Positions 1-52,445 of a DNA stretch of 52,445 nucleotides are shown here, piece by piece. The notes under the pieces are model-generated. The model searched no databases. It saw only the letters and a program-made list of their open reading frames with translations, and was not told where the DNA came from. This DNA is from Paracoccaceae bacterium (GTDB lineage: Bacteria > Pseudomonadota > Alphaproteobacteria > Rhodobacterales > Rhodobacteraceae): NCBI GenBank assembly GCA_007116575.1, contig SKIF01000074.1:1-52445 (forward strand), written 5' to 3'. Each line of letters begins with the position of its first letter. Position 1 is the first letter of the stretch. The position numbers and the translations under genes are program-made.

Positions 1-114
1 CGAAGCTCTACAGGAAGTGGCTTGCCCATCCCGGACCCCCATATCTGCCCTACAGACAGGGAATCACAGATCGGCGCTCATGGGAATCCTGAATCAGAAA
101 AGCCGCAACACGCT
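1..114. other. Possible end of an IS element adjoining the hsdR remnant
   Basis: No gene is visible here. The hsdR-like frame stops exactly at a CTAG tetranucleotide (114-117), and the sequence beyond it no longer resembles a restriction subunit. IS5-group elements are known to insert at YTAR/CTAG targets, so this could be the end of an insertion sequence lying mostly outside the window. No inverted repeat or transposase can be checked from here, so this is a guess. Confidence 0.2.
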
Positions 115-351
115 CTAGACCAGCACATCGAACAGATCGCTATCCGGCGCAACCACCAGCCTGCGGATGTTGTTCGGGCGGTCAGCGTCATAGCCCCGGT
201 CTGACAGTTGCTTCAGGAAGGTCTCGCGGCTGTCAGGGTCGCTCCAGACTTTGCGCAGGTGGTCTTCGTCCGTGATCAACCCTGTCAGATCACCGAACAA
301 CCGCTCCATGAACTCCTGCGCCGAAATCGGCAGCGGGCCACCCCTCAGTTT
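115..351 (-). pseudogene. Type I restriction enzyme R subunit (HsdR), C-terminal remnant
   Basis: An open stretch of about 78 codons reads like the C-terminal region of HsdR/EcoEI-type R subunits. It contains the segments PISAQEFMERLFGDL, LITDEDHLRKVWSDPDSR and RLVVAPDSDLFDVLV. In the family this region contacts the methylase/specificity complex. The helicase and nuclease domains are absent. The frame ends early at a TAG where the family normally continues (FDVLAYV-like), and upstream it runs straight into the end of the dehydrogenase gene at 345. It is therefore a broken relic with no start codon or ribosome site of its own. Recognition is from memory of the family and is fairly strong. Confidence 0.65.
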
Positions 352-1367
352 CCCATCGGGAAATCATCCGGTCCCGATGTGAGCGACAGGATGATCTTGG
401 CCGCAGAGACGACGCCTGCCTCCAGATCGGCGAAAGCCTTCGGGCCGTCAGCCAGCGGGCGGGTGCTGACCCAGCCAAGCGCGCCAAGACACCCTTTGTC
501 GAGCGCATCGAGTGCGGCCGCAAAATCCGCAGGTGTGTAGCAATAACTGCCGGTGATCGTGATTTCCTGCAAGGTGATGCGGCGGATGTCATAGCCGTCA
601 CTGCCGGGCAAAAGCCCCACATGCACGATCACGCCGCCGGGCCGAACCAGCCTTGACGCCGCTTGTCGTGTCGCAACCGCGCCGACCGCATCAATGATCA
701 GGTCATAGGCGCTTTCGCCCGGATCATGACTGAGCGGGTCAAAGCCCGTGATCCCCGGCTCTGTATCCAGCAGCGCACGACGACCCGGGTGAGGTTCGGC
801 GACATCGATGACCTCTGCGCCCATGTGCCGCGCGACGAGCGCCGCGCCCAGCCCGATCGCGCCGCCACCTTGCACCAGCACGCGCGGGCGCGGCGCGCCC
901 AGCCGCTCCAGCCCGATCCGCATGGCGTGCCAGGACACCGCTATCGGCTCGCTCAGCGCCGCGTCGCGCAGTCGCATGCCCTCGGGCACGGGCAGCAGGT
1001 TGCGCTCGGGAATTGCGACATACTCGGCAAAGGCACCGGGGCGCGGGGGCATCGAGATTATCGCGCGCGAGGGCGACAGATGCGGGCGACCCGCGCGCGC
1101 AATCGGGCAATCCGGGTCCACGACAAGCGGGTTGATCGCGACGCGCTCGCCCTCGCGCGGGCCTGAGGCGATCACACCAGCCGCCTCGTGGCCCAGCACC
1201 AGCGGCGGGGGGCGACGGTCGTCATGGCCATGATAGGCGTGCATGTCCGAGCCGCAGATGCCGACGTCCGAGACGCGCACCAGAACCTCGCCCGCCTCGG
1301 GCACCGGCACCGGCTGCTCGGTCAGCACCATCTGGTTGGGTCCGGTATAGATAAGCGCGCGCATCAT
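345..1367 (-). CDS. Zinc-type medium-chain alcohol/polyol dehydrogenase (HpsP/HpsO-like candidate)
   Basis: A 340-residue MDR-family NAD(P)-dependent dehydrogenase. The N-terminal catalytic lobe has zinc ligands C38 (GICGSD) and H60-E61 (GHEAAG) plus a later SEP motif. The Rossmann lobe carries VQGGGAIGLGAA. The structural-zinc lobe, normally four cysteines, is reduced to one (VDPDCPIARAG), so the second zinc is probably missing. The start could be either of two adjacent ATGs, and the AAGGGG ribosome site suits the second (1364) slightly better. It is the last gene of the leftward operon, 6 bases after the SDR gene. With the HisD-like and SDR genes it could be one of the paired C2 dehydrogenases of dihydroxypropanesulfonate (DHPS) metabolism. 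A sorbitol/idonate-type activity is equally possible from sequence alone. Confidence 0.8.
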   Translation of the reverse strand: MMRALIYTGPNQMVLTEQPVPVPEAGEVLVRVSDVGICGSDMHAYHGHDDRRPPPLVLGHEAAGVIASGPREGERVAINPLVVDPDCPIARAGRPHLSPSRAIISMPPRPGAFAEYVAIPERNLLPVPEGMRLRDAALSEPIAVSWHAMRIGLERLGAPRPRVLVQGGGAIGLGAALVARHMGAEVIDVAEPHPGRRALLDTEPGITGFDPLSHDPGESAYDLIIDAVGAVATRQAASRLVRPGGVIVHVGLLPGSDGYDIRRITLQEITITGSYCYTPADFAAALDALDKGCLGALGWVSTRPLADGPKAFADLEAGVVSAAKIILSLTSGPDDFPMGN

Positions 1368-1373
1368 ATCCCC

Positions 1374-2150
1374 TTATTTTGCGGTGAACCCGCCATCGAC
1401 ATGCAGTGTCTGCCCTGTGATATAGGCCGAGGCATCAGAGCACAGAAAAACCGTCGCCCCGTAAAGATCCTCCATCTCGCCATTGCGACCGATGGCCGTG
1501 CGCGCGGCATTGGCGGCGGCCAGGTCTGCATCGGCAAAGACGGGGGCGGTCAGCGGTGTTGGGAAGAAACCCGGCGCAATGGCATTGCAGGTGATCCCCT
1601 GCCCCGAGAATTCCTGCGCCATCGCGCGGGTCAGTTGCACGATCCCGCCCTTGGCCGCACCGTATGGCGCGGAATTGGGGAAGGCGCGGCTCGATTGCAG
1701 CGACGCGAGGTTAAGCACCCGCCCCCAGCCGCGCGCGGCCATGCCGGGTGCCAGATGCTGCAGCAAAAGGAAGGGTGCGCGCAGATGCAGCGCCATATGC
1801 AAATCGAAGGCGGCGGACGTGACCTCAAGATAGGGCTGGCGCAGATTGACGCCTGCCGCATTGACTAGGATATCCACCTTCCCAGCAGCGTCGGCCAAGA
1901 CCTTTAGCGCATCGGGATCGGTCAGATCGGTCTGGTGCAGTGTCGCATCGAGCCCCTCATCGGACAATGCGGCGCGCGCCTCTTGCAGGCGCGCCGTATC
2001 GCGCGCGGCCAAATGCAGGCGCGCGCCCTGCAATCCCAATGCCCGCGCCATAGCCAGCCCGATGCCCGAATTGCCACCGGTCACGAGCGCGCGGCGACCG
2101 CCTAAATCGAACAGGGCGTCAAGTCGCGGCACGGTGCACCTTTTTGTCAT
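1374..2150 (-). CDS. SDR-family oxidoreductase (KduD/gluconate 5-dehydrogenase-like)
   Basis: A 258-residue classical short-chain dehydrogenase. It shows the cofactor motif TGGNSGIG (about residues 24-31), NAAG in the middle, the catalytic serine in [14 protein letters not shown], and a C-terminal [12 protein letters not shown]. The ATG at 2150 is chosen because GAGG lies six bases upstream; the upstream ATG at 2180 lies deeper inside the preceding gene. The gene overlaps the end of the aminotransferase gene by 32 bases, implying translational coupling. The family oxidises or reduces secondary alcohols, often sugar acids or polyols. Context suggests a substrate related to the imported compound, possibly DHPS stereoisomer interconversion. 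Confidence 0.85.
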
Positions 2151-3330
2151 CTGTCGCCTCGAGGGCCTGAATGAGCGCATCGGCGATCAGGTCGCAATCC
2201 TGTGCGCTCAGTTCCAGCGGCAGGCGGATGTCGCAGAGGGTTGCCTGGATCGCGCAGGCGCGGGGAACCTCGGCGGCTTGGGCACCGGGCCATTGGGCGG
2301 GGTTTGAACTATAGCCCTCGGGCAACGTACTGCCGAACCACTTGACCCAGACGCCTCGCGCGCGCGCTACGGCAATGAATGCCTCCATCGCGGCTGCATC
2401 GCGCGCGGGCAGACGAAACTGCAGCGATGACTGCGCATAGGCTTCCGCCTGTGGCCTTTGCGGCAGCACGAAACCGCGGGCGGCCTGCAAACGCTGCGCG
2501 ATCCGGTCGTGGCACCTGTTCCAATCGGCAACACGCTCGGGCAGAAGCGAAAGCTGCGGCAGGGCCAGCGCGGCCACAAGTGCAGACATGCGCAGTGAGT
2601 AATTTCCGCAGCGATCGGCCCATTTGGCCATCACCTCCTCGGGTGGGCAGGTGCCGTTCTGCCGGTAGAGCCGATAGCTGCCCGCATGCAGGATCGCTTG
2701 TGCGGCGACGTCATCGTCATCTGTGGTCAGGATGCCGCCCTCACCGGTATTCACATGTTTGCCGGACTGAAAGCTGAAACACCCGGCAAGCCCGAAATTA
2801 CCTGCCTGTCGCCCTGCCCAGCTTGCGCCGAGCGTATGAGCGCAATCCTCGATCAGGCTGATCCCCTCATTGCGGCACAGTTCCTCCAGCGCATCAAGGT
2901 CGCACAGATGTCCGCGCATATGCGACAGCAGCAGCACCCGCGCGCCCGAAGCGCGCGCCTTGGCCCGGAGATCGTCGAAATCTATTACCAGATCCTCAGT
3001 GATCTCGACCAAAACCGGGATCGCGCCGACATGCTGCAATGCCCCCGGAACCGGGCCCAACGAAAAGGCATTGAGCAGCACTTTCTCACCCGGTCGCACC
3101 CCTGCCGCTTTCAGTGCCAGGAACATAGCCGAGCCGCAGGAATTCAGCGCAACTGCGTATCGCCTGCCGGTTAGTTGCGCGAAGGCACGTTCCAGCGCGG
3201 CGACCGGTCCGCCATCGCCGCCTTCTTCCGAGTAGCGATGCAGACGCCCGGTCTCCATAAGTGCCGTGGCCTGCGCGATGGCCAGTGGCGGAATCTCGGG
3301 CGGGCGACCCAGATCGGTTGGGGCAGACAT
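2119..3330 (-). CDS. DegT/DnrJ/EryC1/StrS-family PLP aminotransferase
   Basis: A 403-residue fold-type I PLP enzyme. Visible features are [17 protein letters not shown] near residues 62-78, the cofactor aspartate in [11 protein letters not shown] (D162), and the Schiff-base lysine K191 in [14 protein letters not shown]. Members normally transaminate keto-sugars, less often small keto compounds. It starts four bases after the HisD-like gene and overlaps the SDR gene, so it is a central part of the operon. An aminotransferase is not part of the known DHPS route, which makes this gene the odd one out. It may act on an amino analogue of the substrate or on sulfopyruvate/cysteate-like intermediates. 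Family assignment is firm; the substrate is unknown. Confidence 0.85.
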
Positions 3331-3333
3331 GGC

Positions 3334-4713
<1,380 letters not shown>

Positions 4714-5760
4714 TTACTCGTTATTGGCAAAGGCCCGAAGCTCCGGGTCATCCATGACCATCTGCATGAATGTGGCGTTGATATAGTCCGCCGCATCAGG
4801 GGTGGATTCGGTCGTGCCGACCGAGGTCATGAAATCGCCGATAGCCGTCAGCCACTGGTCCACGTCGCTGTGACCGTCGGAGCGGTCCATCAGTGCAACC
4901 TGCTCTTCAAGCGAGAAGGTCGGGCGCAGGTCGAATTCGGCATTCACTGCCGCATCCGAGATCTCAATCCCGCCATCCGAGTAGAAATCGACCAGATGAC
5001 GGCGGGCTTCCTCGGGGTTTTCCCGCGCCCAGACCACACCACGCAGGAAGGCTGCCAGCACGCGGGCGACCAGTTCGGGGCTCTCTTCGGCAAAGCCGGG
5101 GCGCACCACCAGCGCGCCGGGCACGATGGCACCGGCATCCGCACCAGAGCACAGGTAGTCACTGTCGGCACGCTCTTGCAGCGTGTAGGTATTGGGTGCC
5201 CAGACTCCCGCGAGATTGGCCTCGCCTGCAATGATGCCAGTGATCACCTGCGCCTGCCCGAGATTGACGAACTCGACCGAATCGAGCGGCACGCCCATCA
5301 TCTCAAGGCACTGCTGCGTGGCGAAATCTACGGTTGAGTTGGTGGTCAGAAGAATACGCTCGCCCTCGATGCTGGAAGGATCGGCGCGAAAACCTTCGAT
5401 CGCGCTGTTGCGCGCCATAAGTGCGTTGCCTGCGCTTTCGTCATTGGTGATGCCAACTGTCACGAGGCCAAAACGGGCCGCGCCCAGCACCGCCGGGACG
5501 GAACCGGTGCCGCCCACATCCCAGTCATTGGCCTGGGCGGCGGCAATCTGCGGCGCGCCTGCCGGGAAGGTGGTGAAGCTCGGGTCGAGGCCCACCTCGG
5601 CCCACCAGCCGAATTCGGTCGCCAGATAGAAGGGCAACGCCCAGTAGAGCGCGGGCTGATAGCTGAGATTGATCGGCGTCAGATCCTGCGCCTGTGCGGG
5701 TGCCATTGTCGTGAAGCTTGCCGCGGTGGCCAGCGCCACGGCCTTGAAGGTCAGTTTCAT
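4714..5760 (-). CDS. ABC transporter substrate-binding protein, nitrate/sulfonate/taurine (SsuA/TauA, NMT1) class
   Basis: A 348-residue periplasmic binding protein. Residues 1-24 are a Sec signal peptide with a basic start, hydrophobic core and APAQA-Q cleavage site. The mature part has the NMT1/SsuA hallmarks of a YxPALYW-LPFYLATEFGWWAEVGLD opening, a PQIAAAQANDWDVGGTGSVPAV ligand-side segment and two alpha/beta lobes. A strong AAGGAGGA ribosome site precedes the ATG. It delivers the ligand to the two permeases encoded upstream in the operon. The class binds sulfonates, nitrate, taurine, pyrimidines or aromatics, so the ligand is inferred only from the HpsN-like gene downstream. Confidence 0.85.
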   Translation of the reverse strand: MKLTFKAVALATAASFTTMAPAQAQDLTPINLSYQPALYWALPFYLATEFGWWAEVGLDPSFTTFPAGAPQIAAAQANDWDVGGTGSVPAVLGAARFGLVTVGITNDESAGNALMARNSAIEGFRADPSSIEGERILLTTNSTVDFATQQCLEMMGVPLDSVEFVNLGQAQVITGIIAGEANLAGVWAPNTYTLQERADSDYLCSGADAGAIVPGALVVRPGFAEESPELVARVLAAFLRGVVWARENPEEARRHLVDFYSDGGIEISDAAVNAEFDLRPTFSLEEQVALMDRSDGHSDVDQWLTAIGDFMTSVGTTESTPDAADYINATFMQMVMDDPELRAFANNE

Positions 5761-5793
5761 TGGTTGGTCCTCCTTGTTGTGATTGGTCGTTTC

Positions 5794-6591
5794 TCAGGCG
5801 TGCTGCGCCGCCTTTTCTTCGCGCAGGCTGCGCCAGATATGCGTGCGCAGATGAACGAAACTTTCGAGGTCCATCACATCCTCGATCTTCTCGTGGCTGT
5901 CCCAATCCTCGGCATTCCGCACCGAGGCGACATCCAGTACCTCCTTTATCCGCCCTGGCGCGCGGGTCATGATCGCCACGCGGTCGGCCAGATAGACGGC
6001 TTCCTCCACTGCATGGGTGATGAACAGCACTGTGCGCGGGTTCTTGCGCGCCAGCCGCACGAGTTCCTCTTGCATCACGACGCGGGTCTGCGCGTCGAGT
6101 GCGCCGAACGGCTCGTCCATCAGCAGCACATCGGGGTCGAGCACATAGGCGCGGGCAATCGCCACGCGCTGTTGCATCCCGCCCGAAAGCTGGTGCGGAA
6201 AATGCTTGGCATATTGCGTGAGGTTCATCAGGTTCAGGATCGCGTCGATGCGCTGGGCGCGTTCCGAACTGCTGACATTGAGATTGCGTAGGCCCAGATC
6301 GATATTGTCATAGACCGATTTCCACGGGAACAGCGCGAATTGCTGGAACACCACCGCCCGGTCGGGGCCGGGGCGTTTGATCGGCGTGCCGTCGACCGAG
6401 ACCACTCCGTCAGTCGCATTCTCGAAGCCTGCAACCATGCGCAGGCAGGTGGTCTTGCCACAGCCCGAAGGGCCGACAATGGCGACGAATTCCTTGTCGC
6501 CAATCTCGAGATTGATGTCCTTCAGCGCCTCGAAGCCCGACCCGCGCGGTCCGAAGATCTTGCCGACATTCTGAAACCGGATCACACCCAT
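5794..6591 (-). CDS. ABC transporter ATP-binding protein (SsuB/TauB-type)
   Basis: A 265-residue cytoplasmic ATPase. Walker A GPSGCGKTT spans residues 40-48, the Q-loop is VFQQFALFPW, the signature LSGGMQQR is at 135-142, Walker B VLLMDEPFGALD begins at 155, and the switch histidine is H193. This is the standard architecture of the nitrate/sulfonate/taurine transporter family, and the length is typical. It lies between the second permease gene and the binding-protein gene in the operon. It powers import through the two membrane subunits encoded at 6617-8189. Confidence 0.92.
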   Translation of the reverse strand: MGVIRFQNVGKIFGPRGSGFEALKDINLEIGDKEFVAIVGPSGCGKTTCLRMVAGFENATDGVVSVDGTPIKRPGPDRAVVFQQFALFPWKSVYDNIDLGLRNLNVSSSERAQRIDAILNLMNLTQYAKHFPHQLSGGMQQRVAIARAYVLDPDVLLMDEPFGALDAQTRVVMQEELVRLARKNPRTVLFITHAVEEAVYLADRVAIMTRAPGRIKEVLDVASVRNAEDWDSHEKIEDVMDLESFVHLRTHIWRSLREEKAAQHA

Positions 6592-6616
6592 GACCGCTCC
6601 TTCCCCTGTCTCTGCC

Positions 6617-7402
6617 TCACTGCTCTAGCCCGCGGCGCTTCTGGATGAAGCGCTCGAAGGCGCGCAGCGCAGTGTCGAGCGCCAACCCGACAAGCCCGAT
6701 GGCGACCATTCCGGCCATCACGGTATGTGTCTGGATATTGGCCTGCCCCTGCACCATCATGTAGCCGACGCCCGCCGAGGCGACGATCAGCTCTGCACCC
6801 ACCAGTGACTGCCAGCCCAGGCCCGCCGAGACCCGCAACCCCGAGATGATCGAGGGCACCGACGAGGGCAGCAGCACTTCCATGATGACCCGGCGCGACG
6901 GCGTGCCCAGCATGTTCGCAGCCTCGATCAGGCGCGGGTCAACGAATTTCGCGCCGCGATAGGCGTTGATCACGCAGGGCGGAAAGGCCCCGGCAAAGAT
7001 GATCATGATCGGCCCGCCGATGCCGGTGCCGAACCATAGCGCGGCGAAAGGCACCCAGGCGATGGGCGCGACGAAGCGTAGCGCATCAAAGAGCGGCGAC
7101 ACGATCTCATCAAGGAGCTGATACCACCCCATAAGCAGTCCCAGCGGGATGCCGATAGCAGCCGCCAACAGAAAGCCGTAGGCGAAACGCTGGAAACTCG
7201 CCGCCAGATGGCCCGGCAGGGTGGCACCTGCAAAGCGCCGGTCGAGCAGCGTCATGAAGCGATCATAAACCTCGAGCGGCGAGGGCAGGAAAATGTTCGA
7301 GACAAGCCCGCTCATCGACATGCCCTGCCAGAAGCCAAGGAAACAGGCGAGGCCCAGAAAACCAAGGCCGATGGATTGAAGAAGGCTGATCTGACGGTTC
7401 AT
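6617..7402 (-). CDS. ABC transporter permease (SsuC/TauC family), subunit 2
   Basis: A 261-residue inner-membrane protein of the binding-protein-dependent permease family. It has an N-terminal hydrophobic helix followed by the six-helix permease core. The EAA coupling loop reads DPRLIEAANMLGTPSRRVIMEVLLPSSVPSIISGLR, where the ATPase docks. It follows the first permease gene after four bases, so the pair is translated together. Two different permease genes point to a heterodimeric channel, whereas SsuC and TauC normally form homodimers. Confidence 0.9.
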   Translation of the reverse strand: MNRQISLLQSIGLGFLGLACFLGFWQGMSMSGLVSNIFLPSPLEVYDRFMTLLDRRFAGATLPGHLAASFQRFAYGFLLAAAIGIPLGLLMGWYQLLDEIVSPLFDALRFVAPIAWVPFAALWFGTGIGGPIMIIFAGAFPPCVINAYRGAKFVDPRLIEAANMLGTPSRRVIMEVLLPSSVPSIISGLRVSAGLGWQSLVGAELIVASAGVGYMMVQGQANIQTHTVMAGMVAIGLVGLALDTALRAFERFIQKRRGLEQ

Positions 7403-7406
7403 CGCG

Positions 7407-8189
7407 TCACCCTTTCGCAGCCAGAGCGGCAGTATTCCAGCGCAGCGCGCGCGCCTCGGCCATTCCCAGAACCCGAGTTGTCCCCCAACCCAGGATCGCC
7501 ACTGCGATCATTCCGACAAGAATCATGCCCGGATACAGGTCCTGCTGCGCCACGTTCAGCACCCGGCCAATGCCGTAAAACGCGCCGACAAGTTCGGCCG
7601 CCACCAGCGTTGTCCACGATGCCTGTAGCGACAGTCGCAGACCGGTGAAGATCATCGGGCTGGCACCGGGGACAAGCACCTCGGTGACAAACCGGAATTT
7701 CGGCATCCCGAGCATATATGCAGCTTCGAGCACCGGGCGGTCGATATTGCGTACGCCCGCAAAGGTGTTGATGACCGAGGGCACGAAGGCCGAGAACCAG
7801 ATCACCATGATCTTTGCCGCATCACCCAGCCCGAGCCAGAGGATTGCAAGAGGAATCCAGGCCAGTGGCGGAATCGGGCGGATGATCAGGAAGATCGGGT
7901 TGATGAAGGCTTCGGCCTTGCGGCTCCAGCCCATCAGAAGGCCAAGCGGCACACCAGTCGCAATGGCAAACAGGAAGCCCATGACCACGAGGCGCAAAGA
8001 GTTATAGACATGCAGCGTCAGATCGCCGCCACCATAGCCGCGCCCCGAAACATGCACGAGCGCAGACCATGTTTCAGCGGGCGAGGGAAAGCGGCCTGAG
8101 GGGACGATCCCGAACAGCGTGGTCATGGCGAGCCAGAGGACACAGACGATCAGGATGGTCGCCAACCCTATGGACATTCTCCGTGGCAC
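7407..8189 (-). CDS. ABC transporter permease (SsuC/TauC family), subunit 1
   Basis: A 260-residue inner-membrane permease and the promoter-proximal gene of the operon. The EAA loop reads NIDRPVLEAAYMLGMPKFRFVTEVLVPGASPMIFTGLR. A GTG at 8189 is chosen as the start because GGAGGAG lies about seven bases upstream. The longer frame from 8246 would read through the operator region and has no ribosome site. An ATG at 8177 is a fallback. It pairs with the product of the next gene to make the translocation pore. Confidence 0.88.
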   Translation of the reverse strand: MPRRMSIGLATILIVCVLWLAMTTLFGIVPSGRFPSPAETWSALVHVSGRGYGGGDLTLHVYNSLRLVVMGFLFAIATGVPLGLLMGWSRKAEAFINPIFLIIRPIPPLAWIPLAILWLGLGDAAKIMVIWFSAFVPSVINTFAGVRNIDRPVLEAAYMLGMPKFRFVTEVLVPGASPMIFTGLRLSLQASWTTLVAAELVGAFYGIGRVLNVAQQDLYPGMILVGMIAVAILGWGTTRVLGMAEARALRWNTAALAAKG

Positions 8190-8220
8190 CCGACCTCTCC
8201 TCCCCAGTGAGTCCGTGATG

Positions 8221-8237
8221 ATGTAAACGCTTTCATA
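8221..8237. promoter_or_regulatory. LacI-family operator
   Basis: The 14-mer TGTAAACGCTTTCA (8222-8235) fits the classic LacI/CcpA-type consensus TGNAANCGNWNNCA, with the central CG. It sits between the divergent ABC operon and the LacI gene at 8343, just upstream of the chosen GTG start of the first permease gene. This position suits repression of the operon by the neighbouring regulator. No experiment or genome comparison was available. Confidence 0.65.
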
Positions 8238-8244
8238 TTTCATC

Positions 8245-8289
8245 ATTTCCTGTCAAGGAAATTTCTTAATTTGTTGTGAAATTCCTTGA
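8245..8289. promoter_or_regulatory. Nested palindromes in the divergent control region
   Basis: ATTTCCT-GTCA-AGGAAAT (8245-8262) is a perfect 7-base inverted repeat. It overlaps a longer one, TCAAGGAAATTTC (8253-8265) facing GAAATTCCTTGA (8278-8289). The stretch is AT-rich against a GC-rich background, as expected for a promoter with regulator sites. Which protein binds is unknown; the adjacent LacI protein or a second regulator are candidates. Confidence 0.5.
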
Positions 8290-8342
8290 TTCATGCAAAA
8301 CTTGCTCAGAATCGTAATGTAAATTTTCATCAGGAGCGGGGA

Positions 8343-9362
8343 ATGCCACGCCACCGCAAGCCCACGCTCAACGATATAGCGCGCGAGTCGGGTCACTCGA
8401 TCGCGACGGTCTCTCGCGCCATGTCACAGCCCGATCTGCTGCAACCGAAAACGCTGGAGCGGATTCGCGAAGTGGCTGCGCGCCTGGGCTACGTCCCCAA
8501 CCGGCGCGCCCGGGCGCTGGCCTCCGGGCAGTCCGAGACCATCGGAGTCGTCGTGCCGACGCTCAATTCGCCGATCTTCTCTTCTACCCTGCAGGAGATG
8601 CAGCGCAGTTTCGCGGCCAACGGGTTTCAGTTGCTGATCGCGTCGCATGAATATGATCCGGCGAACGAAGCGGCGGCGCTGGCGCAACTCATCTCGCATG
8701 GTGTGGATGGAATGGTGATTGTCGGCGCGCAACGGCCCCGCTCTTCCTGGGCTCTGCTCGAGGCCGCGAATGTGCCGCTGATCCAGATCTGGGAAGGGCT
8801 GCCCGAGCATGACCGGGTCACGGTCGACAATCAGCAGGCGGGTTATCTGGTCGCCCGCTACCTGCTGGATATCGGGCATCGCAGATTCGGTGTTATCTGC
8901 GGGCATCTGTTGAACAATGACCGCCAGTCGGCACGGGTCGAGGGCATACGCGAAGCCCTTGCGCAAGACGGACTTGCCCTTGCCCGGACCCAGATCAGCG
9001 AACAGGCCCTGAATATCAGTTCAGGTAGGGCCGGGTGCATGAACCTGCTGGAAATGCTGCCACGTCCGACAGCGATGATCGGCACCGCCGATCTGTTGGC
9101 CATCGGCGCAATGTTCGAAGCGCAGGGGCGCGGAATCATCGTGCCTGATGCATTGTCAGTTGCCGGTATCGACAATGTCGATGTCGCGGCGCATCTGTCC
9201 CCCTCGCTGACGACAGTCGATATTCCTGCAGCGAATATCGGGGCCGAAGCGGCTGCCCTGATGTTGCGCCGCATGCGGCAAGGCGATGCAACGACAGGCA
9301 CAAGCATCTCGCTTCCAGTGACTCTTGTTGTCCGTCACTCAACCGCGCGCCCACTGGATTAG
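8343..9362 (+). CDS. LacI-family transcriptional regulator of the ABC/dehydrogenase operon
   Basis: A 339-residue regulator. The N-terminal helix-turn-helix reads TLNDIARESGHSIATVSRAM (about residues 7-26), followed by the hinge YVPNRRARALASGQ. The rest is a periplasmic-binding-protein-like effector domain starting IGVVVPTLNSPIF. The ATG at 8343 has AGGAG six bases upstream; earlier ATGs in the frame do not. It is divergent from the ABC operon with operator-like palindromes between them, so it most likely represses that operon and is released by the imported compound or a metabolite. Confidence 0.92.
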   Translation: MPRHRKPTLNDIARESGHSIATVSRAMSQPDLLQPKTLERIREVAARLGYVPNRRARALASGQSETIGVVVPTLNSPIFSSTLQEMQRSFAANGFQLLIASHEYDPANEAAALAQLISHGVDGMVIVGAQRPRSSWALLEAANVPLIQIWEGLPEHDRVTVDNQQAGYLVARYLLDIGHRRFGVICGHLLNNDRQSARVEGIREALAQDGLALARTQISEQALNISSGRAGCMNLLEMLPRPTAMIGTADLLAIGAMFEAQGRGIIVPDALSVAGIDNVDVAAHLSPSLTTVDIPAANIGAEAAALMLRRMRQGDATTGTSISLPVTLVVRHSTARPLD

Positions 9363-9507
9363 GGTTTTCGTCCCAAAGAACAGTGATCGGATTTGGCAGA
9401 GCCGCATCAAAGATGTGAACCAGCTTGTTCGGCCTGGATGCAGCAACTCCACCGGACGGACCGAGGCAGACGAAAAGCCGCTGCTTAGGCGCAATACAAC
9501 GCACCCT

Positions 9508-9645
9508 CTAGGCCGTGATGAACAGGAAGACCGCAAAGGCGCGCTTGACCCAGATCGGCGACAGGGCAGGCGCGACGCCCGTGCCCAGTGGCACCAGTGT
9601 CTCGATCACGACAATGGCCAGATGTCCGCCCCCGACCGCGCTCAT
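9508..9645 (-). pseudogene. Membrane-protein C-terminal relic, possibly TauE/SafE sulfite-exporter-like
   Basis: A 45-codon open stretch begins MSAVGGGHLAIVVIETLVPLG and ends SPIWVKRAFAVFLFITA before a TAG. The final part resembles the last transmembrane segment of TauE/SafE permeases, in which a basic loop is followed by a hydrophobic helix. The same frame is interrupted by a stop (TAG) four codons upstream and looks hydrophobic beyond it, as expected for a decayed gene. There is no ribosome site. TauE exports sulfite in organosulfonate degraders, which would fit the neighbourhood, but the match is short and made from memory. Confidence 0.3.
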
Positions 9646-9688
9646 CGCACGCAGCTAGGTCTTGACCCGGAGCGCGGCGATTGCCGTG

Positions 9689-9811
9689 ATGAGGCAAGGT
9701 GCGCCGCTGCTTGAGGTTACGCGGGAGGCGCGCGATTACAACGCCAGTCTGATCGAGTTGCGCAAGTCCCGGATTCGCACCGACAGCCTGTATGAGAAGG
9801 CAGATCTCTGA
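9689..9811 (+). pseudogene. Short unrecognised C-terminal relic
   Basis: A 40-codon frame contains EARDYNASLIELRKSRIRT and ends in SLYEKADL. It has the amphipathic, charged look of a real protein C-terminus. There is no ribosome site and the frame is closed or degenerate upstream, so it is probably the tail of a lost gene. I do not recognise the family. Confidence 0.2.
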
Positions 9812-9837
9812 GTCATGCCAGGCCAGGACAGCAGGCG

Positions 9838-10890
9838 TCAGATCGCGCGCGTCCGTGGCCTCGGCGCGTCCGTGCTGCGCCGGAAGACCGGGACCGGGTC
9901 CAGAATGATGCGCGTCGGGGTTTCGCGCTTCGAAATGCGCGCGAGAAGCATCTGCGCGACATTTTCACCAATCTCGCGCCGGGGCGGCACGATGGTCGAG
10001 AGATCAGCCACCCGCCCGGAGGTGAAATCCAGCCCGCCAAAGCCAATCATGCGCATCTGCTCGGGGATGGCGATCCCGCGCCGCTGTGCTTCCATGAAGG
10101 CCCCAAGGGCGAGGATGTCATTGGAAAACACTACCCCGTCTACTTCGGGCCGTCGTTCAAGCAGCCCTTCGAAGGCCACCGCGCCTGCTGATGCGCTTTG
10201 CGCATCGGCGACGGCTATTTCGGGCGCGGCAAGCCCGGTATGCGAATTCACCACATCGCGATAGCCCTGCGCACGCTGCGCTGCGCGGGCATCCTTGTCG
10301 AGTTGCGCGCCCAGAAAGGCAATCGCGCGGCAGCCGCGCTCGATCAGGTGGCGGGTCTGAAGCCGACCGACATCGGCATGCGAAAACCCCACCATCAGGT
10401 CGATGGGCTGCGGGCCGACCTCCCACATCTCGACCACGGGCACGCTGGAGCCTTCGAGCATCTGGCGGGTCGCGCGGCTGTGGCCCAGCCCGGTCAGCAC
10501 AATGCCCGAGGGGGACCAGGACAGGAAGGTGCGCACGAGTTCCTCTTCGCGCTCCGCGTCATAATTCGTGTGCCCGATCAAGATCTGATAGCCCTCTGCC
10601 ATCAGCGCCGACTGCAGCGCGCTGACGGTTTCGGCAAAGAAGCTGTTGACCAGCGAGGGCACGATCACGCCGACCACGCGCGTCGAGGCTGCCGCCAGTG
10701 CCCCGGCCATGCGGTTGGGCACATAGCGCAGCGCGTCGATGGCGCGCTGAATGCGAAGCCTGCGAGCCTCCGAGACGGCATCGGGTTCGCGCAGGAATAG
10801 CGACACAGTCGAGGGCGAGACGTCAGCGATCCGGGCGACATCGCTCATTGTCGTGCGCTGGGTCGAGCGGCGCTGGCGGTGCTCGGTCAT
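9838..10890 (-). CDS. LacI/GntR-type transcriptional regulator of the TRAP/sugar-acid module
   Basis: A 350-residue LacI-family repressor. The helix-turn-helix TMSDVARIADVSPSTVSLFL is followed by hinge YVPNRMAGALAAAST and an effector domain starting VVGVIVPSLVNSFFAETV, similar to gluconate-type GntR proteins. The ATG at 10890 has AAGGGAGA about seven bases upstream; the longer frame to 11001 has no such site. It is transcribed in the same direction as the TRAP genes and lies 287 bases beyond them, after a terminator-like hairpin, so it probably has its own promoter. It likely controls the divergent region at 14129-14393. Confidence 0.9.
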   Translation of the reverse strand: MTEHRQRRSTQRTTMSDVARIADVSPSTVSLFLREPDAVSEARRLRIQRAIDALRYVPNRMAGALAAASTRVVGVIVPSLVNSFFAETVSALQSALMAEGYQILIGHTNYDAEREEELVRTFLSWSPSGIVLTGLGHSRATRQMLEGSSVPVVEMWEVGPQPIDLMVGFSHADVGRLQTRHLIERGCRAIAFLGAQLDKDARAAQRAQGYRDVVNSHTGLAAPEIAVADAQSASAGAVAFEGLLERRPEVDGVVFSNDILALGAFMEAQRRGIAIPEQMRMIGFGGLDFTSGRVADLSTIVPPRREIGENVAQMLLARISKRETPTRIILDPVPVFRRSTDAPRPRTRAI

Positions 10891-11120
10891 GCGGCGGTCT
10901 CCCTTGCTGCGGGCGTTGCGACGGCACTTGCCCAGACGGCCATCGGCCGCAGGGCTTTCGGTGCGTACAGGCGCCCATGGCGCAGGTATGCGCAAACACA
11001 ACCTGCATCTGACGCGGTATCACGGCCAGCCCGTTTGCGAAAGACGCGGGCGAAGCGCTTGCGGTGCCTGTCTGTCACAGGCAGGGGTGTTGCAGATGGC
11101 CCAGGCCGAACAACGCAAGA

Positions 11121-11150
11121 GGTGCGGTCGGGTCGTGACCCAACCGCACC
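11121..11150 (-). terminator. Terminator hairpin after the TRAP operon
   Basis: GGTGCGGT-C-GGGTC-GT-GACCC-A-ACCGCACC forms a stem of thirteen pairs with one internal mismatch and a 2-base tip. It lies 27 bases beyond the stop of the TRAP binding-protein gene. On the minus strand a T-rich stretch follows, so it probably separates the TRAP operon from the regulator gene. Confidence 0.65.
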
Positions 11151-11177
11151 CCGGTTCTTGTTCATGCAGTTGTCAGA

Positions 11178-12260
11178 TCACTGCATCGCAGAGGCGCGGT
11201 CGCTGTCAACCTGCGCTTCCGCGCGCGCGACGGCGGCTTCAAATGCGGCAAGGAATTCTTCCCCTGCCGCGCCGAAGCTTTCCATATACCATTCACGCAC
11301 CGGCTCGGCATGGGCGCGGAACAGCTCCATCTCTTCCTCGCTGGGCGCGATGATCTCATTGCCTGCGTCCAGCCATTTCGCATAGGCGTCAAGTTCCTTG
11401 CGGGGCTGGATGCCGAATTGGATCGTGGACATCAGCGCACCGCCATCCAGAACCACGGCCTGCTGTTCGGGGGTCAGCGACTGGAAGGTGGTGTTGTCGA
11501 TGAACCACATCGAGGCCATATAGGCATGGCCGTCCAGCGTGATGTAGTTCAACTGCTCCTGGAAGTTCATGTTGGCGATGTCGCTGATCGAGTTCTTGGT
11601 GCCGTCAACAACGCCGGTCTGCAGCGCGGTATAGACTTCCAGCCACGGGATCGGCGTGGGCGAGCCACCCATCGAACGGACCAGACGCTGCTGGATTTCC
11701 GACTCGATGGTGCGGAAGCGCACGCCTGCCACATCTTCGGGTGTCCGGATCGGCTTGTCGCGCGAGGCGAAGTTGCGCCAGCCGCCGGTCTGGGTCATGG
11801 CCAGAAGCAGGATGTCGTTATTGGAGGATTCGAGGATCTTGCCGCGCATGAAATTGGTGAATTCCTGATCCTGCAGCACCAGTTGCGCCACGCGGTCCGA
11901 ACTCAGCGCATAGGGAATATCCATCCCCTGCACCGGCGGATAGATGGCCGAAGCACCGCCTGCGGTGGCGGTGTACATGTTCACCACGCCAGCGCGCATG
12001 GATTCAAAGCATTCATTCGCCGAGCCGCAAAGCTGCGCGCCGACAAAGATATTGACCGAGACCTCGCCACCCGTGCGTGCCTCGACGAAGTTCTTGAACA
12101 CGAGTGCGGCGTCATATTCCTGGTCATCCTCATTGGCCAGGAAGACGAGGTTCAACTCGGTCGCGTCCAGTGCCTGCGGGGCAAAGGCCCCCGCCAGCGC
12201 CACCGCGCCCGCCAGCAGCGCGGTGCGCGTGCCATTGAGGGTTTCTTTCAGGTCCAACAT
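11178..12260 (-). CDS. TRAP transporter periplasmic substrate-binding protein (DctP family)
   Basis: A 360-residue DctP-type solute receptor. Residues 1-32 are an export signal with a hydrophobic stretch (LLAGAVALAGAFA) and a probable cleavage after ALDA. The mature protein shows the DctP pattern: FVEARTGGEVSVNIFVGAQL early, then GVRFRTIESEIQQRLVRSMGGSPTPIPWLEVYTALQTGVVDG, whose arginine usually binds the ligand carboxylate (or another acidic group). The start at 12260 has GGGAGGAAA upstream. It is the distal gene of a dctQMP-type operon divergent from the catabolic genes, so the ligand is likely an acidic sugar derivative. Confidence 0.9.
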   Translation of the reverse strand: MLDLKETLNGTRTALLAGAVALAGAFAPQALDATELNLVFLANEDDQEYDAALVFKNFVEARTGGEVSVNIFVGAQLCGSANECFESMRAGVVNMYTATAGGASAIYPPVQGMDIPYALSSDRVAQLVLQDQEFTNFMRGKILESSNNDILLLAMTQTGGWRNFASRDKPIRTPEDVAGVRFRTIESEIQQRLVRSMGGSPTPIPWLEVYTALQTGVVDGTKNSISDIANMNFQEQLNYITLDGHAYMASMWFIDNTTFQSLTPEQQAVVLDGGALMSTIQFGIQPRKELDAYAKWLDAGNEIIAPSEEEMELFRAHAEPVREWYMESFGAAGEEFLAAFEAAVARAEAQVDSDRASAMQ

Positions 12261-12291
12261 CTTGGCTTTCCTCCCTTTTTGGATTGGTTCG

Positions 12292-13578
12292 TCAGACATA
12301 CCCGAGCCAGCGTGGCAACCACATGACCAGATCGGGAAACAGCACGAGGCTCACGACCACCGCGACCTCGAACAGGAAATAGGGGATCAGATCCCAGGAA
12401 ATCCGCTCGATCCGCTCACCCGAGATGCCAGAGACCACGAAGAGAACAAGCCCCAGTGGCGGTGTGATCAGCCCGATGATCAGCGTGATGCACATCACGA
12501 CGGCGAAATGGATCGGATGGATGCCCACACCGATCAGCACCGGCGCAAGGATCGGGGCCAGGATCAGGATTGCAGGCCCGGCATCCATGATCGTGCCGAT
12601 GGCGAGCAGAAACAGCACCACGACCAGAAACAGCATCAGCGGGTCGGTGGTGATGTTCAGGATAAAGCCCGAGACAAGCTGCGGCGTGCCCTTCAGGCTG
12701 ACCAGCGAAGCGAAGGACACCGCCGCGCCAACCAGCAGCAGAATGATCGCAGATTTCAGCGCCGCCTTGGAAAAGACCTCGATCAATTGCGTGAAGCTGA
12801 TCTCGCGGGTGATGAACACGCCCAGGATGAGCGCATAGAAGGCCGCGACCGCTGCCCCTTCGGTAGGTGTAAACACACCGCCCACGATGCCGCCGATCAG
12901 GATGATCGGGGTCAGAAGCGGCAGGAAGGCGGATTTGCCGGTCTCCCATGTCTCGGCCCAGCTTGCACGCTCGGCCGGTTCGGGAAAGCTGCGGAACCGC
13001 GCCACGATCGCGACCACGACCATCAGGCCGAAGCCGATGATCAGGCCGGGGATGATCGAGGCGGCGAACATGGCCGCGACCGAGACATTCATGATGAAGG
13101 CATAGAGGATCATCAGCCCCGAGGGCGGAATGATCGAGGCCAGCACCGCCGAGGCCGCCGTGATCGCGGCCGAAAAAGATTTCGTATAGCCTGCCTGATG
13201 CATGCCGGGGATCATCACGCCCCCCAGCGCCGAAGCATCGGCCACAGCCGAGCCGGACCCACCCGCCAGCATGATCGACGAGGATACCGACACTTGCCCC
13301 AGTCCGGCCTTGCGATGGGCGACAAAGGTTTCGGCAAAGCGGACGATCCGGCTGGTCACGCCGCCCGCGGTCATCAACTCGCCCGCGAGAATGAAGAAGG
13401 GCAGCGCCATCAGCGGAAAGCTGTCCATCCCCGCGAACAGCCGCTGGACCAGAAGGTTCAGGAAGCGCGGGTTGTTCTCGATGATCAGCGTCAGTCCGGG
13501 CGCGAGCAGCATCACAAAGACAATCGGCGTGCCGATGATCAGAAGCCCGAGGAAAATCCAGATATAGAGAAACGCCAT
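12292..13578 (-). CDS. TRAP transporter large permease (DctM family)
   Basis: A 428-residue, highly hydrophobic inner-membrane protein with about twelve helices, the TRAP large subunit. It opens MAFLYIWIFLGLLIIGTPIVF and contains the signature stretches PFFILAGELMTAGGV, SSSIMLAGGSGSAVADASALGGVMIP and the late LIIGLITPPLGLVLFV. The ATG at 13578 is used because the longer frame would extend into the dctQ end without a ribosome site. The gene begins 4 bases after dctQ. It carries out Na+-coupled import with DctQ and the receptor. Confidence 0.93.
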   Translation of the reverse strand: MAFLYIWIFLGLLIIGTPIVFVMLLAPGLTLIIENNPRFLNLLVQRLFAGMDSFPLMALPFFILAGELMTAGGVTSRIVRFAETFVAHRKAGLGQVSVSSSIMLAGGSGSAVADASALGGVMIPGMHQAGYTKSFSAAITAASAVLASIIPPSGLMILYAFIMNVSVAAMFAASIIPGLIIGFGLMVVVAIVARFRSFPEPAERASWAETWETGKSAFLPLLTPIILIGGIVGGVFTPTEGAAVAAFYALILGVFITREISFTQLIEVFSKAALKSAIILLLVGAAVSFASLVSLKGTPQLVSGFILNITTDPLMLFLVVVLFLLAIGTIMDAGPAILILAPILAPVLIGVGIHPIHFAVVMCITLIIGLITPPLGLVLFVVSGISGERIERISWDLIPYFLFEVAVVVSLVLFPDLVMWLPRWLGYV

Positions 13579-13582
13579 GATC

Positions 13583-14128
13583 TCAGCTCCCTGCGCCGGT
13601 GGATGAGCCGAAGACATTCACCTGATACCGGCCCGGATCGAAGAGATTGCCGATCAGCCGCAACAGCCGTTCCAGCGAGACCAGCGCGACCAGCGCAAAG
13701 CCGATGGGCATGATTGCGTAGACATACATCAGCGGCAGGCGCAGCGAGAGGGTGTAACTGGTCGCGGCGCGCGACATCAGCCCCCAGCCATACCAGATTG
13801 CTCCGCAGAGCAGCACGAAGACCGACAATTCGATCAGCAGGCCGACATAGCGCATGATCGGGCGGTGCTGAAGCGAGGCCACAAAAATATCAAGGCTGAC
13901 ATTCATCCCATAGCGATGGGCCGTCGGGAAATAGAGGAAGGCCATCCAGACCATCATGGTGCGCGACAGCTCTTCGGTCCAGCCGAAGCTGTCGCCCAGC
14001 ACATAGCGGTAGAAGACATGCACGATGACGATGCCGAGCATGCCGAACAGAAGCGCGGTTGCGGCATATCCCGCGACGCGTGTCAGCCATCGGTTCACGA
14101 CATCCAGCGCGCGGATGACTGCGTCCAT
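13583..14128 (-). CDS. TRAP transporter small permease (DctQ family)
   Basis: A 181-residue membrane protein with four predicted helices. The DctQ mark is the second-helix region YRYVLGDSFGWTEELSRTMMVWMAFL. The ATG at 14128 is preceded by AGGGAGGGGG, far better than the start of the longer frame (14278), which lies in the AT-rich promoter. It is the first gene of the leftward TRAP operon and faces the dehydratase gene across a 265-base control region. Confidence 0.9.
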   Translation of the reverse strand: MDAVIRALDVVNRWLTRVAGYAATALLFGMLGIVIVHVFYRYVLGDSFGWTEELSRTMMVWMAFLYFPTAHRYGMNVSLDIFVASLQHRPIMRYVGLLIELSVFVLLCGAIWYGWGLMSRAATSYTLSLRLPLMYVYAIMPIGFALVALVSLERLLRLIGNLFDPGRYQVNVFGSSTGAGS

Positions 14129-14393
14129 TCTGCCCCCTCCCTGGCATCGCCCTGCGATCCGGCCTCCACCAAATCGCAGCGCTGCGAAAAAGCTAACATG
14201 CGAGGCGCGCACTGTCAATTCTGGAGTTAATTCCGAAAAAATAAAGAAAAACAAAATATTAAATACTATTCGGCGCATAGGCCTCCGAGTCTTGCTGATT
14301 CAATATTTCTAATCTTGCAGCGATTGGAAATTACTGACACACTACCAGACGACAGGTTCCGGTATGCTCTTGCATGCCGCTGGGGAGGGAGTC
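14129..14393. promoter_or_regulatory. Divergent control region between TRAP and catabolic operons
   Basis: These 265 bases separate divergent starts. They hold a perfect 14-base palindrome TCGCAGCGCTGCGA at 14174-14187, a plausible LacI-family site, and an AT-rich block at about 14215-14280 typical of promoters in this GC-rich genome. The regulator encoded at 9838-10890 is the obvious candidate binder. No clear -35/-10 pair was assigned. Confidence 0.5.
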
Positions 14394-16115
14394 GTGTCGA
14401 GGCGAAGTCTTGCAGAATTACGCAGCCAGCGATGGTATGCCGCACAAGACATGCGTGGCTTCGCGCATCGTCAGCGCACGCAGCAGATGGGGCTGCGGCG
14501 CGAGGAGTTCATGGGCAAGCCCGTGATCGGGATCATCAACACCTGGTCGGACCTCAGCCCCTGCCACGCGCATCTGCGCGACCGCGCCGAGGCAGTGAAG
14601 CGCGCGGTCTGGGCGGCGGGCGGTTTTCCGGTGGAACTGCCCGCGCTCTCGCTGGGCGAGGTGATGGTCAAGCCCACCACCATGCTCTACCGTAATTTCC
14701 TGGCCATGGAATGCGAGGAACTCTTGCGCTCGCACCCGATTGACGGTGCGGTGCTGCTGGGCGGCTGCGACAAGACCACGCCGGGGCTGTTGATGGGCGC
14801 CATCTCGATGAATATCCCGGCGATCTTCTGCCCGGCAGGGCCGATGCTCAACGGGCGCTGGAGGGGCAGGACGGTCGGCGCAGGCACCCATACCCGCGCC
14901 TATTGGGACAAGCTGCGCTCGGGTGAGATCTCGCAAGACGACTGGATCGATCTGGAAAGCCGCATGACGCGCTCTTTCGGCACCTGCAACACGATGGGCA
15001 CTGCCTCGACCATGACCTCCATCGTCGACGCGATGGGGCTGACGCTGCCCGGCGCGTCCTCGGTTCCGGCGGCGGATTCGGGGCATGCGCGCATGGCCTC
15101 GGCCTGCGGGAGCCGCATCGTCGAGATGGTCTGGGAAAACCTGCGCCCCTCGGATGTGCTCAGCCCCGCATCCTTCGAGAATGGCGCGCGGGTGTTCATG
15201 GCACTGGGCGGCTCGACCAACGCGGCGGTGCATCTGGTGGCCTTGGCGCGGCGGGCCGGGGTCGATTTCGGCCTCACAGATCTGGACCGCGCAGCGGGCG
15301 AGGTGCCGGTGTTGGTCAATATCTTCCCGGCGGGCGATCGGCTGATGGAGGATTTCTATTTCGCGGGCGGTCTGCCTGCGCTTCTGGCGCGTCTGCGCGA
15401 CCATCTGGATCTGTCGGCCCGCACCGTCACCGGCACGCTGGCCGATATGCTGGAGGAGGCTGAATGCTTTGACGACAGCATGATCCGCCCGCTGAACAAC
15501 CCCGTGTCAAAGGCCGCCGCCATGGCCGTGCTGCGCGGCAATCTGGCCCCTGACGGTGCGGTCATCAAGCCGAGTGCGGCAAGCCCGCATCTGATGCAGC
15601 ACCGGGGTCGCGCGGTGGTGTTCGACACCCATGCCGATCTGGTCGCGCGTATCGATGACCCGGCCCTTGGCATCACGCCCGAGTCGGTGCTGGTGCTGCG
15701 CAATGCCGGCCCCAAGGGCGCGCCGGGCATGCCCGAATGGGGTGCGCTGCCGATCCCGAAATATCTGCTGGCGCAGGGCGTGCGCGACATGGTGCGCATC
15801 TCGGATGCACGGATGAGCGGCACGCATTACGGCACCTGCGTGTTGCATGTTGCGCCCGAAAGCGCAGTCGGCGGACCACTGGCGCTGGTGCGCGACGGCG
15901 ATGAGATTGCGCTGGATGTCGGCGCGAAGCGGTTGGAACTGCTGGTGCCCGAGGCCGTACTGGACGCCCGCCGCGCCGCCTGGACCCCGCCAAGCCCACG
16001 CAGCGCGCGCGGCTATACGGCGCTTTTCTGCGAGCATGTCACACAGGCCGACAAGGGCTGCGATTTCGAGATACTGCAAGGCGGGCCGGATGAGCCCGAG
16101 CCGGAAATCTTCTGA
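14394..16115 (+). CDS. IlvD/Edd-family sugar-acid dehydratase (6-sulfogluconate dehydratase candidate)
   Basis: A 573-residue dehydratase. Its three iron-sulfur ligands are visible: C57 (SDLSPCHAH), C125 (GGCDKTTPG) and C198 (FGTCNTMGTAST). The length and the HLRDRAEAVKRAV region suit the pentonate/hexonate branch (arabinonate-type) rather than valine biosynthesis. GTG at 14394 is chosen as the start for its GGGAGG site; an upstream ATG at 14364 lacks one. It removes water from an aldonate to give a 2-keto-3-deoxy acid for the aldolase encoded 9 bases later. The same family provides the 6-deoxy-6-sulfogluconate dehydratase of sulfo-ED. Confidence 0.88.
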   Translation: MSRRSLAELRSQRWYAAQDMRGFAHRQRTQQMGLRREEFMGKPVIGIINTWSDLSPCHAHLRDRAEAVKRAVWAAGGFPVELPALSLGEVMVKPTTMLYRNFLAMECEELLRSHPIDGAVLLGGCDKTTPGLLMGAISMNIPAIFCPAGPMLNGRWRGRTVGAGTHTRAYWDKLRSGEISQDDWIDLESRMTRSFGTCNTMGTASTMTSIVDAMGLTLPGASSVPAADSGHARMASACGSRIVEMVWENLRPSDVLSPASFENGARVFMALGGSTNAAVHLVALARRAGVDFGLTDLDRAAGEVPVLVNIFPAGDRLMEDFYFAGGLPALLARLRDHLDLSARTVTGTLADMLEEAECFDDSMIRPLNNPVSKAAAMAVLRGNLAPDGAVIKPSAASPHLMQHRGRAVVFDTHADLVARIDDPALGITPESVLVLRNAGPKGAPGMPEWGALPIPKYLLAQGVRDMVRISDARMSGTHYGTCVLHVAPESAVGGPLALVRDGDEIALDVGAKRLELLVPEAVLDARRAAWTPPSPRSARGYTALFCEHVTQADKGCDFEILQGGPDEPEPEIF

Positions 16116-16124
16116 AAGGACCAC

Positions 16125-16931
16125 ATGATGACGAGCGAGACCAATCGCTTCAAGCACTGGATGCAGGCGCGGGAGGGCGCCGTGCCTCTGGGCACATGGA
16201 TCATGTCCGCAAGTCCGATCATCGCCGAGGCGCTGGGCCATGCGGGTTATGACTGGATCCTTGTCGATATGGAGCATTCACCAATCGACCTCGCGCAGAC
16301 GACCGCGATCATGCAGGCGCTCTCTGGCACACCGTCCGAGGTGGTCGTGCGCGTGCCGTGGAACGACGCGGTCACGGTCAAGCGGGTGATGGACGCGGGC
16401 GCACGCTCGATCATGTTTCCCTTCATCCAGTCGGTCGAGGAAGCCCGCTCGGCCGTGGCGTCCACGTGCTACCCGCCGCAGGGCACGCGCGGCGTGGCCG
16501 CGATGCACCGCGCCAGCCGCTTCGGGACCGCGTCCGATTACCTCGCTCGCGCCAATGATCAGGTTGCGGTCATCCTGCAACTGGAGACCCCCGAGGCCGT
16601 GGCGCTTTTGCCCGAGATTGCCGCGCTCGACGGCGTGGATGCGATCTTCATCGGACCTGGAGATCTGTCGGGCGGCATGGGGCTACTGGGGCAGATCAAA
16701 CACCCCGATGTGCAGGCCGCGCTCGGCGACGCTGCCGAAGCTGCCCGCAAGGCGGGCATCGCCTGCGGGATTGTCGGCGCTGACCCGGCCACTGTGCGCG
16801 GCTATGTCGAGATGGGCTTCACTTACGTCGCCATAGCTTCGGATCTGGGGCTGTTGATGGGCGCGGCGACTGCCTCGATCCGCGATATCCGGGGGCAGGC
16901 CGCGCCCGAGGCGGCAGGCGGCGTGTATTGA
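16125..16931 (+). CDS. HpcH/HpaI-family class II aldolase for a 2-keto-3-deoxy acid
   Basis: A 268-residue TIM-barrel aldolase. Visible catalytic residues are the histidine in VDMEHSPID (H51), R76 in VVVRVPWN, the metal ligands E154 (LQLETPEA) and D180 (GPGDLS), and the glycine-rich GTRGVAAMHRASRFG loop. It cleaves a 2-keto-3-deoxy acid into pyruvate plus an aldehyde. In KDR or deoxyfuconate pathways the aldehyde is lactaldehyde; in sulfo-ED a family member releases 3-sulfolactaldehyde. AAAGGA precedes two tandem ATGs. It is encoded directly after the dehydratase, which gives its substrate class but not the C6 group. Confidence 0.88.
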   Translation: MMTSETNRFKHWMQAREGAVPLGTWIMSASPIIAEALGHAGYDWILVDMEHSPIDLAQTTAIMQALSGTPSEVVVRVPWNDAVTVKRVMDAGARSIMFPFIQSVEEARSAVASTCYPPQGTRGVAAMHRASRFGTASDYLARANDQVAVILQLETPEAVALLPEIAALDGVDAIFIGPGDLSGGMGLLGQIKHPDVQAALGDAAEAARKAGIACGIVGADPATVRGYVEMGFTYVAIASDLGLLMGAATASIRDIRGQAAPEAAGGVY

Positions 16932-16940
16932 GAGGCTGGC

Positions 16941-17807
16941 ATGGGCTTTGAGACCGCATATCCCGCGCAGGCCGCGCTTGGCGAATGCCCGCTCTGGTGC
17001 GGTGAGTCCCGGCGCCTGTGGTGGGTTGATATCGAGGCTCCCGCGATCCATTGCTTCGACCCTGCGACAGGCGCGAACACCACGCTGCCGATGGACGAGA
17101 ATGTCGGCTGTATCGCGCTGCGCGCGCAGGGCGGCTTCATCGCCGGGCTGCGTTCGGGGCTCTGGCTGCTGGACGATCAGGGCCGCAAGGAAAAGCTGAT
17201 CGCCAACCCACAGCCCGACACCACAATCAGCCGCTTCAATGATGGCCGCGCCGACCCTTGGGGCCGGTTCTGGGCAGGCACGATCCACGAGCCCCGCGAC
17301 CGCCCGGCCGCCATGCTCTGCCGGGTGGACCCGGATCTGAGTTGCACGCGCGTCGCGGGCGATATCAAGGTCTCGAACGGGGTGGCCTTTTCGCCCGACC
17401 GGGCGTGGATGTATCATTCCGACACGCCCGAACATGTGATCTACCGATACCCGCTGGACGCAGAGGGCAGCCCTGGCCCGTGCGAGGTCTTTCACCGATT
17501 TCCCTTCGGCAATGGTCGCCCCGATGGTGCCGCCGTTGATGCCAAGGGCTTCTACTGGTCGGCGCTCTATGAGGGCGGGCGCGTGGTGCGGCTTTCGCCC
17601 GCAGGCGAGATCGTGGCGGAATTCCCGGTGCCCGCGCGCTGCCCGACAATGTGCGCCTTTGGCGGGCCGGATCTGCACACGCTCTATGTCACCTCCGCGC
17701 GGCACGGGCGTCCGGCAGAGGAATTGGCAGACTGGCCCGCATCGGGCAATCTCTTTGCGATGCGGGTCGATGTGCCGGGCCTGCCCGAGCCGAGATTTCA
17801 GGGGTAG
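16941..17807 (+). CDS. SMP-30/gluconolactonase-family lactonase
   Basis: A 288-residue six-bladed beta-propeller. Metal-site residues of the family can be seen: the glutamate in LGECPLW (E15), the asparagine in SRFNDGRADP, the asparagine in VSNGVAFS and the aspartate in RPDGAAVD. Together they hydrolyse an aldonolactone. It follows the aldolase gene by 9 bases and is followed without a gap by the SDR gene. The logical role is opening the lactone that the SDR makes from a sugar. The set SDR, lactonase, dehydratase, aldolase is therefore complete. Confidence 0.88.
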   Translation: MGFETAYPAQAALGECPLWCGESRRLWWVDIEAPAIHCFDPATGANTTLPMDENVGCIALRAQGGFIAGLRSGLWLLDDQGRKEKLIANPQPDTTISRFNDGRADPWGRFWAGTIHEPRDRPAAMLCRVDPDLSCTRVAGDIKVSNGVAFSPDRAWMYHSDTPEHVIYRYPLDAEGSPGPCEVFHRFPFGNGRPDGAAVDAKGFYWSALYEGGRVVRLSPAGEIVAEFPVPARCPTMCAFGGPDLHTLYVTSARHGRPAEELADWPASGNLFAMRVDVPGLPEPRFQG

Positions 17808-18566
17808 ATGATGACCGAGCTTGCGCATTACCCTTCGCTGTCGGGGGCTTCGGTGCTGGTGACGGGCGGGGCCACCGGCCTTGGTGCCGATGTCGTGCGC
17901 GCGATGCGCGCGCAGGGCGCGCAGGTGGGCCTGCTCGATCTCGACGCCGAGGCAGGCGCGGCGCTGGCCAGTGAGACCGGCGCGCATTTCCGCCACGCCG
18001 ATATGCGCGATCTGGACGCCCTGCCGCAGGTCATCGCGGAACTGGCAGAGGCGACGGGCCCGTTCACTGTGCTGGTGAACAATGCCGCGCGCGATGACCG
18101 CCATGATTTCGCAGACCTCACCCCGGATTACTGGCGCGACTGCCTCGCGACCAACCTCTCGCACCATGTCTTTGCCGCGCAGGCCGTGGCGCCGGGCATG
18201 GCCGAGGCAGGGGGCGGGAGCATCATCAACATGGGCTCGATCAGCTGGATGCGCGGGCGGCCCGGCATGCTGGGCTATACCACCGCCAAGGCTGCGATTC
18301 ATGGGCTGACCCGCACGCTGGCGCAGGAGCTGGGGTCGCTGGGCATCCGTGTCAATTCGGTCGTGCCCGGCGCGGTCCTGACCGAGCGGCAGGCGAAACT
18401 CTGGCTCACGCCCGAAAAGAATGCCGAATTTCTGGCACTGCAGGCGCTCAAGTTCCGGCTTGAGCCCAAACATGTCACGCCCATGGTGCTGTTTCTCGCC
18501 TCAAGCGCGAGCGCAGGCTGCACCGGGCAGGATTTCATCGTCGATGCCGGGCTGACCCTGAACTGA
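17808..18566 (+). CDS. SDR-family sugar 1-dehydrogenase (candidate sulfoquinovose/aldose dehydrogenase)
   Basis: A 252-residue classical SDR. The cofactor motif is TGGATGLG, followed by VNNAARDD, the serine in NMGSISWM, the YTTAK catalytic pair and the C-terminal GQDFIVDAGL. The WMRGRPGMLGYTTAKAAIHGLTRTLA segment is like aldose 1-dehydrogenases for xylose, arabinose, galactose and rhamnose. The first ATG directly abuts the lactonase stop codon. It should oxidise the sugar at C1 to the lactone, the first step of the module. Sulfoquinovose dehydrogenase of sulfo-ED belongs to the same family, so sequence alone does not settle the substrate. Confidence 0.85.
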   Translation: MMTELAHYPSLSGASVLVTGGATGLGADVVRAMRAQGAQVGLLDLDAEAGAALASETGAHFRHADMRDLDALPQVIAELAEATGPFTVLVNNAARDDRHDFADLTPDYWRDCLATNLSHHVFAAQAVAPGMAEAGGGSIINMGSISWMRGRPGMLGYTTAKAAIHGLTRTLAQELGSLGIRVNSVVPGAVLTERQAKLWLTPEKNAEFLALQALKFRLEPKHVTPMVLFLASSASAGCTGQDFIVDAGLTLN

Positions 18567-18591
18567 CCCGGCGCAGGAAAGGATAGAGGGG

Positions 18592-19713
18592 ATGACACCC
18601 ATCCGATATGGCATCATCGGCTCCGGCATGATGGGGCAGGAGCATATGCGCAATATCGCGCTTCTGGACGGCGCTCGGGTAAGCGCGGTCTGCGACCCCG
18701 ATGAGGGGATGCGCATGCAGGCGCAGGCGCTGGCGGGGCAGGGGGCGCAGGCCTTCGGCGACCACCGGGCCCTGCTCGCAGCCGATCTCTGCGACGCCTA
18801 TGTTCTGGCGGCACCCAATGACCTGCATGCAGGGCTGATGCGCGAGTTGCTGGCCACCGACAAGCCGATCCTGTGCGAAAAGCCGCTGGCCACTACTGCC
18901 GCCGATTGCCGCGCGCTGATGCAGGCCGCCGAAGCGCGGCGCGCGCCGGTCTGGGTGGCGATGGAGTATCGCTACATGCCGCCTGTAGAGCGTTTGCGCG
19001 CGGCACTGGCCGAGGGGGTCGCGGGCACCCCGCGCATGGTCTCGATCCGCGAGCACCGCTTTCCGTTTCTGGCGAAAGTCGGCGACTGGAACCGGTTCAA
19101 CGCGCGCACTGGCGGCACCATGGTCGAGAAATGCTGCCATTTCTTCGACCTGATGCGCCTGTTGCTGAACGCGGACCCGATCCGCGTCTATGCCAGCGGC
19201 GGCGCGGATGTAAACCACAAAGACGAGCGGTATGACGGGCGCACACCGGACATGGTGGACCACGCCTTCGTGACAGTCGATTTCGCGGGTGGCACGCGGG
19301 CGATGCTGGAGTTGTGCATGTTCGCCGAGGGCTCGCATTGGCAGGAGGTCGTCTCGGTCACGGGTGAGAAGGCGCGGCTCGATGCCTGCGTGCCGGGGCC
19401 TGCGCGCTTTGCGCCTGACGGGCAAGAGCGGCATTCGGAATTCGTGATCTCGGACCGCGTCACCAAGCGCGAGATCCGCGAAGTGGTCGATGTCGACGCG
19501 CGCATCCTGCGCGCGGGCGACCATCACGGCTCGACCTATTTCCAGCATGTCCGGTTCCTCGATCTGGTGCGTGCGGGGCGGGGCACGCCCGAGGTCAGCC
19601 TCGCCGATGGCTACTGGTCGGTGCTGGTCGGCGAGGCGGCAGAGCAGTCGATTCGAACGCATCAGGTGATCGACCTGCGCACGAATGGTCACTCGACCGC
19701 GTCGGCTGCGTGA
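18592..19713 (+). CDS. Gfo/Idh/MocA-family NAD(P)-dependent protein (possible NAD-dependent glycosidase)
   Basis: A 373-residue protein. The N-terminal Rossmann domain starts IRYGIIGSGMMGQEHMRN, the EKPLATT motif carries the conserved lysine, and a C-terminal alpha/beta substrate domain contains GGTMVEKCCHFFDLM with H183. Typical members oxidise sugars or inositols. A branch of this fold is known to act as NAD-dependent sulfoquinovosidase (GH188), which would supply the missing first step if this module uses sulfoquinovosides; no other glycosidase gene is present. The gene starts 25 bases after the SDR and runs into the next gene's leader. Family is certain; activity is open. Confidence 0.8.
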   Translation: MTPIRYGIIGSGMMGQEHMRNIALLDGARVSAVCDPDEGMRMQAQALAGQGAQAFGDHRALLAADLCDAYVLAAPNDLHAGLMRELLATDKPILCEKPLATTAADCRALMQAAEARRAPVWVAMEYRYMPPVERLRAALAEGVAGTPRMVSIREHRFPFLAKVGDWNRFNARTGGTMVEKCCHFFDLMRLLLNADPIRVYASGGADVNHKDERYDGRTPDMVDHAFVTVDFAGGTRAMLELCMFAEGSHWQEVVSVTGEKARLDACVPGPARFAPDGQERHSEFVISDRVTKREIREVVDVDARILRAGDHHGSTYFQHVRFLDLVRAGRGTPEVSLADGYWSVLVGEAAEQSIRTHQVIDLRTNGHSTASAA

Positions 19714-19724
19714 AGGGGGCAGGC

Positions 19725-20648
19725 ATGAATGATATCGTGATCTCGGAATTCATGGACGAGCCCGCCGTGGACTGGTTGCGCGAACGCTTCGCGGTCACCT
19801 ATGACCCGAGCCTTGTCGATGACCCGGAGCGGCTGAACGCGGCCTGTGCCGGGGCACGCGGGCTGATCGTGCGCAACCGCACTCAGGTGCGCGAGGCGCT
19901 GCTGGCCGCCAGCCCGAAGCTCAAGGCGGTCGGGCGGCTGGGCGTCGGGCTCGACAATATCGACCTTGCGGCCTGCAAGGCACGCGATGTCGCCGTGTTT
20001 CCGGCCACCGGGGGCAATACGGTCTCGGTCGCGGAATATGTCATCACCGCGGTGCTGATGCTGCGTCGCAAGGCCTGGCTGGGCAGCGCCGAAGTGCTGG
20101 CGGGGGGCTGGCCGCGCCAGCGCATGATGGGGCTGGAGGTCTCGGGCGCGACGCTGGGGCTGCTGGGCTTCGGAGCCATCGCGCAGGCGGTCGCGACCCG
20201 CGCGCAGGCGATGGGAATGCAGATCGCCGCCCACGATCCGTTCGTGGCAGTCGACCACCCCGCCTGGGTAGGGGTGCAGAATTGCGAAAGCGTCGAGGCG
20301 CTGCTGGCGGTTTCAGATGCGCTGAGCCTGCATGTGCCGCTGACCGATCAGACCCGCAACCTGCTTGACGCCGCACGGCTTTCCCGCATGAAGCCCGGCG
20401 CGGTGCTGGTCAACACCGCCCGTGGCGGGATCGTGGACGAGGCCGCGCTGGCCGGGGCGCTTGCGAGCGGTCATCTGGCCGGTGCCGCGCTTGATGTTTT
20501 CGACGCGGAGCCTCTGCCCGATGACAGCGTCCTCAAGGGCGCGCCGGGCTTGATCGCCACCCCGCATATCGCGGGCGTCACGGTTGAATCCAACACCCGG
20601 ATCAGCTGGATCACAGCGGAAAACGTCGCCCGCAGTCTCCGGACATGA
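19725..20648 (+). CDS. D-isomer-specific 2-hydroxyacid dehydrogenase ((S)-sulfolactate dehydrogenase-like)
   Basis: A 307-residue NAD-dependent 2-hydroxyacid dehydrogenase. The cofactor motif is LGFGAIAQAVATRAQAMG, the catalytic arginine lies in NTARGGIVDE and the histidine in ATPHIAGVT. The N-terminus IVISEFMDEPAVDWL, followed by RGLIVRNRTQV, resembles enzymes annotated as (S)-sulfolactate dehydrogenase (SlcC); this resemblance is from memory. The ATG at 19725 has AAGGGGGC upstream. It could oxidise the sulfolactate or lactate produced downstream of the aldolase. A generic hydroxypyruvate or phosphoglycerate dehydrogenase-like role is the alternative. Confidence 0.85.
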   Translation: MNDIVISEFMDEPAVDWLRERFAVTYDPSLVDDPERLNAACAGARGLIVRNRTQVREALLAASPKLKAVGRLGVGLDNIDLAACKARDVAVFPATGGNTVSVAEYVITAVLMLRRKAWLGSAEVLAGGWPRQRMMGLEVSGATLGLLGFGAIAQAVATRAQAMGMQIAAHDPFVAVDHPAWVGVQNCESVEALLAVSDALSLHVPLTDQTRNLLDAARLSRMKPGAVLVNTARGGIVDEAALAGALASGHLAGAALDVFDAEPLPDDSVLKGAPGLIATPHIAGVTVESNTRISWITAENVARSLRT

Positions 20649-20679
20649 CGGCCCTTTCGCAAGTCAGACAGGAGCGAAG

Positions 20680-20928
20680 ATGCTTGACCAACCCACCAGC
20701 CTGAAATCGCGCTTGTCCGATCCTGCGCTACTTGAGACCCGCGCCTATGTGGGCGGGGAGTGGTGCCAGGCCGATCATGGCGCCACCTTCGAAGTGCGCA
20801 ATCCCGCGCGCGGCGATGTGATCGCGCAGGTTGCCGATCTGGGCTGCGCGCACTGGCAAGGCGCGCAGGGGCGTGCTGCGCCGCTGGTTCGATTTGATGA
20901 CGGCCCGGGTTTTCGGATTTCTCGCTGA
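20680..20928 (+). pseudogene. Truncated aldehyde dehydrogenase (GabD/sulfolactaldehyde-type N-terminus)
   Basis: A good ribosome site (CAGGAG) and ATG start a frame whose first ~55 residues are the N-terminus of an aldehyde dehydrogenase: TRAYVGGEWCQADHGATFEV then RNPARGDVIAQVADLG. After about 20845 the family pattern is lost and the frame ends at 20928. The Rossmann and catalytic cysteine domains (about 400 residues) are missing. An intact enzyme would oxidise the aldehyde from the aldolase (lactaldehyde or sulfolactaldehyde). Its loss by deletion leaves the pathway incomplete at this locus unless another copy exists. Confidence 0.75.
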
Positions 20929-21055
20929 TGGTCGCCTGGTCAAGCGTGTCACCCTGAGCGTTGGAACGCTGACCGCCCGTATCCTGACCCTTGGGGCCAT
21001 CGTGCAGGATTTGCGGCTTGAAGGTATCGCCCATCCGCTTGTGCTGGGGCGCTAG
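20897..21055 (+). pseudogene. Truncated aldose 1-epimerase (mutarotase), N-terminus only
   Basis: About 52 codons begin TARVFGFLADGRLVKRVTLS and continue LTARILTLGAIVQDLRLEG and HPLVLG. This is the opening of GalM-type mutarotases; the catalytic histidines and glutamate, located further on, are missing. It overlaps the tail of the truncated aldehyde dehydrogenase in another frame, so a deletion or fusion joins two former genes. A mutarotase fits a sugar pathway, and family members serve sulfoquinovose clusters. No ribosome site is obvious. Confidence 0.6.
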
Positions 21056-21435
21056 GGCATATGTGGGGTTTGCCTTGTCTTATCGGGCTTTGCGCCCAGT
21101 CAAGCATATGATTGAAAATGATAAACAGGCATCATGGCGGGGCAACTGCTTTGCCACTTGCCCCACGAAAGCGTTCTCCTGACCCGGCTGCGGCCGGATC
21201 TTTCCGTTGTTTTCAAGGGTTATGCAGGTGAGGCTGAGCACTGGCTTGTCCGACGACTGGCCCGTAAACAGTCTCTCACGGCTGATATTCTCTGGACCTC
21301 ATAACTGCGTGGTTACGGCGAATGGCGTATAAGCAGTCAACAAACGATGACAAGGCGCGTGCTGTCTTTCGGTTCAGACAGTTCGCTGGCTCAAGCCGAG
21401 CGCCCGGTGCGGTGGTCGGGCATCCTGTTGTCGGG
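21056..21435. other. Degenerate stretch with one short unrecognised frame
   Basis: This 380-base stretch closes the catabolic region. The only readable frame is 56 codons at 21134-21304 (MAGQLLCHLPHESVLL start, SLTADILWTS end), which has no convincing ribosome site and no family I recognise. It may be a gene relic. Nothing else is visible. Confidence 0.35.
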
Positions 21436-21696
21436 TCAGGCCCCGACGAGCTCTGCAGGGGCTTTGCGGCGCTTTCTGGGTGCAGGTTTCCGCGCCGTGC
21501 TCTGTGCGGGCTTTGGCGCAGGTTTGAGCATGTCTTTCATGGCCTCGGCCTCGCGCGCGAGGTCCGCCGAGTCTTCATGCGGGATCGAGACCGCAAACGT
21601 CCCGAGCGCGCGGAAATACGCCTCTTGCTGCTGCTTGTATATCTTGAACCAGAATACGGAACTCTGCATCCATAGCGAGACCGGGTCAAACATCAT
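21436..21696 (-). CDS. Small hypothetical protein with basic, proline-rich tail (phasin-like?)
   Basis: An 86-residue protein opening MMFDPVSLWMQSSVFWFKIY with glutamines after it. A short acidic middle (PHEDSADLAREAEAMKDML) follows, and then a lysine/arginine/proline-rich tail (KPAPRKRRK). A GGGGGG-AAAG ribosome-site-like stretch precedes two ATGs. The aromatic N-terminal helix and basic tail recall small phasin-like or nucleoid-associated proteins of Rhodobacteraceae, but I cannot name a family. Confidence 0.6.
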   Translation of the reverse strand: MMFDPVSLWMQSSVFWFKIYKQQQEAYFRALGTFAVSIPHEDSADLAREAEAMKDMLKPAPKPAQSTARKPAPRKRRKAPAELVGA

Positions 21697-22036
21697 CTTT
21701 CCCCCCTAATCAGACCGTTGCATGGCGCACTGCACGCATCGCGATTTACCGAGTGCGCCCCAGCCTATACATGTCAGGATGACACTGCATTGACATCGCG
21801 CAAGTTCTGACAATGTTTTGACCGCAGCGGGCGACATCCATGGCATCAAGTTACGTAGCGTAAGCCTAGCGCAGGTTCTGCCTGGGAAGTCAAAACGTCA
21901 TTGGTCGCGGTATGCGATGTTTGCGCAAATGCCCCTGACTTGGGCGTTAGGCTGATGAGGCGCCGGATTTGTCGGCAGTGCGGGAACCTGCAAAGTCAGG
22001 GCGGTCGTCGGATCGGACCGGAAGCCGGGCACTGCG
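21697..22036. other. Non-coding stretch, nothing assigned
   Basis: These 340 bases lie between the small hypothetical gene's start and the stop of ftsB. They should contain the promoter of the leftward small gene. No RNA gene, clear hairpin or conserved protein frame was recognised. Confidence 0.4.
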
Positions 22037-22333
22037 TCAGCGGATCACGATTTCGTCGGGGCGCACAAGGCCGAGCACATCACGGGCGCGTTCATCCAGC
22101 AGGTCCAGATCCAGATAGTCATCCGACAGGCGATGAGTGCGGTTGCGCAATTTCGTCAGCGTGATGTCGAGCCGGTCGCGCTCTTCGCGCAAGGTGGCGA
22201 CATCGGCTTCTATCTGAACCCGGTTGAACAGCCCGAAAGCGCCCTGAACGGCTGAAAACGTGAAATAGATGCCAAGCATGATGGCCGTGCCGAAGTAGAA
22301 CAGCGCGCCGATGGCGGGACGGGTATGTTTCAT
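22037..22333 (-). CDS. ftsB: Septum formation initiator FtsB/DivIC family protein
   Basis: A 98-residue bitopic protein. A short basic N-terminus is followed by one transmembrane helix (GALFYFGTAIMLGIYFTF), then a heptad-like coiled coil (IEADVATLREERDRLDITLTKLRN) and a C-terminal periplasmic piece ending LGLVRPDEIVIR. The length and layout match FtsB, which joins FtsL and FtsQ in the divisome. The ATG at 22333 gives the normal family length; the longer frame adds an unlikely extension. Confidence 0.8.
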   Translation of the reverse strand: MKHTRPAIGALFYFGTAIMLGIYFTFSAVQGAFGLFNRVQIEADVATLREERDRLDITLTKLRNRTHRLSDDYLDLDLLDERARDVLGLVRPDEIVIR

Positions 22334-22432
22334 GTGCTCTGCCTCTCGTGCAGGGTTTCGCCCTGTCATTCGAGGCAGTATCGCACAGCAAGCCACGATT
22401 GGGAATCCCCTGAAACCGCGAGTGCGCCGCGC

Positions 22433-22648
22433 TCAGCGCAGGAACAAGCCCAGCACCACAAGCATCAGGCCCAGTGTCGAGATGGCAAGGGCCGCAAAAT
22501 TCACGATCACGGCCTTCTGCATCCGCGTGCGCATCGTTGGTTCGTCGAGGTCCGCGCGGCGCAGTCGTATGACGTAGATGATGCACCAAACCAGTGCGGC
22601 CACCCCGGCCAGCGATACCGCAGCCCCGATCCAGATCAGGTTTTCCAT
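22433..22648 (-). CDS. Small two-helix membrane protein downstream of pgk
   Basis: A 71-residue protein with two hydrophobic helices (IWIGAAVSLAGVAALVWCIIYVI and a C-terminal AVIVNFAALAISTLGLMLVVLGLFL) joined by a charged loop, RLRRADLDEPTMRTRMQ. Its start lies 2 bases after the pgk stop, so the two genes are co-transcribed. Similar small proteins are common after pgk in Rhodobacterales, as I recall. Function is unknown. Confidence 0.75.
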   Translation of the reverse strand: MENLIWIGAAVSLAGVAALVWCIIYVIRLRRADLDEPTMRTRMQKAVIVNFAALAISTLGLMLVVLGLFLR

Positions 22649-22650
22649 GC

Positions 22651-23847
22651 TTAGTCCCCGCGCGCCAACGCTGCGACGCCGGGCAGCGTCTTGCCTTCCA
22701 TCCATTCAAGGAAGGCCCCACCAGCAGTCGAGATATAGCTGAAGGCCTCTGCCGCACTGGCCTTGTTGAGCGCGGCAACGGTGTCGCCACCGCCTGCGAC
22801 CGAAACCAGCCCGCCCTCGCCGGTCAGCCGCGCGGCCTCTTGCGCGGCGGCTGTGGTGGCGGCGTCGAAGGGTGCAATCTCGAACGCCCCGAGGGGACCG
22901 TTCCAGATCAGCGTGCGGCACTTGCCCAGCAACTCTGTAATCGCGGCCACAGTTTCGGGACCGGCATCGAGGATCATCGCATCCTCGGGGCAGGCATCGG
23001 CGGGCAGGATTTCATGCGCGGCTCCGGCGGCGAATTCGCGCGCCACCACTATGTCACGCGGCAGGTGCAGCGTGCAGCCCTTCGCTTCGGCCTCGGTCAT
23101 GATATCGCGCGCCGTCTCGGCCATCTCGCGTTCGGCCAGCGATGTGCCGATCCCGACACCTTTCGCCACAAGAAAGGTATTGGCCATGCCACCGCCGATA
23201 ATCAGATGGTCAACCTTGTCGATCAGGTTGGACAGAAGCTCCAGCTTGGTTGAGACCTTGGCCCCGCCAACCACGGCCGCGACCGGGCGTTCCGGGTCCC
23301 CCAACGCGGCCTCCAGCGCCTTGAGTTCGGCCTCCATCAACCGGCCCGCGCAGGCGGGGCGCAGTTGCGCGATGCCTTCGGTCGAGGCATGGGCGCGATG
23401 CGCCGCCGAAAAAGCGTCATTGACATAGATATCGCCCAGCGCCGCCATCGCTGCCGCGAGCATCTTGTCGTTCTTTTCCTCGCCCGCGTGAAAGCGCGTG
23501 TTCTCCAGCAGCAGCACATCGCCCGCGGACATGGCCGCGACCGCATGCTTGGCAGGCGCACCCATGCAATCCTCGGCAAAACCCACTGGCTGGCCCAGCG
23601 CGGCTTCGAGCGCGGGCCGCACGAGCGAAAGCGACATTTCGGGCACGCGCGCGCCCTTTGGGCGTCCGAAATGCGCCAGCAGCACGGCCTTGCCGCCAGC
23701 CTCGGTCACATGCCGGATTGTGGGCAGGATCCGCTCGATGCGCGTGCTGTCTGTGACAACGCCGTTTTCCAGCGGCACGTTGATATCCACCCGGATCAGC
23801 GCGGTCTTGCCAGCGAAATCCATGTCGTCGAGCGTCTTGAATGCCAT
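22651..23847 (-). CDS. pgk: Phosphoglycerate kinase
   Basis: A 398-residue glycolytic kinase that transfers phosphate between 1,3-bisphosphoglycerate and ADP. The family's marks are clear: [15 protein letters not shown] near the N-terminus, [23 protein letters not shown], the hinge [23 protein letters not shown], and the C-terminal nucleotide region [11 protein letters not shown] and [11 protein letters not shown]. The length is normal. It is divergent from the cyclophilin genes with a 141-base gap and leads into the small membrane-protein gene. Confidence 0.97.
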
Positions 23848-23988
23848 TGGCCCACTCCCTCCCGGTCACTTTGGCGCTATCTGGCGTGAAAGGTGGGGCA
23901 GGGTCAATGGGCTGCCTGTCCGATAGGGGTTTTCCTGCGCGCGCTCGCACAGTAGGGTGCGGCGAAATTCCAGATAGAGGAGGCCCGG

Positions 23989-24495
23989 ATGGCCGAAATC
24001 AAGGACCCTGAGAACACGATCCTGATGGAACTGACAGGCGGGACCGTCGTGATCGAGCTTCTGCCCGACGTCGCGCCGGGGCATTGCGCCCGGATGAAAG
24101 AGCTGGCGCGCGCTGGGGCCTACGACAATGTTGTCTTCCACCGCGTGATCGAAGGCTTCATGGCTCAGACTGGCGATGTGGCCAACGGCAATACCGAAAA
24201 GAACTACAATCCCGGTCGCGCAGGCACTGGCGGGTCGGAACTGCCGGACCTGAAAGCAGAATTCTCTGGTGTCCCGCATGATCGTGGCACACTGGGTGCC
24301 GCGCGCTCCTCGAACCCCGACAGTGCGAACAGCCAGTTCTTCATCAACTTCAATGACAACCATTTCCTGAACCGGCAATACACGGTCTATGGCCGCGTGA
24401 TCGCGGGGATGGAGCATGTCGATGCAATTACCCGTGGCGAGCCGCCGGCGAATCCGGACAAGATGCTCTCCGTCAAGGTGGCCGCCGATGCGTGA
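23989..24495 (+). CDS. ppiB: Cyclophilin-type peptidyl-prolyl isomerase (cytoplasmic)
   Basis: A 168-residue cyclophilin without a signal peptide. Active-site regions are visible: VVFHRVIEGFMAQTGD (arginine, phenylalanine and glutamine), SSNPDSANSQFFINF, and HFLNRQYTVYGRVI. It speeds proline isomerisation during folding. The ATG follows AGGAGG. Its last eight bases overlap the start of the second cyclophilin gene, so the pair is translationally coupled. Confidence 0.93.
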   Translation: MAEIKDPENTILMELTGGTVVIELLPDVAPGHCARMKELARAGAYDNVVFHRVIEGFMAQTGDVANGNTEKNYNPGRAGTGGSELPDLKAEFSGVPHDRGTLGAARSSNPDSANSQFFINFNDNHFLNRQYTVYGRVIAGMEHVDAITRGEPPANPDKMLSVKVAADA

Positions 24496-25105
24496 TCGTC
24501 TGATCTTTGTCGGCCTGTTCGCTCTAGGGTTTGCGATCCTGGGTGGCTATTGGCTGAATATCTCGAGCATGGCCAATGCCCAGACCGAGGTACCGTCCGA
24601 CCATTCCGGCCCGGTCATGATCATCGCGGTCGAGGGTCAGGCCAATGGCGAGATACGTATCGCCTTGCGCGACGATCTGGCACCGGCTCATGTCGAGCGC
24701 ATCGTCACGCTGGCCGAGCGCGGCGATTATGACGGTGTGGTGTTCCATCGCGTGATCGATGGTTTCATGGCGCAGACCGGAGATGTCGCCCATGGTTCGA
24801 TTGATGGCAATCCGCGCCGATGGGGAACGGGAGGATCGGATTTGCCAGATCTTCAGGCTGAATTCAGCGGTCAGTCCTTTGAGCGTGGCGTGGTTGGCAT
24901 GGCGCGCTCGCAAAGCCCGGATTCGGCCAACAGCCAGTTCTTCATCATGTTCTCGGCTGCACCGCATTTGAACGGGCAATACACGGTTGTGGGGCAGATG
25001 CTGGAGGGCTACGAGGTGCTGGACGCGATTAAGCTTGGCACGGGTGCCAACGGCGCGATCATGGGAACGCCCGATCGGATGGCGCGCGTCACGATAGAGC
25101 GTTGA
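24488..25105 (+). CDS. Cyclophilin-type peptidyl-prolyl isomerase, exported or membrane-anchored
   Basis: A 205-residue cyclophilin whose first ~35 residues are a signal or anchor helix (LIFVGLFALGFAILGGYWL), so it works in the periplasm. The core repeats the motifs of its neighbour: VVFHRVIDGFMAQTGD, SQSPDSANSQFFIMF and HLNGQYTVVGQML. The ATG at 24488 overlaps the preceding stop (ATGCGTGA) and is preferred over the upstream ATG at 24416, which lies deep inside the first gene. It arose by duplication of the cytoplasmic form. Confidence 0.9.
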   Translation: MRDRLIFVGLFALGFAILGGYWLNISSMANAQTEVPSDHSGPVMIIAVEGQANGEIRIALRDDLAPAHVERIVTLAERGDYDGVVFHRVIDGFMAQTGDVAHGSIDGNPRRWGTGGSDLPDLQAEFSGQSFERGVVGMARSQSPDSANSQFFIMFSAAPHLNGQYTVVGQMLEGYEVLDAIKLGTGANGAIMGTPDRMARVTIER

Positions 25106-25111
25106 ACGTAA

Positions 25112-25139
25112 AACGCCGGGGCGACAAGTCCCCGGCGTT
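25112..25139. terminator. Bidirectional terminator between convergent genes
   Basis: AACGCCGGGG faces CCCCGGCGTT around an 8-base loop: a perfect ten-pair stem 6 bases after the cyclophilin stop. The convergent DUF4168 gene ends at 25163, so it can serve both. Confidence 0.8.
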
Positions 25140-25162
25140 CCTGCCGCAAAAGTTGCTGAACC

Positions 25163-25555
25163 TCAGCCCCCGTGGGTTTCCGAAAAGCGCGCGTCGATCC
25201 GCGCAGCCAGTTCGGGGTCAACGGCTGCGGCCTCGCCGATGGCGATATACTCATCCACCGAGATATCGGGCGATTGTTCGACCACTTCGAGAATGGCGGC
25301 ATCGGCTTCCTGCACGATGGCCATCTGTTCGTCCTGATCGGTGGTTGCCTCAAGCTGAGCCAGATATTGCTGGCGCGTCTCGGCCACGGCCAGCGCTGCC
25401 ACGATGAAGGCATCGACCTTATCCGTGTCCTGCGCAAGTTCCGCGCCATGCTCGGAGGTCCCGGTTTCCTGCGCGGCGGCCTCTTGGGCCAGATAGGGTG
25501 TCGCCACCAGTCCAGCTGCAAGGATCGTCGATGCAAGAAGGCGGTTGAGTGCCAT
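25163..25555 (-). CDS. Secreted DUF4168-family protein
   Basis: A 130-residue protein with a signal peptide (LLASTILAAGLVATPYLA, probable cleavage near AAAQE). The mature part is acidic and helical, with the pattern DTDKVDAFIVAALAVAETRQQYLAQL and a final IAIGEAAAVDPELAARIDARF typical of DUF4168. Function of the family is unknown; the protein is probably periplasmic. It stands alone, convergent with the cyclophilins. Confidence 0.75.
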   Translation of the reverse strand: MALNRLLASTILAAGLVATPYLAQEAAAQETGTSEHGAELAQDTDKVDAFIVAALAVAETRQQYLAQLEATTDQDEQMAIVQEADAAILEVVEQSPDISVDEYIAIGEAAAVDPELAARIDARFSETHGG

Positions 25556-25707
25556 GAATAACTCCTGTCTGTTTTCCTGCCGCCAAGCCTCATCACCCGG
25601 CGCGAAAGGCAGACCTATGAGCGCGGACCGCGCTTTGCAAATCCCTCGGCGGGAATTTGCTTAAATTGCGGACCAGGCTCCTTTGCGCGCCTTGAGAAAA
25701 CGCCAAC

Positions 25708-26892
25708 TTAGCGCCCCAACTCCGTGATCCCACGCGACAATCCTTCCAGCGTCATCGGCACCATGCGGCCCTCGAAAATCTCGCGGATCATGCCGATGGA
25801 CTGCGTGTAGCGCCAGTGTTCCTCGGGCGTGGGGTTGATCCAGAGGTGATCGGGCCATTGTGCCCGGGCGCGCTCCAGCCAGACCTGACCGGATTCGGCG
25901 TTCCAGTGCTCATTTGCACCGCCGGGATAGGCGATCTCGTAGGGCGACATGGCCGCGTCACCCACGAAGATGCATTTCCAGTCGCTGCCAAAATGGCGCA
26001 GCAGATCCCATGTTGATTGCCGCTCGGTCCAGCGCCGCGCATTGTCGCGCCAGACGAATTCATAGAGGCAGTTGTGGAAACAGTAGTGTTCCAGATGCTT
26101 GAATTCGGATTTTGCGGCGCTGAACAACTCTTCCACCGCGCGCACATGGTCATCCATCGACCCGCCGATATCCAGCAGCAAGAGCACCTTGACCGCATTG
26201 CGCCGCTCGGGCCGGGTGCGCACATCAAGCCAGCCCTGTTCGGCGGTCGAACGGATTGTGCCGTCAAGGTCGAGCTCCTGCTCCGCGCCGTCGCGCGCCC
26301 ATTTGCGCAACCTTTTGAGGGCCACCTTGATGTTGCGCGTGCCAAGTTCCACCGAGTCATCGAGATTGCGGAACTCGCGCTTGTCCCAGACCTTGACCGC
26401 GCGCCTGTGGCGCGAGCCGTCCTGCCCGATGCGCACCCCTTCCGGGTTGTAGCCATAGGCTCCGAAAGGCGAGGTGCCGGCGGTTCCGATCCACTTGGAA
26501 CCGCCCTGATGGCGACCCTTCTGTTCCTCCAGCCGCTGCTTCAGCGTTTCCATCAGTTTGTCGAACCCGCCAAGGGCCTCGATCTGGGCGCGCTCTTCTT
26601 CAGACAGCGTCTTTTCGGCCATCTTCTCCAGCCAGTCGCGCGGCAGGTCCAGCCGCTCGATGACCTGATCCAGGCTGATCTCTTCCAGACCCTTGAACGT
26701 TGCGGCAAAGGCCCGATCGAACCGGTCGAGATGGCGCTCGTCCTTCACCATCGCGGCGCGGGCAAGGTAGTAGAACCCTTCGATATCATAGGTCACCAGC
26801 CCGGCCTGCACTGCCTCTAGAAAGCCGAGATACTCGCGCAGGGAAACCGGAACCGCATGATCGCGCAGGGACTGGAAGAAGGGCAGGAACAT
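25708..26892 (-). CDS. VWA-domain (CoxE-like) protein, partner of the MoxR ATPase
   Basis: A 394-residue cytoplasmic protein. The N-terminal half is helical; the C-terminal half is a von Willebrand A domain with metal site DIGGSMDD, in place of the usual DxSxS, and later FVGDAAMSPYEI. CoxE/YehP-type VWA proteins work with MoxR AAA+ ATPases in metal-cofactor insertion or complex assembly. The MoxR gene is at 28896 on the same strand, with three genes between. Its ATG overlaps the stop of a 54-residue membrane-protein gene by one base. Confidence 0.88.
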   Translation of the reverse strand: MFLPFFQSLRDHAVPVSLREYLGFLEAVQAGLVTYDIEGFYYLARAAMVKDERHLDRFDRAFAATFKGLEEISLDQVIERLDLPRDWLEKMAEKTLSEEERAQIEALGGFDKLMETLKQRLEEQKGRHQGGSKWIGTAGTSPFGAYGYNPEGVRIGQDGSRHRRAVKVWDKREFRNLDDSVELGTRNIKVALKRLRKWARDGAEQELDLDGTIRSTAEQGWLDVRTRPERRNAVKVLLLLDIGGSMDDHVRAVEELFSAAKSEFKHLEHYCFHNCLYEFVWRDNARRWTERQSTWDLLRHFGSDWKCIFVGDAAMSPYEIAYPGGANEHWNAESGQVWLERARAQWPDHLWINPTPEEHWRYTQSIGMIREIFEGRMVPMTLEGLSRGITELGR

Positions 26893-27056
26893 CAGAGCAT
26901 CTTTTCCACCCCGATGGTGACGAACAAGCCGACCAGTCCACCGATGATACCGCCCACGGCTGCGTATTGTGCCTTGTCCTTGGTGTTACCACCCTGTTTG
27001 CGCGCCGAGGCGTAGCCCCAGCCGATTCCTGCTACCATGCCCAGAAGCACGATCAT
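26892..27056 (-). CDS. Small glycine-rich membrane protein (54 residues)
   Basis: MIVLLGMVAGIGWGYASARK is followed by a short basic loop (QGGNTKDKAQ) and a second glycine-rich helix (YAAVGGIIGGLVGLFVTIGV), ending EKML. AAGGGG lies upstream of the ATG. The stop overlaps the start of the VWA gene (TGATG), so the two are coupled. It is likely a conserved small inner-membrane component of this operon; no family name can be given. Confidence 0.7.
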   Translation of the reverse strand: MIVLLGMVAGIGWGYASARKQGGNTKDKAQYAAVGGIIGGLVGLFVTIGVEKML

Positions 27057-27086
27057 TTTGCTGCCCCTTGTTGCTGTGCTGTCATT

Positions 27087-28451
27087 TCACTGTCGGATCA
27101 GCGCGGCGATCTCGTCTCGTCGCCCCTGTGCTGCGGCTTCTGATCCGAAGCCAAAGACTGCATAGGGCTGCGCCGCGCGTCGTAGCCGCTCTGCCTCGGC
27201 AGTGCGGCTCATACGTTCCAGCGCTTGCGCGCGCAAGAGCATCAGCGAAGACACCAAAACCCCGTTCTCGCTTCGCCGGGCAGGCGGCATGGCACTGTCG
27301 GTCAGGCGCAACACAAGGTCATATTGCCCTGTGGCCAGCGCCTGCGCGGCAAGATGCATTTCGATATGGGCGCGCGGCACCCCGCCTCCGGGTCGGTTGG
27401 CATATATCCGCGCCGCCTGCGTCAGCGCGTCAAGCGCTTGCCGACCTTCGCCATCTGGTGCGAAACGGGCAGCGACGAACAGCGAAAACGCCAAACGTTC
27501 ATCGCGCCAGCCCTGCCGTATGGCGATGCCCAGCGCCTGCTGCGCCAGCGCAAAGGATCGGCGGCGGCTTGGTGTCCCGAGCGCGCTCTCCACAGCGACA
27601 GTCCAGGCCCGCGGCGTCGGCACCGGGTCGAGCGGCGGCCCTTGCCGCTGGCCGCGCGGATTGTGCCTTGCCAGCAGCGCGGGCAGTCGCTCTGCCACAT
27701 CTTCGGCACTCATGCCGAGGCGCAGCGCCGGATCATTCCACACTCGCAGCACAAGCATGTCATAGCCGGTGAGCGCAGTCTGGAAATTGTCGTCATTCCA
27801 GACCGACTCACCGATGCGGAACAGGTCATTGAGCGGCCCGAGCGCCTGCGCCACTTCCTCGTGCAGACAGTCGCGCATTTCCTGCACCGTGCTGTCCGAG
27901 GGGGCTACCACAAGCACCTTCTCGCGACGCACGACCTTCGTCCAGTCCAGTTTTGAAGCGCGTGGATTGGCGCGGAACTCTTCCCAGCTTGCGACATTGG
28001 GCAGGATGAAACAGGCGGCCTCGGGCACGATGCGGCGCATCTTCGCGCGCGGGACGAAATCGACGATGATCTGTGAGGCGGCATCTCCCCGGCGGATATC
28101 GATCCCAGCTTCGTCGCGCAGCCGGGCGATCAGCCGGTCGGTCTCGATCACGCCGAGCGGCGGAATGGCCCCGGTCAGTTGCACCCCCACCGGCCCTTCG
28201 AAACGCGAGAATTGCGGCATCTCCCGCCCTGATTCCAGCCGAAAGCCCAACGCAATGATATCCTGCGCGATCTGGGCATTGCTGCGTTCGGGCGGGTAAG
28301 GGCGCGGGGTGCCGAACAGGGCGCGCGATGAAATCGCCGGAGATTGCGTGGCCAGATCCACCGGGGCGCGGCTGGGCAGCTCGGGCGGTGCCGGCGCACA
28401 GGCCGCAAGCCCAAGAGCAAGTGCGAAAAGGAAGGATACGCTCCCTCTCAT
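27087..28451 (-). CDS. DUF2927-family lipoprotein
   Basis: A 454-residue protein with a lipoprotein signal (LFALALGLAAC, lipidated cysteine at about 18). The first half matches DUF2927: IAQDIIALGFRLESG near residue 62, an IDIRRGDAASQIIVDFVPR strand region, and DCLHEEVAQALGPLNDLF, similar to zinc-protease-like HEE patterns. The second half is helical and repeat-like, resembling TPR-type helices. The ATG at 28451 overlaps the GNAT stop (ATGA), which fixes the start. It probably sits on the periplasmic face of a membrane. Its role with the MoxR/VWA genes is unknown. Confidence 0.8.
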   Translation of the reverse strand: MRGSVSFLFALALGLAACAPAPPELPSRAPVDLATQSPAISSRALFGTPRPYPPERSNAQIAQDIIALGFRLESGREMPQFSRFEGPVGVQLTGAIPPLGVIETDRLIARLRDEAGIDIRRGDAASQIIVDFVPRAKMRRIVPEAACFILPNVASWEEFRANPRASKLDWTKVVRREKVLVVAPSDSTVQEMRDCLHEEVAQALGPLNDLFRIGESVWNDDNFQTALTGYDMLVLRVWNDPALRLGMSAEDVAERLPALLARHNPRGQRQGPPLDPVPTPRAWTVAVESALGTPSRRRSFALAQQALGIAIRQGWRDERLAFSLFVAARFAPDGEGRQALDALTQAARIYANRPGGGVPRAHIEMHLAAQALATGQYDLVLRLTDSAMPPARRSENGVLVSSLMLLRAQALERMSRTAEAERLRRAAQPYAVFGFGSEAAAQGRRDEIAALIRQ

Positions 28452-28894
28452 CCGGTCCTCGCATATTTGACGAAAGGCGTGCATTCGCCCACCCTGTCAT
28501 ACAGCGAACGCGCGGATGTATTGAACTCCTGAGTCAGCCAGTAAACGCCTTGCACGCCACGCGCATCGGCGGCCTGATAAACGGCCTCGATCAATGCCCG
28601 TCCCGCGCCGCAGGTGCGGGCCTCCGGTGTCACGAACAGATCCTGCAGGTAGCAGATCCCCTCGGGCCGCCAGCAATGGGCATGAAACAGGTAATGCACC
28701 AGCCCGATGATGCGCCCGTCAGCTTCCGCCAAGAAGCAAGAGGGGCCGTGCGGGTCATCGGACAGCAGTGCGGCGAAAGTGGCGTCATAGACCCGCGCAG
28801 GCAGAGCGGTCTGGTAGAATTCCAGATAACCCTGCCAGAGTTCGGTCCACATGGGCCGGTCCTCTGTCTGCAATGGGCGGATCGTGACAGCCAT
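28448..28894 (-). CDS. GNAT-family N-acetyltransferase
   Basis: A 148-residue acetyltransferase. After VTIRPLQTEDRPMWTELW, the central acetyl-CoA site reads CYLQDLFVTPEARTCGAGRALIEAVYQAAD, with the R/Q-x-x-G-x-G/A signature in slightly altered form (ARTCGAGRA). The start at 28894 lies one base after the MoxR gene stop, and its end overlaps the DUF2927 gene. The acceptor is unknown; it may modify a small amine or a protein of the same operon. Confidence 0.85.
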   Translation of the reverse strand: MAVTIRPLQTEDRPMWTELWQGYLEFYQTALPARVYDATFAALLSDDPHGPSCFLAEADGRIIGLVHYLFHAHCWRPEGICYLQDLFVTPEARTCGAGRALIEAVYQAADARGVQGVYWLTQEFNTSARSLYDRVGECTPFVKYARTG

Positions 28895-28895
28895 C

Positions 28896-29738
28896 TCAGC
28901 GCCGCTCCCGCCGCGCCATGAAGGCCAGCCGCTCGAACAGATGCACATCCTGTTCATTCTTCAGCAGCGCGCCGTGCAGACGTGGCAATGCATTCGGCCC
29001 GTCGCGGCGAAGGTCCTCGGGGCTCAGATCCTCGGCCAGCAGCAGCTTGAGCCAGTCCAGCACCTCGGAGGTGGAGGGCTTCTTCTTCAGCCCAGGTGTC
29101 TCGCGCAGCTCGTAGAACTGCGTGAGCGCGGTGGTCAGCAACGCAGGTTTGAGACCGGGAAAATGCACCTCGACAATGGCCTTGAGCGCCTCCATGTCGG
29201 GGAAGCGGATATAGTGGAAGAAACAGCGCCGCAGGAAGGCGTCGGGCAGGTCCTTCTCGTTATTCGAGGTGATGATGACGATCGGGCGGTGGCGCGCGCG
29301 GATCGTCTCGCCGGTCTCGTAGACGAAGAATTCCATCCGGTCGAGTTCCTGCAACAGGTCGTTTGGAAACTCGATATCGGCTTTGTCGATCTCGTCGATC
29401 AGCAGGACCACACGCCCCTCGGCCTCGAATGCCTGCCACAACTTGCCCTTGCGGATGTAGTTGCGGACGTCATTCACACGCGCATCGCCCAACTGGCTGT
29501 CACGTAGACGCGAGACCGCGTCGTATTCATACAGCCCTTGCTGCGCGCGGGTGGTCGATTTGATCGACCATTCGATGATCGGCAGGCCAAGCGCTGCGGC
29601 GATCTGCATGGCCAGTTCGGTCTTGCCGGTGCCAGGCTCGCCCTTGACCAGAAGCGGCCGCTGAAGGGTGATCGCGGCGTTGACCGCCGCCTGCAGGTCG
29701 TCACTTGCGATATAATCTTGCGTCGAGGTGAAGTGCAT
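28896..29738 (-). CDS. MoxR-family AAA+ ATPase
   Basis: A 280-residue ATPase. Walker A is GEPGTGKTE (residues 35-43), Walker B is VVLLIDEIDKAD, sensor 1 is VIITSNNEKDLPDAF, and the arginine finger is in LRRCFFHYIRFPD. The MoxR lid-type C-terminus follows. Members remodel protein complexes together with VWA proteins, here the CoxE-like protein at 25708. It is the first gene of a five-gene leftward operon (MoxR, GNAT, DUF2927, small membrane protein, VWA). Confidence 0.93.
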   Translation of the reverse strand: MHFTSTQDYIASDDLQAAVNAAITLQRPLLVKGEPGTGKTELAMQIAAALGLPIIEWSIKSTTRAQQGLYEYDAVSRLRDSQLGDARVNDVRNYIRKGKLWQAFEAEGRVVLLIDEIDKADIEFPNDLLQELDRMEFFVYETGETIRARHRPIVIITSNNEKDLPDAFLRRCFFHYIRFPDMEALKAIVEVHFPGLKPALLTTALTQFYELRETPGLKKKPSTSEVLDWLKLLLAEDLSPEDLRRDGPNALPRLHGALLKNEQDVHLFERLAFMARRERR

Positions 29739-29975
29739 CCTGGTTCCTGTGTCACGCCAATATGGCGGATGATGACTGGTGCTAAACTAGTCCGCAAACT
29801 GCTGCGCGACAAGCAAACTTCCCTATGCCTATTGCGTAATTTCGCGAAAGGGCGTGACATTGGGCAGCGCTTCCGGTATCGCACCGGCGAGGGAAAAACA
29901 TATAGGTGAATCACAATGAGGAACCTCAACACCTATAACAATTCCAGCGATGGGGCAGACAACGAGGAGCGGCGC

Positions 29976-30398
29976 ATGAAACCAGAGATTTTTCTTCCGG
30001 AAGACTACCGGCCTGCGGAAAATGAGCCGTTCATGAACGAGCGCCAGCTGGAGTATTTCCGTCGGAAATTGGTTGTCTGGAAAGAAGAAATCCTCAAGGG
30101 GTCGCAAGAGACGCTAGTGGAACTGTCCAATTCAAGCCGAAATATTCCTGATATCGCTGACCGCGCGTCAGAAGAAACCGACCGCGCACTGGAGTTGCGC
30201 ACCCGTGACCGCCAGCGCAAGCTTATCGCCAAGATCGATGCGGCGCTGCGCCGGATCGAGAGTGGCGAGTTCGGCTATTGCGAGGTGACGGGCGAGCGGA
30301 TTTCGCTCAAGCGTCTTGACGCGCGCCCAATCGCCACGATGACGCTACAGGCGCAGGAAGCGCATGAGCGCAACGAGCGCGTGCACCGCGACGATTGA
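29976..30398 (+). CDS. dksA: DksA RNA polymerase-binding transcription factor (single-cysteine type)
   Basis: A 140-residue DksA. After KPEIFLPEDYRP and MNERQLEYFRRKL comes the long coiled coil with the tip DIADRASEETDRALELRTRDR, which enters the polymerase channel. The zinc-finger region reads FGYCEVTGERISLKRLDARPIATM: only one of the four canonical cysteines remains, as known for Rhodobacter DksA. The ATG at 29976 has GGAG six bases before; the longer frame from 29916 is unlikely. It mediates stringent control with ppGpp. Confidence 0.92.
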   Translation: MKPEIFLPEDYRPAENEPFMNERQLEYFRRKLVVWKEEILKGSQETLVELSNSSRNIPDIADRASEETDRALELRTRDRQRKLIAKIDAALRRIESGEFGYCEVTGERISLKRLDARPIATMTLQAQEAHERNERVHRDD

Positions 30399-30439
30399 GG
30401 GCGCAGTTTGCGCGTGCGAACAGACAAGGATTTGCAAGG

Positions 30440-30462
30440 CACCGGGCTTCGCCCGGTGTTTT
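30440..30462 (+). terminator. Rho-independent terminator after dksA
   Basis: CACCGGGC-TTC-GCCCGGTG followed by TTTT: an eight-pair stem with a 3-base loop and a short T run, 42 bases after the dksA stop and before the monooxygenase gene. Confidence 0.85.
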
Positions 30463-30478
30463 GCGTCGGGAGGCAGGC

Positions 30479-31645
30479 GTGTCACTGAGCGGGCTGGAGG
30501 TTCTGGTCGTGGGGGGGGGTGTTGCAGGGCTTGCCTCTGCGGCAGCGCTTGCACATCGGGGTGCCTCGGTGCGGCTGCTCGAGCGGGCTGACGGGTTTCG
30601 GGAAGTGGGCGCCGGGCTGCAGATAAGCCCCAACGGCGCGCGGGTGATTGCGGCTCTGGGGCAGGACGAGGCGCTTGCGCAGGCAGGCATACAGAGCCGC
30701 GCTGTCGTGCTGCGCGAGGGCGCGCAGGGGCACGCGGTGCTGCGAATGGCACTGCCTGCGGACGGATCTGGGTTTCACTTGATCCACCGGGCGGATCTGA
30801 TCGCGGTTCTGGAAGGGGCGCTGCGCGGGGTCGAAGTGACGTTCGGAGCGTCAGTCGAGGCCGTGTTGCCAGAGGGTACGCGCCCGGCGATCGTATTTGG
30901 GGATGGTAGCCGCGAAAGCGCAGATCTGATCATCGGAGCGGACGGCCTGCACTCAAGACTGCGTCCTGCGGTTCTCGGGGCGGCGCCTTCAACGCCGTTC
31001 TTCACCGGACAGGTCGCATGGCGCGCGCTCATCCCGGCAGAAGCTGGGGCCGCGCCCGAGGCGCAGGTCTTCATGGGGCCGGGGCGGCATCTGGTGAGTT
31101 ACCCGCTGCGCGGCGGAGCGCTGCGCAATATCGTGGCCGTGGAAGAGCGGCGCGACTGGGCGCAGGAGGGGTGGACTCACCGTGATGACCCGGCGCATCT
31201 GCGAGAGGCATTCAGAAACTTCGGCGGACCAGTGCCGGGTTGGCTGGCGCAGGTGAAGGACCTCTGGCTCTGGGGTTTGTTCCGGCACGAGGTTGCCGCA
31301 CGCTGGCATCGGAGGCGCGTGGCGATTCTCGGTGACGCAGCGCATCCGACATTGCCTTTCATGGCGCAGGGGGCCAACCTGGCGCTGGAGGATGCCTTCG
31401 CGCTGGCCAGCGCGCTGGAGCGGACGCAAGGATTGGAGGAGGGGTTGGCAGAATGGCAGGCCGCGCGCCTGCCGCGTGCGCGGCGTGTCATTCAGGCCGC
31501 CAATCGCAACGCGCGCAACTACCATCTGCGCGCCCCGCTCGCCCCACTCGCGCATCTGGCGCTGCGCCTCTCGGGTCGGGTTTTCCCGGATGCGGCGCTG
31601 CGGCAATTCCGGTGGATCTATGACCATGATGTCACGGCGGCGTGA
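30479..31645 (+). CDS. FAD-dependent monooxygenase (salicylate hydroxylase-like, class A)
   Basis: A 388-residue flavoprotein. It carries the FAD motif EVLVVGGGVAGLASAAALAH near the N-terminus, the DG motif IIGADGLHSRLRPAVLG in the middle and the GD motif ILGDAAHPTLPFMAQGANLALEDAFALA towards the end. The family hydroxylates aromatic rings with NAD(P)H and O2. GTG at 30479 is chosen because GGGAGG lies five bases upstream and the domain begins right after. It is not obviously linked to its neighbours; the substrate is unknown. Confidence 0.87.
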   Translation: MSLSGLEVLVVGGGVAGLASAAALAHRGASVRLLERADGFREVGAGLQISPNGARVIAALGQDEALAQAGIQSRAVVLREGAQGHAVLRMALPADGSGFHLIHRADLIAVLEGALRGVEVTFGASVEAVLPEGTRPAIVFGDGSRESADLIIGADGLHSRLRPAVLGAAPSTPFFTGQVAWRALIPAEAGAAPEAQVFMGPGRHLVSYPLRGGALRNIVAVEERRDWAQEGWTHRDDPAHLREAFRNFGGPVPGWLAQVKDLWLWGLFRHEVAARWHRRRVAILGDAAHPTLPFMAQGANLALEDAFALASALERTQGLEEGLAEWQAARLPRARRVIQAANRNARNYHLRAPLAPLAHLALRLSGRVFPDAALRQFRWIYDHDVTAA

Positions 31646-31712
31646 TTACTGATGGTTTTCTGGCGCCCGACTCCCAGATACACCAGATAAAATACCGTTG
31701 GCATAAGGAAAC

Positions 31713-32303
31713 ATGATGGACAGTGATCAGGTCATGCGGCTGGTCTATCTGGGCATCTGGGGCACTGTTCTGATCAGCTATTTCCTGATCGCGCGCACCC
31801 AGGGGCTGGGTCAGAGCCTGCGCCAGCTTCTGCTCTGGGGGTTGATATTCGTCGGTGTGGCGGCAGGCTATGGGTTGTGGCAGGATATCACGCGCCAGCA
31901 GGCAGCGGTCAGCGTCACGGGCGATGGCGCGGTCGAGTTGCGCGCGGGGCGAGACGGGCATTTCCGGCTGACGCTGGGCGTGAATGGCACTCCGGTCGAG
32001 TTCATCATCGACACAGGGGCGACGGATCTGGTGCTGTCGCGAGCCGATGCTGCGCGGGTGGGGTTCGACCCCGACGCATTGGCCTATCTGGGGCAGGCAC
32101 GCACGGCCAATGGCGTGGTCGGTATCGCCCGGGTCTCGCTGGACGAGGTGGTTCTCGCACATGACGGGCTGGAGATCCGCGACACGAATGTCGCGGCCCT
32201 TGTCAACGAGGGCCAGCTGGAGGTCTCGCTTCTGGGGATGGGTTATCTGCGCCGTTTCGCGCGCATTGCTATCGAGGGCGACCGGCTGATCCTCGAGCGG
32301 TGA
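31713..32303 (+). CDS. TIGR02281-type membrane-anchored retropepsin-like aspartic protease
   Basis: A 196-residue protein. Two N-terminal membrane helices ([17 protein letters not shown] and [18 protein letters not shown]) precede a periplasmic retropepsin fold with the catalytic triad in [14 protein letters not shown]. The later [16 protein letters not shown] is the matching second motif of clan AA proteases. AAGGAAA precedes tandem ATGs. Such genes lie near trpB in Rhodobacterales, as I recall; the target is unknown. Confidence 0.85.
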
Positions 32304-32484
32304 TCGCACCGCCCGCGCCCCCGCCCGCAACCGGACCGCCCACCCGCCCTCGCTGCGCGCCCCTTGCAGGGGCGCTTGCTTGCCGGTTGCGGGCAGGGGT
32401 GCCCGTCTTGGACATGGCGCATTCCCCTTGCCCGGTTGGCCTGCGCGCGCTAGGACCGCAAAGGATACAGCCAGAGGACATCTC

Positions 32485-33711
32485 ATGCCCGAAGATCTCA
32501 TCAATTCCTTCCTGAGCGGCCCGGACGAGCAGGGGCGCTTCGGCATCTATGGCGGGCGGTTCGTTTCCGAGACGCTGATGCCGCTGATCCTCGATCTGGA
32601 AGCGGAATATGAGCGCGCCAAGAACGACGAAAGCTTCTGGGCGCAAATGGATGATCTCTGGACGCATTACGTGGGTCGCCCCTCACCCCTCTATTTCGCC
32701 GAGCGGCTGACCGAGTTTTGTGGCGGCGCGAAGATTTACCTCAAGCGCGACGAGTTGAACCACACTGGTGCGCACAAGATCAACAATGTACTGGGTCAGA
32801 TCCTGCTGGCCATGCGGATGGGCAAGACCCGTATCATCGCCGAGACCGGTGCAGGCCAGCACGGGGTCGCCACGGCAACGGTCTGCGCACGCTTCGGGCT
32901 GCAATGCGTGGTCTATATGGGTGCGCATGATGTCGAGCGTCAGGCACCGAACGTGTTCCGCATGAAACTTCTGGGCGCCGAGGTGGTGCCGGTGAAGTCC
33001 GGGCGCGGCACGCTGAAAGACGCGATGAATGACGCGCTGCGCGATTGGGTGACCAATGTGCGCGACACCTTCTATTGCATCGGCACCGTGGCCGGACCGC
33101 ACCCCTATCCGGCGATGGTACGCGATTTTCAGGCCATCATCGGCAAGGAGGCGCGCGCGCAGATCCTCGAGCGTGAGGGTCGCTTGCCGGATACGATCAT
33201 CGCGGCCATTGGCGGCGGGTCGAACGCGATGGGACTATTCTACCCGTTCCTCGATGACAAGGAGGTGGCGATCATCGGGGTCGAGGCCGGGGGCAAGGGT
33301 GTGGATGACCGCATGGAGCATTGCGCTTCGCTGACTGGCGGGCGTCCGGGCGTGCTGCATGGCAACCGTACCTATCTGCTTCAGGACGACGACGGGCAAA
33401 TCCTTGAAGGCCATTCGATTTCGGCGGGGCTGGATTATCCGGGGATCGGGCCGGAACATGCCTGGCTGAAGGATATGGGCCGCGCCGAGTATGTCTGGAT
33501 TACCGATGACGAGGCACTCGCGGCCTTCCAGACCTGCTGCGCGCAAGAAGGCATCATTCCTGCACTCGAGCCCAGCCATGCGCTGGCCCATGTGCTCAAG
33601 ATCGCGCCGGAACTTCCGCGTGACCATTTGATCGTGATGAATATGTGCGGTCGGGGCGACAAGGACATCTTTACGGTCGCGCGGCATCTGGGCGTCGAGA
33701 TCAGCGGGTAG
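32485..33711 (+). CDS. trpB: Tryptophan synthase beta chain
   Basis: A 408-residue PLP enzyme joining indole and serine to form tryptophan. The N-terminus [17 protein letters not shown] is typical. K98 in HTGAHKINN forms the Schiff base, and [12 protein letters not shown] and [13 protein letters not shown] bind the cofactor phosphate and substrate. The ATG at 32485 has GAGGA six to seven bases upstream; the longer frame from 32380 is not protein-like at its start. trpF and trpA are not in the window, so trpB is apart from the rest of the pathway here. Confidence 0.96.
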
Positions 33712-33955
33712 GCTGCAGCCACATTCTGTAGCGACAACGCCGCATCGGATGGTCGGTATCACGGTTACGTTGCCGTGCGGCCTTCACACGGTGTCAATGT
33801 TATGTTATCACAAATCTGGACGTCATAGATGCAGCTATGGGCTGCGCCTCGCACCAAAGCGCTGTGGACCAGTGGAAGTGGTTTGAGGGTCGCACGGCCG
33901 TGCGCTGCCCGCCGAGCACCTCCCGCGATTGTTTAACGAGTATGCTGTATATTTC

Positions 33956-33982
33956 CGCACCTTGCGCTCTGCGCAGGGTGCG
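33956..33982. terminator. Terminator-like hairpin between trpB and the DUF2237 gene
   Basis: CGCACC-TTGCGC-TCT-GCGCAG-GGTGCG pairs over twelve positions with one mismatch. It lies 21 bases beyond the DUF2237 stop (minus strand). No T run follows, so strength is uncertain. A separate perfect palindrome CGCACGGCCGTGCG lies at 33891-33904. Confidence 0.45.
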
Positions 33983-34003
33983 GTCGCGCCACCTTCCCGC
34001 AGC

Positions 34004-34387
34004 TTATTCCGTGTCCAGCGCATAGCGCTTCAATATTTCAAGCGGCACGATGTCCAGCGTACGCCGATGCGTGCTTTTCAGGTAGACGTGCGGTGCGACA
34101 TCCTCTTCATGGGCCTGAAGAAACCGTCGTGCGCACAGACACCACTGATCACCTGGCTTGAGCCCCGGAAAACCAAACTCAGGCCGCGGGGTGCTCAGGT
34201 CATTGCCCAAGTACTTGGACAGCGCCAGAAACTCTGCTGTCATCACCGCGCAGACAGTGTGACTGCCGCGATCTTCAATACAGGTGTCACAGCAGCCGTT
34301 GCGGAAAAATCCGGTCTTCGGATCGTGCGAACATGGGGCCAGATTGCCCCCCAGAACATTGACGGAAGGTGCGATGCGCAGAGCCAT
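34004..34387 (-). CDS. DUF2237-family protein
   Basis: A 127-residue protein. It shows the family's opening NVLGGNLAPCSHDPKTGFFRNGCCDT, the middle HTVCAVMTAEFLALSKYLGNDLSTP and GDQWCLCARRFLQAH, with six or more cysteines that could bind a metal. The terminal VPLEILKRYAL is also typical. The family is widespread and its function unknown. It is a single gene, convergent with trpB. Confidence 0.85.
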   Translation of the reverse strand: MALRIAPSVNVLGGNLAPCSHDPKTGFFRNGCCDTCIEDRGSHTVCAVMTAEFLALSKYLGNDLSTPRPEFGFPGLKPGDQWCLCARRFLQAHEEDVAPHVYLKSTHRRTLDIVPLEILKRYALDTE

Positions 34388-34469
34388 GGTATCTCACTCT
34401 CACTGAACCTCGCTGCCAGTTAATTCGCGGCACGCGCATGTCCACAAGAAATGACAAGCCGAAACTGTC

Positions 34470-35504
34470 TCAGGGCTCAGGTGCATTCCATTCGACCCAG
34501 CGGCCGTGGAAATCGGCGCGGCCAAGTGTGATCACCTCGTCCCCGGGCCAGATATGCAGTCGTAATCCGGCACCTGGGCCGTGACTGTCCGCTTCCATTG
34601 CCAGATGGACAAGCGGCTCGTCGGATCGCATCCGTGCACCCGCCCGCGCCAGTAACGCCTGCCCGCGGATCTGTGCCTCGAGTGGCAGGTATTGCCAGAC
34701 GACTGTGTGAAACACCAAATGCACAGCCTGTGGAAACGGTCTGGCCAGCCGCGCCTCCATCCAGTCGATGGCACATCCGCGCGCAATTTCGGGACGGGCT
34801 TCTGCCGCGTGGTCGAGCGCAGCTACGCTGCGCGCGCGCCGTGCGTTCTGATCGGCCCAGATATAAGCCAGCATCCGCTGCCGGTCGGCCACCGGGTCCA
34901 GCGGCGCAAGATCCACGCCAGCACGGGCGCGGACCACGGGGGGCGCGTTGGGTGGCAGTTCGCCCTGCCAGTCAGGCGCAAGCGTCAGGACCGGATCGGG
35001 CGGGCCAAAGAGCTGCCCGCCTGCGTTCAGCGCGTAGCGGTCCCAGAGCAGGTTCAGACCAGCACTCGCCCCCAGCTCCGACAGCACAAGCGGCAGCTCG
35101 AACCGCGCGCTCAGCCAATGGGCGGAAGCAATCAGCACGGCGGAGCGCGCGACCTCGTTGGTCTGCGGGGGCTGGTCCAGCATGACGAGGATGCCCGGCG
35201 CATGCTGGCGCAGCGCCGCTTCGATGATGCGCCAGAACTGGCTGTCACTGTCAGGCGGGGCACGATAGGCGCGCGCAAGGATCGGCGCGGCACCCGTCAG
35301 GACCAGATAATGCAGCGCACCGGCAAGCCGCAGCGCCACGGCATCATCGCGCAGCCTTTCCTTGGGCCAGGCGAGCAGCCGGTCCGCGACTGCCCCGCCC
35401 GGCACCAGGCGCTCGGACAGAAGCGTCAGCAGCCGTGCCGTGAAGGGGGATCCGAGCGCGGCGCAGGCTTCGGCCTGCGCGCGGGCGTGGGATCGGAAAC
35501 TCAC
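34470..35504 (-). CDS. DUF2332-family protein
   Basis: A 344-residue protein. The family features are an N-terminal helical part (FRSHARAQAEACAALGSPFTARLL), the central LVLSELGASAGLNLLWDRYA and the later AVHLVFHTVVWQYLP. The SELGASAGLNL piece is reminiscent of methyltransferase cofactor loops, so a methyltransferase-like fold is possible, but no activity is known. The GTG start at 35504 overlaps the pth stop (GTGA), so translation is coupled to peptidyl-tRNA hydrolase. Confidence 0.82.
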   Translation of the reverse strand: MSFRSHARAQAEACAALGSPFTARLLTLLSERLVPGGAVADRLLAWPKERLRDDAVALRLAGALHYLVLTGAAPILARAYRAPPDSDSQFWRIIEAALRQHAPGILVMLDQPPQTNEVARSAVLIASAHWLSARFELPLVLSELGASAGLNLLWDRYALNAGGQLFGPPDPVLTLAPDWQGELPPNAPPVVRARAGVDLAPLDPVADRQRMLAYIWADQNARRARSVAALDHAAEARPEIARGCAIDWMEARLARPFPQAVHLVFHTVVWQYLPLEAQIRGQALLARAGARMRSDEPLVHLAMEADSHGPGAGLRLHIWPGDEVITLGRADFHGRWVEWNAPEP

Positions 35505-36175
35505 CGGAAACGGTCCATCAACTTCTGCAGTGGCGTGCGGGTGTCTTCCACAGGTGCAGCGGGCGCTTCCGATGCAGGGGCGGGCGTCACGCTCTTGGCC
35601 TTGCGCGGCGGGTTGGTGCGCAGCGCGACCGCGTTCGCGAATCGCGCGCCATCGCCTGCCGCCAGCGCCTCGGCCCCGTCCGAGATGCCAGTGAGCAGCG
35701 CCTCCAGCCAGTCCCCCTCGGATTTGGCGAAATCCGATAGGACATAGGGCGCAACCTTGTCCTTATGGCCCGGATGACCGATCCCCAGCCTGACACGGGT
35801 ATAATCGGGGCCGATATGGTCGTGCAGCGAACGCAACCCGTTATGACCCGCATGCCCGCCGCCCTGTTTCAGCCGCATCTTGCCGGGGGCAAGGTCAAGC
35901 TCGTCATGGAACACGACCAGATCGGCGGGGCTCTGCTTGAAAAAGCGTATCGCCTCGCCCACCGGCTGGCCCGAGCGGTTCATGTAGCCTTGCGGCTTGA
36001 TCAGCACGAGTTTCTCGCCCGCCAGCCGCCCCTCACTGAGTTCGGCCCCGAATTTGGCGCGCCACGGTCCGAAACCGTGATCGGCGGCAATACGGTCCAC
36101 TGCCATGAAGCCGATATTGTGGCGGTTGCTGGCATAGCGCGCCCCCGGATTGCCCAGACCTGCAAAGAGTTTCAT
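35501..36175 (-). CDS. pth: Peptidyl-tRNA hydrolase
   Basis: A 224-residue enzyme releasing tRNA from stalled peptidyl-tRNA. It shows LFAGLGNPGARYASNRHNIGFMAVD with the catalytic histidine, the LIKPQGYMNRSGQPV loop, VFHDELDLAPGKMRLKQGGGHAGHNGLRSL, and RVRLGIGHPG. A C-terminal alanine/proline-rich tail of about 40 residues extends beyond the usual length. The ATG at 36175 is the canonical start; the longer frame upstream is spurious. Confidence 0.95.
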   Translation of the reverse strand: MKLFAGLGNPGARYASNRHNIGFMAVDRIAADHGFGPWRAKFGAELSEGRLAGEKLVLIKPQGYMNRSGQPVGEAIRFFKQSPADLVVFHDELDLAPGKMRLKQGGGHAGHNGLRSLHDHIGPDYTRVRLGIGHPGHKDKVAPYVLSDFAKSEGDWLEALLTGISDGAEALAAGDGARFANAVALRTNPPRKAKSVTPAPASEAPAAPVEDTRTPLQKLMDRFR

Positions 36176-36289
36176 ACGCGGATCTCCTGTGTTGCGGCGC
36201 AGCATAGTCAAGCGCCGGGGCGCTGAAAAGCACCGGCTTGCGCGCAGGTTCTGCCCCGCTATGTTGCGAAGAGCCGAGAGGAGACGCGC

Positions 36290-36604
36290 ATGTATCTGAC
36301 CATCAACCGCTTCAAGGTGCGTCCGGGGCAGGAAGCTGCCTTCGAGGAGATCTGGACATCGCGTGAAAGCAAGCTGCCGGATATGGATGGTTTCGTCGAG
36401 TTTCACCTGTTCCGGGGCGAAAGCACCGAGGAGCACACGCTGTACCTGTCGCATACGCTGTGGCGTGACAAGGCGGCGTTCGACGATTGGGTGCGGTCAC
36501 AGAATTTCCGCGGCGCGCACAAGGGAGTGCGCGAAAACGGCAGCATCTATCTCGGTCCTCCGGAACTCGAGGTCTTCTCCTCGGTTCAGACGATCCGGGG
36601 CTGA
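36290..36604 (+). CDS. ABM-domain (antibiotic biosynthesis monooxygenase/IsdG-like) protein
   Basis: A 104-residue single-domain protein. It opens YLTINRFKVRPGQEAAFEEIW, continues with a FVEFHLFRGE strand and TLYLSHTLWRDKAAFDDWVRS, and has a histidine in RGAHKGVRENG. The dimeric ferredoxin-like fold serves heme degradation (IsdG/HmoB) or quinol oxidation. A GAGAGGAGA ribosome site precedes the ATG. It is followed by the FkbM gene with five bases between, so the two form an operon. Confidence 0.85.
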   Translation: MYLTINRFKVRPGQEAAFEEIWTSRESKLPDMDGFVEFHLFRGESTEEHTLYLSHTLWRDKAAFDDWVRSQNFRGAHKGVRENGSIYLGPPELEVFSSVQTIRG

Positions 36605-36609
36605 AGCGG

Positions 36610-37296
36610 GTGCCGGTCTTCCAGCTTGGCGAGATCACGCTCGACATTCCCGCCGAGCATCTGGGGGCGCGTGTGCAGGCCGCGCTCGAGCGCGGCAGCT
36701 TCGAGCGTGACGAGGCGCGCGCGCTGGCGCGCCATTTCACACCGCAAGACCGTCTGCTCGATCTGGGATCGGGCACGGGCTACATGGTCTGCCTTGCCGG
36801 GCGTATTGCCGGAGGCTCCGCTGTGACCGGTGTGGAGGCGTTGCCCGGCATGGTCGAGGTCGCGCGCGCCAACCTGCTGCGCAATGGCATTGATGGCGCG
36901 CGGCTGCATTGGGGTGCCGTCGTGCCCGACAGCCATGCCGAAACGCATGTGCGCTTTGCCGCGCGGCGACAGTTCTGGGCTTCGGCCATCCTGCGCGATG
37001 AGGATACGCGCTATCGCGCTGCGTTGCAGGTGCCTGCGCTGCGGTTGACGGCCCTGCTGCAAGAGACCCGGGCCACCGTGCTGAGCTGCGATATCGAAGG
37101 CGGAGAGCAGACGCTGTTCGAGGTGACCTTTCCCGACAGCCTGCGGCTCGTCATCGTCGAAATCCATCCCAAGCTTTATGGGGATGCTGGCACCGCGCAG
37201 GTTCTGGACGGGTTGCGACGCAACAACATGGTCTATTGCGCGAAAGGATCGGTCGGCACAACGCTGGTGTTCCGGCGCATCGGCACTGAGCCGTGA
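36610..37296 (+). CDS. FkbM-family methyltransferase
   Basis: A 228-residue SAM-dependent methyltransferase. Motif I is LLDLGSGTGYMVCLAG, then VTGVEALPGMVEVARANL, and the FkbM mark LSCDIEGGEQTLFE with VIVEIHPKLYG. The GTG at 36610 is preferred as the start, five bases after the ABM stop; upstream frames lie within the ABM gene. The methyl acceptor is unknown. The pair lies between rplY and pth, on the opposite strand. Confidence 0.8.
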   Translation: MPVFQLGEITLDIPAEHLGARVQAALERGSFERDEARALARHFTPQDRLLDLGSGTGYMVCLAGRIAGGSAVTGVEALPGMVEVARANLLRNGIDGARLHWGAVVPDSHAETHVRFAARRQFWASAILRDEDTRYRAALQVPALRLTALLQETRATVLSCDIEGGEQTLFEVTFPDSLRLVIVEIHPKLYGDAGTAQVLDGLRRNNMVYCAKGSVGTTLVFRRIGTEP

Positions 37297-37304
37297 AACA
37301 AGTC

Positions 37305-37330
37305 GGGGGGCGTCCTTGCGGACGCCCCCC
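37305..37330. terminator. Bidirectional terminator between fkbM-type gene and rplY
   Basis: GGGGGGCGTCC-TTGC-GGACGCCCCCC is a perfect eleven-pair stem with a 4-base loop. It sits between two convergent genes (stops at 37296 and 37355). Confidence 0.85.
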
Positions 37331-37354
37331 GAATGATACCGACCGTCGCGCGGA

Positions 37355-37978
37355 TTATTCCTCGACGGCCTCGGTCTCTTCGGTTTCCTCGTCATCGGCC
37401 GCGGCCAGCGCGCGCGGTGCGGCGATATTGGCAATGACGAAATTCCGGTCGATCGTGGGCTTGGTGCCCGCGGGCAGGCTGATCTCGGAAATGGTGATCG
37501 TGTCGCCAATCTTGTGACCTTCGAGATCGACCACGAGCTTCTCGGGAATATCGCCTGCGACGACGTTCAACTCTACTTCAGCCCGCACCACGGTCAGCGT
37601 GCCACCGCGCTTGAGGCCCACGCATTTCTCGTGGTTGATGAACTCGACCGGGATGAACAGGTTGATACGCGAGGTGCGGCGCAGGCGCATCAGATCGACA
37701 TGGGTGGGCAGGCCCTTGACCACGTCGCGCTGAATGCCGCGGCAGATCACGCGCACATCTTCCTGACCCTCGACCTTGAGGTTGAACAGCGTCGAGAGGA
37801 ACCGACCGGCCTTCAGTTTGGCGATCAGGTAGTGGTAATTGAAATTCACCGGCAGGGGCTCGGCGCCGCCGCCATATACGATACCGGGTACGAGATGCTC
37901 ACGACGAGCTTGACGGGCGGCCCCCTTGCCTGTCCCCGTGCGTACCTCGGCTACAAGATCAGGGATCTCACCAGCCAT
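37355..37978 (-). CDS. rplY: 50S ribosomal protein L25/general stress protein Ctc
   Basis: A 207-residue Ctc-type L25 that binds 5S rRNA. It opens [22 protein letters not shown], has [20 protein letters not shown], and the C-terminal domain [37 protein letters not shown]. An acidic tail ([14 protein letters not shown]) ends it. It is usually followed by pth, and that gene does follow on this strand, but after an inverted ABM/FkbM pair. Confidence 0.95.
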
Positions 37979-38007
37979 TGGACATGTCCTTTGTTACCAA
38001 GTTGAAC

Positions 38008-38031
38008 AGCCCGCCTCCAAGGGTGCGGGCT
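38008..38031 (-). terminator. Hairpin after accC, upstream of rplY
   Basis: AGCCCGC faces GCGGGCT around a 10-base loop, about 120 bases beyond the accC stop and 30 bases before the rplY start on the minus strand. It could end the accBC transcript or belong to the rplY leader. Confidence 0.4.
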
Positions 38032-38147
38032 GCAAGTGGAGGGGCTTTAGGCCAGCGGCATGGCGATGGCAAGCGCAAAGCAGCGTCATGCGGGCGCGAA
38101 ACACCGGATTCGGGCATTTCTGCCAAAATGAAGCCGCAGGGCCGGGT

Positions 38148-39497
38148 TCAGGTGTCCAGCGCCTTGGCGAGATAGGCTTCCAGCCAGTGAATGTTGTAGT
38201 TGCCGGTCAGCACGTCTTCTTCGCCCAGCAGCGCGTGGAAGAGCGGCACGGAACTGTCCACGCCATCGATGATCAACTCTCCGAGCGCGCGTCTGAGCCG
38301 CGCCAGGGCTTCGGGGCGGTCGCGGCCATGCACGATCAGCTTGGCGATCAGGCTGTCGTAATAGGGCGGCACGCGGTAGCCGGAATAGAGCGCGCTGTCC
38401 ATGCGCACGCCCAGCCCGCCGGGGGCGTGATAGGTGTCGACAGTGCCGGGGCAGGGGGTGAATTGAGGCAGGCGTTCGGCATTGATCCGCACCTCGACGG
38501 CATGGCCGTTGAGGTACAGATCCTCTTGAGTGAAAGAGAGCGGCTCGCCCGCTGCCACCCGGATCTGTTCGCGCACCAGATCGACACCGAAAATCGCCTC
38601 GGTCACCGGATGCTCGACCTGCAGGCGCGTGTTCATCTCGATGAAGTAGAATTCACCATTCTCATAGAGGAATTCGATCGTGCCGGCACCGCGATAGCCG
38701 ATCCGTGCCACGGCCTCGGCACAGGTCTGGCCGATACGGGCGCGGGTCTCCGGGTCAAGCGCAGGGCTGGGGGCCTCTTCCAGAACCTTCTGGTGGCGGC
38801 GCTGGAGCGAACAGTCGCGCTCGCCCAGATGCACCGCATTGCCCTTGCCGTCGCCGAAGACCTGAATCTCGATATGCCGGGGCGCACCCAGATACTTCTC
38901 GAGATAGACCTCGTCATTGCCGAAAGCGGCCTTGGCCTCGCTGCGCGCAGTGTGGAAGGCGCTGTCCAGATCTGCCGCGCCGCGCGCAAGTTTCATGCCG
39001 CGTCCACCGCCGCCCGCGGTGGCCTTGACGATCACAGGAAAGCCAATCTCGGCGGCGACGCTGCGCGCGGTTTCGAGATCGGGAACCCCGCCATCGGAAC
39101 CGGGCACGCAGGGCACACCAAGGGCTTTCATGGTCTCTTTGGCTGTGATCTTGTCGCCCATTAGACGAATATGTTCCGCCGAAGGGCCGATGAAGGTGAT
39201 GTCGTGATCCTCGACCACCTGCACGAAAGCCGCGTTCTCGGACAGGAACCCGTATCCGGGGTGGATCGCGTCCGCGCCAGAAATCTCGCAGGCCGATATG
39301 ATAGCGGGCACATGAAGGTAGCTTTGTGCCGAGGGGGGCGGGCCGATGCAGATGGCCTCATCGGCCATGCGCACATGCATCGCATCAGAGTCGGCGGTGG
39401 AGTGCACGGCGACCGAGGCGATCCCCATCTCGCGGCAGGCACGGATCACGCGCAGGGCGATTTCGCCGCGATTGGCTATCAGGATCTTGTGGAACAT
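38148..39497 (-). CDS. accC: Biotin carboxylase subunit of acetyl-CoA carboxylase
   Basis: A 449-residue ATP-grasp enzyme that carboxylates biotin on AccB. It has [35 protein letters not shown], the glycine-rich loop [30 protein letters not shown], and [12 protein letters not shown]. The length is the usual one. It follows accB by 10 bases in an accB-accC operon. Confidence 0.97.
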
Positions 39498-39507
39498 CGC
39501 GCGCGCC

Positions 39508-39999
39508 TTACTCGATGATCATCAGCGGGGCGCCGAATTCGACCGGACTGCCGTCGCTGACGAGGATGCGCTTGACTGTACCCGCGCGGGGTGCAGGGAT
39601 GTGATTCATCGTTTTCATTGCCTCGATGATCATCAGCGTCTCGCCCTCAGAGATCTGCGCGCCGACCGAAACAAAGGGCGCGGCACCGGGTTCGGCGGCC
39701 AGATAAGCGGTACCCACCATTGGCGAGGTCACGGCACCCGGATGCTGCGCCGGGTCGGCGGAGGCTTCGGAACGAGCCGAGGCCGGGGCCGCCGGAGCCG
39801 GGGCGGCGACTGCGGGCATGGGCGCAGGCGCCGCAGGCAGCGGGGCAGGCTGTGCGCCCTGCCGCGAGACGCGAACGTTCAGACTGTCATTCTCGGCATA
39901 TTCGCGTTTGACGCTCAATTCCGCCAGATCGTTTTCTTGAAGCAGTTCCGCAAGGGCTCGGATAAAGGCGACATCGGCGTCATTGCGGTTCTTGGTCAT
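39508..39999 (-). CDS. accB: Biotin carboxyl carrier protein
   Basis: A 163-residue carrier. The helical N-terminus ([21 protein letters not shown]) precedes a flexible alanine/proline linker ([18 protein letters not shown]) and a C-terminal biotinyl domain. The biotin lysine is in [16 protein letters not shown]. It works with AccC, encoded next, to make malonyl-CoA for fatty acids. The promoter should lie in 40000-40192, shared with the divergent regulator. Confidence 0.96.
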
Positions 40000-40156
40000 G
40001 GGGTTCCTCGAGACAACGCGGTTTTGGCCATCGCGCTTGGACGCGCGTCAGGCAACTGGCGGGGCTTATACTTGAGTGATCCGCGCCTGTGAAGCCGCGT
40101 TTTTTCGATCTGCAACGCAGGCATCGCTAAGATGGATTGGGGCTTCCCGCACGAGT

Positions 40157-40198
40157 CAATTCCTGTAAATTGGGCGCGAAAGGAGTTTACAATTGCCC
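40157..40198. promoter_or_regulatory. Candidate autoregulatory operator at the ScfR-like gene start
   Basis: CAATTCCTGTAAA faces TTTACAATTG around the ribosome site of the regulator gene, leaving the half-sites TGTAAA and TTTACA. Its overlap with the start suggests autoregulation, possibly also of the divergent accBC operon. The protein that binds is not shown. Confidence 0.35.
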
Positions 40199-41515
40199 CG
40201 TCCCGCCCTGACCGGCACACGAATCCGCGCTCGGCGCAACCTGCGCGGTCTGCGACAGGCCGAGCTTGCGCGTGCGGTGGGCGTGTCGCCATCCTTCCTC
40301 AACCTGATCGAGCACAACCGCCGCAAGGTCAGCCCGCAACTGCTCGAGGCACTGGCGCAGGCGCTTGCGGTTTCGGCGGATGCGCTGATCGAGGAGACTG
40401 ACGGGCGGCTGATCGAGGGCGCGCGCGCGGCGGCGCAGCGTAGCGAAGCCGATCTGGCCGAGTTGGAGCGGATCGACGAGTTTACCGGCCGGTTTCCCGG
40501 TTGGGCCAAGGTGCTGGCCGAAACTCAGGGCCGGGTCGAGCGGCTGGAACGCGTGGTCGAGAGCCTGAATGACCGCATGACCCACGATCCCTATCTGGGC
40601 GAGGCACTGCATGAAATCATCTCTGCCGTGACCTCGGTGCAATCAACTGCCAGCATCCTGACCGATAGCGAAGAGGTCGATCCCGACTGGCAGGCCCGCT
40701 TTCACCGCAATATCGTTCAGGATTCCGCGCGGCTGGCCGAGGGGGCAGTGGCGCTGGTAAACTATCTCGACACTGCGCAAAGCGACGAGGCGGGGCTCGC
40801 CGCGCCGCTGGAAGAGGTCGAGGCATGGCTCACGCGGCTGGGCTTTCACCTGCCCGAGATTGAACAGGGGCGCGTCGATGCCGACGCGATGGTGCAGGGG
40901 CAGGTCGAACTGGCCTCGGATGCCTCTCGTGCGCTGGCGCAGCAATGGATCACACGATTTGCGGCAGATGCCGCGGCGCTGCCATTGGCAGAACTGACTG
41001 CGGCCCTGGACGAGACCGGGCTGGCCCCCGAGGCCCTGGCGGCGCGCTTCGACGTGCCTTTCGACAAGATCCTTCGCAGGCTGGCGCTGCTGCCCGAGAC
41101 GTGCTTGCGGGACGCTGGCCTGCCGCCGCTTGGGCTGGTGATTTGTGACAGTTCCGGAACAATGGTCTTTCGCCGCGCGGTCGAGGGTTTTCGCCTACCG
41201 CGTTTCGGGGGGGGGTGTCCGCTCTGGCCGCTGTATCAGGCGTTGCAGCGTCCGCTGGTGCCGCTGCGCAAGGTATTGGTCACAGCAGGGCGTCTGGGCA
41301 GGCGCTATCTGACCTATGCCTGCGCCGCGCCGGTCGGGTCGCTGACTTATGACGGACCGGTCGCGTTGCACGCGACGATGCTGGTCGCGCCGCTTGCGGT
41401 GGGCGGGGCCGACACAGAGGCCGAGCCGGTGCCCGTCGGGGCCAGTTGCCGCACCTGTGCGCAGCTTGACTGCATCGCACGGCGCGAACCCTCGATCCTG
41501 GTGGCAGGGGGATGA
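40193..41515 (+). CDS. XRE-family regulator of the ScfR (short-chain fatty acyl) type
   Basis: A 440-residue regulator. The HTH covers about residues 8-62 (RARRNLRGLRQAELARAVGV, then FLNLIEHNRRKVSPQLLEALAQAL). The middle, EALHEIISAVTSVQSTASIL and NIVQDSARLAEGAVAL, reads like a histidine-kinase dimerisation helix pair. The C-terminal domain has a CRTCAQLDCIARREPS cysteine motif as in ScfR/DUF2083 proteins, which sense acyl-CoA status (PccR, RamB). It starts with TTG at 40193, with AAAGGAG seven bases before. It is divergent from accBC. Confidence 0.82.
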   Translation: MPRPALTGTRIRARRNLRGLRQAELARAVGVSPSFLNLIEHNRRKVSPQLLEALAQALAVSADALIEETDGRLIEGARAAAQRSEADLAELERIDEFTGRFPGWAKVLAETQGRVERLERVVESLNDRMTHDPYLGEALHEIISAVTSVQSTASILTDSEEVDPDWQARFHRNIVQDSARLAEGAVALVNYLDTAQSDEAGLAAPLEEVEAWLTRLGFHLPEIEQGRVDADAMVQGQVELASDASRALAQQWITRFAADAAALPLAELTAALDETGLAPEALAARFDVPFDKILRRLALLPETCLRDAGLPPLGLVICDSSGTMVFRRAVEGFRLPRFGGGCPLWPLYQALQRPLVPLRKVLVTAGRLGRRYLTYACAAPVGSLTYDGPVALHATMLVAPLAVGGADTEAEPVPVGASCRTCAQLDCIARREPSILVAGG

Positions 41516-41706
41516 GACAAGGTGTTTGGCAACAGGCAGTGCATGTTTGCGCTTTGACAGGCGGAAGTGAATGCAGGATACAGAAAACATGCGCCGGACA
41601 GCACGGGAGGAGCCAGGCTGGTCGGCGCGGTCGGGTGGACACGCGCGGCAAAGGGGGCTTTCGCTCCCCGCTGCGCCGGGCCGCCAGCTCTGGGAGGAGC
41701 CTTGCG

Positions 41707-42075
41707 ATGCAAAAGCGCGTGCTGGTCATCGAGGATGAGCCCAATATCTCGGAAGCTCTGCGCTTTATCCTCAGCCGCAACGGATGGCGGGTCGAGGTCA
41801 GCGCAGACGGGAAAGCGGCGCTGGGCAGTCTGAGTGCAGATCCGCCCGATCTTCTGATCCTTGACCTGATGCTGCCGGGCGTGAACGGATTTGACATCTT
41901 GCGGCAGGTGCGCGCCTACGATGACACCCGCACTCTGCCGGTGCTGATGCTGACCGCGAGGGGGCAGGCGGCCGACCGAATCGAGGCCGAACGGCTGGGC
42001 GTGACCCGTTTCATGACCAAACCTTTCGCCAATGCCGATGTGCTGGCGACCGTGCATGAGATGGTGCAGACATGA
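41707..42075 (+). CDS. Single-domain response regulator (receiver only)
   Basis: A 122-residue CheY-like receiver. The acidic pocket EDE is at residues 9-11, the phosphoacceptor is D53 in LLILDLMLPG, followed by MLTARG and the lysine in FMTKPF. There is no output domain, so it signals by protein contact or as a phosphate relay. The ATG at 41707 has GGGAGGAG upstream; the longer frame from 41512 is not part of it. It overlaps the small membrane-protein gene by four bases and stands before a histidine kinase, its likely partner. Confidence 0.92.
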   Translation: MQKRVLVIEDEPNISEALRFILSRNGWRVEVSADGKAALGSLSADPPDLLILDLMLPGVNGFDILRQVRAYDDTRTLPVLMLTARGQAADRIEAERLGVTRFMTKPFANADVLATVHEMVQT

Positions 42076-42365
42076 AGCCGCCGAAACCAACGCAGTTCCT
42101 GGGTCGCGAAAGCTACCGTCTGCGGCGGCTGATGGATGCAGCGCGGCTGCTGCCTGTCATTGGTTTCGTGCTGCTGTTGCTGCCGCTGATGCGCCACAGT
42201 CCGGAAATGGAAGCGCCGCCAACTGCCGGCGAAAGCGTCTATCTGTTTGCCGTATGGGCTGTTCTGATCCTTCTGTCCCTATTGCTATCGATCTGGCTAC
42301 GCCGCGCGCTTGAGCCGCATGACGAGCCTACGCGCTCTGACCGCCCTTCCGAGTCCGGAGATTAG
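42072..42365 (+). CDS. Small membrane protein between receiver and histidine kinase
   Basis: A 97-residue protein. A basic N-terminus (PPKPTQFLGRESYRLRRLMD) is followed by two membrane helices (LLPVIGFVLLLLPLM and VYLFAVWAVLILLSLLLSIWL) and an acidic tail. Its ATGA overlap with the receiver gene and a 5-base gap to the kinase gene put it in their operon. It may anchor or tune the sensor; the family is not known to me. Confidence 0.8.
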   Translation: MKPPKPTQFLGRESYRLRRLMDAARLLPVIGFVLLLLPLMRHSPEMEAPPTAGESVYLFAVWAVLILLSLLLSIWLRRALEPHDEPTRSDRPSESGD

Positions 42366-42370
42366 CGCGA

Positions 42371-45100
42371 ATGTCCTTCAATTTGCTTGTCCTGACTTGC
42401 CTGGGCTATGTGGTGCTGCTCTTTGCCGTCGCCTCGGCGGCCGAGCGCGCGGCGGTTGCCGGGCGGGCAGGGTGGCTGCGTTCTTCGCTGGTCTACACGC
42501 TTTCGCTCTCGGTCTATTGCACGGCCTGGACGTTCTACGGTGCCGTGGGATACGCGGCGCGTTCCGGGCTGGAGTTCATGACCATCTATCTGGGCCCGAC
42601 GCTGGTTTTCGTGGGCTGGTGGCTGCTTCTGCGCAAACTGGTGCGGATCGGGCGCGAGAACCGCGTCACTTCGATTGCCGACATGATTTCTGCGCGCTAC
42701 GGAAAGTCGAATGTGCTGGGCGTGATCGTGACGCTGCTGTGCATTACCGCTGGCGCCCCGTATATCGCGCTGCAACTGCAATCGATCGCGCAGTCCTTCA
42801 CGGTCTTTGTCAGCGACCCGGAAAGCTCGCCGCTGGCGACCGACACCATCTTGATTGCTTTCTGGGTGGCGGCCGGGCTTGCGTTCTTCGCCATTGTCTT
42901 CGGGACCCGCTCGCTGGATGCCAATGAACAGCACCCCGGTATCGTGACGGCCATCGCGGTCGAGGCCGTGGTCAAGCTTCTGGCGCTGCTCGCAGTTGGC
43001 GTGTTCGTCGTCTGGTTTGTCGCCACCGGGCCGGGCGACATTCTCTCGCGCATCGACACACAGGCGCTGCCGGAATGGGAAATCCAGCCGGGGCGCTGGA
43101 CCGGGCTGATCCTGCTTTCAGCGATTGCAATCATCTGCCTGCCGCGCATGTTTCAGGTCACAGTGGTCGAGAATACCGAAGACAGGCATTTGGCAACGGC
43201 AAGCTGGGCCTTTCCGCTCTATCTGTTCCTGATCAGTCTCTTCGTGCTCCCGATCGCCGTGGTGGGCATGGAACTGATGCCGGCAGGGTCCAACCCGGAT
43301 ATGTTCGTACTGACGCTGCCGCTGCATCTGGGGCAGGACGGGCTGGCGCTGCTGTCCTTCCTCGGCGGGTTCTCGGCGGCCACCTCGATGGTGATCGTGG
43401 CCTCGCTGGCGCTGGCCACGATGGTCTCGAACCATATCGTGGTACCGCTCTGGCTGCGCGCCCGATCCGCGCGCCAACGCGACACGGGCGACATGCGGCT
43501 ATTGGTGCTCAGCGTGCGGCGGCTGTCAATCTGCTTCATACTCGGACTGGGCTATCTCTATTACGTCATTACCGGCGGCTCGGCGGCACTGGCCGCCATC
43601 GGGCTGATCGCCTTTGTGGGCGTTGCACAATGCCTGCCCGCACTGATCGGTGCGCTCTACTGGCGCGGTGCCAGCCGCAACGGCGCGGCGCTGGGCTTGG
43701 TGGCGGGCATGGCGATCTGGCTCTATACGCTGTTTCTGCCCAGCTTCGGCCCCGACGTCTTCCTCTCGGCGCGGGTGATGGAGAGCGGGCCGTTCGACAT
43801 CGCGTGGCTGCGTCCCTACAACATGTTCGGCCTGACCACGCTCGACCCGCTGCTGCATTCGCTGTTCTGGTCGCTGATGGCGAATGTCATCGCCTTCTGC
43901 GTTGGCTCGATCCTGTCATTTCCCAGCGCGATCGAGCGTGTACAGGGCGCGCTGTTCGTCGACATCTTTAACCGCCCCGGCACCGCCCGTAGCTGGACCC
44001 GCCCGATGGCCGAAGCCGAGGATCTACTGCCCATGGCTCAGCGAATCTTCGGGGCGACCGAGGCACAGGCCTTCTTTCGCGCTCAGGCCGAACTGCAGGG
44101 CAAGCAGGGGTTTCTGCCCGATATCACGCCCGAGTTCCTCGAGGCGCTGGAGCTGAAACTCGCAGGCTCGGTGGGGTCGGCAACGGCCTATGCGATGCTT
44201 GCGCAGACAGTGGGCACCTCGGTCGTGTCGGTCGATGACCTGATGGCAGTGGCTTCGGAAACCGCACAGATCATGGAATACTCGGCCAAGCTCGAGGCGA
44301 AATCCGAAGAACTCAGCCTCACCGCACGCAAGCTTCGCGAGGCGAACGAGAAGCTACAGACCCTATCGGTGCAGAAAGACGCCTTCCTCAGCCAGATCAG
44401 TCACGAATTGCGCACGCCAATGACGTCGATCCGGGCCTTTTCCGAAATCCTGATGGATGCCGAAGGCATATCAAACGAGGAGCGTACTCATTTTGCGCAA
44501 ATCATCCATGACGAATCGATTCGTCTGACCCGCCTGCTTGATGACCTGCTCGACCTGAGCGTCCTCGAACATGGACAGGTGCAGCTCAACATCGCATCTG
44601 CCAATCTGCACGATCTGATCGACAAGGCGATCACGGCCTCGAAATCGGTGCAGGCCGAGCGCCAGTTTGTACTGCATCGCAACCGCGACAGCGAGGATGT
44701 CCAGATCGTCACCGATACCGGGCGGCTGACGCAGGTCTTTATCAATGTGCTGTCGAATTCGCGCAAGTATTGCGACGCGGCAGAGCCGCAGATGCGGATC
44801 AAGGTCAGACGTCGCGGCGAGATGGTCGAAGTCGATTTTATCGACAATGGCTCGGGTATCCCGCGTGAGCAGGATGCGCTGATCTTCGAGAAATTCTCGC
44901 GCCTCACCGATTCGATGCAGGCCGGGGGGGCCGGGCTTGGCCTCGCGATCTGCCGCGAGATCATGCACAATCTGGGTGGTGAGATCACCTATGTGCCGGG
45001 GCAGGGGGGCGCGGCATTCCGCGTCGTTTGCCCGCTGAAGCTGAGAGCACGCGACAACGCGGCGCAACCGGCGAGCGACTCGACCGAAGCCCCTGAATAG
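42371..45100 (+). CDS. Sodium:solute symporter-histidine kinase fusion (CbrA-like sensor)
   Basis: A 909-residue sensor kinase. Residues ~1-510 form a 12-13-helix SSS/SLC5-type symporter domain, with sequences such as YCTAWTFYGAVGYAARSGLEF. A helical linker (EYSAKLEAKSEELSLTARKL) leads to the kinase: H678 in SQISHELRTPMTSIRAF, the N box FINVLSNSRKYC, DNGSGIP and GGAGLGLAICREI. There is no receiver at the end; the separate receiver gene at 41707 supplies it. CbrA-type proteins link nutrient uptake or sensing to carbon metabolism. Confidence 0.92.
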   Translation: MSFNLLVLTCLGYVVLLFAVASAAERAAVAGRAGWLRSSLVYTLSLSVYCTAWTFYGAVGYAARSGLEFMTIYLGPTLVFVGWWLLLRKLVRIGRENRVTSIADMISARYGKSNVLGVIVTLLCITAGAPYIALQLQSIAQSFTVFVSDPESSPLATDTILIAFWVAAGLAFFAIVFGTRSLDANEQHPGIVTAIAVEAVVKLLALLAVGVFVVWFVATGPGDILSRIDTQALPEWEIQPGRWTGLILLSAIAIICLPRMFQVTVVENTEDRHLATASWAFPLYLFLISLFVLPIAVVGMELMPAGSNPDMFVLTLPLHLGQDGLALLSFLGGFSAATSMVIVASLALATMVSNHIVVPLWLRARSARQRDTGDMRLLVLSVRRLSICFILGLGYLYYVITGGSAALAAIGLIAFVGVAQCLPALIGALYWRGASRNGAALGLVAGMAIWLYTLFLPSFGPDVFLSARVMESGPFDIAWLRPYNMFGLTTLDPLLHSLFWSLMANVIAFCVGSILSFPSAIERVQGALFVDIFNRPGTARSWTRPMAEAEDLLPMAQRIFGATEAQAFFRAQAELQGKQGFLPDITPEFLEALELKLAGSVGSATAYAMLAQTVGTSVVSVDDLMAVASETAQIMEYSAKLEAKSEELSLTARKLREANEKLQTLSVQKDAFLSQISHELRTPMTSIRAFSEILMDAEGISNEERTHFAQIIHDESIRLTRLLDDLLDLSVLEHGQVQLNIASANLHDLIDKAITASKSVQAERQFVLHRNRDSEDVQIVTDTGRLTQVFINVLSNSRKYCDAAEPQMRIKVRRRGEMVEVDFIDNGSGIPREQDALIFEKFSRLTDSMQAGGAGLGLAICREIMHNLGGEITYVPGQGGAAFRVVCPLKLRARDNAAQPASDSTEAPE

Positions 45101-45241
45101 CGCGGAGTCAGCGGGGCCATCGTCTGGCATATGCATGTATGCCTTCAGGGGCTTGGCAAGGTGCTACAGAGTGTTGCGCCTGCACGGGCGGCGTGCCAAC
45201 CTTAGGCTCCGTCGAATGACGTGGGTAGTACCGGGGCCGGG

Positions 45242-46876
45242 ATGGAATTCGACTATGTGATCATCGGCGGTGGCTCGGCAGGCTGCGTGCTGGCCGCGCG
45301 CCTCTCTGAATCCCCCGGTACCAGCGTCTGCCTGATCGAGGCCGGAGGTCAGGGGCGCGGCTTTCTGGTGCGCGCCCCGGCGATGGTGGCGGCCACGATA
45401 TCGGGGCGACCCAAGCTCAATAACTGGGCGTTCTGGACAACCCCTCAACCGGCGCTGAACGGACGACGGCTCTATCAGCCGCGCGGGCGGGGCCTGGGGG
45501 GGTCATCGGCGATCAATGCCATGCTCTATATTCGCGGCCACCCGTCTGATTACGATGCCTGGGCCGAGTCCGGGGCCGAGGGCTGGGACTGGAACACGGT
45601 CCTGCCATGGTTCCGCAAGGCCGAAGGCAATGTGCGTGAGGCTTCGGGTTTCCACGGCACGGATGGCCCGTTGCAGGTCGCTGACCAGCGCCGACCCGCA
45701 GCCATCTCGCGTGCTTTCATCGAAGCCTGCGCAGAGGCGGGGATCCCGCCCAATGACGATTTCAACGGCCCCGAGCAGGAGGGCGCGGGGCTGTTTCAGG
45801 TCACGCAGTTCCATTCCGGCCCGCTCAAGGGGCAGCGCTGCTCGACCGCGGCGGCCTATCTGCACCCGCTGCCCCCGCGCCCCAACCTGACCGTGTTGAC
45901 CCGTGCCCGCGCCGATCGCCTGACGCTGGAGGGTCGGCGCGCGACTGGCGTGCTGATCCGGCGGCGCGGGCGGCAGCACCACATCCGGGCGCGGCGCGAG
46001 GTGGTCCTGTCTGCCGGGGCGTTCGGCTCGCCGCAACTCCTGATGCTCTCGGGGATAGGCCCGGCCGATGAGTTGCGTGCCCATGGGATTGCCGTGGCGC
46101 ACGAGCTGCCGGGTGTCGGGCAGAACCTGCAGGACCATCTCGATTACATCATCCCCTATATCTCGCGTCGCGCCGATGTCGTCGGGCTCAACCCTGCCGG
46201 ACTGGTGCGGATGCTGCGCGCGGGGCTGGAGTGGCGCAAGAGCGGCGAGGGGCTCTTCGCCTCTCCCATGGCCGAGGGCTGCGCCTTCCTGCGCTCTGAC
46301 CCAAATCTCGCCCGACCCGATCTGCAACTGCATTTCGTCATAGGCATTGTCGATGAACACATGCGTCGGCTGCACCTGCGCAATGGCTATTCCTGCCATG
46401 TCTGCCTGCTGCGCCCCCGTTCGCGTGGCACGGTTGGGCTCAACAGCGCGAGCCCCGCGGTTCCCCCCCGGATCGACCCGGCCTATCTGTCCGACCCGCG
46501 CGACATGGCCGTGCTGATGCGCGGCGCGCGCCGGATGGAGGACATCCTTGAAAGCGCCGCGCTTGCGCCATGGCGGGGGCAGCGGCTTTATCCGCATGAC
46601 GGTTCCGAGAGCGCACGCGAAGCCGATATCCGCGCGCGCGCCGAGACAATCTATCATCCGGTGGGCACCTGCCGAATGGGGCGCGACGACATGGCGGTGA
46701 CAGACCCGCACTTGCGTCTGCGCGGGATGGACGGGCTGCGTGTGGTCGATGCAAGCGTGATGCCGACCCTCGTCGGCGGTAACACCAACGCACCCACCAT
46801 CATGCTGGCAGAACGCGGCGCGCATCTGATTGCCTCGGGTGCAGACGCTCGACCCTTGCACGCTGCTCGTTCGTGA
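45242..46876 (+). CDS. GMC-family FAD oxidoreductase (choline/alcohol dehydrogenase-like)
   Basis: A 544-residue flavoenzyme. The FAD motif is [23 protein letters not shown] signature 1 is [19 protein letters not shown], signature 2 is [16 protein letters not shown], and the catalytic histidine sits in [10 protein letters not shown], then [18 protein letters not shown]. It oxidises an alcohol to an aldehyde at the membrane or in the cytoplasm; there is no signal peptide. The ATG at 45242 fits the domain start. It stands alone between the kinase and murD genes, so the substrate is unclear. Confidence 0.92.
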
Positions 46877-46910
46877 CGCACAAGGCAGTCAAGCGACAAG
46901 GGACAGCGCC

Positions 46911-48317
46911 ATGATTGTAGTGCAGGGATTTGAGGGCAGGCGCGTGGCCGTTCTGGGGCTGGGGCGTTCGGGGCTGGCAAGCTGTGCCGCGCTCAAGGCT
47001 GGCGGGGCCGAGGTGCTGGCCTGGGACGAGGGGGCGGAGGCGCGCAGCGCCGCCGAGGCCGCAGGGATCGCCCTCACCGATCTGGGCCGCGAGGACTGGT
47101 CGGGCGTGGCAGCCCTCATCACCAGCCCCGGCATACCGCATCTTTATCCGGTGCCCAACCGGATCATCGCCGCAGCTCTTGTCGCAGGGGTGCCGGTGGA
47201 CAATGACATCGGCCTGTTCTTTCGCAGCTTCGCCACCGCGCGCAGCATGGCCTTTGATCAACCGCCCAAAGTGGTGGCCGTGACCGGCTCGAACGGCAAA
47301 TCGACCACGACGGCGCTGATTCACCATATATTGCAGGCGGCCGACCGCCCCGTGCAGATGGCGGGCAATATCGGCAAGGGGGTGCTGTCGGTCGACCCGC
47401 CGGGCGAGGGCGAGGTGGTGGTGCTGGAACTCTCCAGCTATCAGACCGAGCTTGCCCGCGCGCTGACCCCCGATATCGCCGTCTTCACCAATCTCTCGCC
47501 CGATCATCTGGACCGCCATGGCGGCATGGGCGGCTATTTCGCTGCCAAGCGGCGGCTCTTTGCCGAAGGCGGACCGGACCGCGCGGTGATCGGGGTGGAT
47601 GAGGTCGAGGGACAGTTTCTGGCCGGTCAGATGGCGCAGGAACCCGAGGATGCGCGTGTGATCCGCGTCTCTTCGGGGCAAAGGCTCTCCGGTCCCGGCT
47701 GGAACATCTTCGCGCGCAAGGGGTTCCTGTCGGAATACCGGCAGGGCCGTCAGGTCGCGTCCATTGACCTGCGCGCGATGCGCGGGTTGCCCGGCGCGCA
47801 TAACCACCAGAATGCCTGCGCCGCCTATGCTGTGGCCCGCACGCTTGGCCTTGCGCCCCGGTTGATTGAGGATGCGATGGACAGCTTCACAGGACTGCCG
47901 CATCGCAGCCAGTTGGTGGCCGAGGCGGGCGGGGTGCGGTATATCAACGACTCCAAGGCGACCAATGTCGAGAGTGCGGCGCAGGCGTTGCAGGCGTTCG
48001 AGCGTATCCGCTGGATCGCCGGGGGCTTGGGCAAGGAGGGCGGCCTCACCTCGCTTGTCCCGCATCTGGCGCATGTGACGAAAGCCTACCTGATCGGCCA
48101 TTCCGCGCGCGAGTTCGCCCTGCAACTGGGCGACACCCCGCATGAGATCTGCGAGACCATGGCACACGCAGTTACTGCCGCCATGGCCGAAGCCGAGCCA
48201 GGCGAGGTGGTGTTGCTGGCCCCGGCTGCGGCAAGTTTCGATCAATACCCTGATTTCGAGAAACGTGGCGAGGATTTCATCGCCCATGTGCGCGCAGGGC
48301 TACCCGATGCAGGATGA
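46911..48317 (+). CDS. murD: UDP-N-acetylmuramoylalanine--D-glutamate ligase
   Basis: A 468-residue Mur ligase that adds D-glutamate in peptidoglycan precursor synthesis. The N-terminal Rossmann part is [19 protein letters not shown], the ATP loop is [16 protein letters not shown] (about residue 125), followed by [10 protein letters not shown] and [14 protein letters not shown], then [13 protein letters not shown] and INDSKATN. The ATG at 46911 has AAGGGA upstream. It is not accompanied by mraY, ftsW or murG, its usual dcw partners; it overlaps rarD by 11 bases instead. Confidence 0.95.
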
Positions 48318-49209
48318 CACGCCGCGCGGCTTTGCCTTTGCGGGTGGGGCCTTCTTCCTTTGGGGCCTTCTGCCCTTCTACTTCAAGGCGCTGGAGCACG
48401 TGCCCACGGTCGAGGTGATCGCGCATCGCATCCTCTGGGCGGTGCCGGTAGCGCTGGGCGTGCTGATCTGGCTGGGCCGCACGGCGGATCTGCGCGTGGC
48501 GCTGCGGACCCCGCGAATGCTGGCAATGGGCTTTGTCACAGCGGCGCTGATCTCGGTCAACTGGGGCATCTATGTCTGGCTGATTCAGTCAGGGCAAGCG
48601 ATGGAGGCCGCACTGGGCTATTACATCATGCCTATCTTCAGCGTCTTCCTTGGTGCCACTCTGTTGCGCGAGCGCCTTTCGATGCAGCAATGGGGGGCTG
48701 TTGCACTGGCAGCGGCTGCGGTGTTGGTGCTGACATGGGAGGGCGGTCAACTGCCGCTGGGTGCGCTGGGGCTGACCTTCAGCTGGGGGTTCTATGCCTA
48801 TTTCAAGCGTGCTCTGCCCATTGGCCCCAATCAGGGCTTCACGCTGGAAGCGATGATCCTGACCCCGTTCGCACTGGGCTTCCTGATCTGGGGCTGGCAG
48901 GGCGGCACGCTTTATTCGGCGCAGGCGGGAGCGCTGGACTGGGTGCTGCTTTTGGGCTGCGGGGTGATCACGGCAGTGCCGCTGATGCTCTATGCCAATG
49001 GCGCCAAGGGGTTGCGGCTTTCGACGATTGCGATTTCCAGTTATGTCATTCCGACCATGATCTTCCTGATCTCGTTGACCTTCTTCGCCGAACCCTTCGA
49101 GGGCGCGCGCAGGGTAGCCTTTCCGATGATCTGGGCGGCGATGGGTCTCTATATCTGGGAAGTCCTGCGCCAGCGCCGCGCCCCGAAACTGCCGCCCCGC
49201 TTGAGTTGA
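48307..49209 (+). CDS. rarD: RarD-type EamA/DMT-superfamily transporter
   Basis: A 300-residue membrane protein with about ten helices in two EamA repeats. It opens [22 protein letters not shown] and contains [13 protein letters not shown] and the RarD-typical [29 protein letters not shown]. The C-terminal [18 protein letters not shown] and PFEG are also family traits. Its ATG overlaps the end of murD (ATGCAGGATGA). Proposed roles are drug or metabolite export; the substrate is unknown. Confidence 0.9.
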
Positions 49210-49243
49210 TCAATGATGCGCTAGATTGAGCCCCAGGACCGCA

Positions 49244-49684
49244 ATGTTCCAGAGACCACTTGCACTTATGATCCTGATCGTGGTGGTTGCCACCATCTGG
49301 CTTCTTGTAACGCGCTTTCCAGTTTATTTGCCCCAGCTTGATGCCAATGCGCCGCCCCCTCCCGAGGACGACGTCTATGTGTTCGGCTTCGCGACGCTGA
49401 CCAATCCGTTGGTCCGTCTGGTCGTGGTGGGCCGACCCGTGACGACCGAGCCTGCCGCGCTGCGCGGTGTAACGCGCTTTCGGCGCGACTTGCGCGATGC
49501 TTCGCCCGACATGGTCCTGCATGGCGTGCGCTTTCGCGTTACACCCGAAGAAATGGTGCGCCTTGACCGCTACGAACAGACCGGGCGAAAATACAGGCGC
49601 GATCTGCTGCCGCTCGCGGATGGAAGCCTTGCATGGGTCTACCGGCTGATCGACGAAACCGGGGTCGAGGCCCTGCGCGATTGA
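49244..49684 (+). CDS. Membrane-anchored gamma-glutamylcyclotransferase (AIG2/GGCT)-like protein
   Basis: A 146-residue protein. An N-terminal helix (PLALMILIVVVATIWLLV) anchors a domain with the GGCT pattern. It begins with VYVFGFATLTNPLVR in the YG-S-L position, continues with ALRGVTRFRRDL and LHGVRFRVTPEEMVRLDRYEQ with the catalytic glutamate, and ends with DGSLAWVYRLI. GGCT enzymes split gamma-glutamyl amines. The ATG at 49244 has AGGA upstream. It is followed by the amidoligase gene after 14 bases, suggesting make-and-break chemistry on a glutamyl compound. Confidence 0.75.
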   Translation: MFQRPLALMILIVVVATIWLLVTRFPVYLPQLDANAPPPPEDDVYVFGFATLTNPLVRLVVVGRPVTTEPAALRGVTRFRRDLRDASPDMVLHGVRFRVTPEEMVRLDRYEQTGRKYRRDLLPLADGSLAWVYRLIDETGVEALRD

Positions 49685-49698
49685 GTGAGGGGACTACC

Positions 49699-50694
49699 AT
49701 GGCCACGTTTCACGCGCTGCTGCCACGTGACCGTTTCCTGCATCTGCCCGACCACGGCGGTATGTCCAGTGCGTCCCGGCGGTGCGGCGTCGAGATAGAA
49801 TTCACCGGGTTGAGCCTTGTGGAAACCGCGGCACAGGTGGTTGCGCTCTGGGGGGGCGAGGTCAGGGAAGACGGTCCACGCGACCTGCGCGTTACCGGGG
49901 GGCGGTTCGGCACGGTCAAGGTCGAGCTGGATATCAGCCTGAGCCGAAAATGGGCCGAAGATGTTGCCGCGCAGGTTCTGGGCGATCTTGTGCCGGTGGA
50001 AATCGTCACAGCCCCTATGGCGCAGGTTGACCTGCCAGAAGCGGACCATCTGGTTCGCGCGCTGGTGGCCGCCGGTGCGCAGGGGACCAAGGCCAGCCTT
50101 GCCTACGGGTTCGGCGTGCATCTGAATCCCGAACTGCCGTCAGACCCTGCGGCCCTTGTGTCTGTGGCCCGCGCCTACGCCATTTGCGAGGACTGGCTGC
50201 GCGCCGCCGACCCGCTGGACCCCGCGCGCCGCGTCCTGCCCTTTGTGGACCCGTGGCCGCGCGCACTTGTCACTGCACTGGTCGAAGCCGAGGGCTGGTC
50301 TGTCCAAGACCTTGCGCGTGCCTATGCCACGCTCGCCCCGTCGCGCCATTACGGGCTTGACCTGCTGCCCGCCCTTGAACATCTGTGCCCCGAGACGCTG
50401 CGCGATATTCCCGATGACCATCTCAAGGGTGGACGCCCGGCCTTTCACTACCGCTTGCCCGAGTCCCGGCTCGACACGGATGATTGGTCGATCGCCTATG
50501 AGTGGAACCGCTGGTGCGTCGTCGAGCATGTCGCTGCCGATGCCGCGCTGCTGGCACGGCTTGCGCGGGACTTTGCCGCGCAGGACGGGTTGCTGACCCG
50601 ATTGCAGGGAAGCTGGCCCGCGCATGTCTCAGAGGTGTTTCTGGCATCAGATCTGCCCGCGCGGCTCGGGCTTGGCTCTGGCCCGTCAGGGTGA
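49699..50694 (+). CDS. Putative amidoligase (glutamine-synthetase-fold, Amidoligase_2-like)
   Basis: A 331-residue protein. The family's characteristic metal/ATP motif appears early as RRCGVEIEFTGLS, followed by VKVELDISLSRKWAED and a histidine/asparagine site in ASLAYGFGVHLNPEL. Members have the glutamine-synthetase/glutamate-cysteine ligase fold and are predicted to form amide or peptide bonds. The ATG at 49699 has GAGGGGA upstream. It lies between a GGCT-like gene and a Kef-type antiporter gene, so it may make a gamma-glutamyl metabolite. No activity is established. Confidence 0.72.
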   Translation: MATFHALLPRDRFLHLPDHGGMSSASRRCGVEIEFTGLSLVETAAQVVALWGGEVREDGPRDLRVTGGRFGTVKVELDISLSRKWAEDVAAQVLGDLVPVEIVTAPMAQVDLPEADHLVRALVAAGAQGTKASLAYGFGVHLNPELPSDPAALVSVARAYAICEDWLRAADPLDPARRVLPFVDPWPRALVTALVEAEGWSVQDLARAYATLAPSRHYGLDLLPALEHLCPETLRDIPDDHLKGGRPAFHYRLPESRLDTDDWSIAYEWNRWCVVEHVAADAALLARLARDFAAQDGLLTRLQGSWPAHVSEVFLASDLPARLGLGSGPSG

Positions 50695-50739
50695 TTCCGG
50701 CTAAGACTGGCGCAGGAACAGGAGCTTGAGGAGAGCAGG

Positions 50740-52422
50740 GTGGACGCAAGTTTTGCCTCGGTATTCTATGAAATCGCGCTGCTGGTGCTGCTGGCCGCGG
50801 CTGTGGGCTTTGTCGGGATGCTGTTTCGCCAGCCTTTGATCGTGGCCTTCATTGCCTTGGGCGTTCTGGCGGGGCCGGATGCGCTTGGGCTGGTCTCATC
50901 AACCGAGTTCATCGAAACCTTAAGCCAGATTTCGATTGCCGTGCTGCTGTTTCTGGTCGGGCTGAAGCTGGATGTGTCGCTGGTGCGCAATCTGGGCAAA
51001 GTGGCCGTGGCCACTGGCATGGGGCAGGTGACCTTTACCGCCTTTTTCGGCTTCCTGATCTGTCTGGCGCTGGGGATAGACTGGCTGACCGCGCTCTATA
51101 TCTCGGTTGCGCTGACCTTTTCCTCGACCATCATCATCGTCAAACTGCTGTCCGACAAACAGGAAATCGGCGCGCTGCATGGCAAGATCGCGCTGGGCTT
51201 CCTGATCGTGCAGGATATCTTCGTGGTCCTCGCCATGGTCACGCTCTCGGCCATCGGTGTTGGTCTGGGCGAGGAAACCGGCGGTGTCTGGGAGGTCGCG
51301 CAGGTCTTCCTGGGTGGCGCAGCCATGGTTGGGGCAGTGATTCTGTTTATCCGCTATGTCGCTGAACCGTTGCTGTCGCGAGTGGCACGCTCGCCCGAAC
51401 TGATGGTGATTTTCGCAGTCGGCTGGGCGGCCTCGCTGGCCGCATTGGGTGATTTTCTGGGCTTCGGCAAGGAACTGGGCGGGCTGTTGGCCGGGGTCTC
51501 GCTGGCCTCGACCGAATATCGCGAGGCAATCTCTTCGCGACTGGCCTCGTTGCGCGACTTTCTGCTGCTGTTCTTTTTCATCAACCTGGGCGCGGCGCTG
51601 CAGCTCTCGACACTGGGCGACCAGATTGGCCCGGCCATCGTGCTCTCGCTCTTCGTGCTGATTGGCAACCCGCTGATCGTACTCGCGATTATGGGCTTCA
51701 TGGGCTATCGCAAGCGGACTGGGTTTCTGGCGGGGCTGACCGTTGCGCAGATCTCGGAATTCTCGCTGATCTTCATGGCCATGGGCATCACTATCGGCCA
51801 TGTCGGCAACGAGGCGATGGGGCTGGTGACGCTGGTCGGCCTTGTGACCATCGCGTTGTCAGTCTACATGATCACCTGGTCTCACAAGCTGTTCGAGCTT
51901 TGCGAGCCCTATCTCGGGATGTTCGAGCGCAGGCGCGCGCATCGGGAAGCAGAGGACAGCGATGCGGCTGCGACCGGCGGGGGGCATGATTTCATCATCT
52001 TCGGACTGGGGCGTTATGGCTGCCGGATTGGTGCGCGCCTGCACGACCAGGGCTTCCGGGTTCTCGGGATCGATTTCGACCCTGAGGCGCTTCAAAACTG
52101 GCGCCGGATGGGACTGGACGCGGCCTTCGGCGATGCCACAGACCCGGAATTCGTGGCGCATCTGGACCTGTCGGGCGTGCGCGCCGTGATTTCCGCCGTA
52201 CCGCGCGACCGAGGCCCGCTGACCGAGGCGGACCCGCAACTGGCGCTGCTGCACGGGCTGCATTCGGCGAATTACAAAGGCCGCGTGTTCCTGTCGGTGC
52301 AGAAATCGGCCGAGGTGGAAGATCTGCTGAACAAGGGGGCGAGCGTGGTGCTCAAGCCCTTTGACGATGCCGCCGATTACGCGGTGCGCCAGTTGATCGA
52401 GGGGCATGAGGACGCGTCCTGA
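50740..52422 (+). CDS. Monovalent cation:proton antiporter-2 family protein (KefB/YbaL type) with RCK domain
   Basis: A 560-residue protein. About 12 membrane helices (residues ~5-395) form the CPA2 exchanger, with LIVAFIALGVLAGPDALGL and SSTIIIVKLLSDKQE. The cytosolic C-terminus is a TrkA-N/RCK domain starting HDFIIFGLGRYGCRIGARL, with the acidic ribose ligand in LGIDFDPEAL. KefB/C proteins expel K+ and are gated by glutathione adducts. GTG at 50740 is the start, with GAGGAG upstream. It is complete and ends 23 bases before the window edge. Confidence 0.9.
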   Translation: MDASFASVFYEIALLVLLAAAVGFVGMLFRQPLIVAFIALGVLAGPDALGLVSSTEFIETLSQISIAVLLFLVGLKLDVSLVRNLGKVAVATGMGQVTFTAFFGFLICLALGIDWLTALYISVALTFSSTIIIVKLLSDKQEIGALHGKIALGFLIVQDIFVVLAMVTLSAIGVGLGEETGGVWEVAQVFLGGAAMVGAVILFIRYVAEPLLSRVARSPELMVIFAVGWAASLAALGDFLGFGKELGGLLAGVSLASTEYREAISSRLASLRDFLLLFFFINLGAALQLSTLGDQIGPAIVLSLFVLIGNPLIVLAIMGFMGYRKRTGFLAGLTVAQISEFSLIFMAMGITIGHVGNEAMGLVTLVGLVTIALSVYMITWSHKLFELCEPYLGMFERRRAHREAEDSDAAATGGGHDFIIFGLGRYGCRIGARLHDQGFRVLGIDFDPEALQNWRRMGLDAAFGDATDPEFVAHLDLSGVRAVISAVPRDRGPLTEADPQLALLHGLHSANYKGRVFLSVQKSAEVEDLLNKGASVVLKPFDDAADYAVRQLIEGHEDAS

Positions 52423-52445
52423 ACCCTGCACCACCCCCGCCCGAG

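Follow-up and report, generated by a model that had tools for sequence, protein, structure and literature searches.

The plant sulfosugar sulfoquinovose (SQ) and DHPS make up large reservoirs of organic sulfur, and their degradation usually takes two bacteria in succession. The sulfo-Entner-Doudoroff (sulfo-ED) systems of P. putida SQ1 and R. leguminosarum SRDI565 resemble the locus described here in their dehydrogenase, lactonase, IlvD/Edd dehydratase, HpcH/HpaI aldolase and SQ dehydrogenase residues, but our locus has a TRAP instead of an ABC transporter, a GH188 instead of a GH31 enzyme, an SlcC-like gene within the operon and a broken aldehyde dehydrogenase (ALDH). With the hpsRNOUP-suyAB cluster of Cupriavidus pinatubonensis it has LacI, HpsN, HpsO and HpsP in common (41-70%), but it possesses an ABC transporter in place of the MFS protein HpsU, an extra DegT gene, and suyAB apparently only as a scar. 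The same HpsN-HpsO-HpsP set is found in Paracoccus seriniphilus and in the sister species G179, whose hps clusters include suyAB, comC and an exporter and stand beside a TRAP transporter without DegT, whereas our locus has an ABC transporter and DegT. In the tandem sulfofucolytic-sulfolactate sulfolyase pathway of Paracoccus wurundjeri, sulfosugar ED and SlcC-type genes likewise share one cluster; it differs in the dehydratase family and in having SuyAB and ComC, and the accessible part of its description reports no HpsN-HpsO-HpsP. A near system is that of Ensifer sp. HO-A22 (PMC10599462), where the accessible text mentions neither adjacency nor DegT. GH188 clusters of the Tyr158/Tyr160 type (PMC11465081) also combine GH188 with sulfolactate genes, but contain EMP-like genes, in contrast to an ED set and a leucine at position 170 in our case. 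The joining of sulfosugar and C3-sulfonate genes in genomes and clusters is already in print, and the present island is a variant of a known arrangement.

In the window, the whole stretch of 52,445 nucleotides that was analysed, an earlier note had described positions 345..20928 as a possible organosulfonate island. At the level of sequence this finding holds, the observation being confirmed and the interpretation supported. With a probability of about 0.78 we read the region as a two-module island of a Rhodobacteraceae-type bacterium that joins DHPS and sulfo-ED genes and has apparently lost a sulfolyase block. The DHPS module (345-9362) comprises a LacI regulator, a sulfonate-type ABC transporter, HpsN, HpsO, HpsP and a DegT aminotransferase, and the sulfo-ED module (9838-20648) a LacI regulator, a TRAP transporter, dehydratase, aldolase, lactonase, SQ dehydrogenase, GH188 and an SlcC-like dehydrogenase. 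Gene identities, key residues, synteny and relics are read directly from the DNA, and the pieces listed in the note are open reading frames of the families it had named, at the coordinates in Table 1. It had not listed the DegT gene, the two LacI regulators, the TRAP transporter and a Gfo/Idh/MocA protein, the last of which, being of the GH188 sulfoquinovosidase type, is the most diagnostic gene of the region. The island is more than a chance assembly, as the ED half is syntenic in the related genome G295 (81-95%; DctP 85%, LacI 83%) and the DHPS half in G074 (58-85%) and at loci L050-L053. The same nine-gene operon with DegT is present in G074, L050, L051 and L053; in L052 the DHPS half is cut by the contig start.

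Table 1. Features of the island, with predicted roles
Position	Strand	Feature	Predicted role	Basis
345..1367	-	HpsP-like zinc-type alcohol dehydrogenase (MDR)	S-DHPS dehydrogenase	51% to P. seriniphilus HpsP, 45% to C. pinatubonensis HpsP
1374..2180	-	HpsO-like SDR	R-DHPS dehydrogenase	60% to annotated C. pinatubonensis HpsO; 295 bits to 9pvq, 252 to HpsO 8wwf
2119..3330	-	DegT-family PLP aminotransferase of HpsN-linked clade		lysine K191 in invariant column
3334..4692	-	HpsN (DHPS-3-dehydrogenase)	NAD-dependent oxidation of R-DHPS	692 bits to CpHpsN 8v35; 70% to C. pinatubonensis HpsN; GRYAH, GDK; tree
4714..5760	-	ABC substrate-binding protein, SsuA/TauA-like		106 bits to SsuA_fam, cut-off 163.5
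5794..6591	-	ABC ATPase		family match
6617..8246 (6617-7402, 7407-8246)	-	two ABC permeases		family match
8286..9362	+	LacI-type regulator of DHPS module, HpsR-like		41% to LacI beside C. pinatubonensis hpsN
9559..9696	-	relic: end of PF03601 exporter gene		80% over 35 aa to L042 exporter, E 3.6e-10, one internal stop
9689..9808	+	relic: end of GntR/UTRA regulator gene		39-48% over 36-40 aa, best E 2.6e-4
9838..11001	-	LacI-type regulator of ED module		49% to LacI of Shinella cluster
11178..14278 (DctP 11178-12299, DctM 12292-13617, DctQ 13583-14278)	-	TRAP transporter	uptake of SQ or SQ-glycosides	family matches
14364..16115	+	IlvD/Edd dehydratase	sulfogluconate dehydratase	67% to Shinella ED-cluster enzyme, 69% to a P. 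seriniphilus araD
16125..16931	+	HpcH/HpaI aldolase	KDSG aldolase	51-52% to Shinella and B. multivorans cluster aldolases
16941..17807	+	SMP-30 lactonase	sulfogluconolactonase	54% to Shinella cluster enzyme; PF08450
17808..18566	+	SDR, sulfoquinovose dehydrogenase type		57% to PpSQDH; 284 bits to 9gwu
18592..19713	+	GH188-type NAD-dependent sulfoquinovosidase (SqgA), Gfo/Idh/MocA		419 bits to 8zn9, 374 to 8qc3
19710..20648	+	2-hydroxyacid dehydrogenase, SlcC-like	S-sulfolactate dehydrogenase	60% to P. seriniphilus gene beside comC-like, near suyAB-like genes
20677..20899	+	relic of GabD-type ALDH	former SLA dehydrogenase	73% to residues 11-77, 75% to 84-103 of intact 503-residue G295 ALDH, two frames
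20903..21049	+	relic of aldose-1-epimerase (mutarotase)		69% to residues 2-50 of intact 335-residue G295 gene

The DHPS module

The HisD-family protein resembles HpsN, as the earlier note had supposed, and carries the G-R-Y-A/S-H motif with its terminal sulfonate-sensing histidine in the form GRYAH. We analysed it in a 60-row tree; of the 51 HpsN-type genes found at the best 80 DegT loci, 49 entered this tree and two were left out as short. It falls inside a 20-row clade (100/99) together with C. pinatubonensis HpsN, and this clade holds all 15 rows from loci with DegT, HpsN, HpsO and HpsP but none of the 17 Cuy-linked rows; two of the four other HpsNOP rows, from P. seriniphilus and G230, lie outside it. 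The phylogeny that the note had called for thus places the protein with characterised HpsN and apart from biosynthetic HisD, and rejects a biosynthetic function; the TIGR00069 match above the cut-off sits at C8:8736-9917, and the biosynthetic HisD of this genome reaches no more than 36% identity with any of four HpsN-type queries. Note that relatives of the HisD protein occur in 202 of 295 family genomes (E <= 1e-100) and those of the SQ-dehydrogenase-type SDR in 166 (E <= 1e-45), so that presence alone says little.

For the neighbouring SDR and MDR proteins, proposed as possible HpsO and HpsP, homology is accompanied by conserved catalytic residues in an alignment judged by eye. The SDR triad is complete, with an S-L-Q stretch that includes the glutamine recognised in RpHpsO, and the HpsP-like protein keeps CGSD and the His-Glu of GHE. 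The four structural-zinc cysteines of C. pinatubonensis HpsP are absent from the latter, as they are from 16 of the 17 relatives checked. The predicted sulfonate-class ABC transporter has a binding protein, an ATPase and two permeases; the binding protein scores below the SsuA_fam cut-off and matches the TauA and SsuA structures weakly. The LacI regulator is 58-80% identical to those of the same operon in G074, L050, L051 and L053 and to the LacI of the G179 locus.

The junction and an apparently lost sulfolyase block

Between the modules lies a scar (9559-9808) made of two gene tails, and the same genes flank comC-suyA-suyB in L050 and G179. The exporter tail reaches 52.8 bits, whereas none of 300 mononucleotide shuffles of the junction scored above 25.0; the GntR tail is short and weak, with 33.5 bits and a highest score of 23.1 among 300 shuffles. 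Apparently, a gntR-comC-suyA-suyB-exporter block once stood between the modules and has since been deleted. For the short TauE/SafE-like relic claimed earlier no position was given; the exporter relic at the junction belongs to a different family, and its intact counterpart in L050 is PF03601.

As the note had stated, the sulfite-releasing SuyAB, Xsc and ComDE are outside the window, and our search of the 87%-complete genome found no SuyB, true Xsc, CuyA or ComDE, and with them neither SuyAB, nor Xsc with ComDE, nor CuyA for the mineralisation of C3 sulfonates. A comC-suyAB block had been expected immediately beyond the start of the contig, where it would follow HpsP in the manner of L050, but was rejected, as bases 1-344 match none of these genes; by eye, an HsdR-type protein seems to end there and an IS630-type transposase to begin. 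Sulfolactate or DHPS is the probable end product of the island in this genome, unless its unassembled part encodes a lyase. Use of the C3 sulfonate within one region, as envisaged in the note, is realised by half, with no sulfolyase and a presumed local SLA dehydrogenase reduced to a relic. A sulfo-ED set beside DHPS genes and a scar of sulfite release would constitute a concrete case of one cell gaining or giving up complete mineralisation.

The sulfo-ED module and alternative readings

All four core enzymes of the SDR-lactonase-IlvD-HpcH/HpaI set recognised in the note are in one cluster, with the gene order IlvD-aldolase-SMP30-SDR of Shinella HZN7; the predicted substrate of three derives from their context. 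The SDR, a putative SQ dehydrogenase, retains nine of nine tested SQ- and sulfonate-binding residues of PpSQDH. Among these are Arg152 and Arg154, and both arginines are missing from the SDR homologues of all 12 control genomes (14 rows, two genes being entered twice; absence of sulfo-ED neighbours was checked in L046, L047 and L049). The GH188 protein keeps the eight placeable catalytic and sulfonate-site residues of SqgA (K107, Y136, R166, L170, K172, E189, H193 and H321); Glu163 of the SqgA paper is not placeable, as the numbering used puts a valine there in the reference itself. GH188 matches occur in 8 of 18 genomes picked from DegT loci, three of them at 86-90%. As far as sequence allows, these residues and the GH188 gene in the operon answer the ED-clade comparison in favour of SQ. 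The dehydratase gene alone does not discriminate, since it exceeds the NCBI L-arabinonate dehydratase cut-off (915 vs 882 bits). The assignment of the 2-hydroxyacid dehydrogenase as SlcC-like agrees with the neighbourhood of its P. seriniphilus relative. DctP and DctM are 41% and 51% identical to TRAP genes that adjoin sqgA in Salipiger CCB-MM3.

The ALDH fragment seen earlier starts at about 20677, and an aldose-1-epimerase fragment follows directly. The ED operon of G295 continues into intact SLA-dehydrogenase-type and epimerase genes, both decayed in the window, and no intact SLA dehydrogenase or reductase was found within the cluster. Both genes are absent after the 2-hydroxyacid dehydrogenase in the syntenic operon of G296 and are therefore not fixed parts of it. 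A GabD-type ALDH elsewhere in the genome (C59) may oxidise SLA. It has a 77% copy in G179, whose SDR match is only 46%, and G295 has a second GabD-type copy (79%) outside its ED operon, so that the enzyme may be an ordinary succinate-semialdehyde dehydrogenase.

Substrates, fluxes, the order of losses, the end product and the DegT reaction are what we infer from these data. The TRAP transporter would import SQ or its glycosides and GH188 would free SQ. Oxidation of SQ would give the lactone, and after ring opening and dehydration the product would be split into pyruvate and S-sulfolactaldehyde. The SlcC-like enzyme would act on S-sulfolactate, the ABC transporter would import C3 sulfonates, and HpsO, HpsP and HpsN would oxidise R- and S-DHPS to sulfolactaldehyde or sulfolactate, with DegT probably feeding in an amino-sulfonate such as cysteinolate. 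The sulfolyase block would survive only as the scar, and within the ED operon itself the ALDH and epimerase genes have decayed. The modules do not simply chain, because HpsN is R-specific and the sulfo-ED product is S-SLA.

Could the right module be an ordinary non-phosphorylative pentose or deoxyhexose pathway, its sulfonate reading borrowed from the neighbour? Besides scoring as an L-arabinonate dehydratase, its dehydratase resembles the P. seriniphilus araD slightly more than it does the Shinella enzyme, the SDR scores best in NCBIfam against D-xylose 1-dehydrogenase, though under the cut-off (303 vs 400 bits), and many SDR homologues in the family lack the sulfonate arginines. However, Arg152 and Arg154 are kept here, the best PDB match is an SQ dehydrogenase and a GH188 gene with sulfonate-site residues stands in the same operon; on the arginines we reject this pathway as very unlikely. 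Service to sulfofucose, as in P. wurundjeri of the same bacterial family, would account for dehydrogenase, lactonase and aldolase of the same families and for the tie to SlcC-type genes likewise seen in the accessible text of PMC12421959. According to that text the dehydratase is of the enolase family (PF13378/PF02746), but the enzyme in the window is PF00920, as in the SQ pathway; it also reports no sulfofucosidase, and the accessible part of PMC10755693 gives SQ glycosides as the substrates of the GH188 enzymes known to date. The dehydratase family rejects this reading, which we consider extremely improbable. An assembly or binning error at the join is conceivable in a genome of 142 contigs of which the window is one, with no hps gene in about 9 kb and 12 kb flanking the G295 ED cluster and modules that are not neighbours at the tested end of L051. 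Against it, decayed sequence is present at the junction itself, and the two gene tails there have the orientation of the genes that flank comC-suyAB in G179 and L050. The genomes with the nearest relatives of one module also have those of the other: of the four genomes that contain L050-L053, three have sqgA at 86-90%. We consider such an error to be highly unlikely, and retain the two-module sulfonate island.

The DegT aminotransferase

Among the best 80 loci of the DegT clade, scored with per-family identity floors and half of the query covered, 51 have an HpsN-type gene beside DegT, 14 have HpsN, HpsO and HpsP, and 19 have CuyA. An HpsN-type gene was not seen in 29 (15 of 34 among loci with full flanks), and no sulfonate genes were found among the neighbours of three of these, L113, L114 and L119. 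Amino sugars, aminocyclitols and comparable amines derived from hydroxyketones, rather than 2-oxo acids, are the substrates of the closest relatives with a solved structure. We regard this clade as the most novel element of the island and propose a role on cysteinolate. Tentatively, DegT might be a so far undescribed cysteinolate (2-amino-3-hydroxypropanesulfonate) aminotransferase forming 2-oxo-3-hydroxypropanesulfonate, which HpsO/HpsP-type enzymes would reduce to DHPS for oxidation to sulfolactate by HpsN; where CuyA and CuyB share the cluster, cysteate would arise by oxidation of cysteinolate through the HpsN-type enzyme. According to the accessible part of PMC8703288, microalgae can contain more cysteinolic acid than DMSP, and genes for its catabolism are not named in the literature searched.

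DegT might instead be the missing cysteate/sulfopyruvate aminotransferase (Coa), whose gene is given as unknown in R. pomeroyi in the accessible text of PMC11382572. Some DegT relatives do lie directly between CuyA-type and CuyB-type genes, and the pair in Ancylobacter, on whose proteins alone the family models were run, is above the curated cut-offs. As 14 of the best 80 loci have HpsN, HpsO and HpsP and only 19 show CuyA, however, a cysteate role would be idle at many of them, and the nearest solved relatives do not use 2-oxo acids, which makes Coa the unlikely assignment. If the cysteinolate reading is true, the HpsN-DegT operons of Pseudomonadota, Thermodesulfobacteriota, SAR324 and Actinomycetota would give bacteria a way of using a solute that is abundant in algae, and the DegT-HpsN pairing offers a testable gene candidate for cysteinolate use.

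The predicted DHPS module and its DegT gene

The left module spans 345-9362. Its HisD-family protein, likened to HpsN in the earlier note, scored 692 bits against the solved HpsN of C. pinatubonensis (70% identity) and 259 bits against the best solved histidinol dehydrogenase, and it carries the GRYAH motif, by which HpsN can be told apart from HisD (PMC11382572). In a tree of 60 rows it was placed inside a 20-row clade (support 100/99) together with C. pinatubonensis HpsN, the sister species G179, all 15 rows from loci with DegT, HpsN, HpsO and HpsP, and two further DegT rows. None of the 17 Cuy-linked rows fell into this clade, nor did two further HpsNOP rows, those of P. seriniphilus and G230. 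Of four HpsN-type queries, the one closest to the biosynthetic HisD of the same genome shares 36% identity with it. The phylogeny bears out the likeness to HpsN.

The neighboring SDR and MDR proteins are predicted to act as HpsO and HpsP, as suggested earlier. The SDR is 60% identical to an annotated HpsO and scored 295 bits against 9pvq, whose printed stretch equals the annotated HpsO at 101 of 102 residues, and the MDR shows 45-51% identity to two HpsP proteins. Note that the MDR (345-1367) lacks the four cysteines that serve the structural zinc in C. pinatubonensis HpsP; they are also missing in 16 of 17 relatives checked, and present in locus L059. The LacI regulator of the module is 41% identical to the one beside Cupriavidus hpsN.

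A nine-gene operon including DegT is common to the window, G074 (another genus; 58-85% identity) and loci L050, L051 and L053; L052 has the same operon, truncated where its contig starts. The three hps dehydrogenases of G179 share 76-87% identity with those of the window, but their neighbors are a TRAP transporter, comC, suyAB and an exporter; DegT was not found at this locus. The operon of G074 (contig C3, L044) is complete, running ABC-HpsN-DegT-HpsO-HpsP, and since this genome yielded no match to the ED dehydrogenase SDR at E <= 1e-45, the DHPS-DegT module stands alone there.

The nearest solved proteins of the DegT aminotransferase are amino-sugar, aminocyclitol and aminohydroxybenzoate enzymes. 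From a scan of 84,980 species genomes, with an alignment of seven rows as query, we kept the best 80 loci. An HpsN-type gene occurs in 51 of these 80 (in 19 of the 34 whose flanks are complete) and in 36 of the 51 lies no more than 300 bases from DegT; 29 loci contain none. HpsN, HpsO and HpsP are all present in 14, and 15 combine an HpsN-type gene with CuyA or CuyB. Five operons (L008, L012, L013, L063 and L081) hold CuyA-type, DegT, CuyB-type, transporter and HpsN-type genes, mostly in this order, and are candidates for a cysteinolate-to-pyruvate route. Eleven plasmid records carry DegT relatives at 41-52% identity, the next best match being at 32%, and ten of them are also among the records matched by HisD, the two genes lying no more than 4 kb apart. 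Six plasmid records were examined: in those of Ancylobacter, Pseudomonas, Mesorhizobium and P. seriniphilus an annotated D-cysteine desulfhydrase and a racemase adjoin DegT, and in Polaromonas a racemase lies beside it. HisD was not seen in the Roseovarius W115 plasmid record.

The predicted sulfoquinovose module

The right module spans 9838-21049. Its SDR at 17808-18566 is 57% identical to the SQ dehydrogenase of P. putida and keeps all nine residues that PMC12133307 assigns to catalysis, SQ binding and sulfonate binding. In the window and in the SDRs of two ED-type clusters, those of B. multivorans (L005, whose cluster reads as sulfo-ED from its genes) and Shinella (L006), position 152 is an arginine, whereas all 12 control genomes, with SDRs at 50-54% identity to PpSQDH, have Glu, Gln or Met there. 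The window and B. multivorans also share an arginine at position 154, which is Asn in Shinella and a residue other than Arg in every control. The Gfo/Idh/MocA protein scored 419 and 374 bits against GH188 sulfoquinovosidases and retains all eight placeable SqgA residues of PMC10755693. The order IlvD-aldolase-SMP30-SDR is identical in Shinella HZN7, a relative of which is assigned to sulfo-ED in PMC13372026.

Against a sulfo-ED reading, the dehydratase exceeds the cut-off for L-arabinonate dehydratase and shares 69% identity with a P. seriniphilus araD, slightly more than the 67% with the Shinella enzyme. Nevertheless, the nine SQ-dehydrogenase residues, the GH188 gene in the operon and the Shinella gene order argue for the proposed sulfo-ED set of SDR, lactonase, IlvD and HpcH/HpaI proteins. 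The TRAP transporter resembles the one beside sqgA in Salipiger CCB-MM3 (DctP 41%, DctM 51% identity). The 2-hydroxyacid dehydrogenase is named SlcC-like, in agreement with the earlier proposal, because it shares 60% identity with a gene of P. seriniphilus that has a comC-like neighbor and lies near suyAB-like genes. In other genomes SQ and sulfolactate genes occur together: a GH188 gene adjoins suyA and suyB in L141 (G306), and in L142 (G308) one is found with suyAB, exporter, SlcC-like and ComC-like genes.

Relics and an apparently missing sulfolyase

Relic genes in the window
Feature	Position	Strand	Evidence
PF03601 exporter gene end	9559-9696	-	52.8 bits, E 3.6e-10
GntR/UTRA gene end	9689-9808	+	33.5 bits, E 2.6e-4
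ALDH	20677-20899		residues 11-103, two frames
Epimerase	20903-21049		residues 2-50, directly after ALDH relic

The G295 operon, syntenic with the right module at 81-95% identity, continues into a 503-residue GabD-type ALDH and a 335-residue epimerase, and that of G296 ends after the 2-hydroxyacid dehydrogenase. The aldehyde dehydrogenase fragment noticed earlier is a relic of the ALDH intact in G295, and a single deletion would explain both this and the epimerase relic. For the two relics between the modules, 300 mononucleotide shuffles gave at most 25.0 (exporter) and 23.1 bits (GntR/UTRA). Genes of these two types flank comC-suyA-suyB in L050 and G179 with their ends pointing outwards, and the simplest reading of the scar is that a gntR-comC-suyAB-exporter block was deleted from inside.

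Sulfite-releasing enzymes had been reported absent from the window, and indeed no trace of SuyA, SuyB or ComC is left there at E <= 0.01. In the 87%-complete genome (2.65 Mb, 142 contigs), SuyB was not found, and the matches to Xsc, CuyA and ComDE all stayed far under their cut-offs. An Ldh-family match on contig C118 is 40% identical to ComC, and a GabD-type ALDH on C59 is 83% identical to the enzyme of the G295 operon.

The GH188 protein would free SQ from an SQ glycoside, and SQ would then pass via sulfogluconolactone, sulfogluconate and KDSG to pyruvate and S-sulfolactaldehyde, the sulfo-ED product according to PMC12421959. A GabD-type enzyme would convert this to S-sulfolactate, and the SlcC-like enzyme the latter to sulfopyruvate. 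DHPS would enter separately via HpsO, HpsP and HpsN, with the stereochemistry described in PMC11131964 and PMC11382572. Because HpsN is specific for the R enantiomer and the sulfo-ED product is S-sulfolactaldehyde, the two modules would not simply chain; HpsP, linking S-DHPS and sulfolactaldehyde, could connect them. Without a lyase, breakdown probably ends in sulfolactate or DHPS.

Arrangement and surroundings

Each of the two modules is already known. Clusters that combine sulfosugar and sulfolactate genes have been published (PMC12421959, PMC11465081), and PMC10599462 names one genome with a sulfo-ED cluster as well as a DHPS cluster. In the literature searched, no description of the two modules side by side with DegT was found, so that the novelty would lie in the arrangement plus the DegT gene.

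The reverse strand of positions 1-344, directly past the HpsP stop, resembles by eye the last part of an HsdR-type protein followed by the first part of an IS630-type transposase, and the contig break therefore probably lies in a mobile element. To the right of the island, from 22651-25105 onward, the genes are ordinary, by eye a phosphoglycerate kinase and two peptidyl-prolyl isomerases, followed by a DUF2927 protein, a PLP-family protein and a large histidine kinase.
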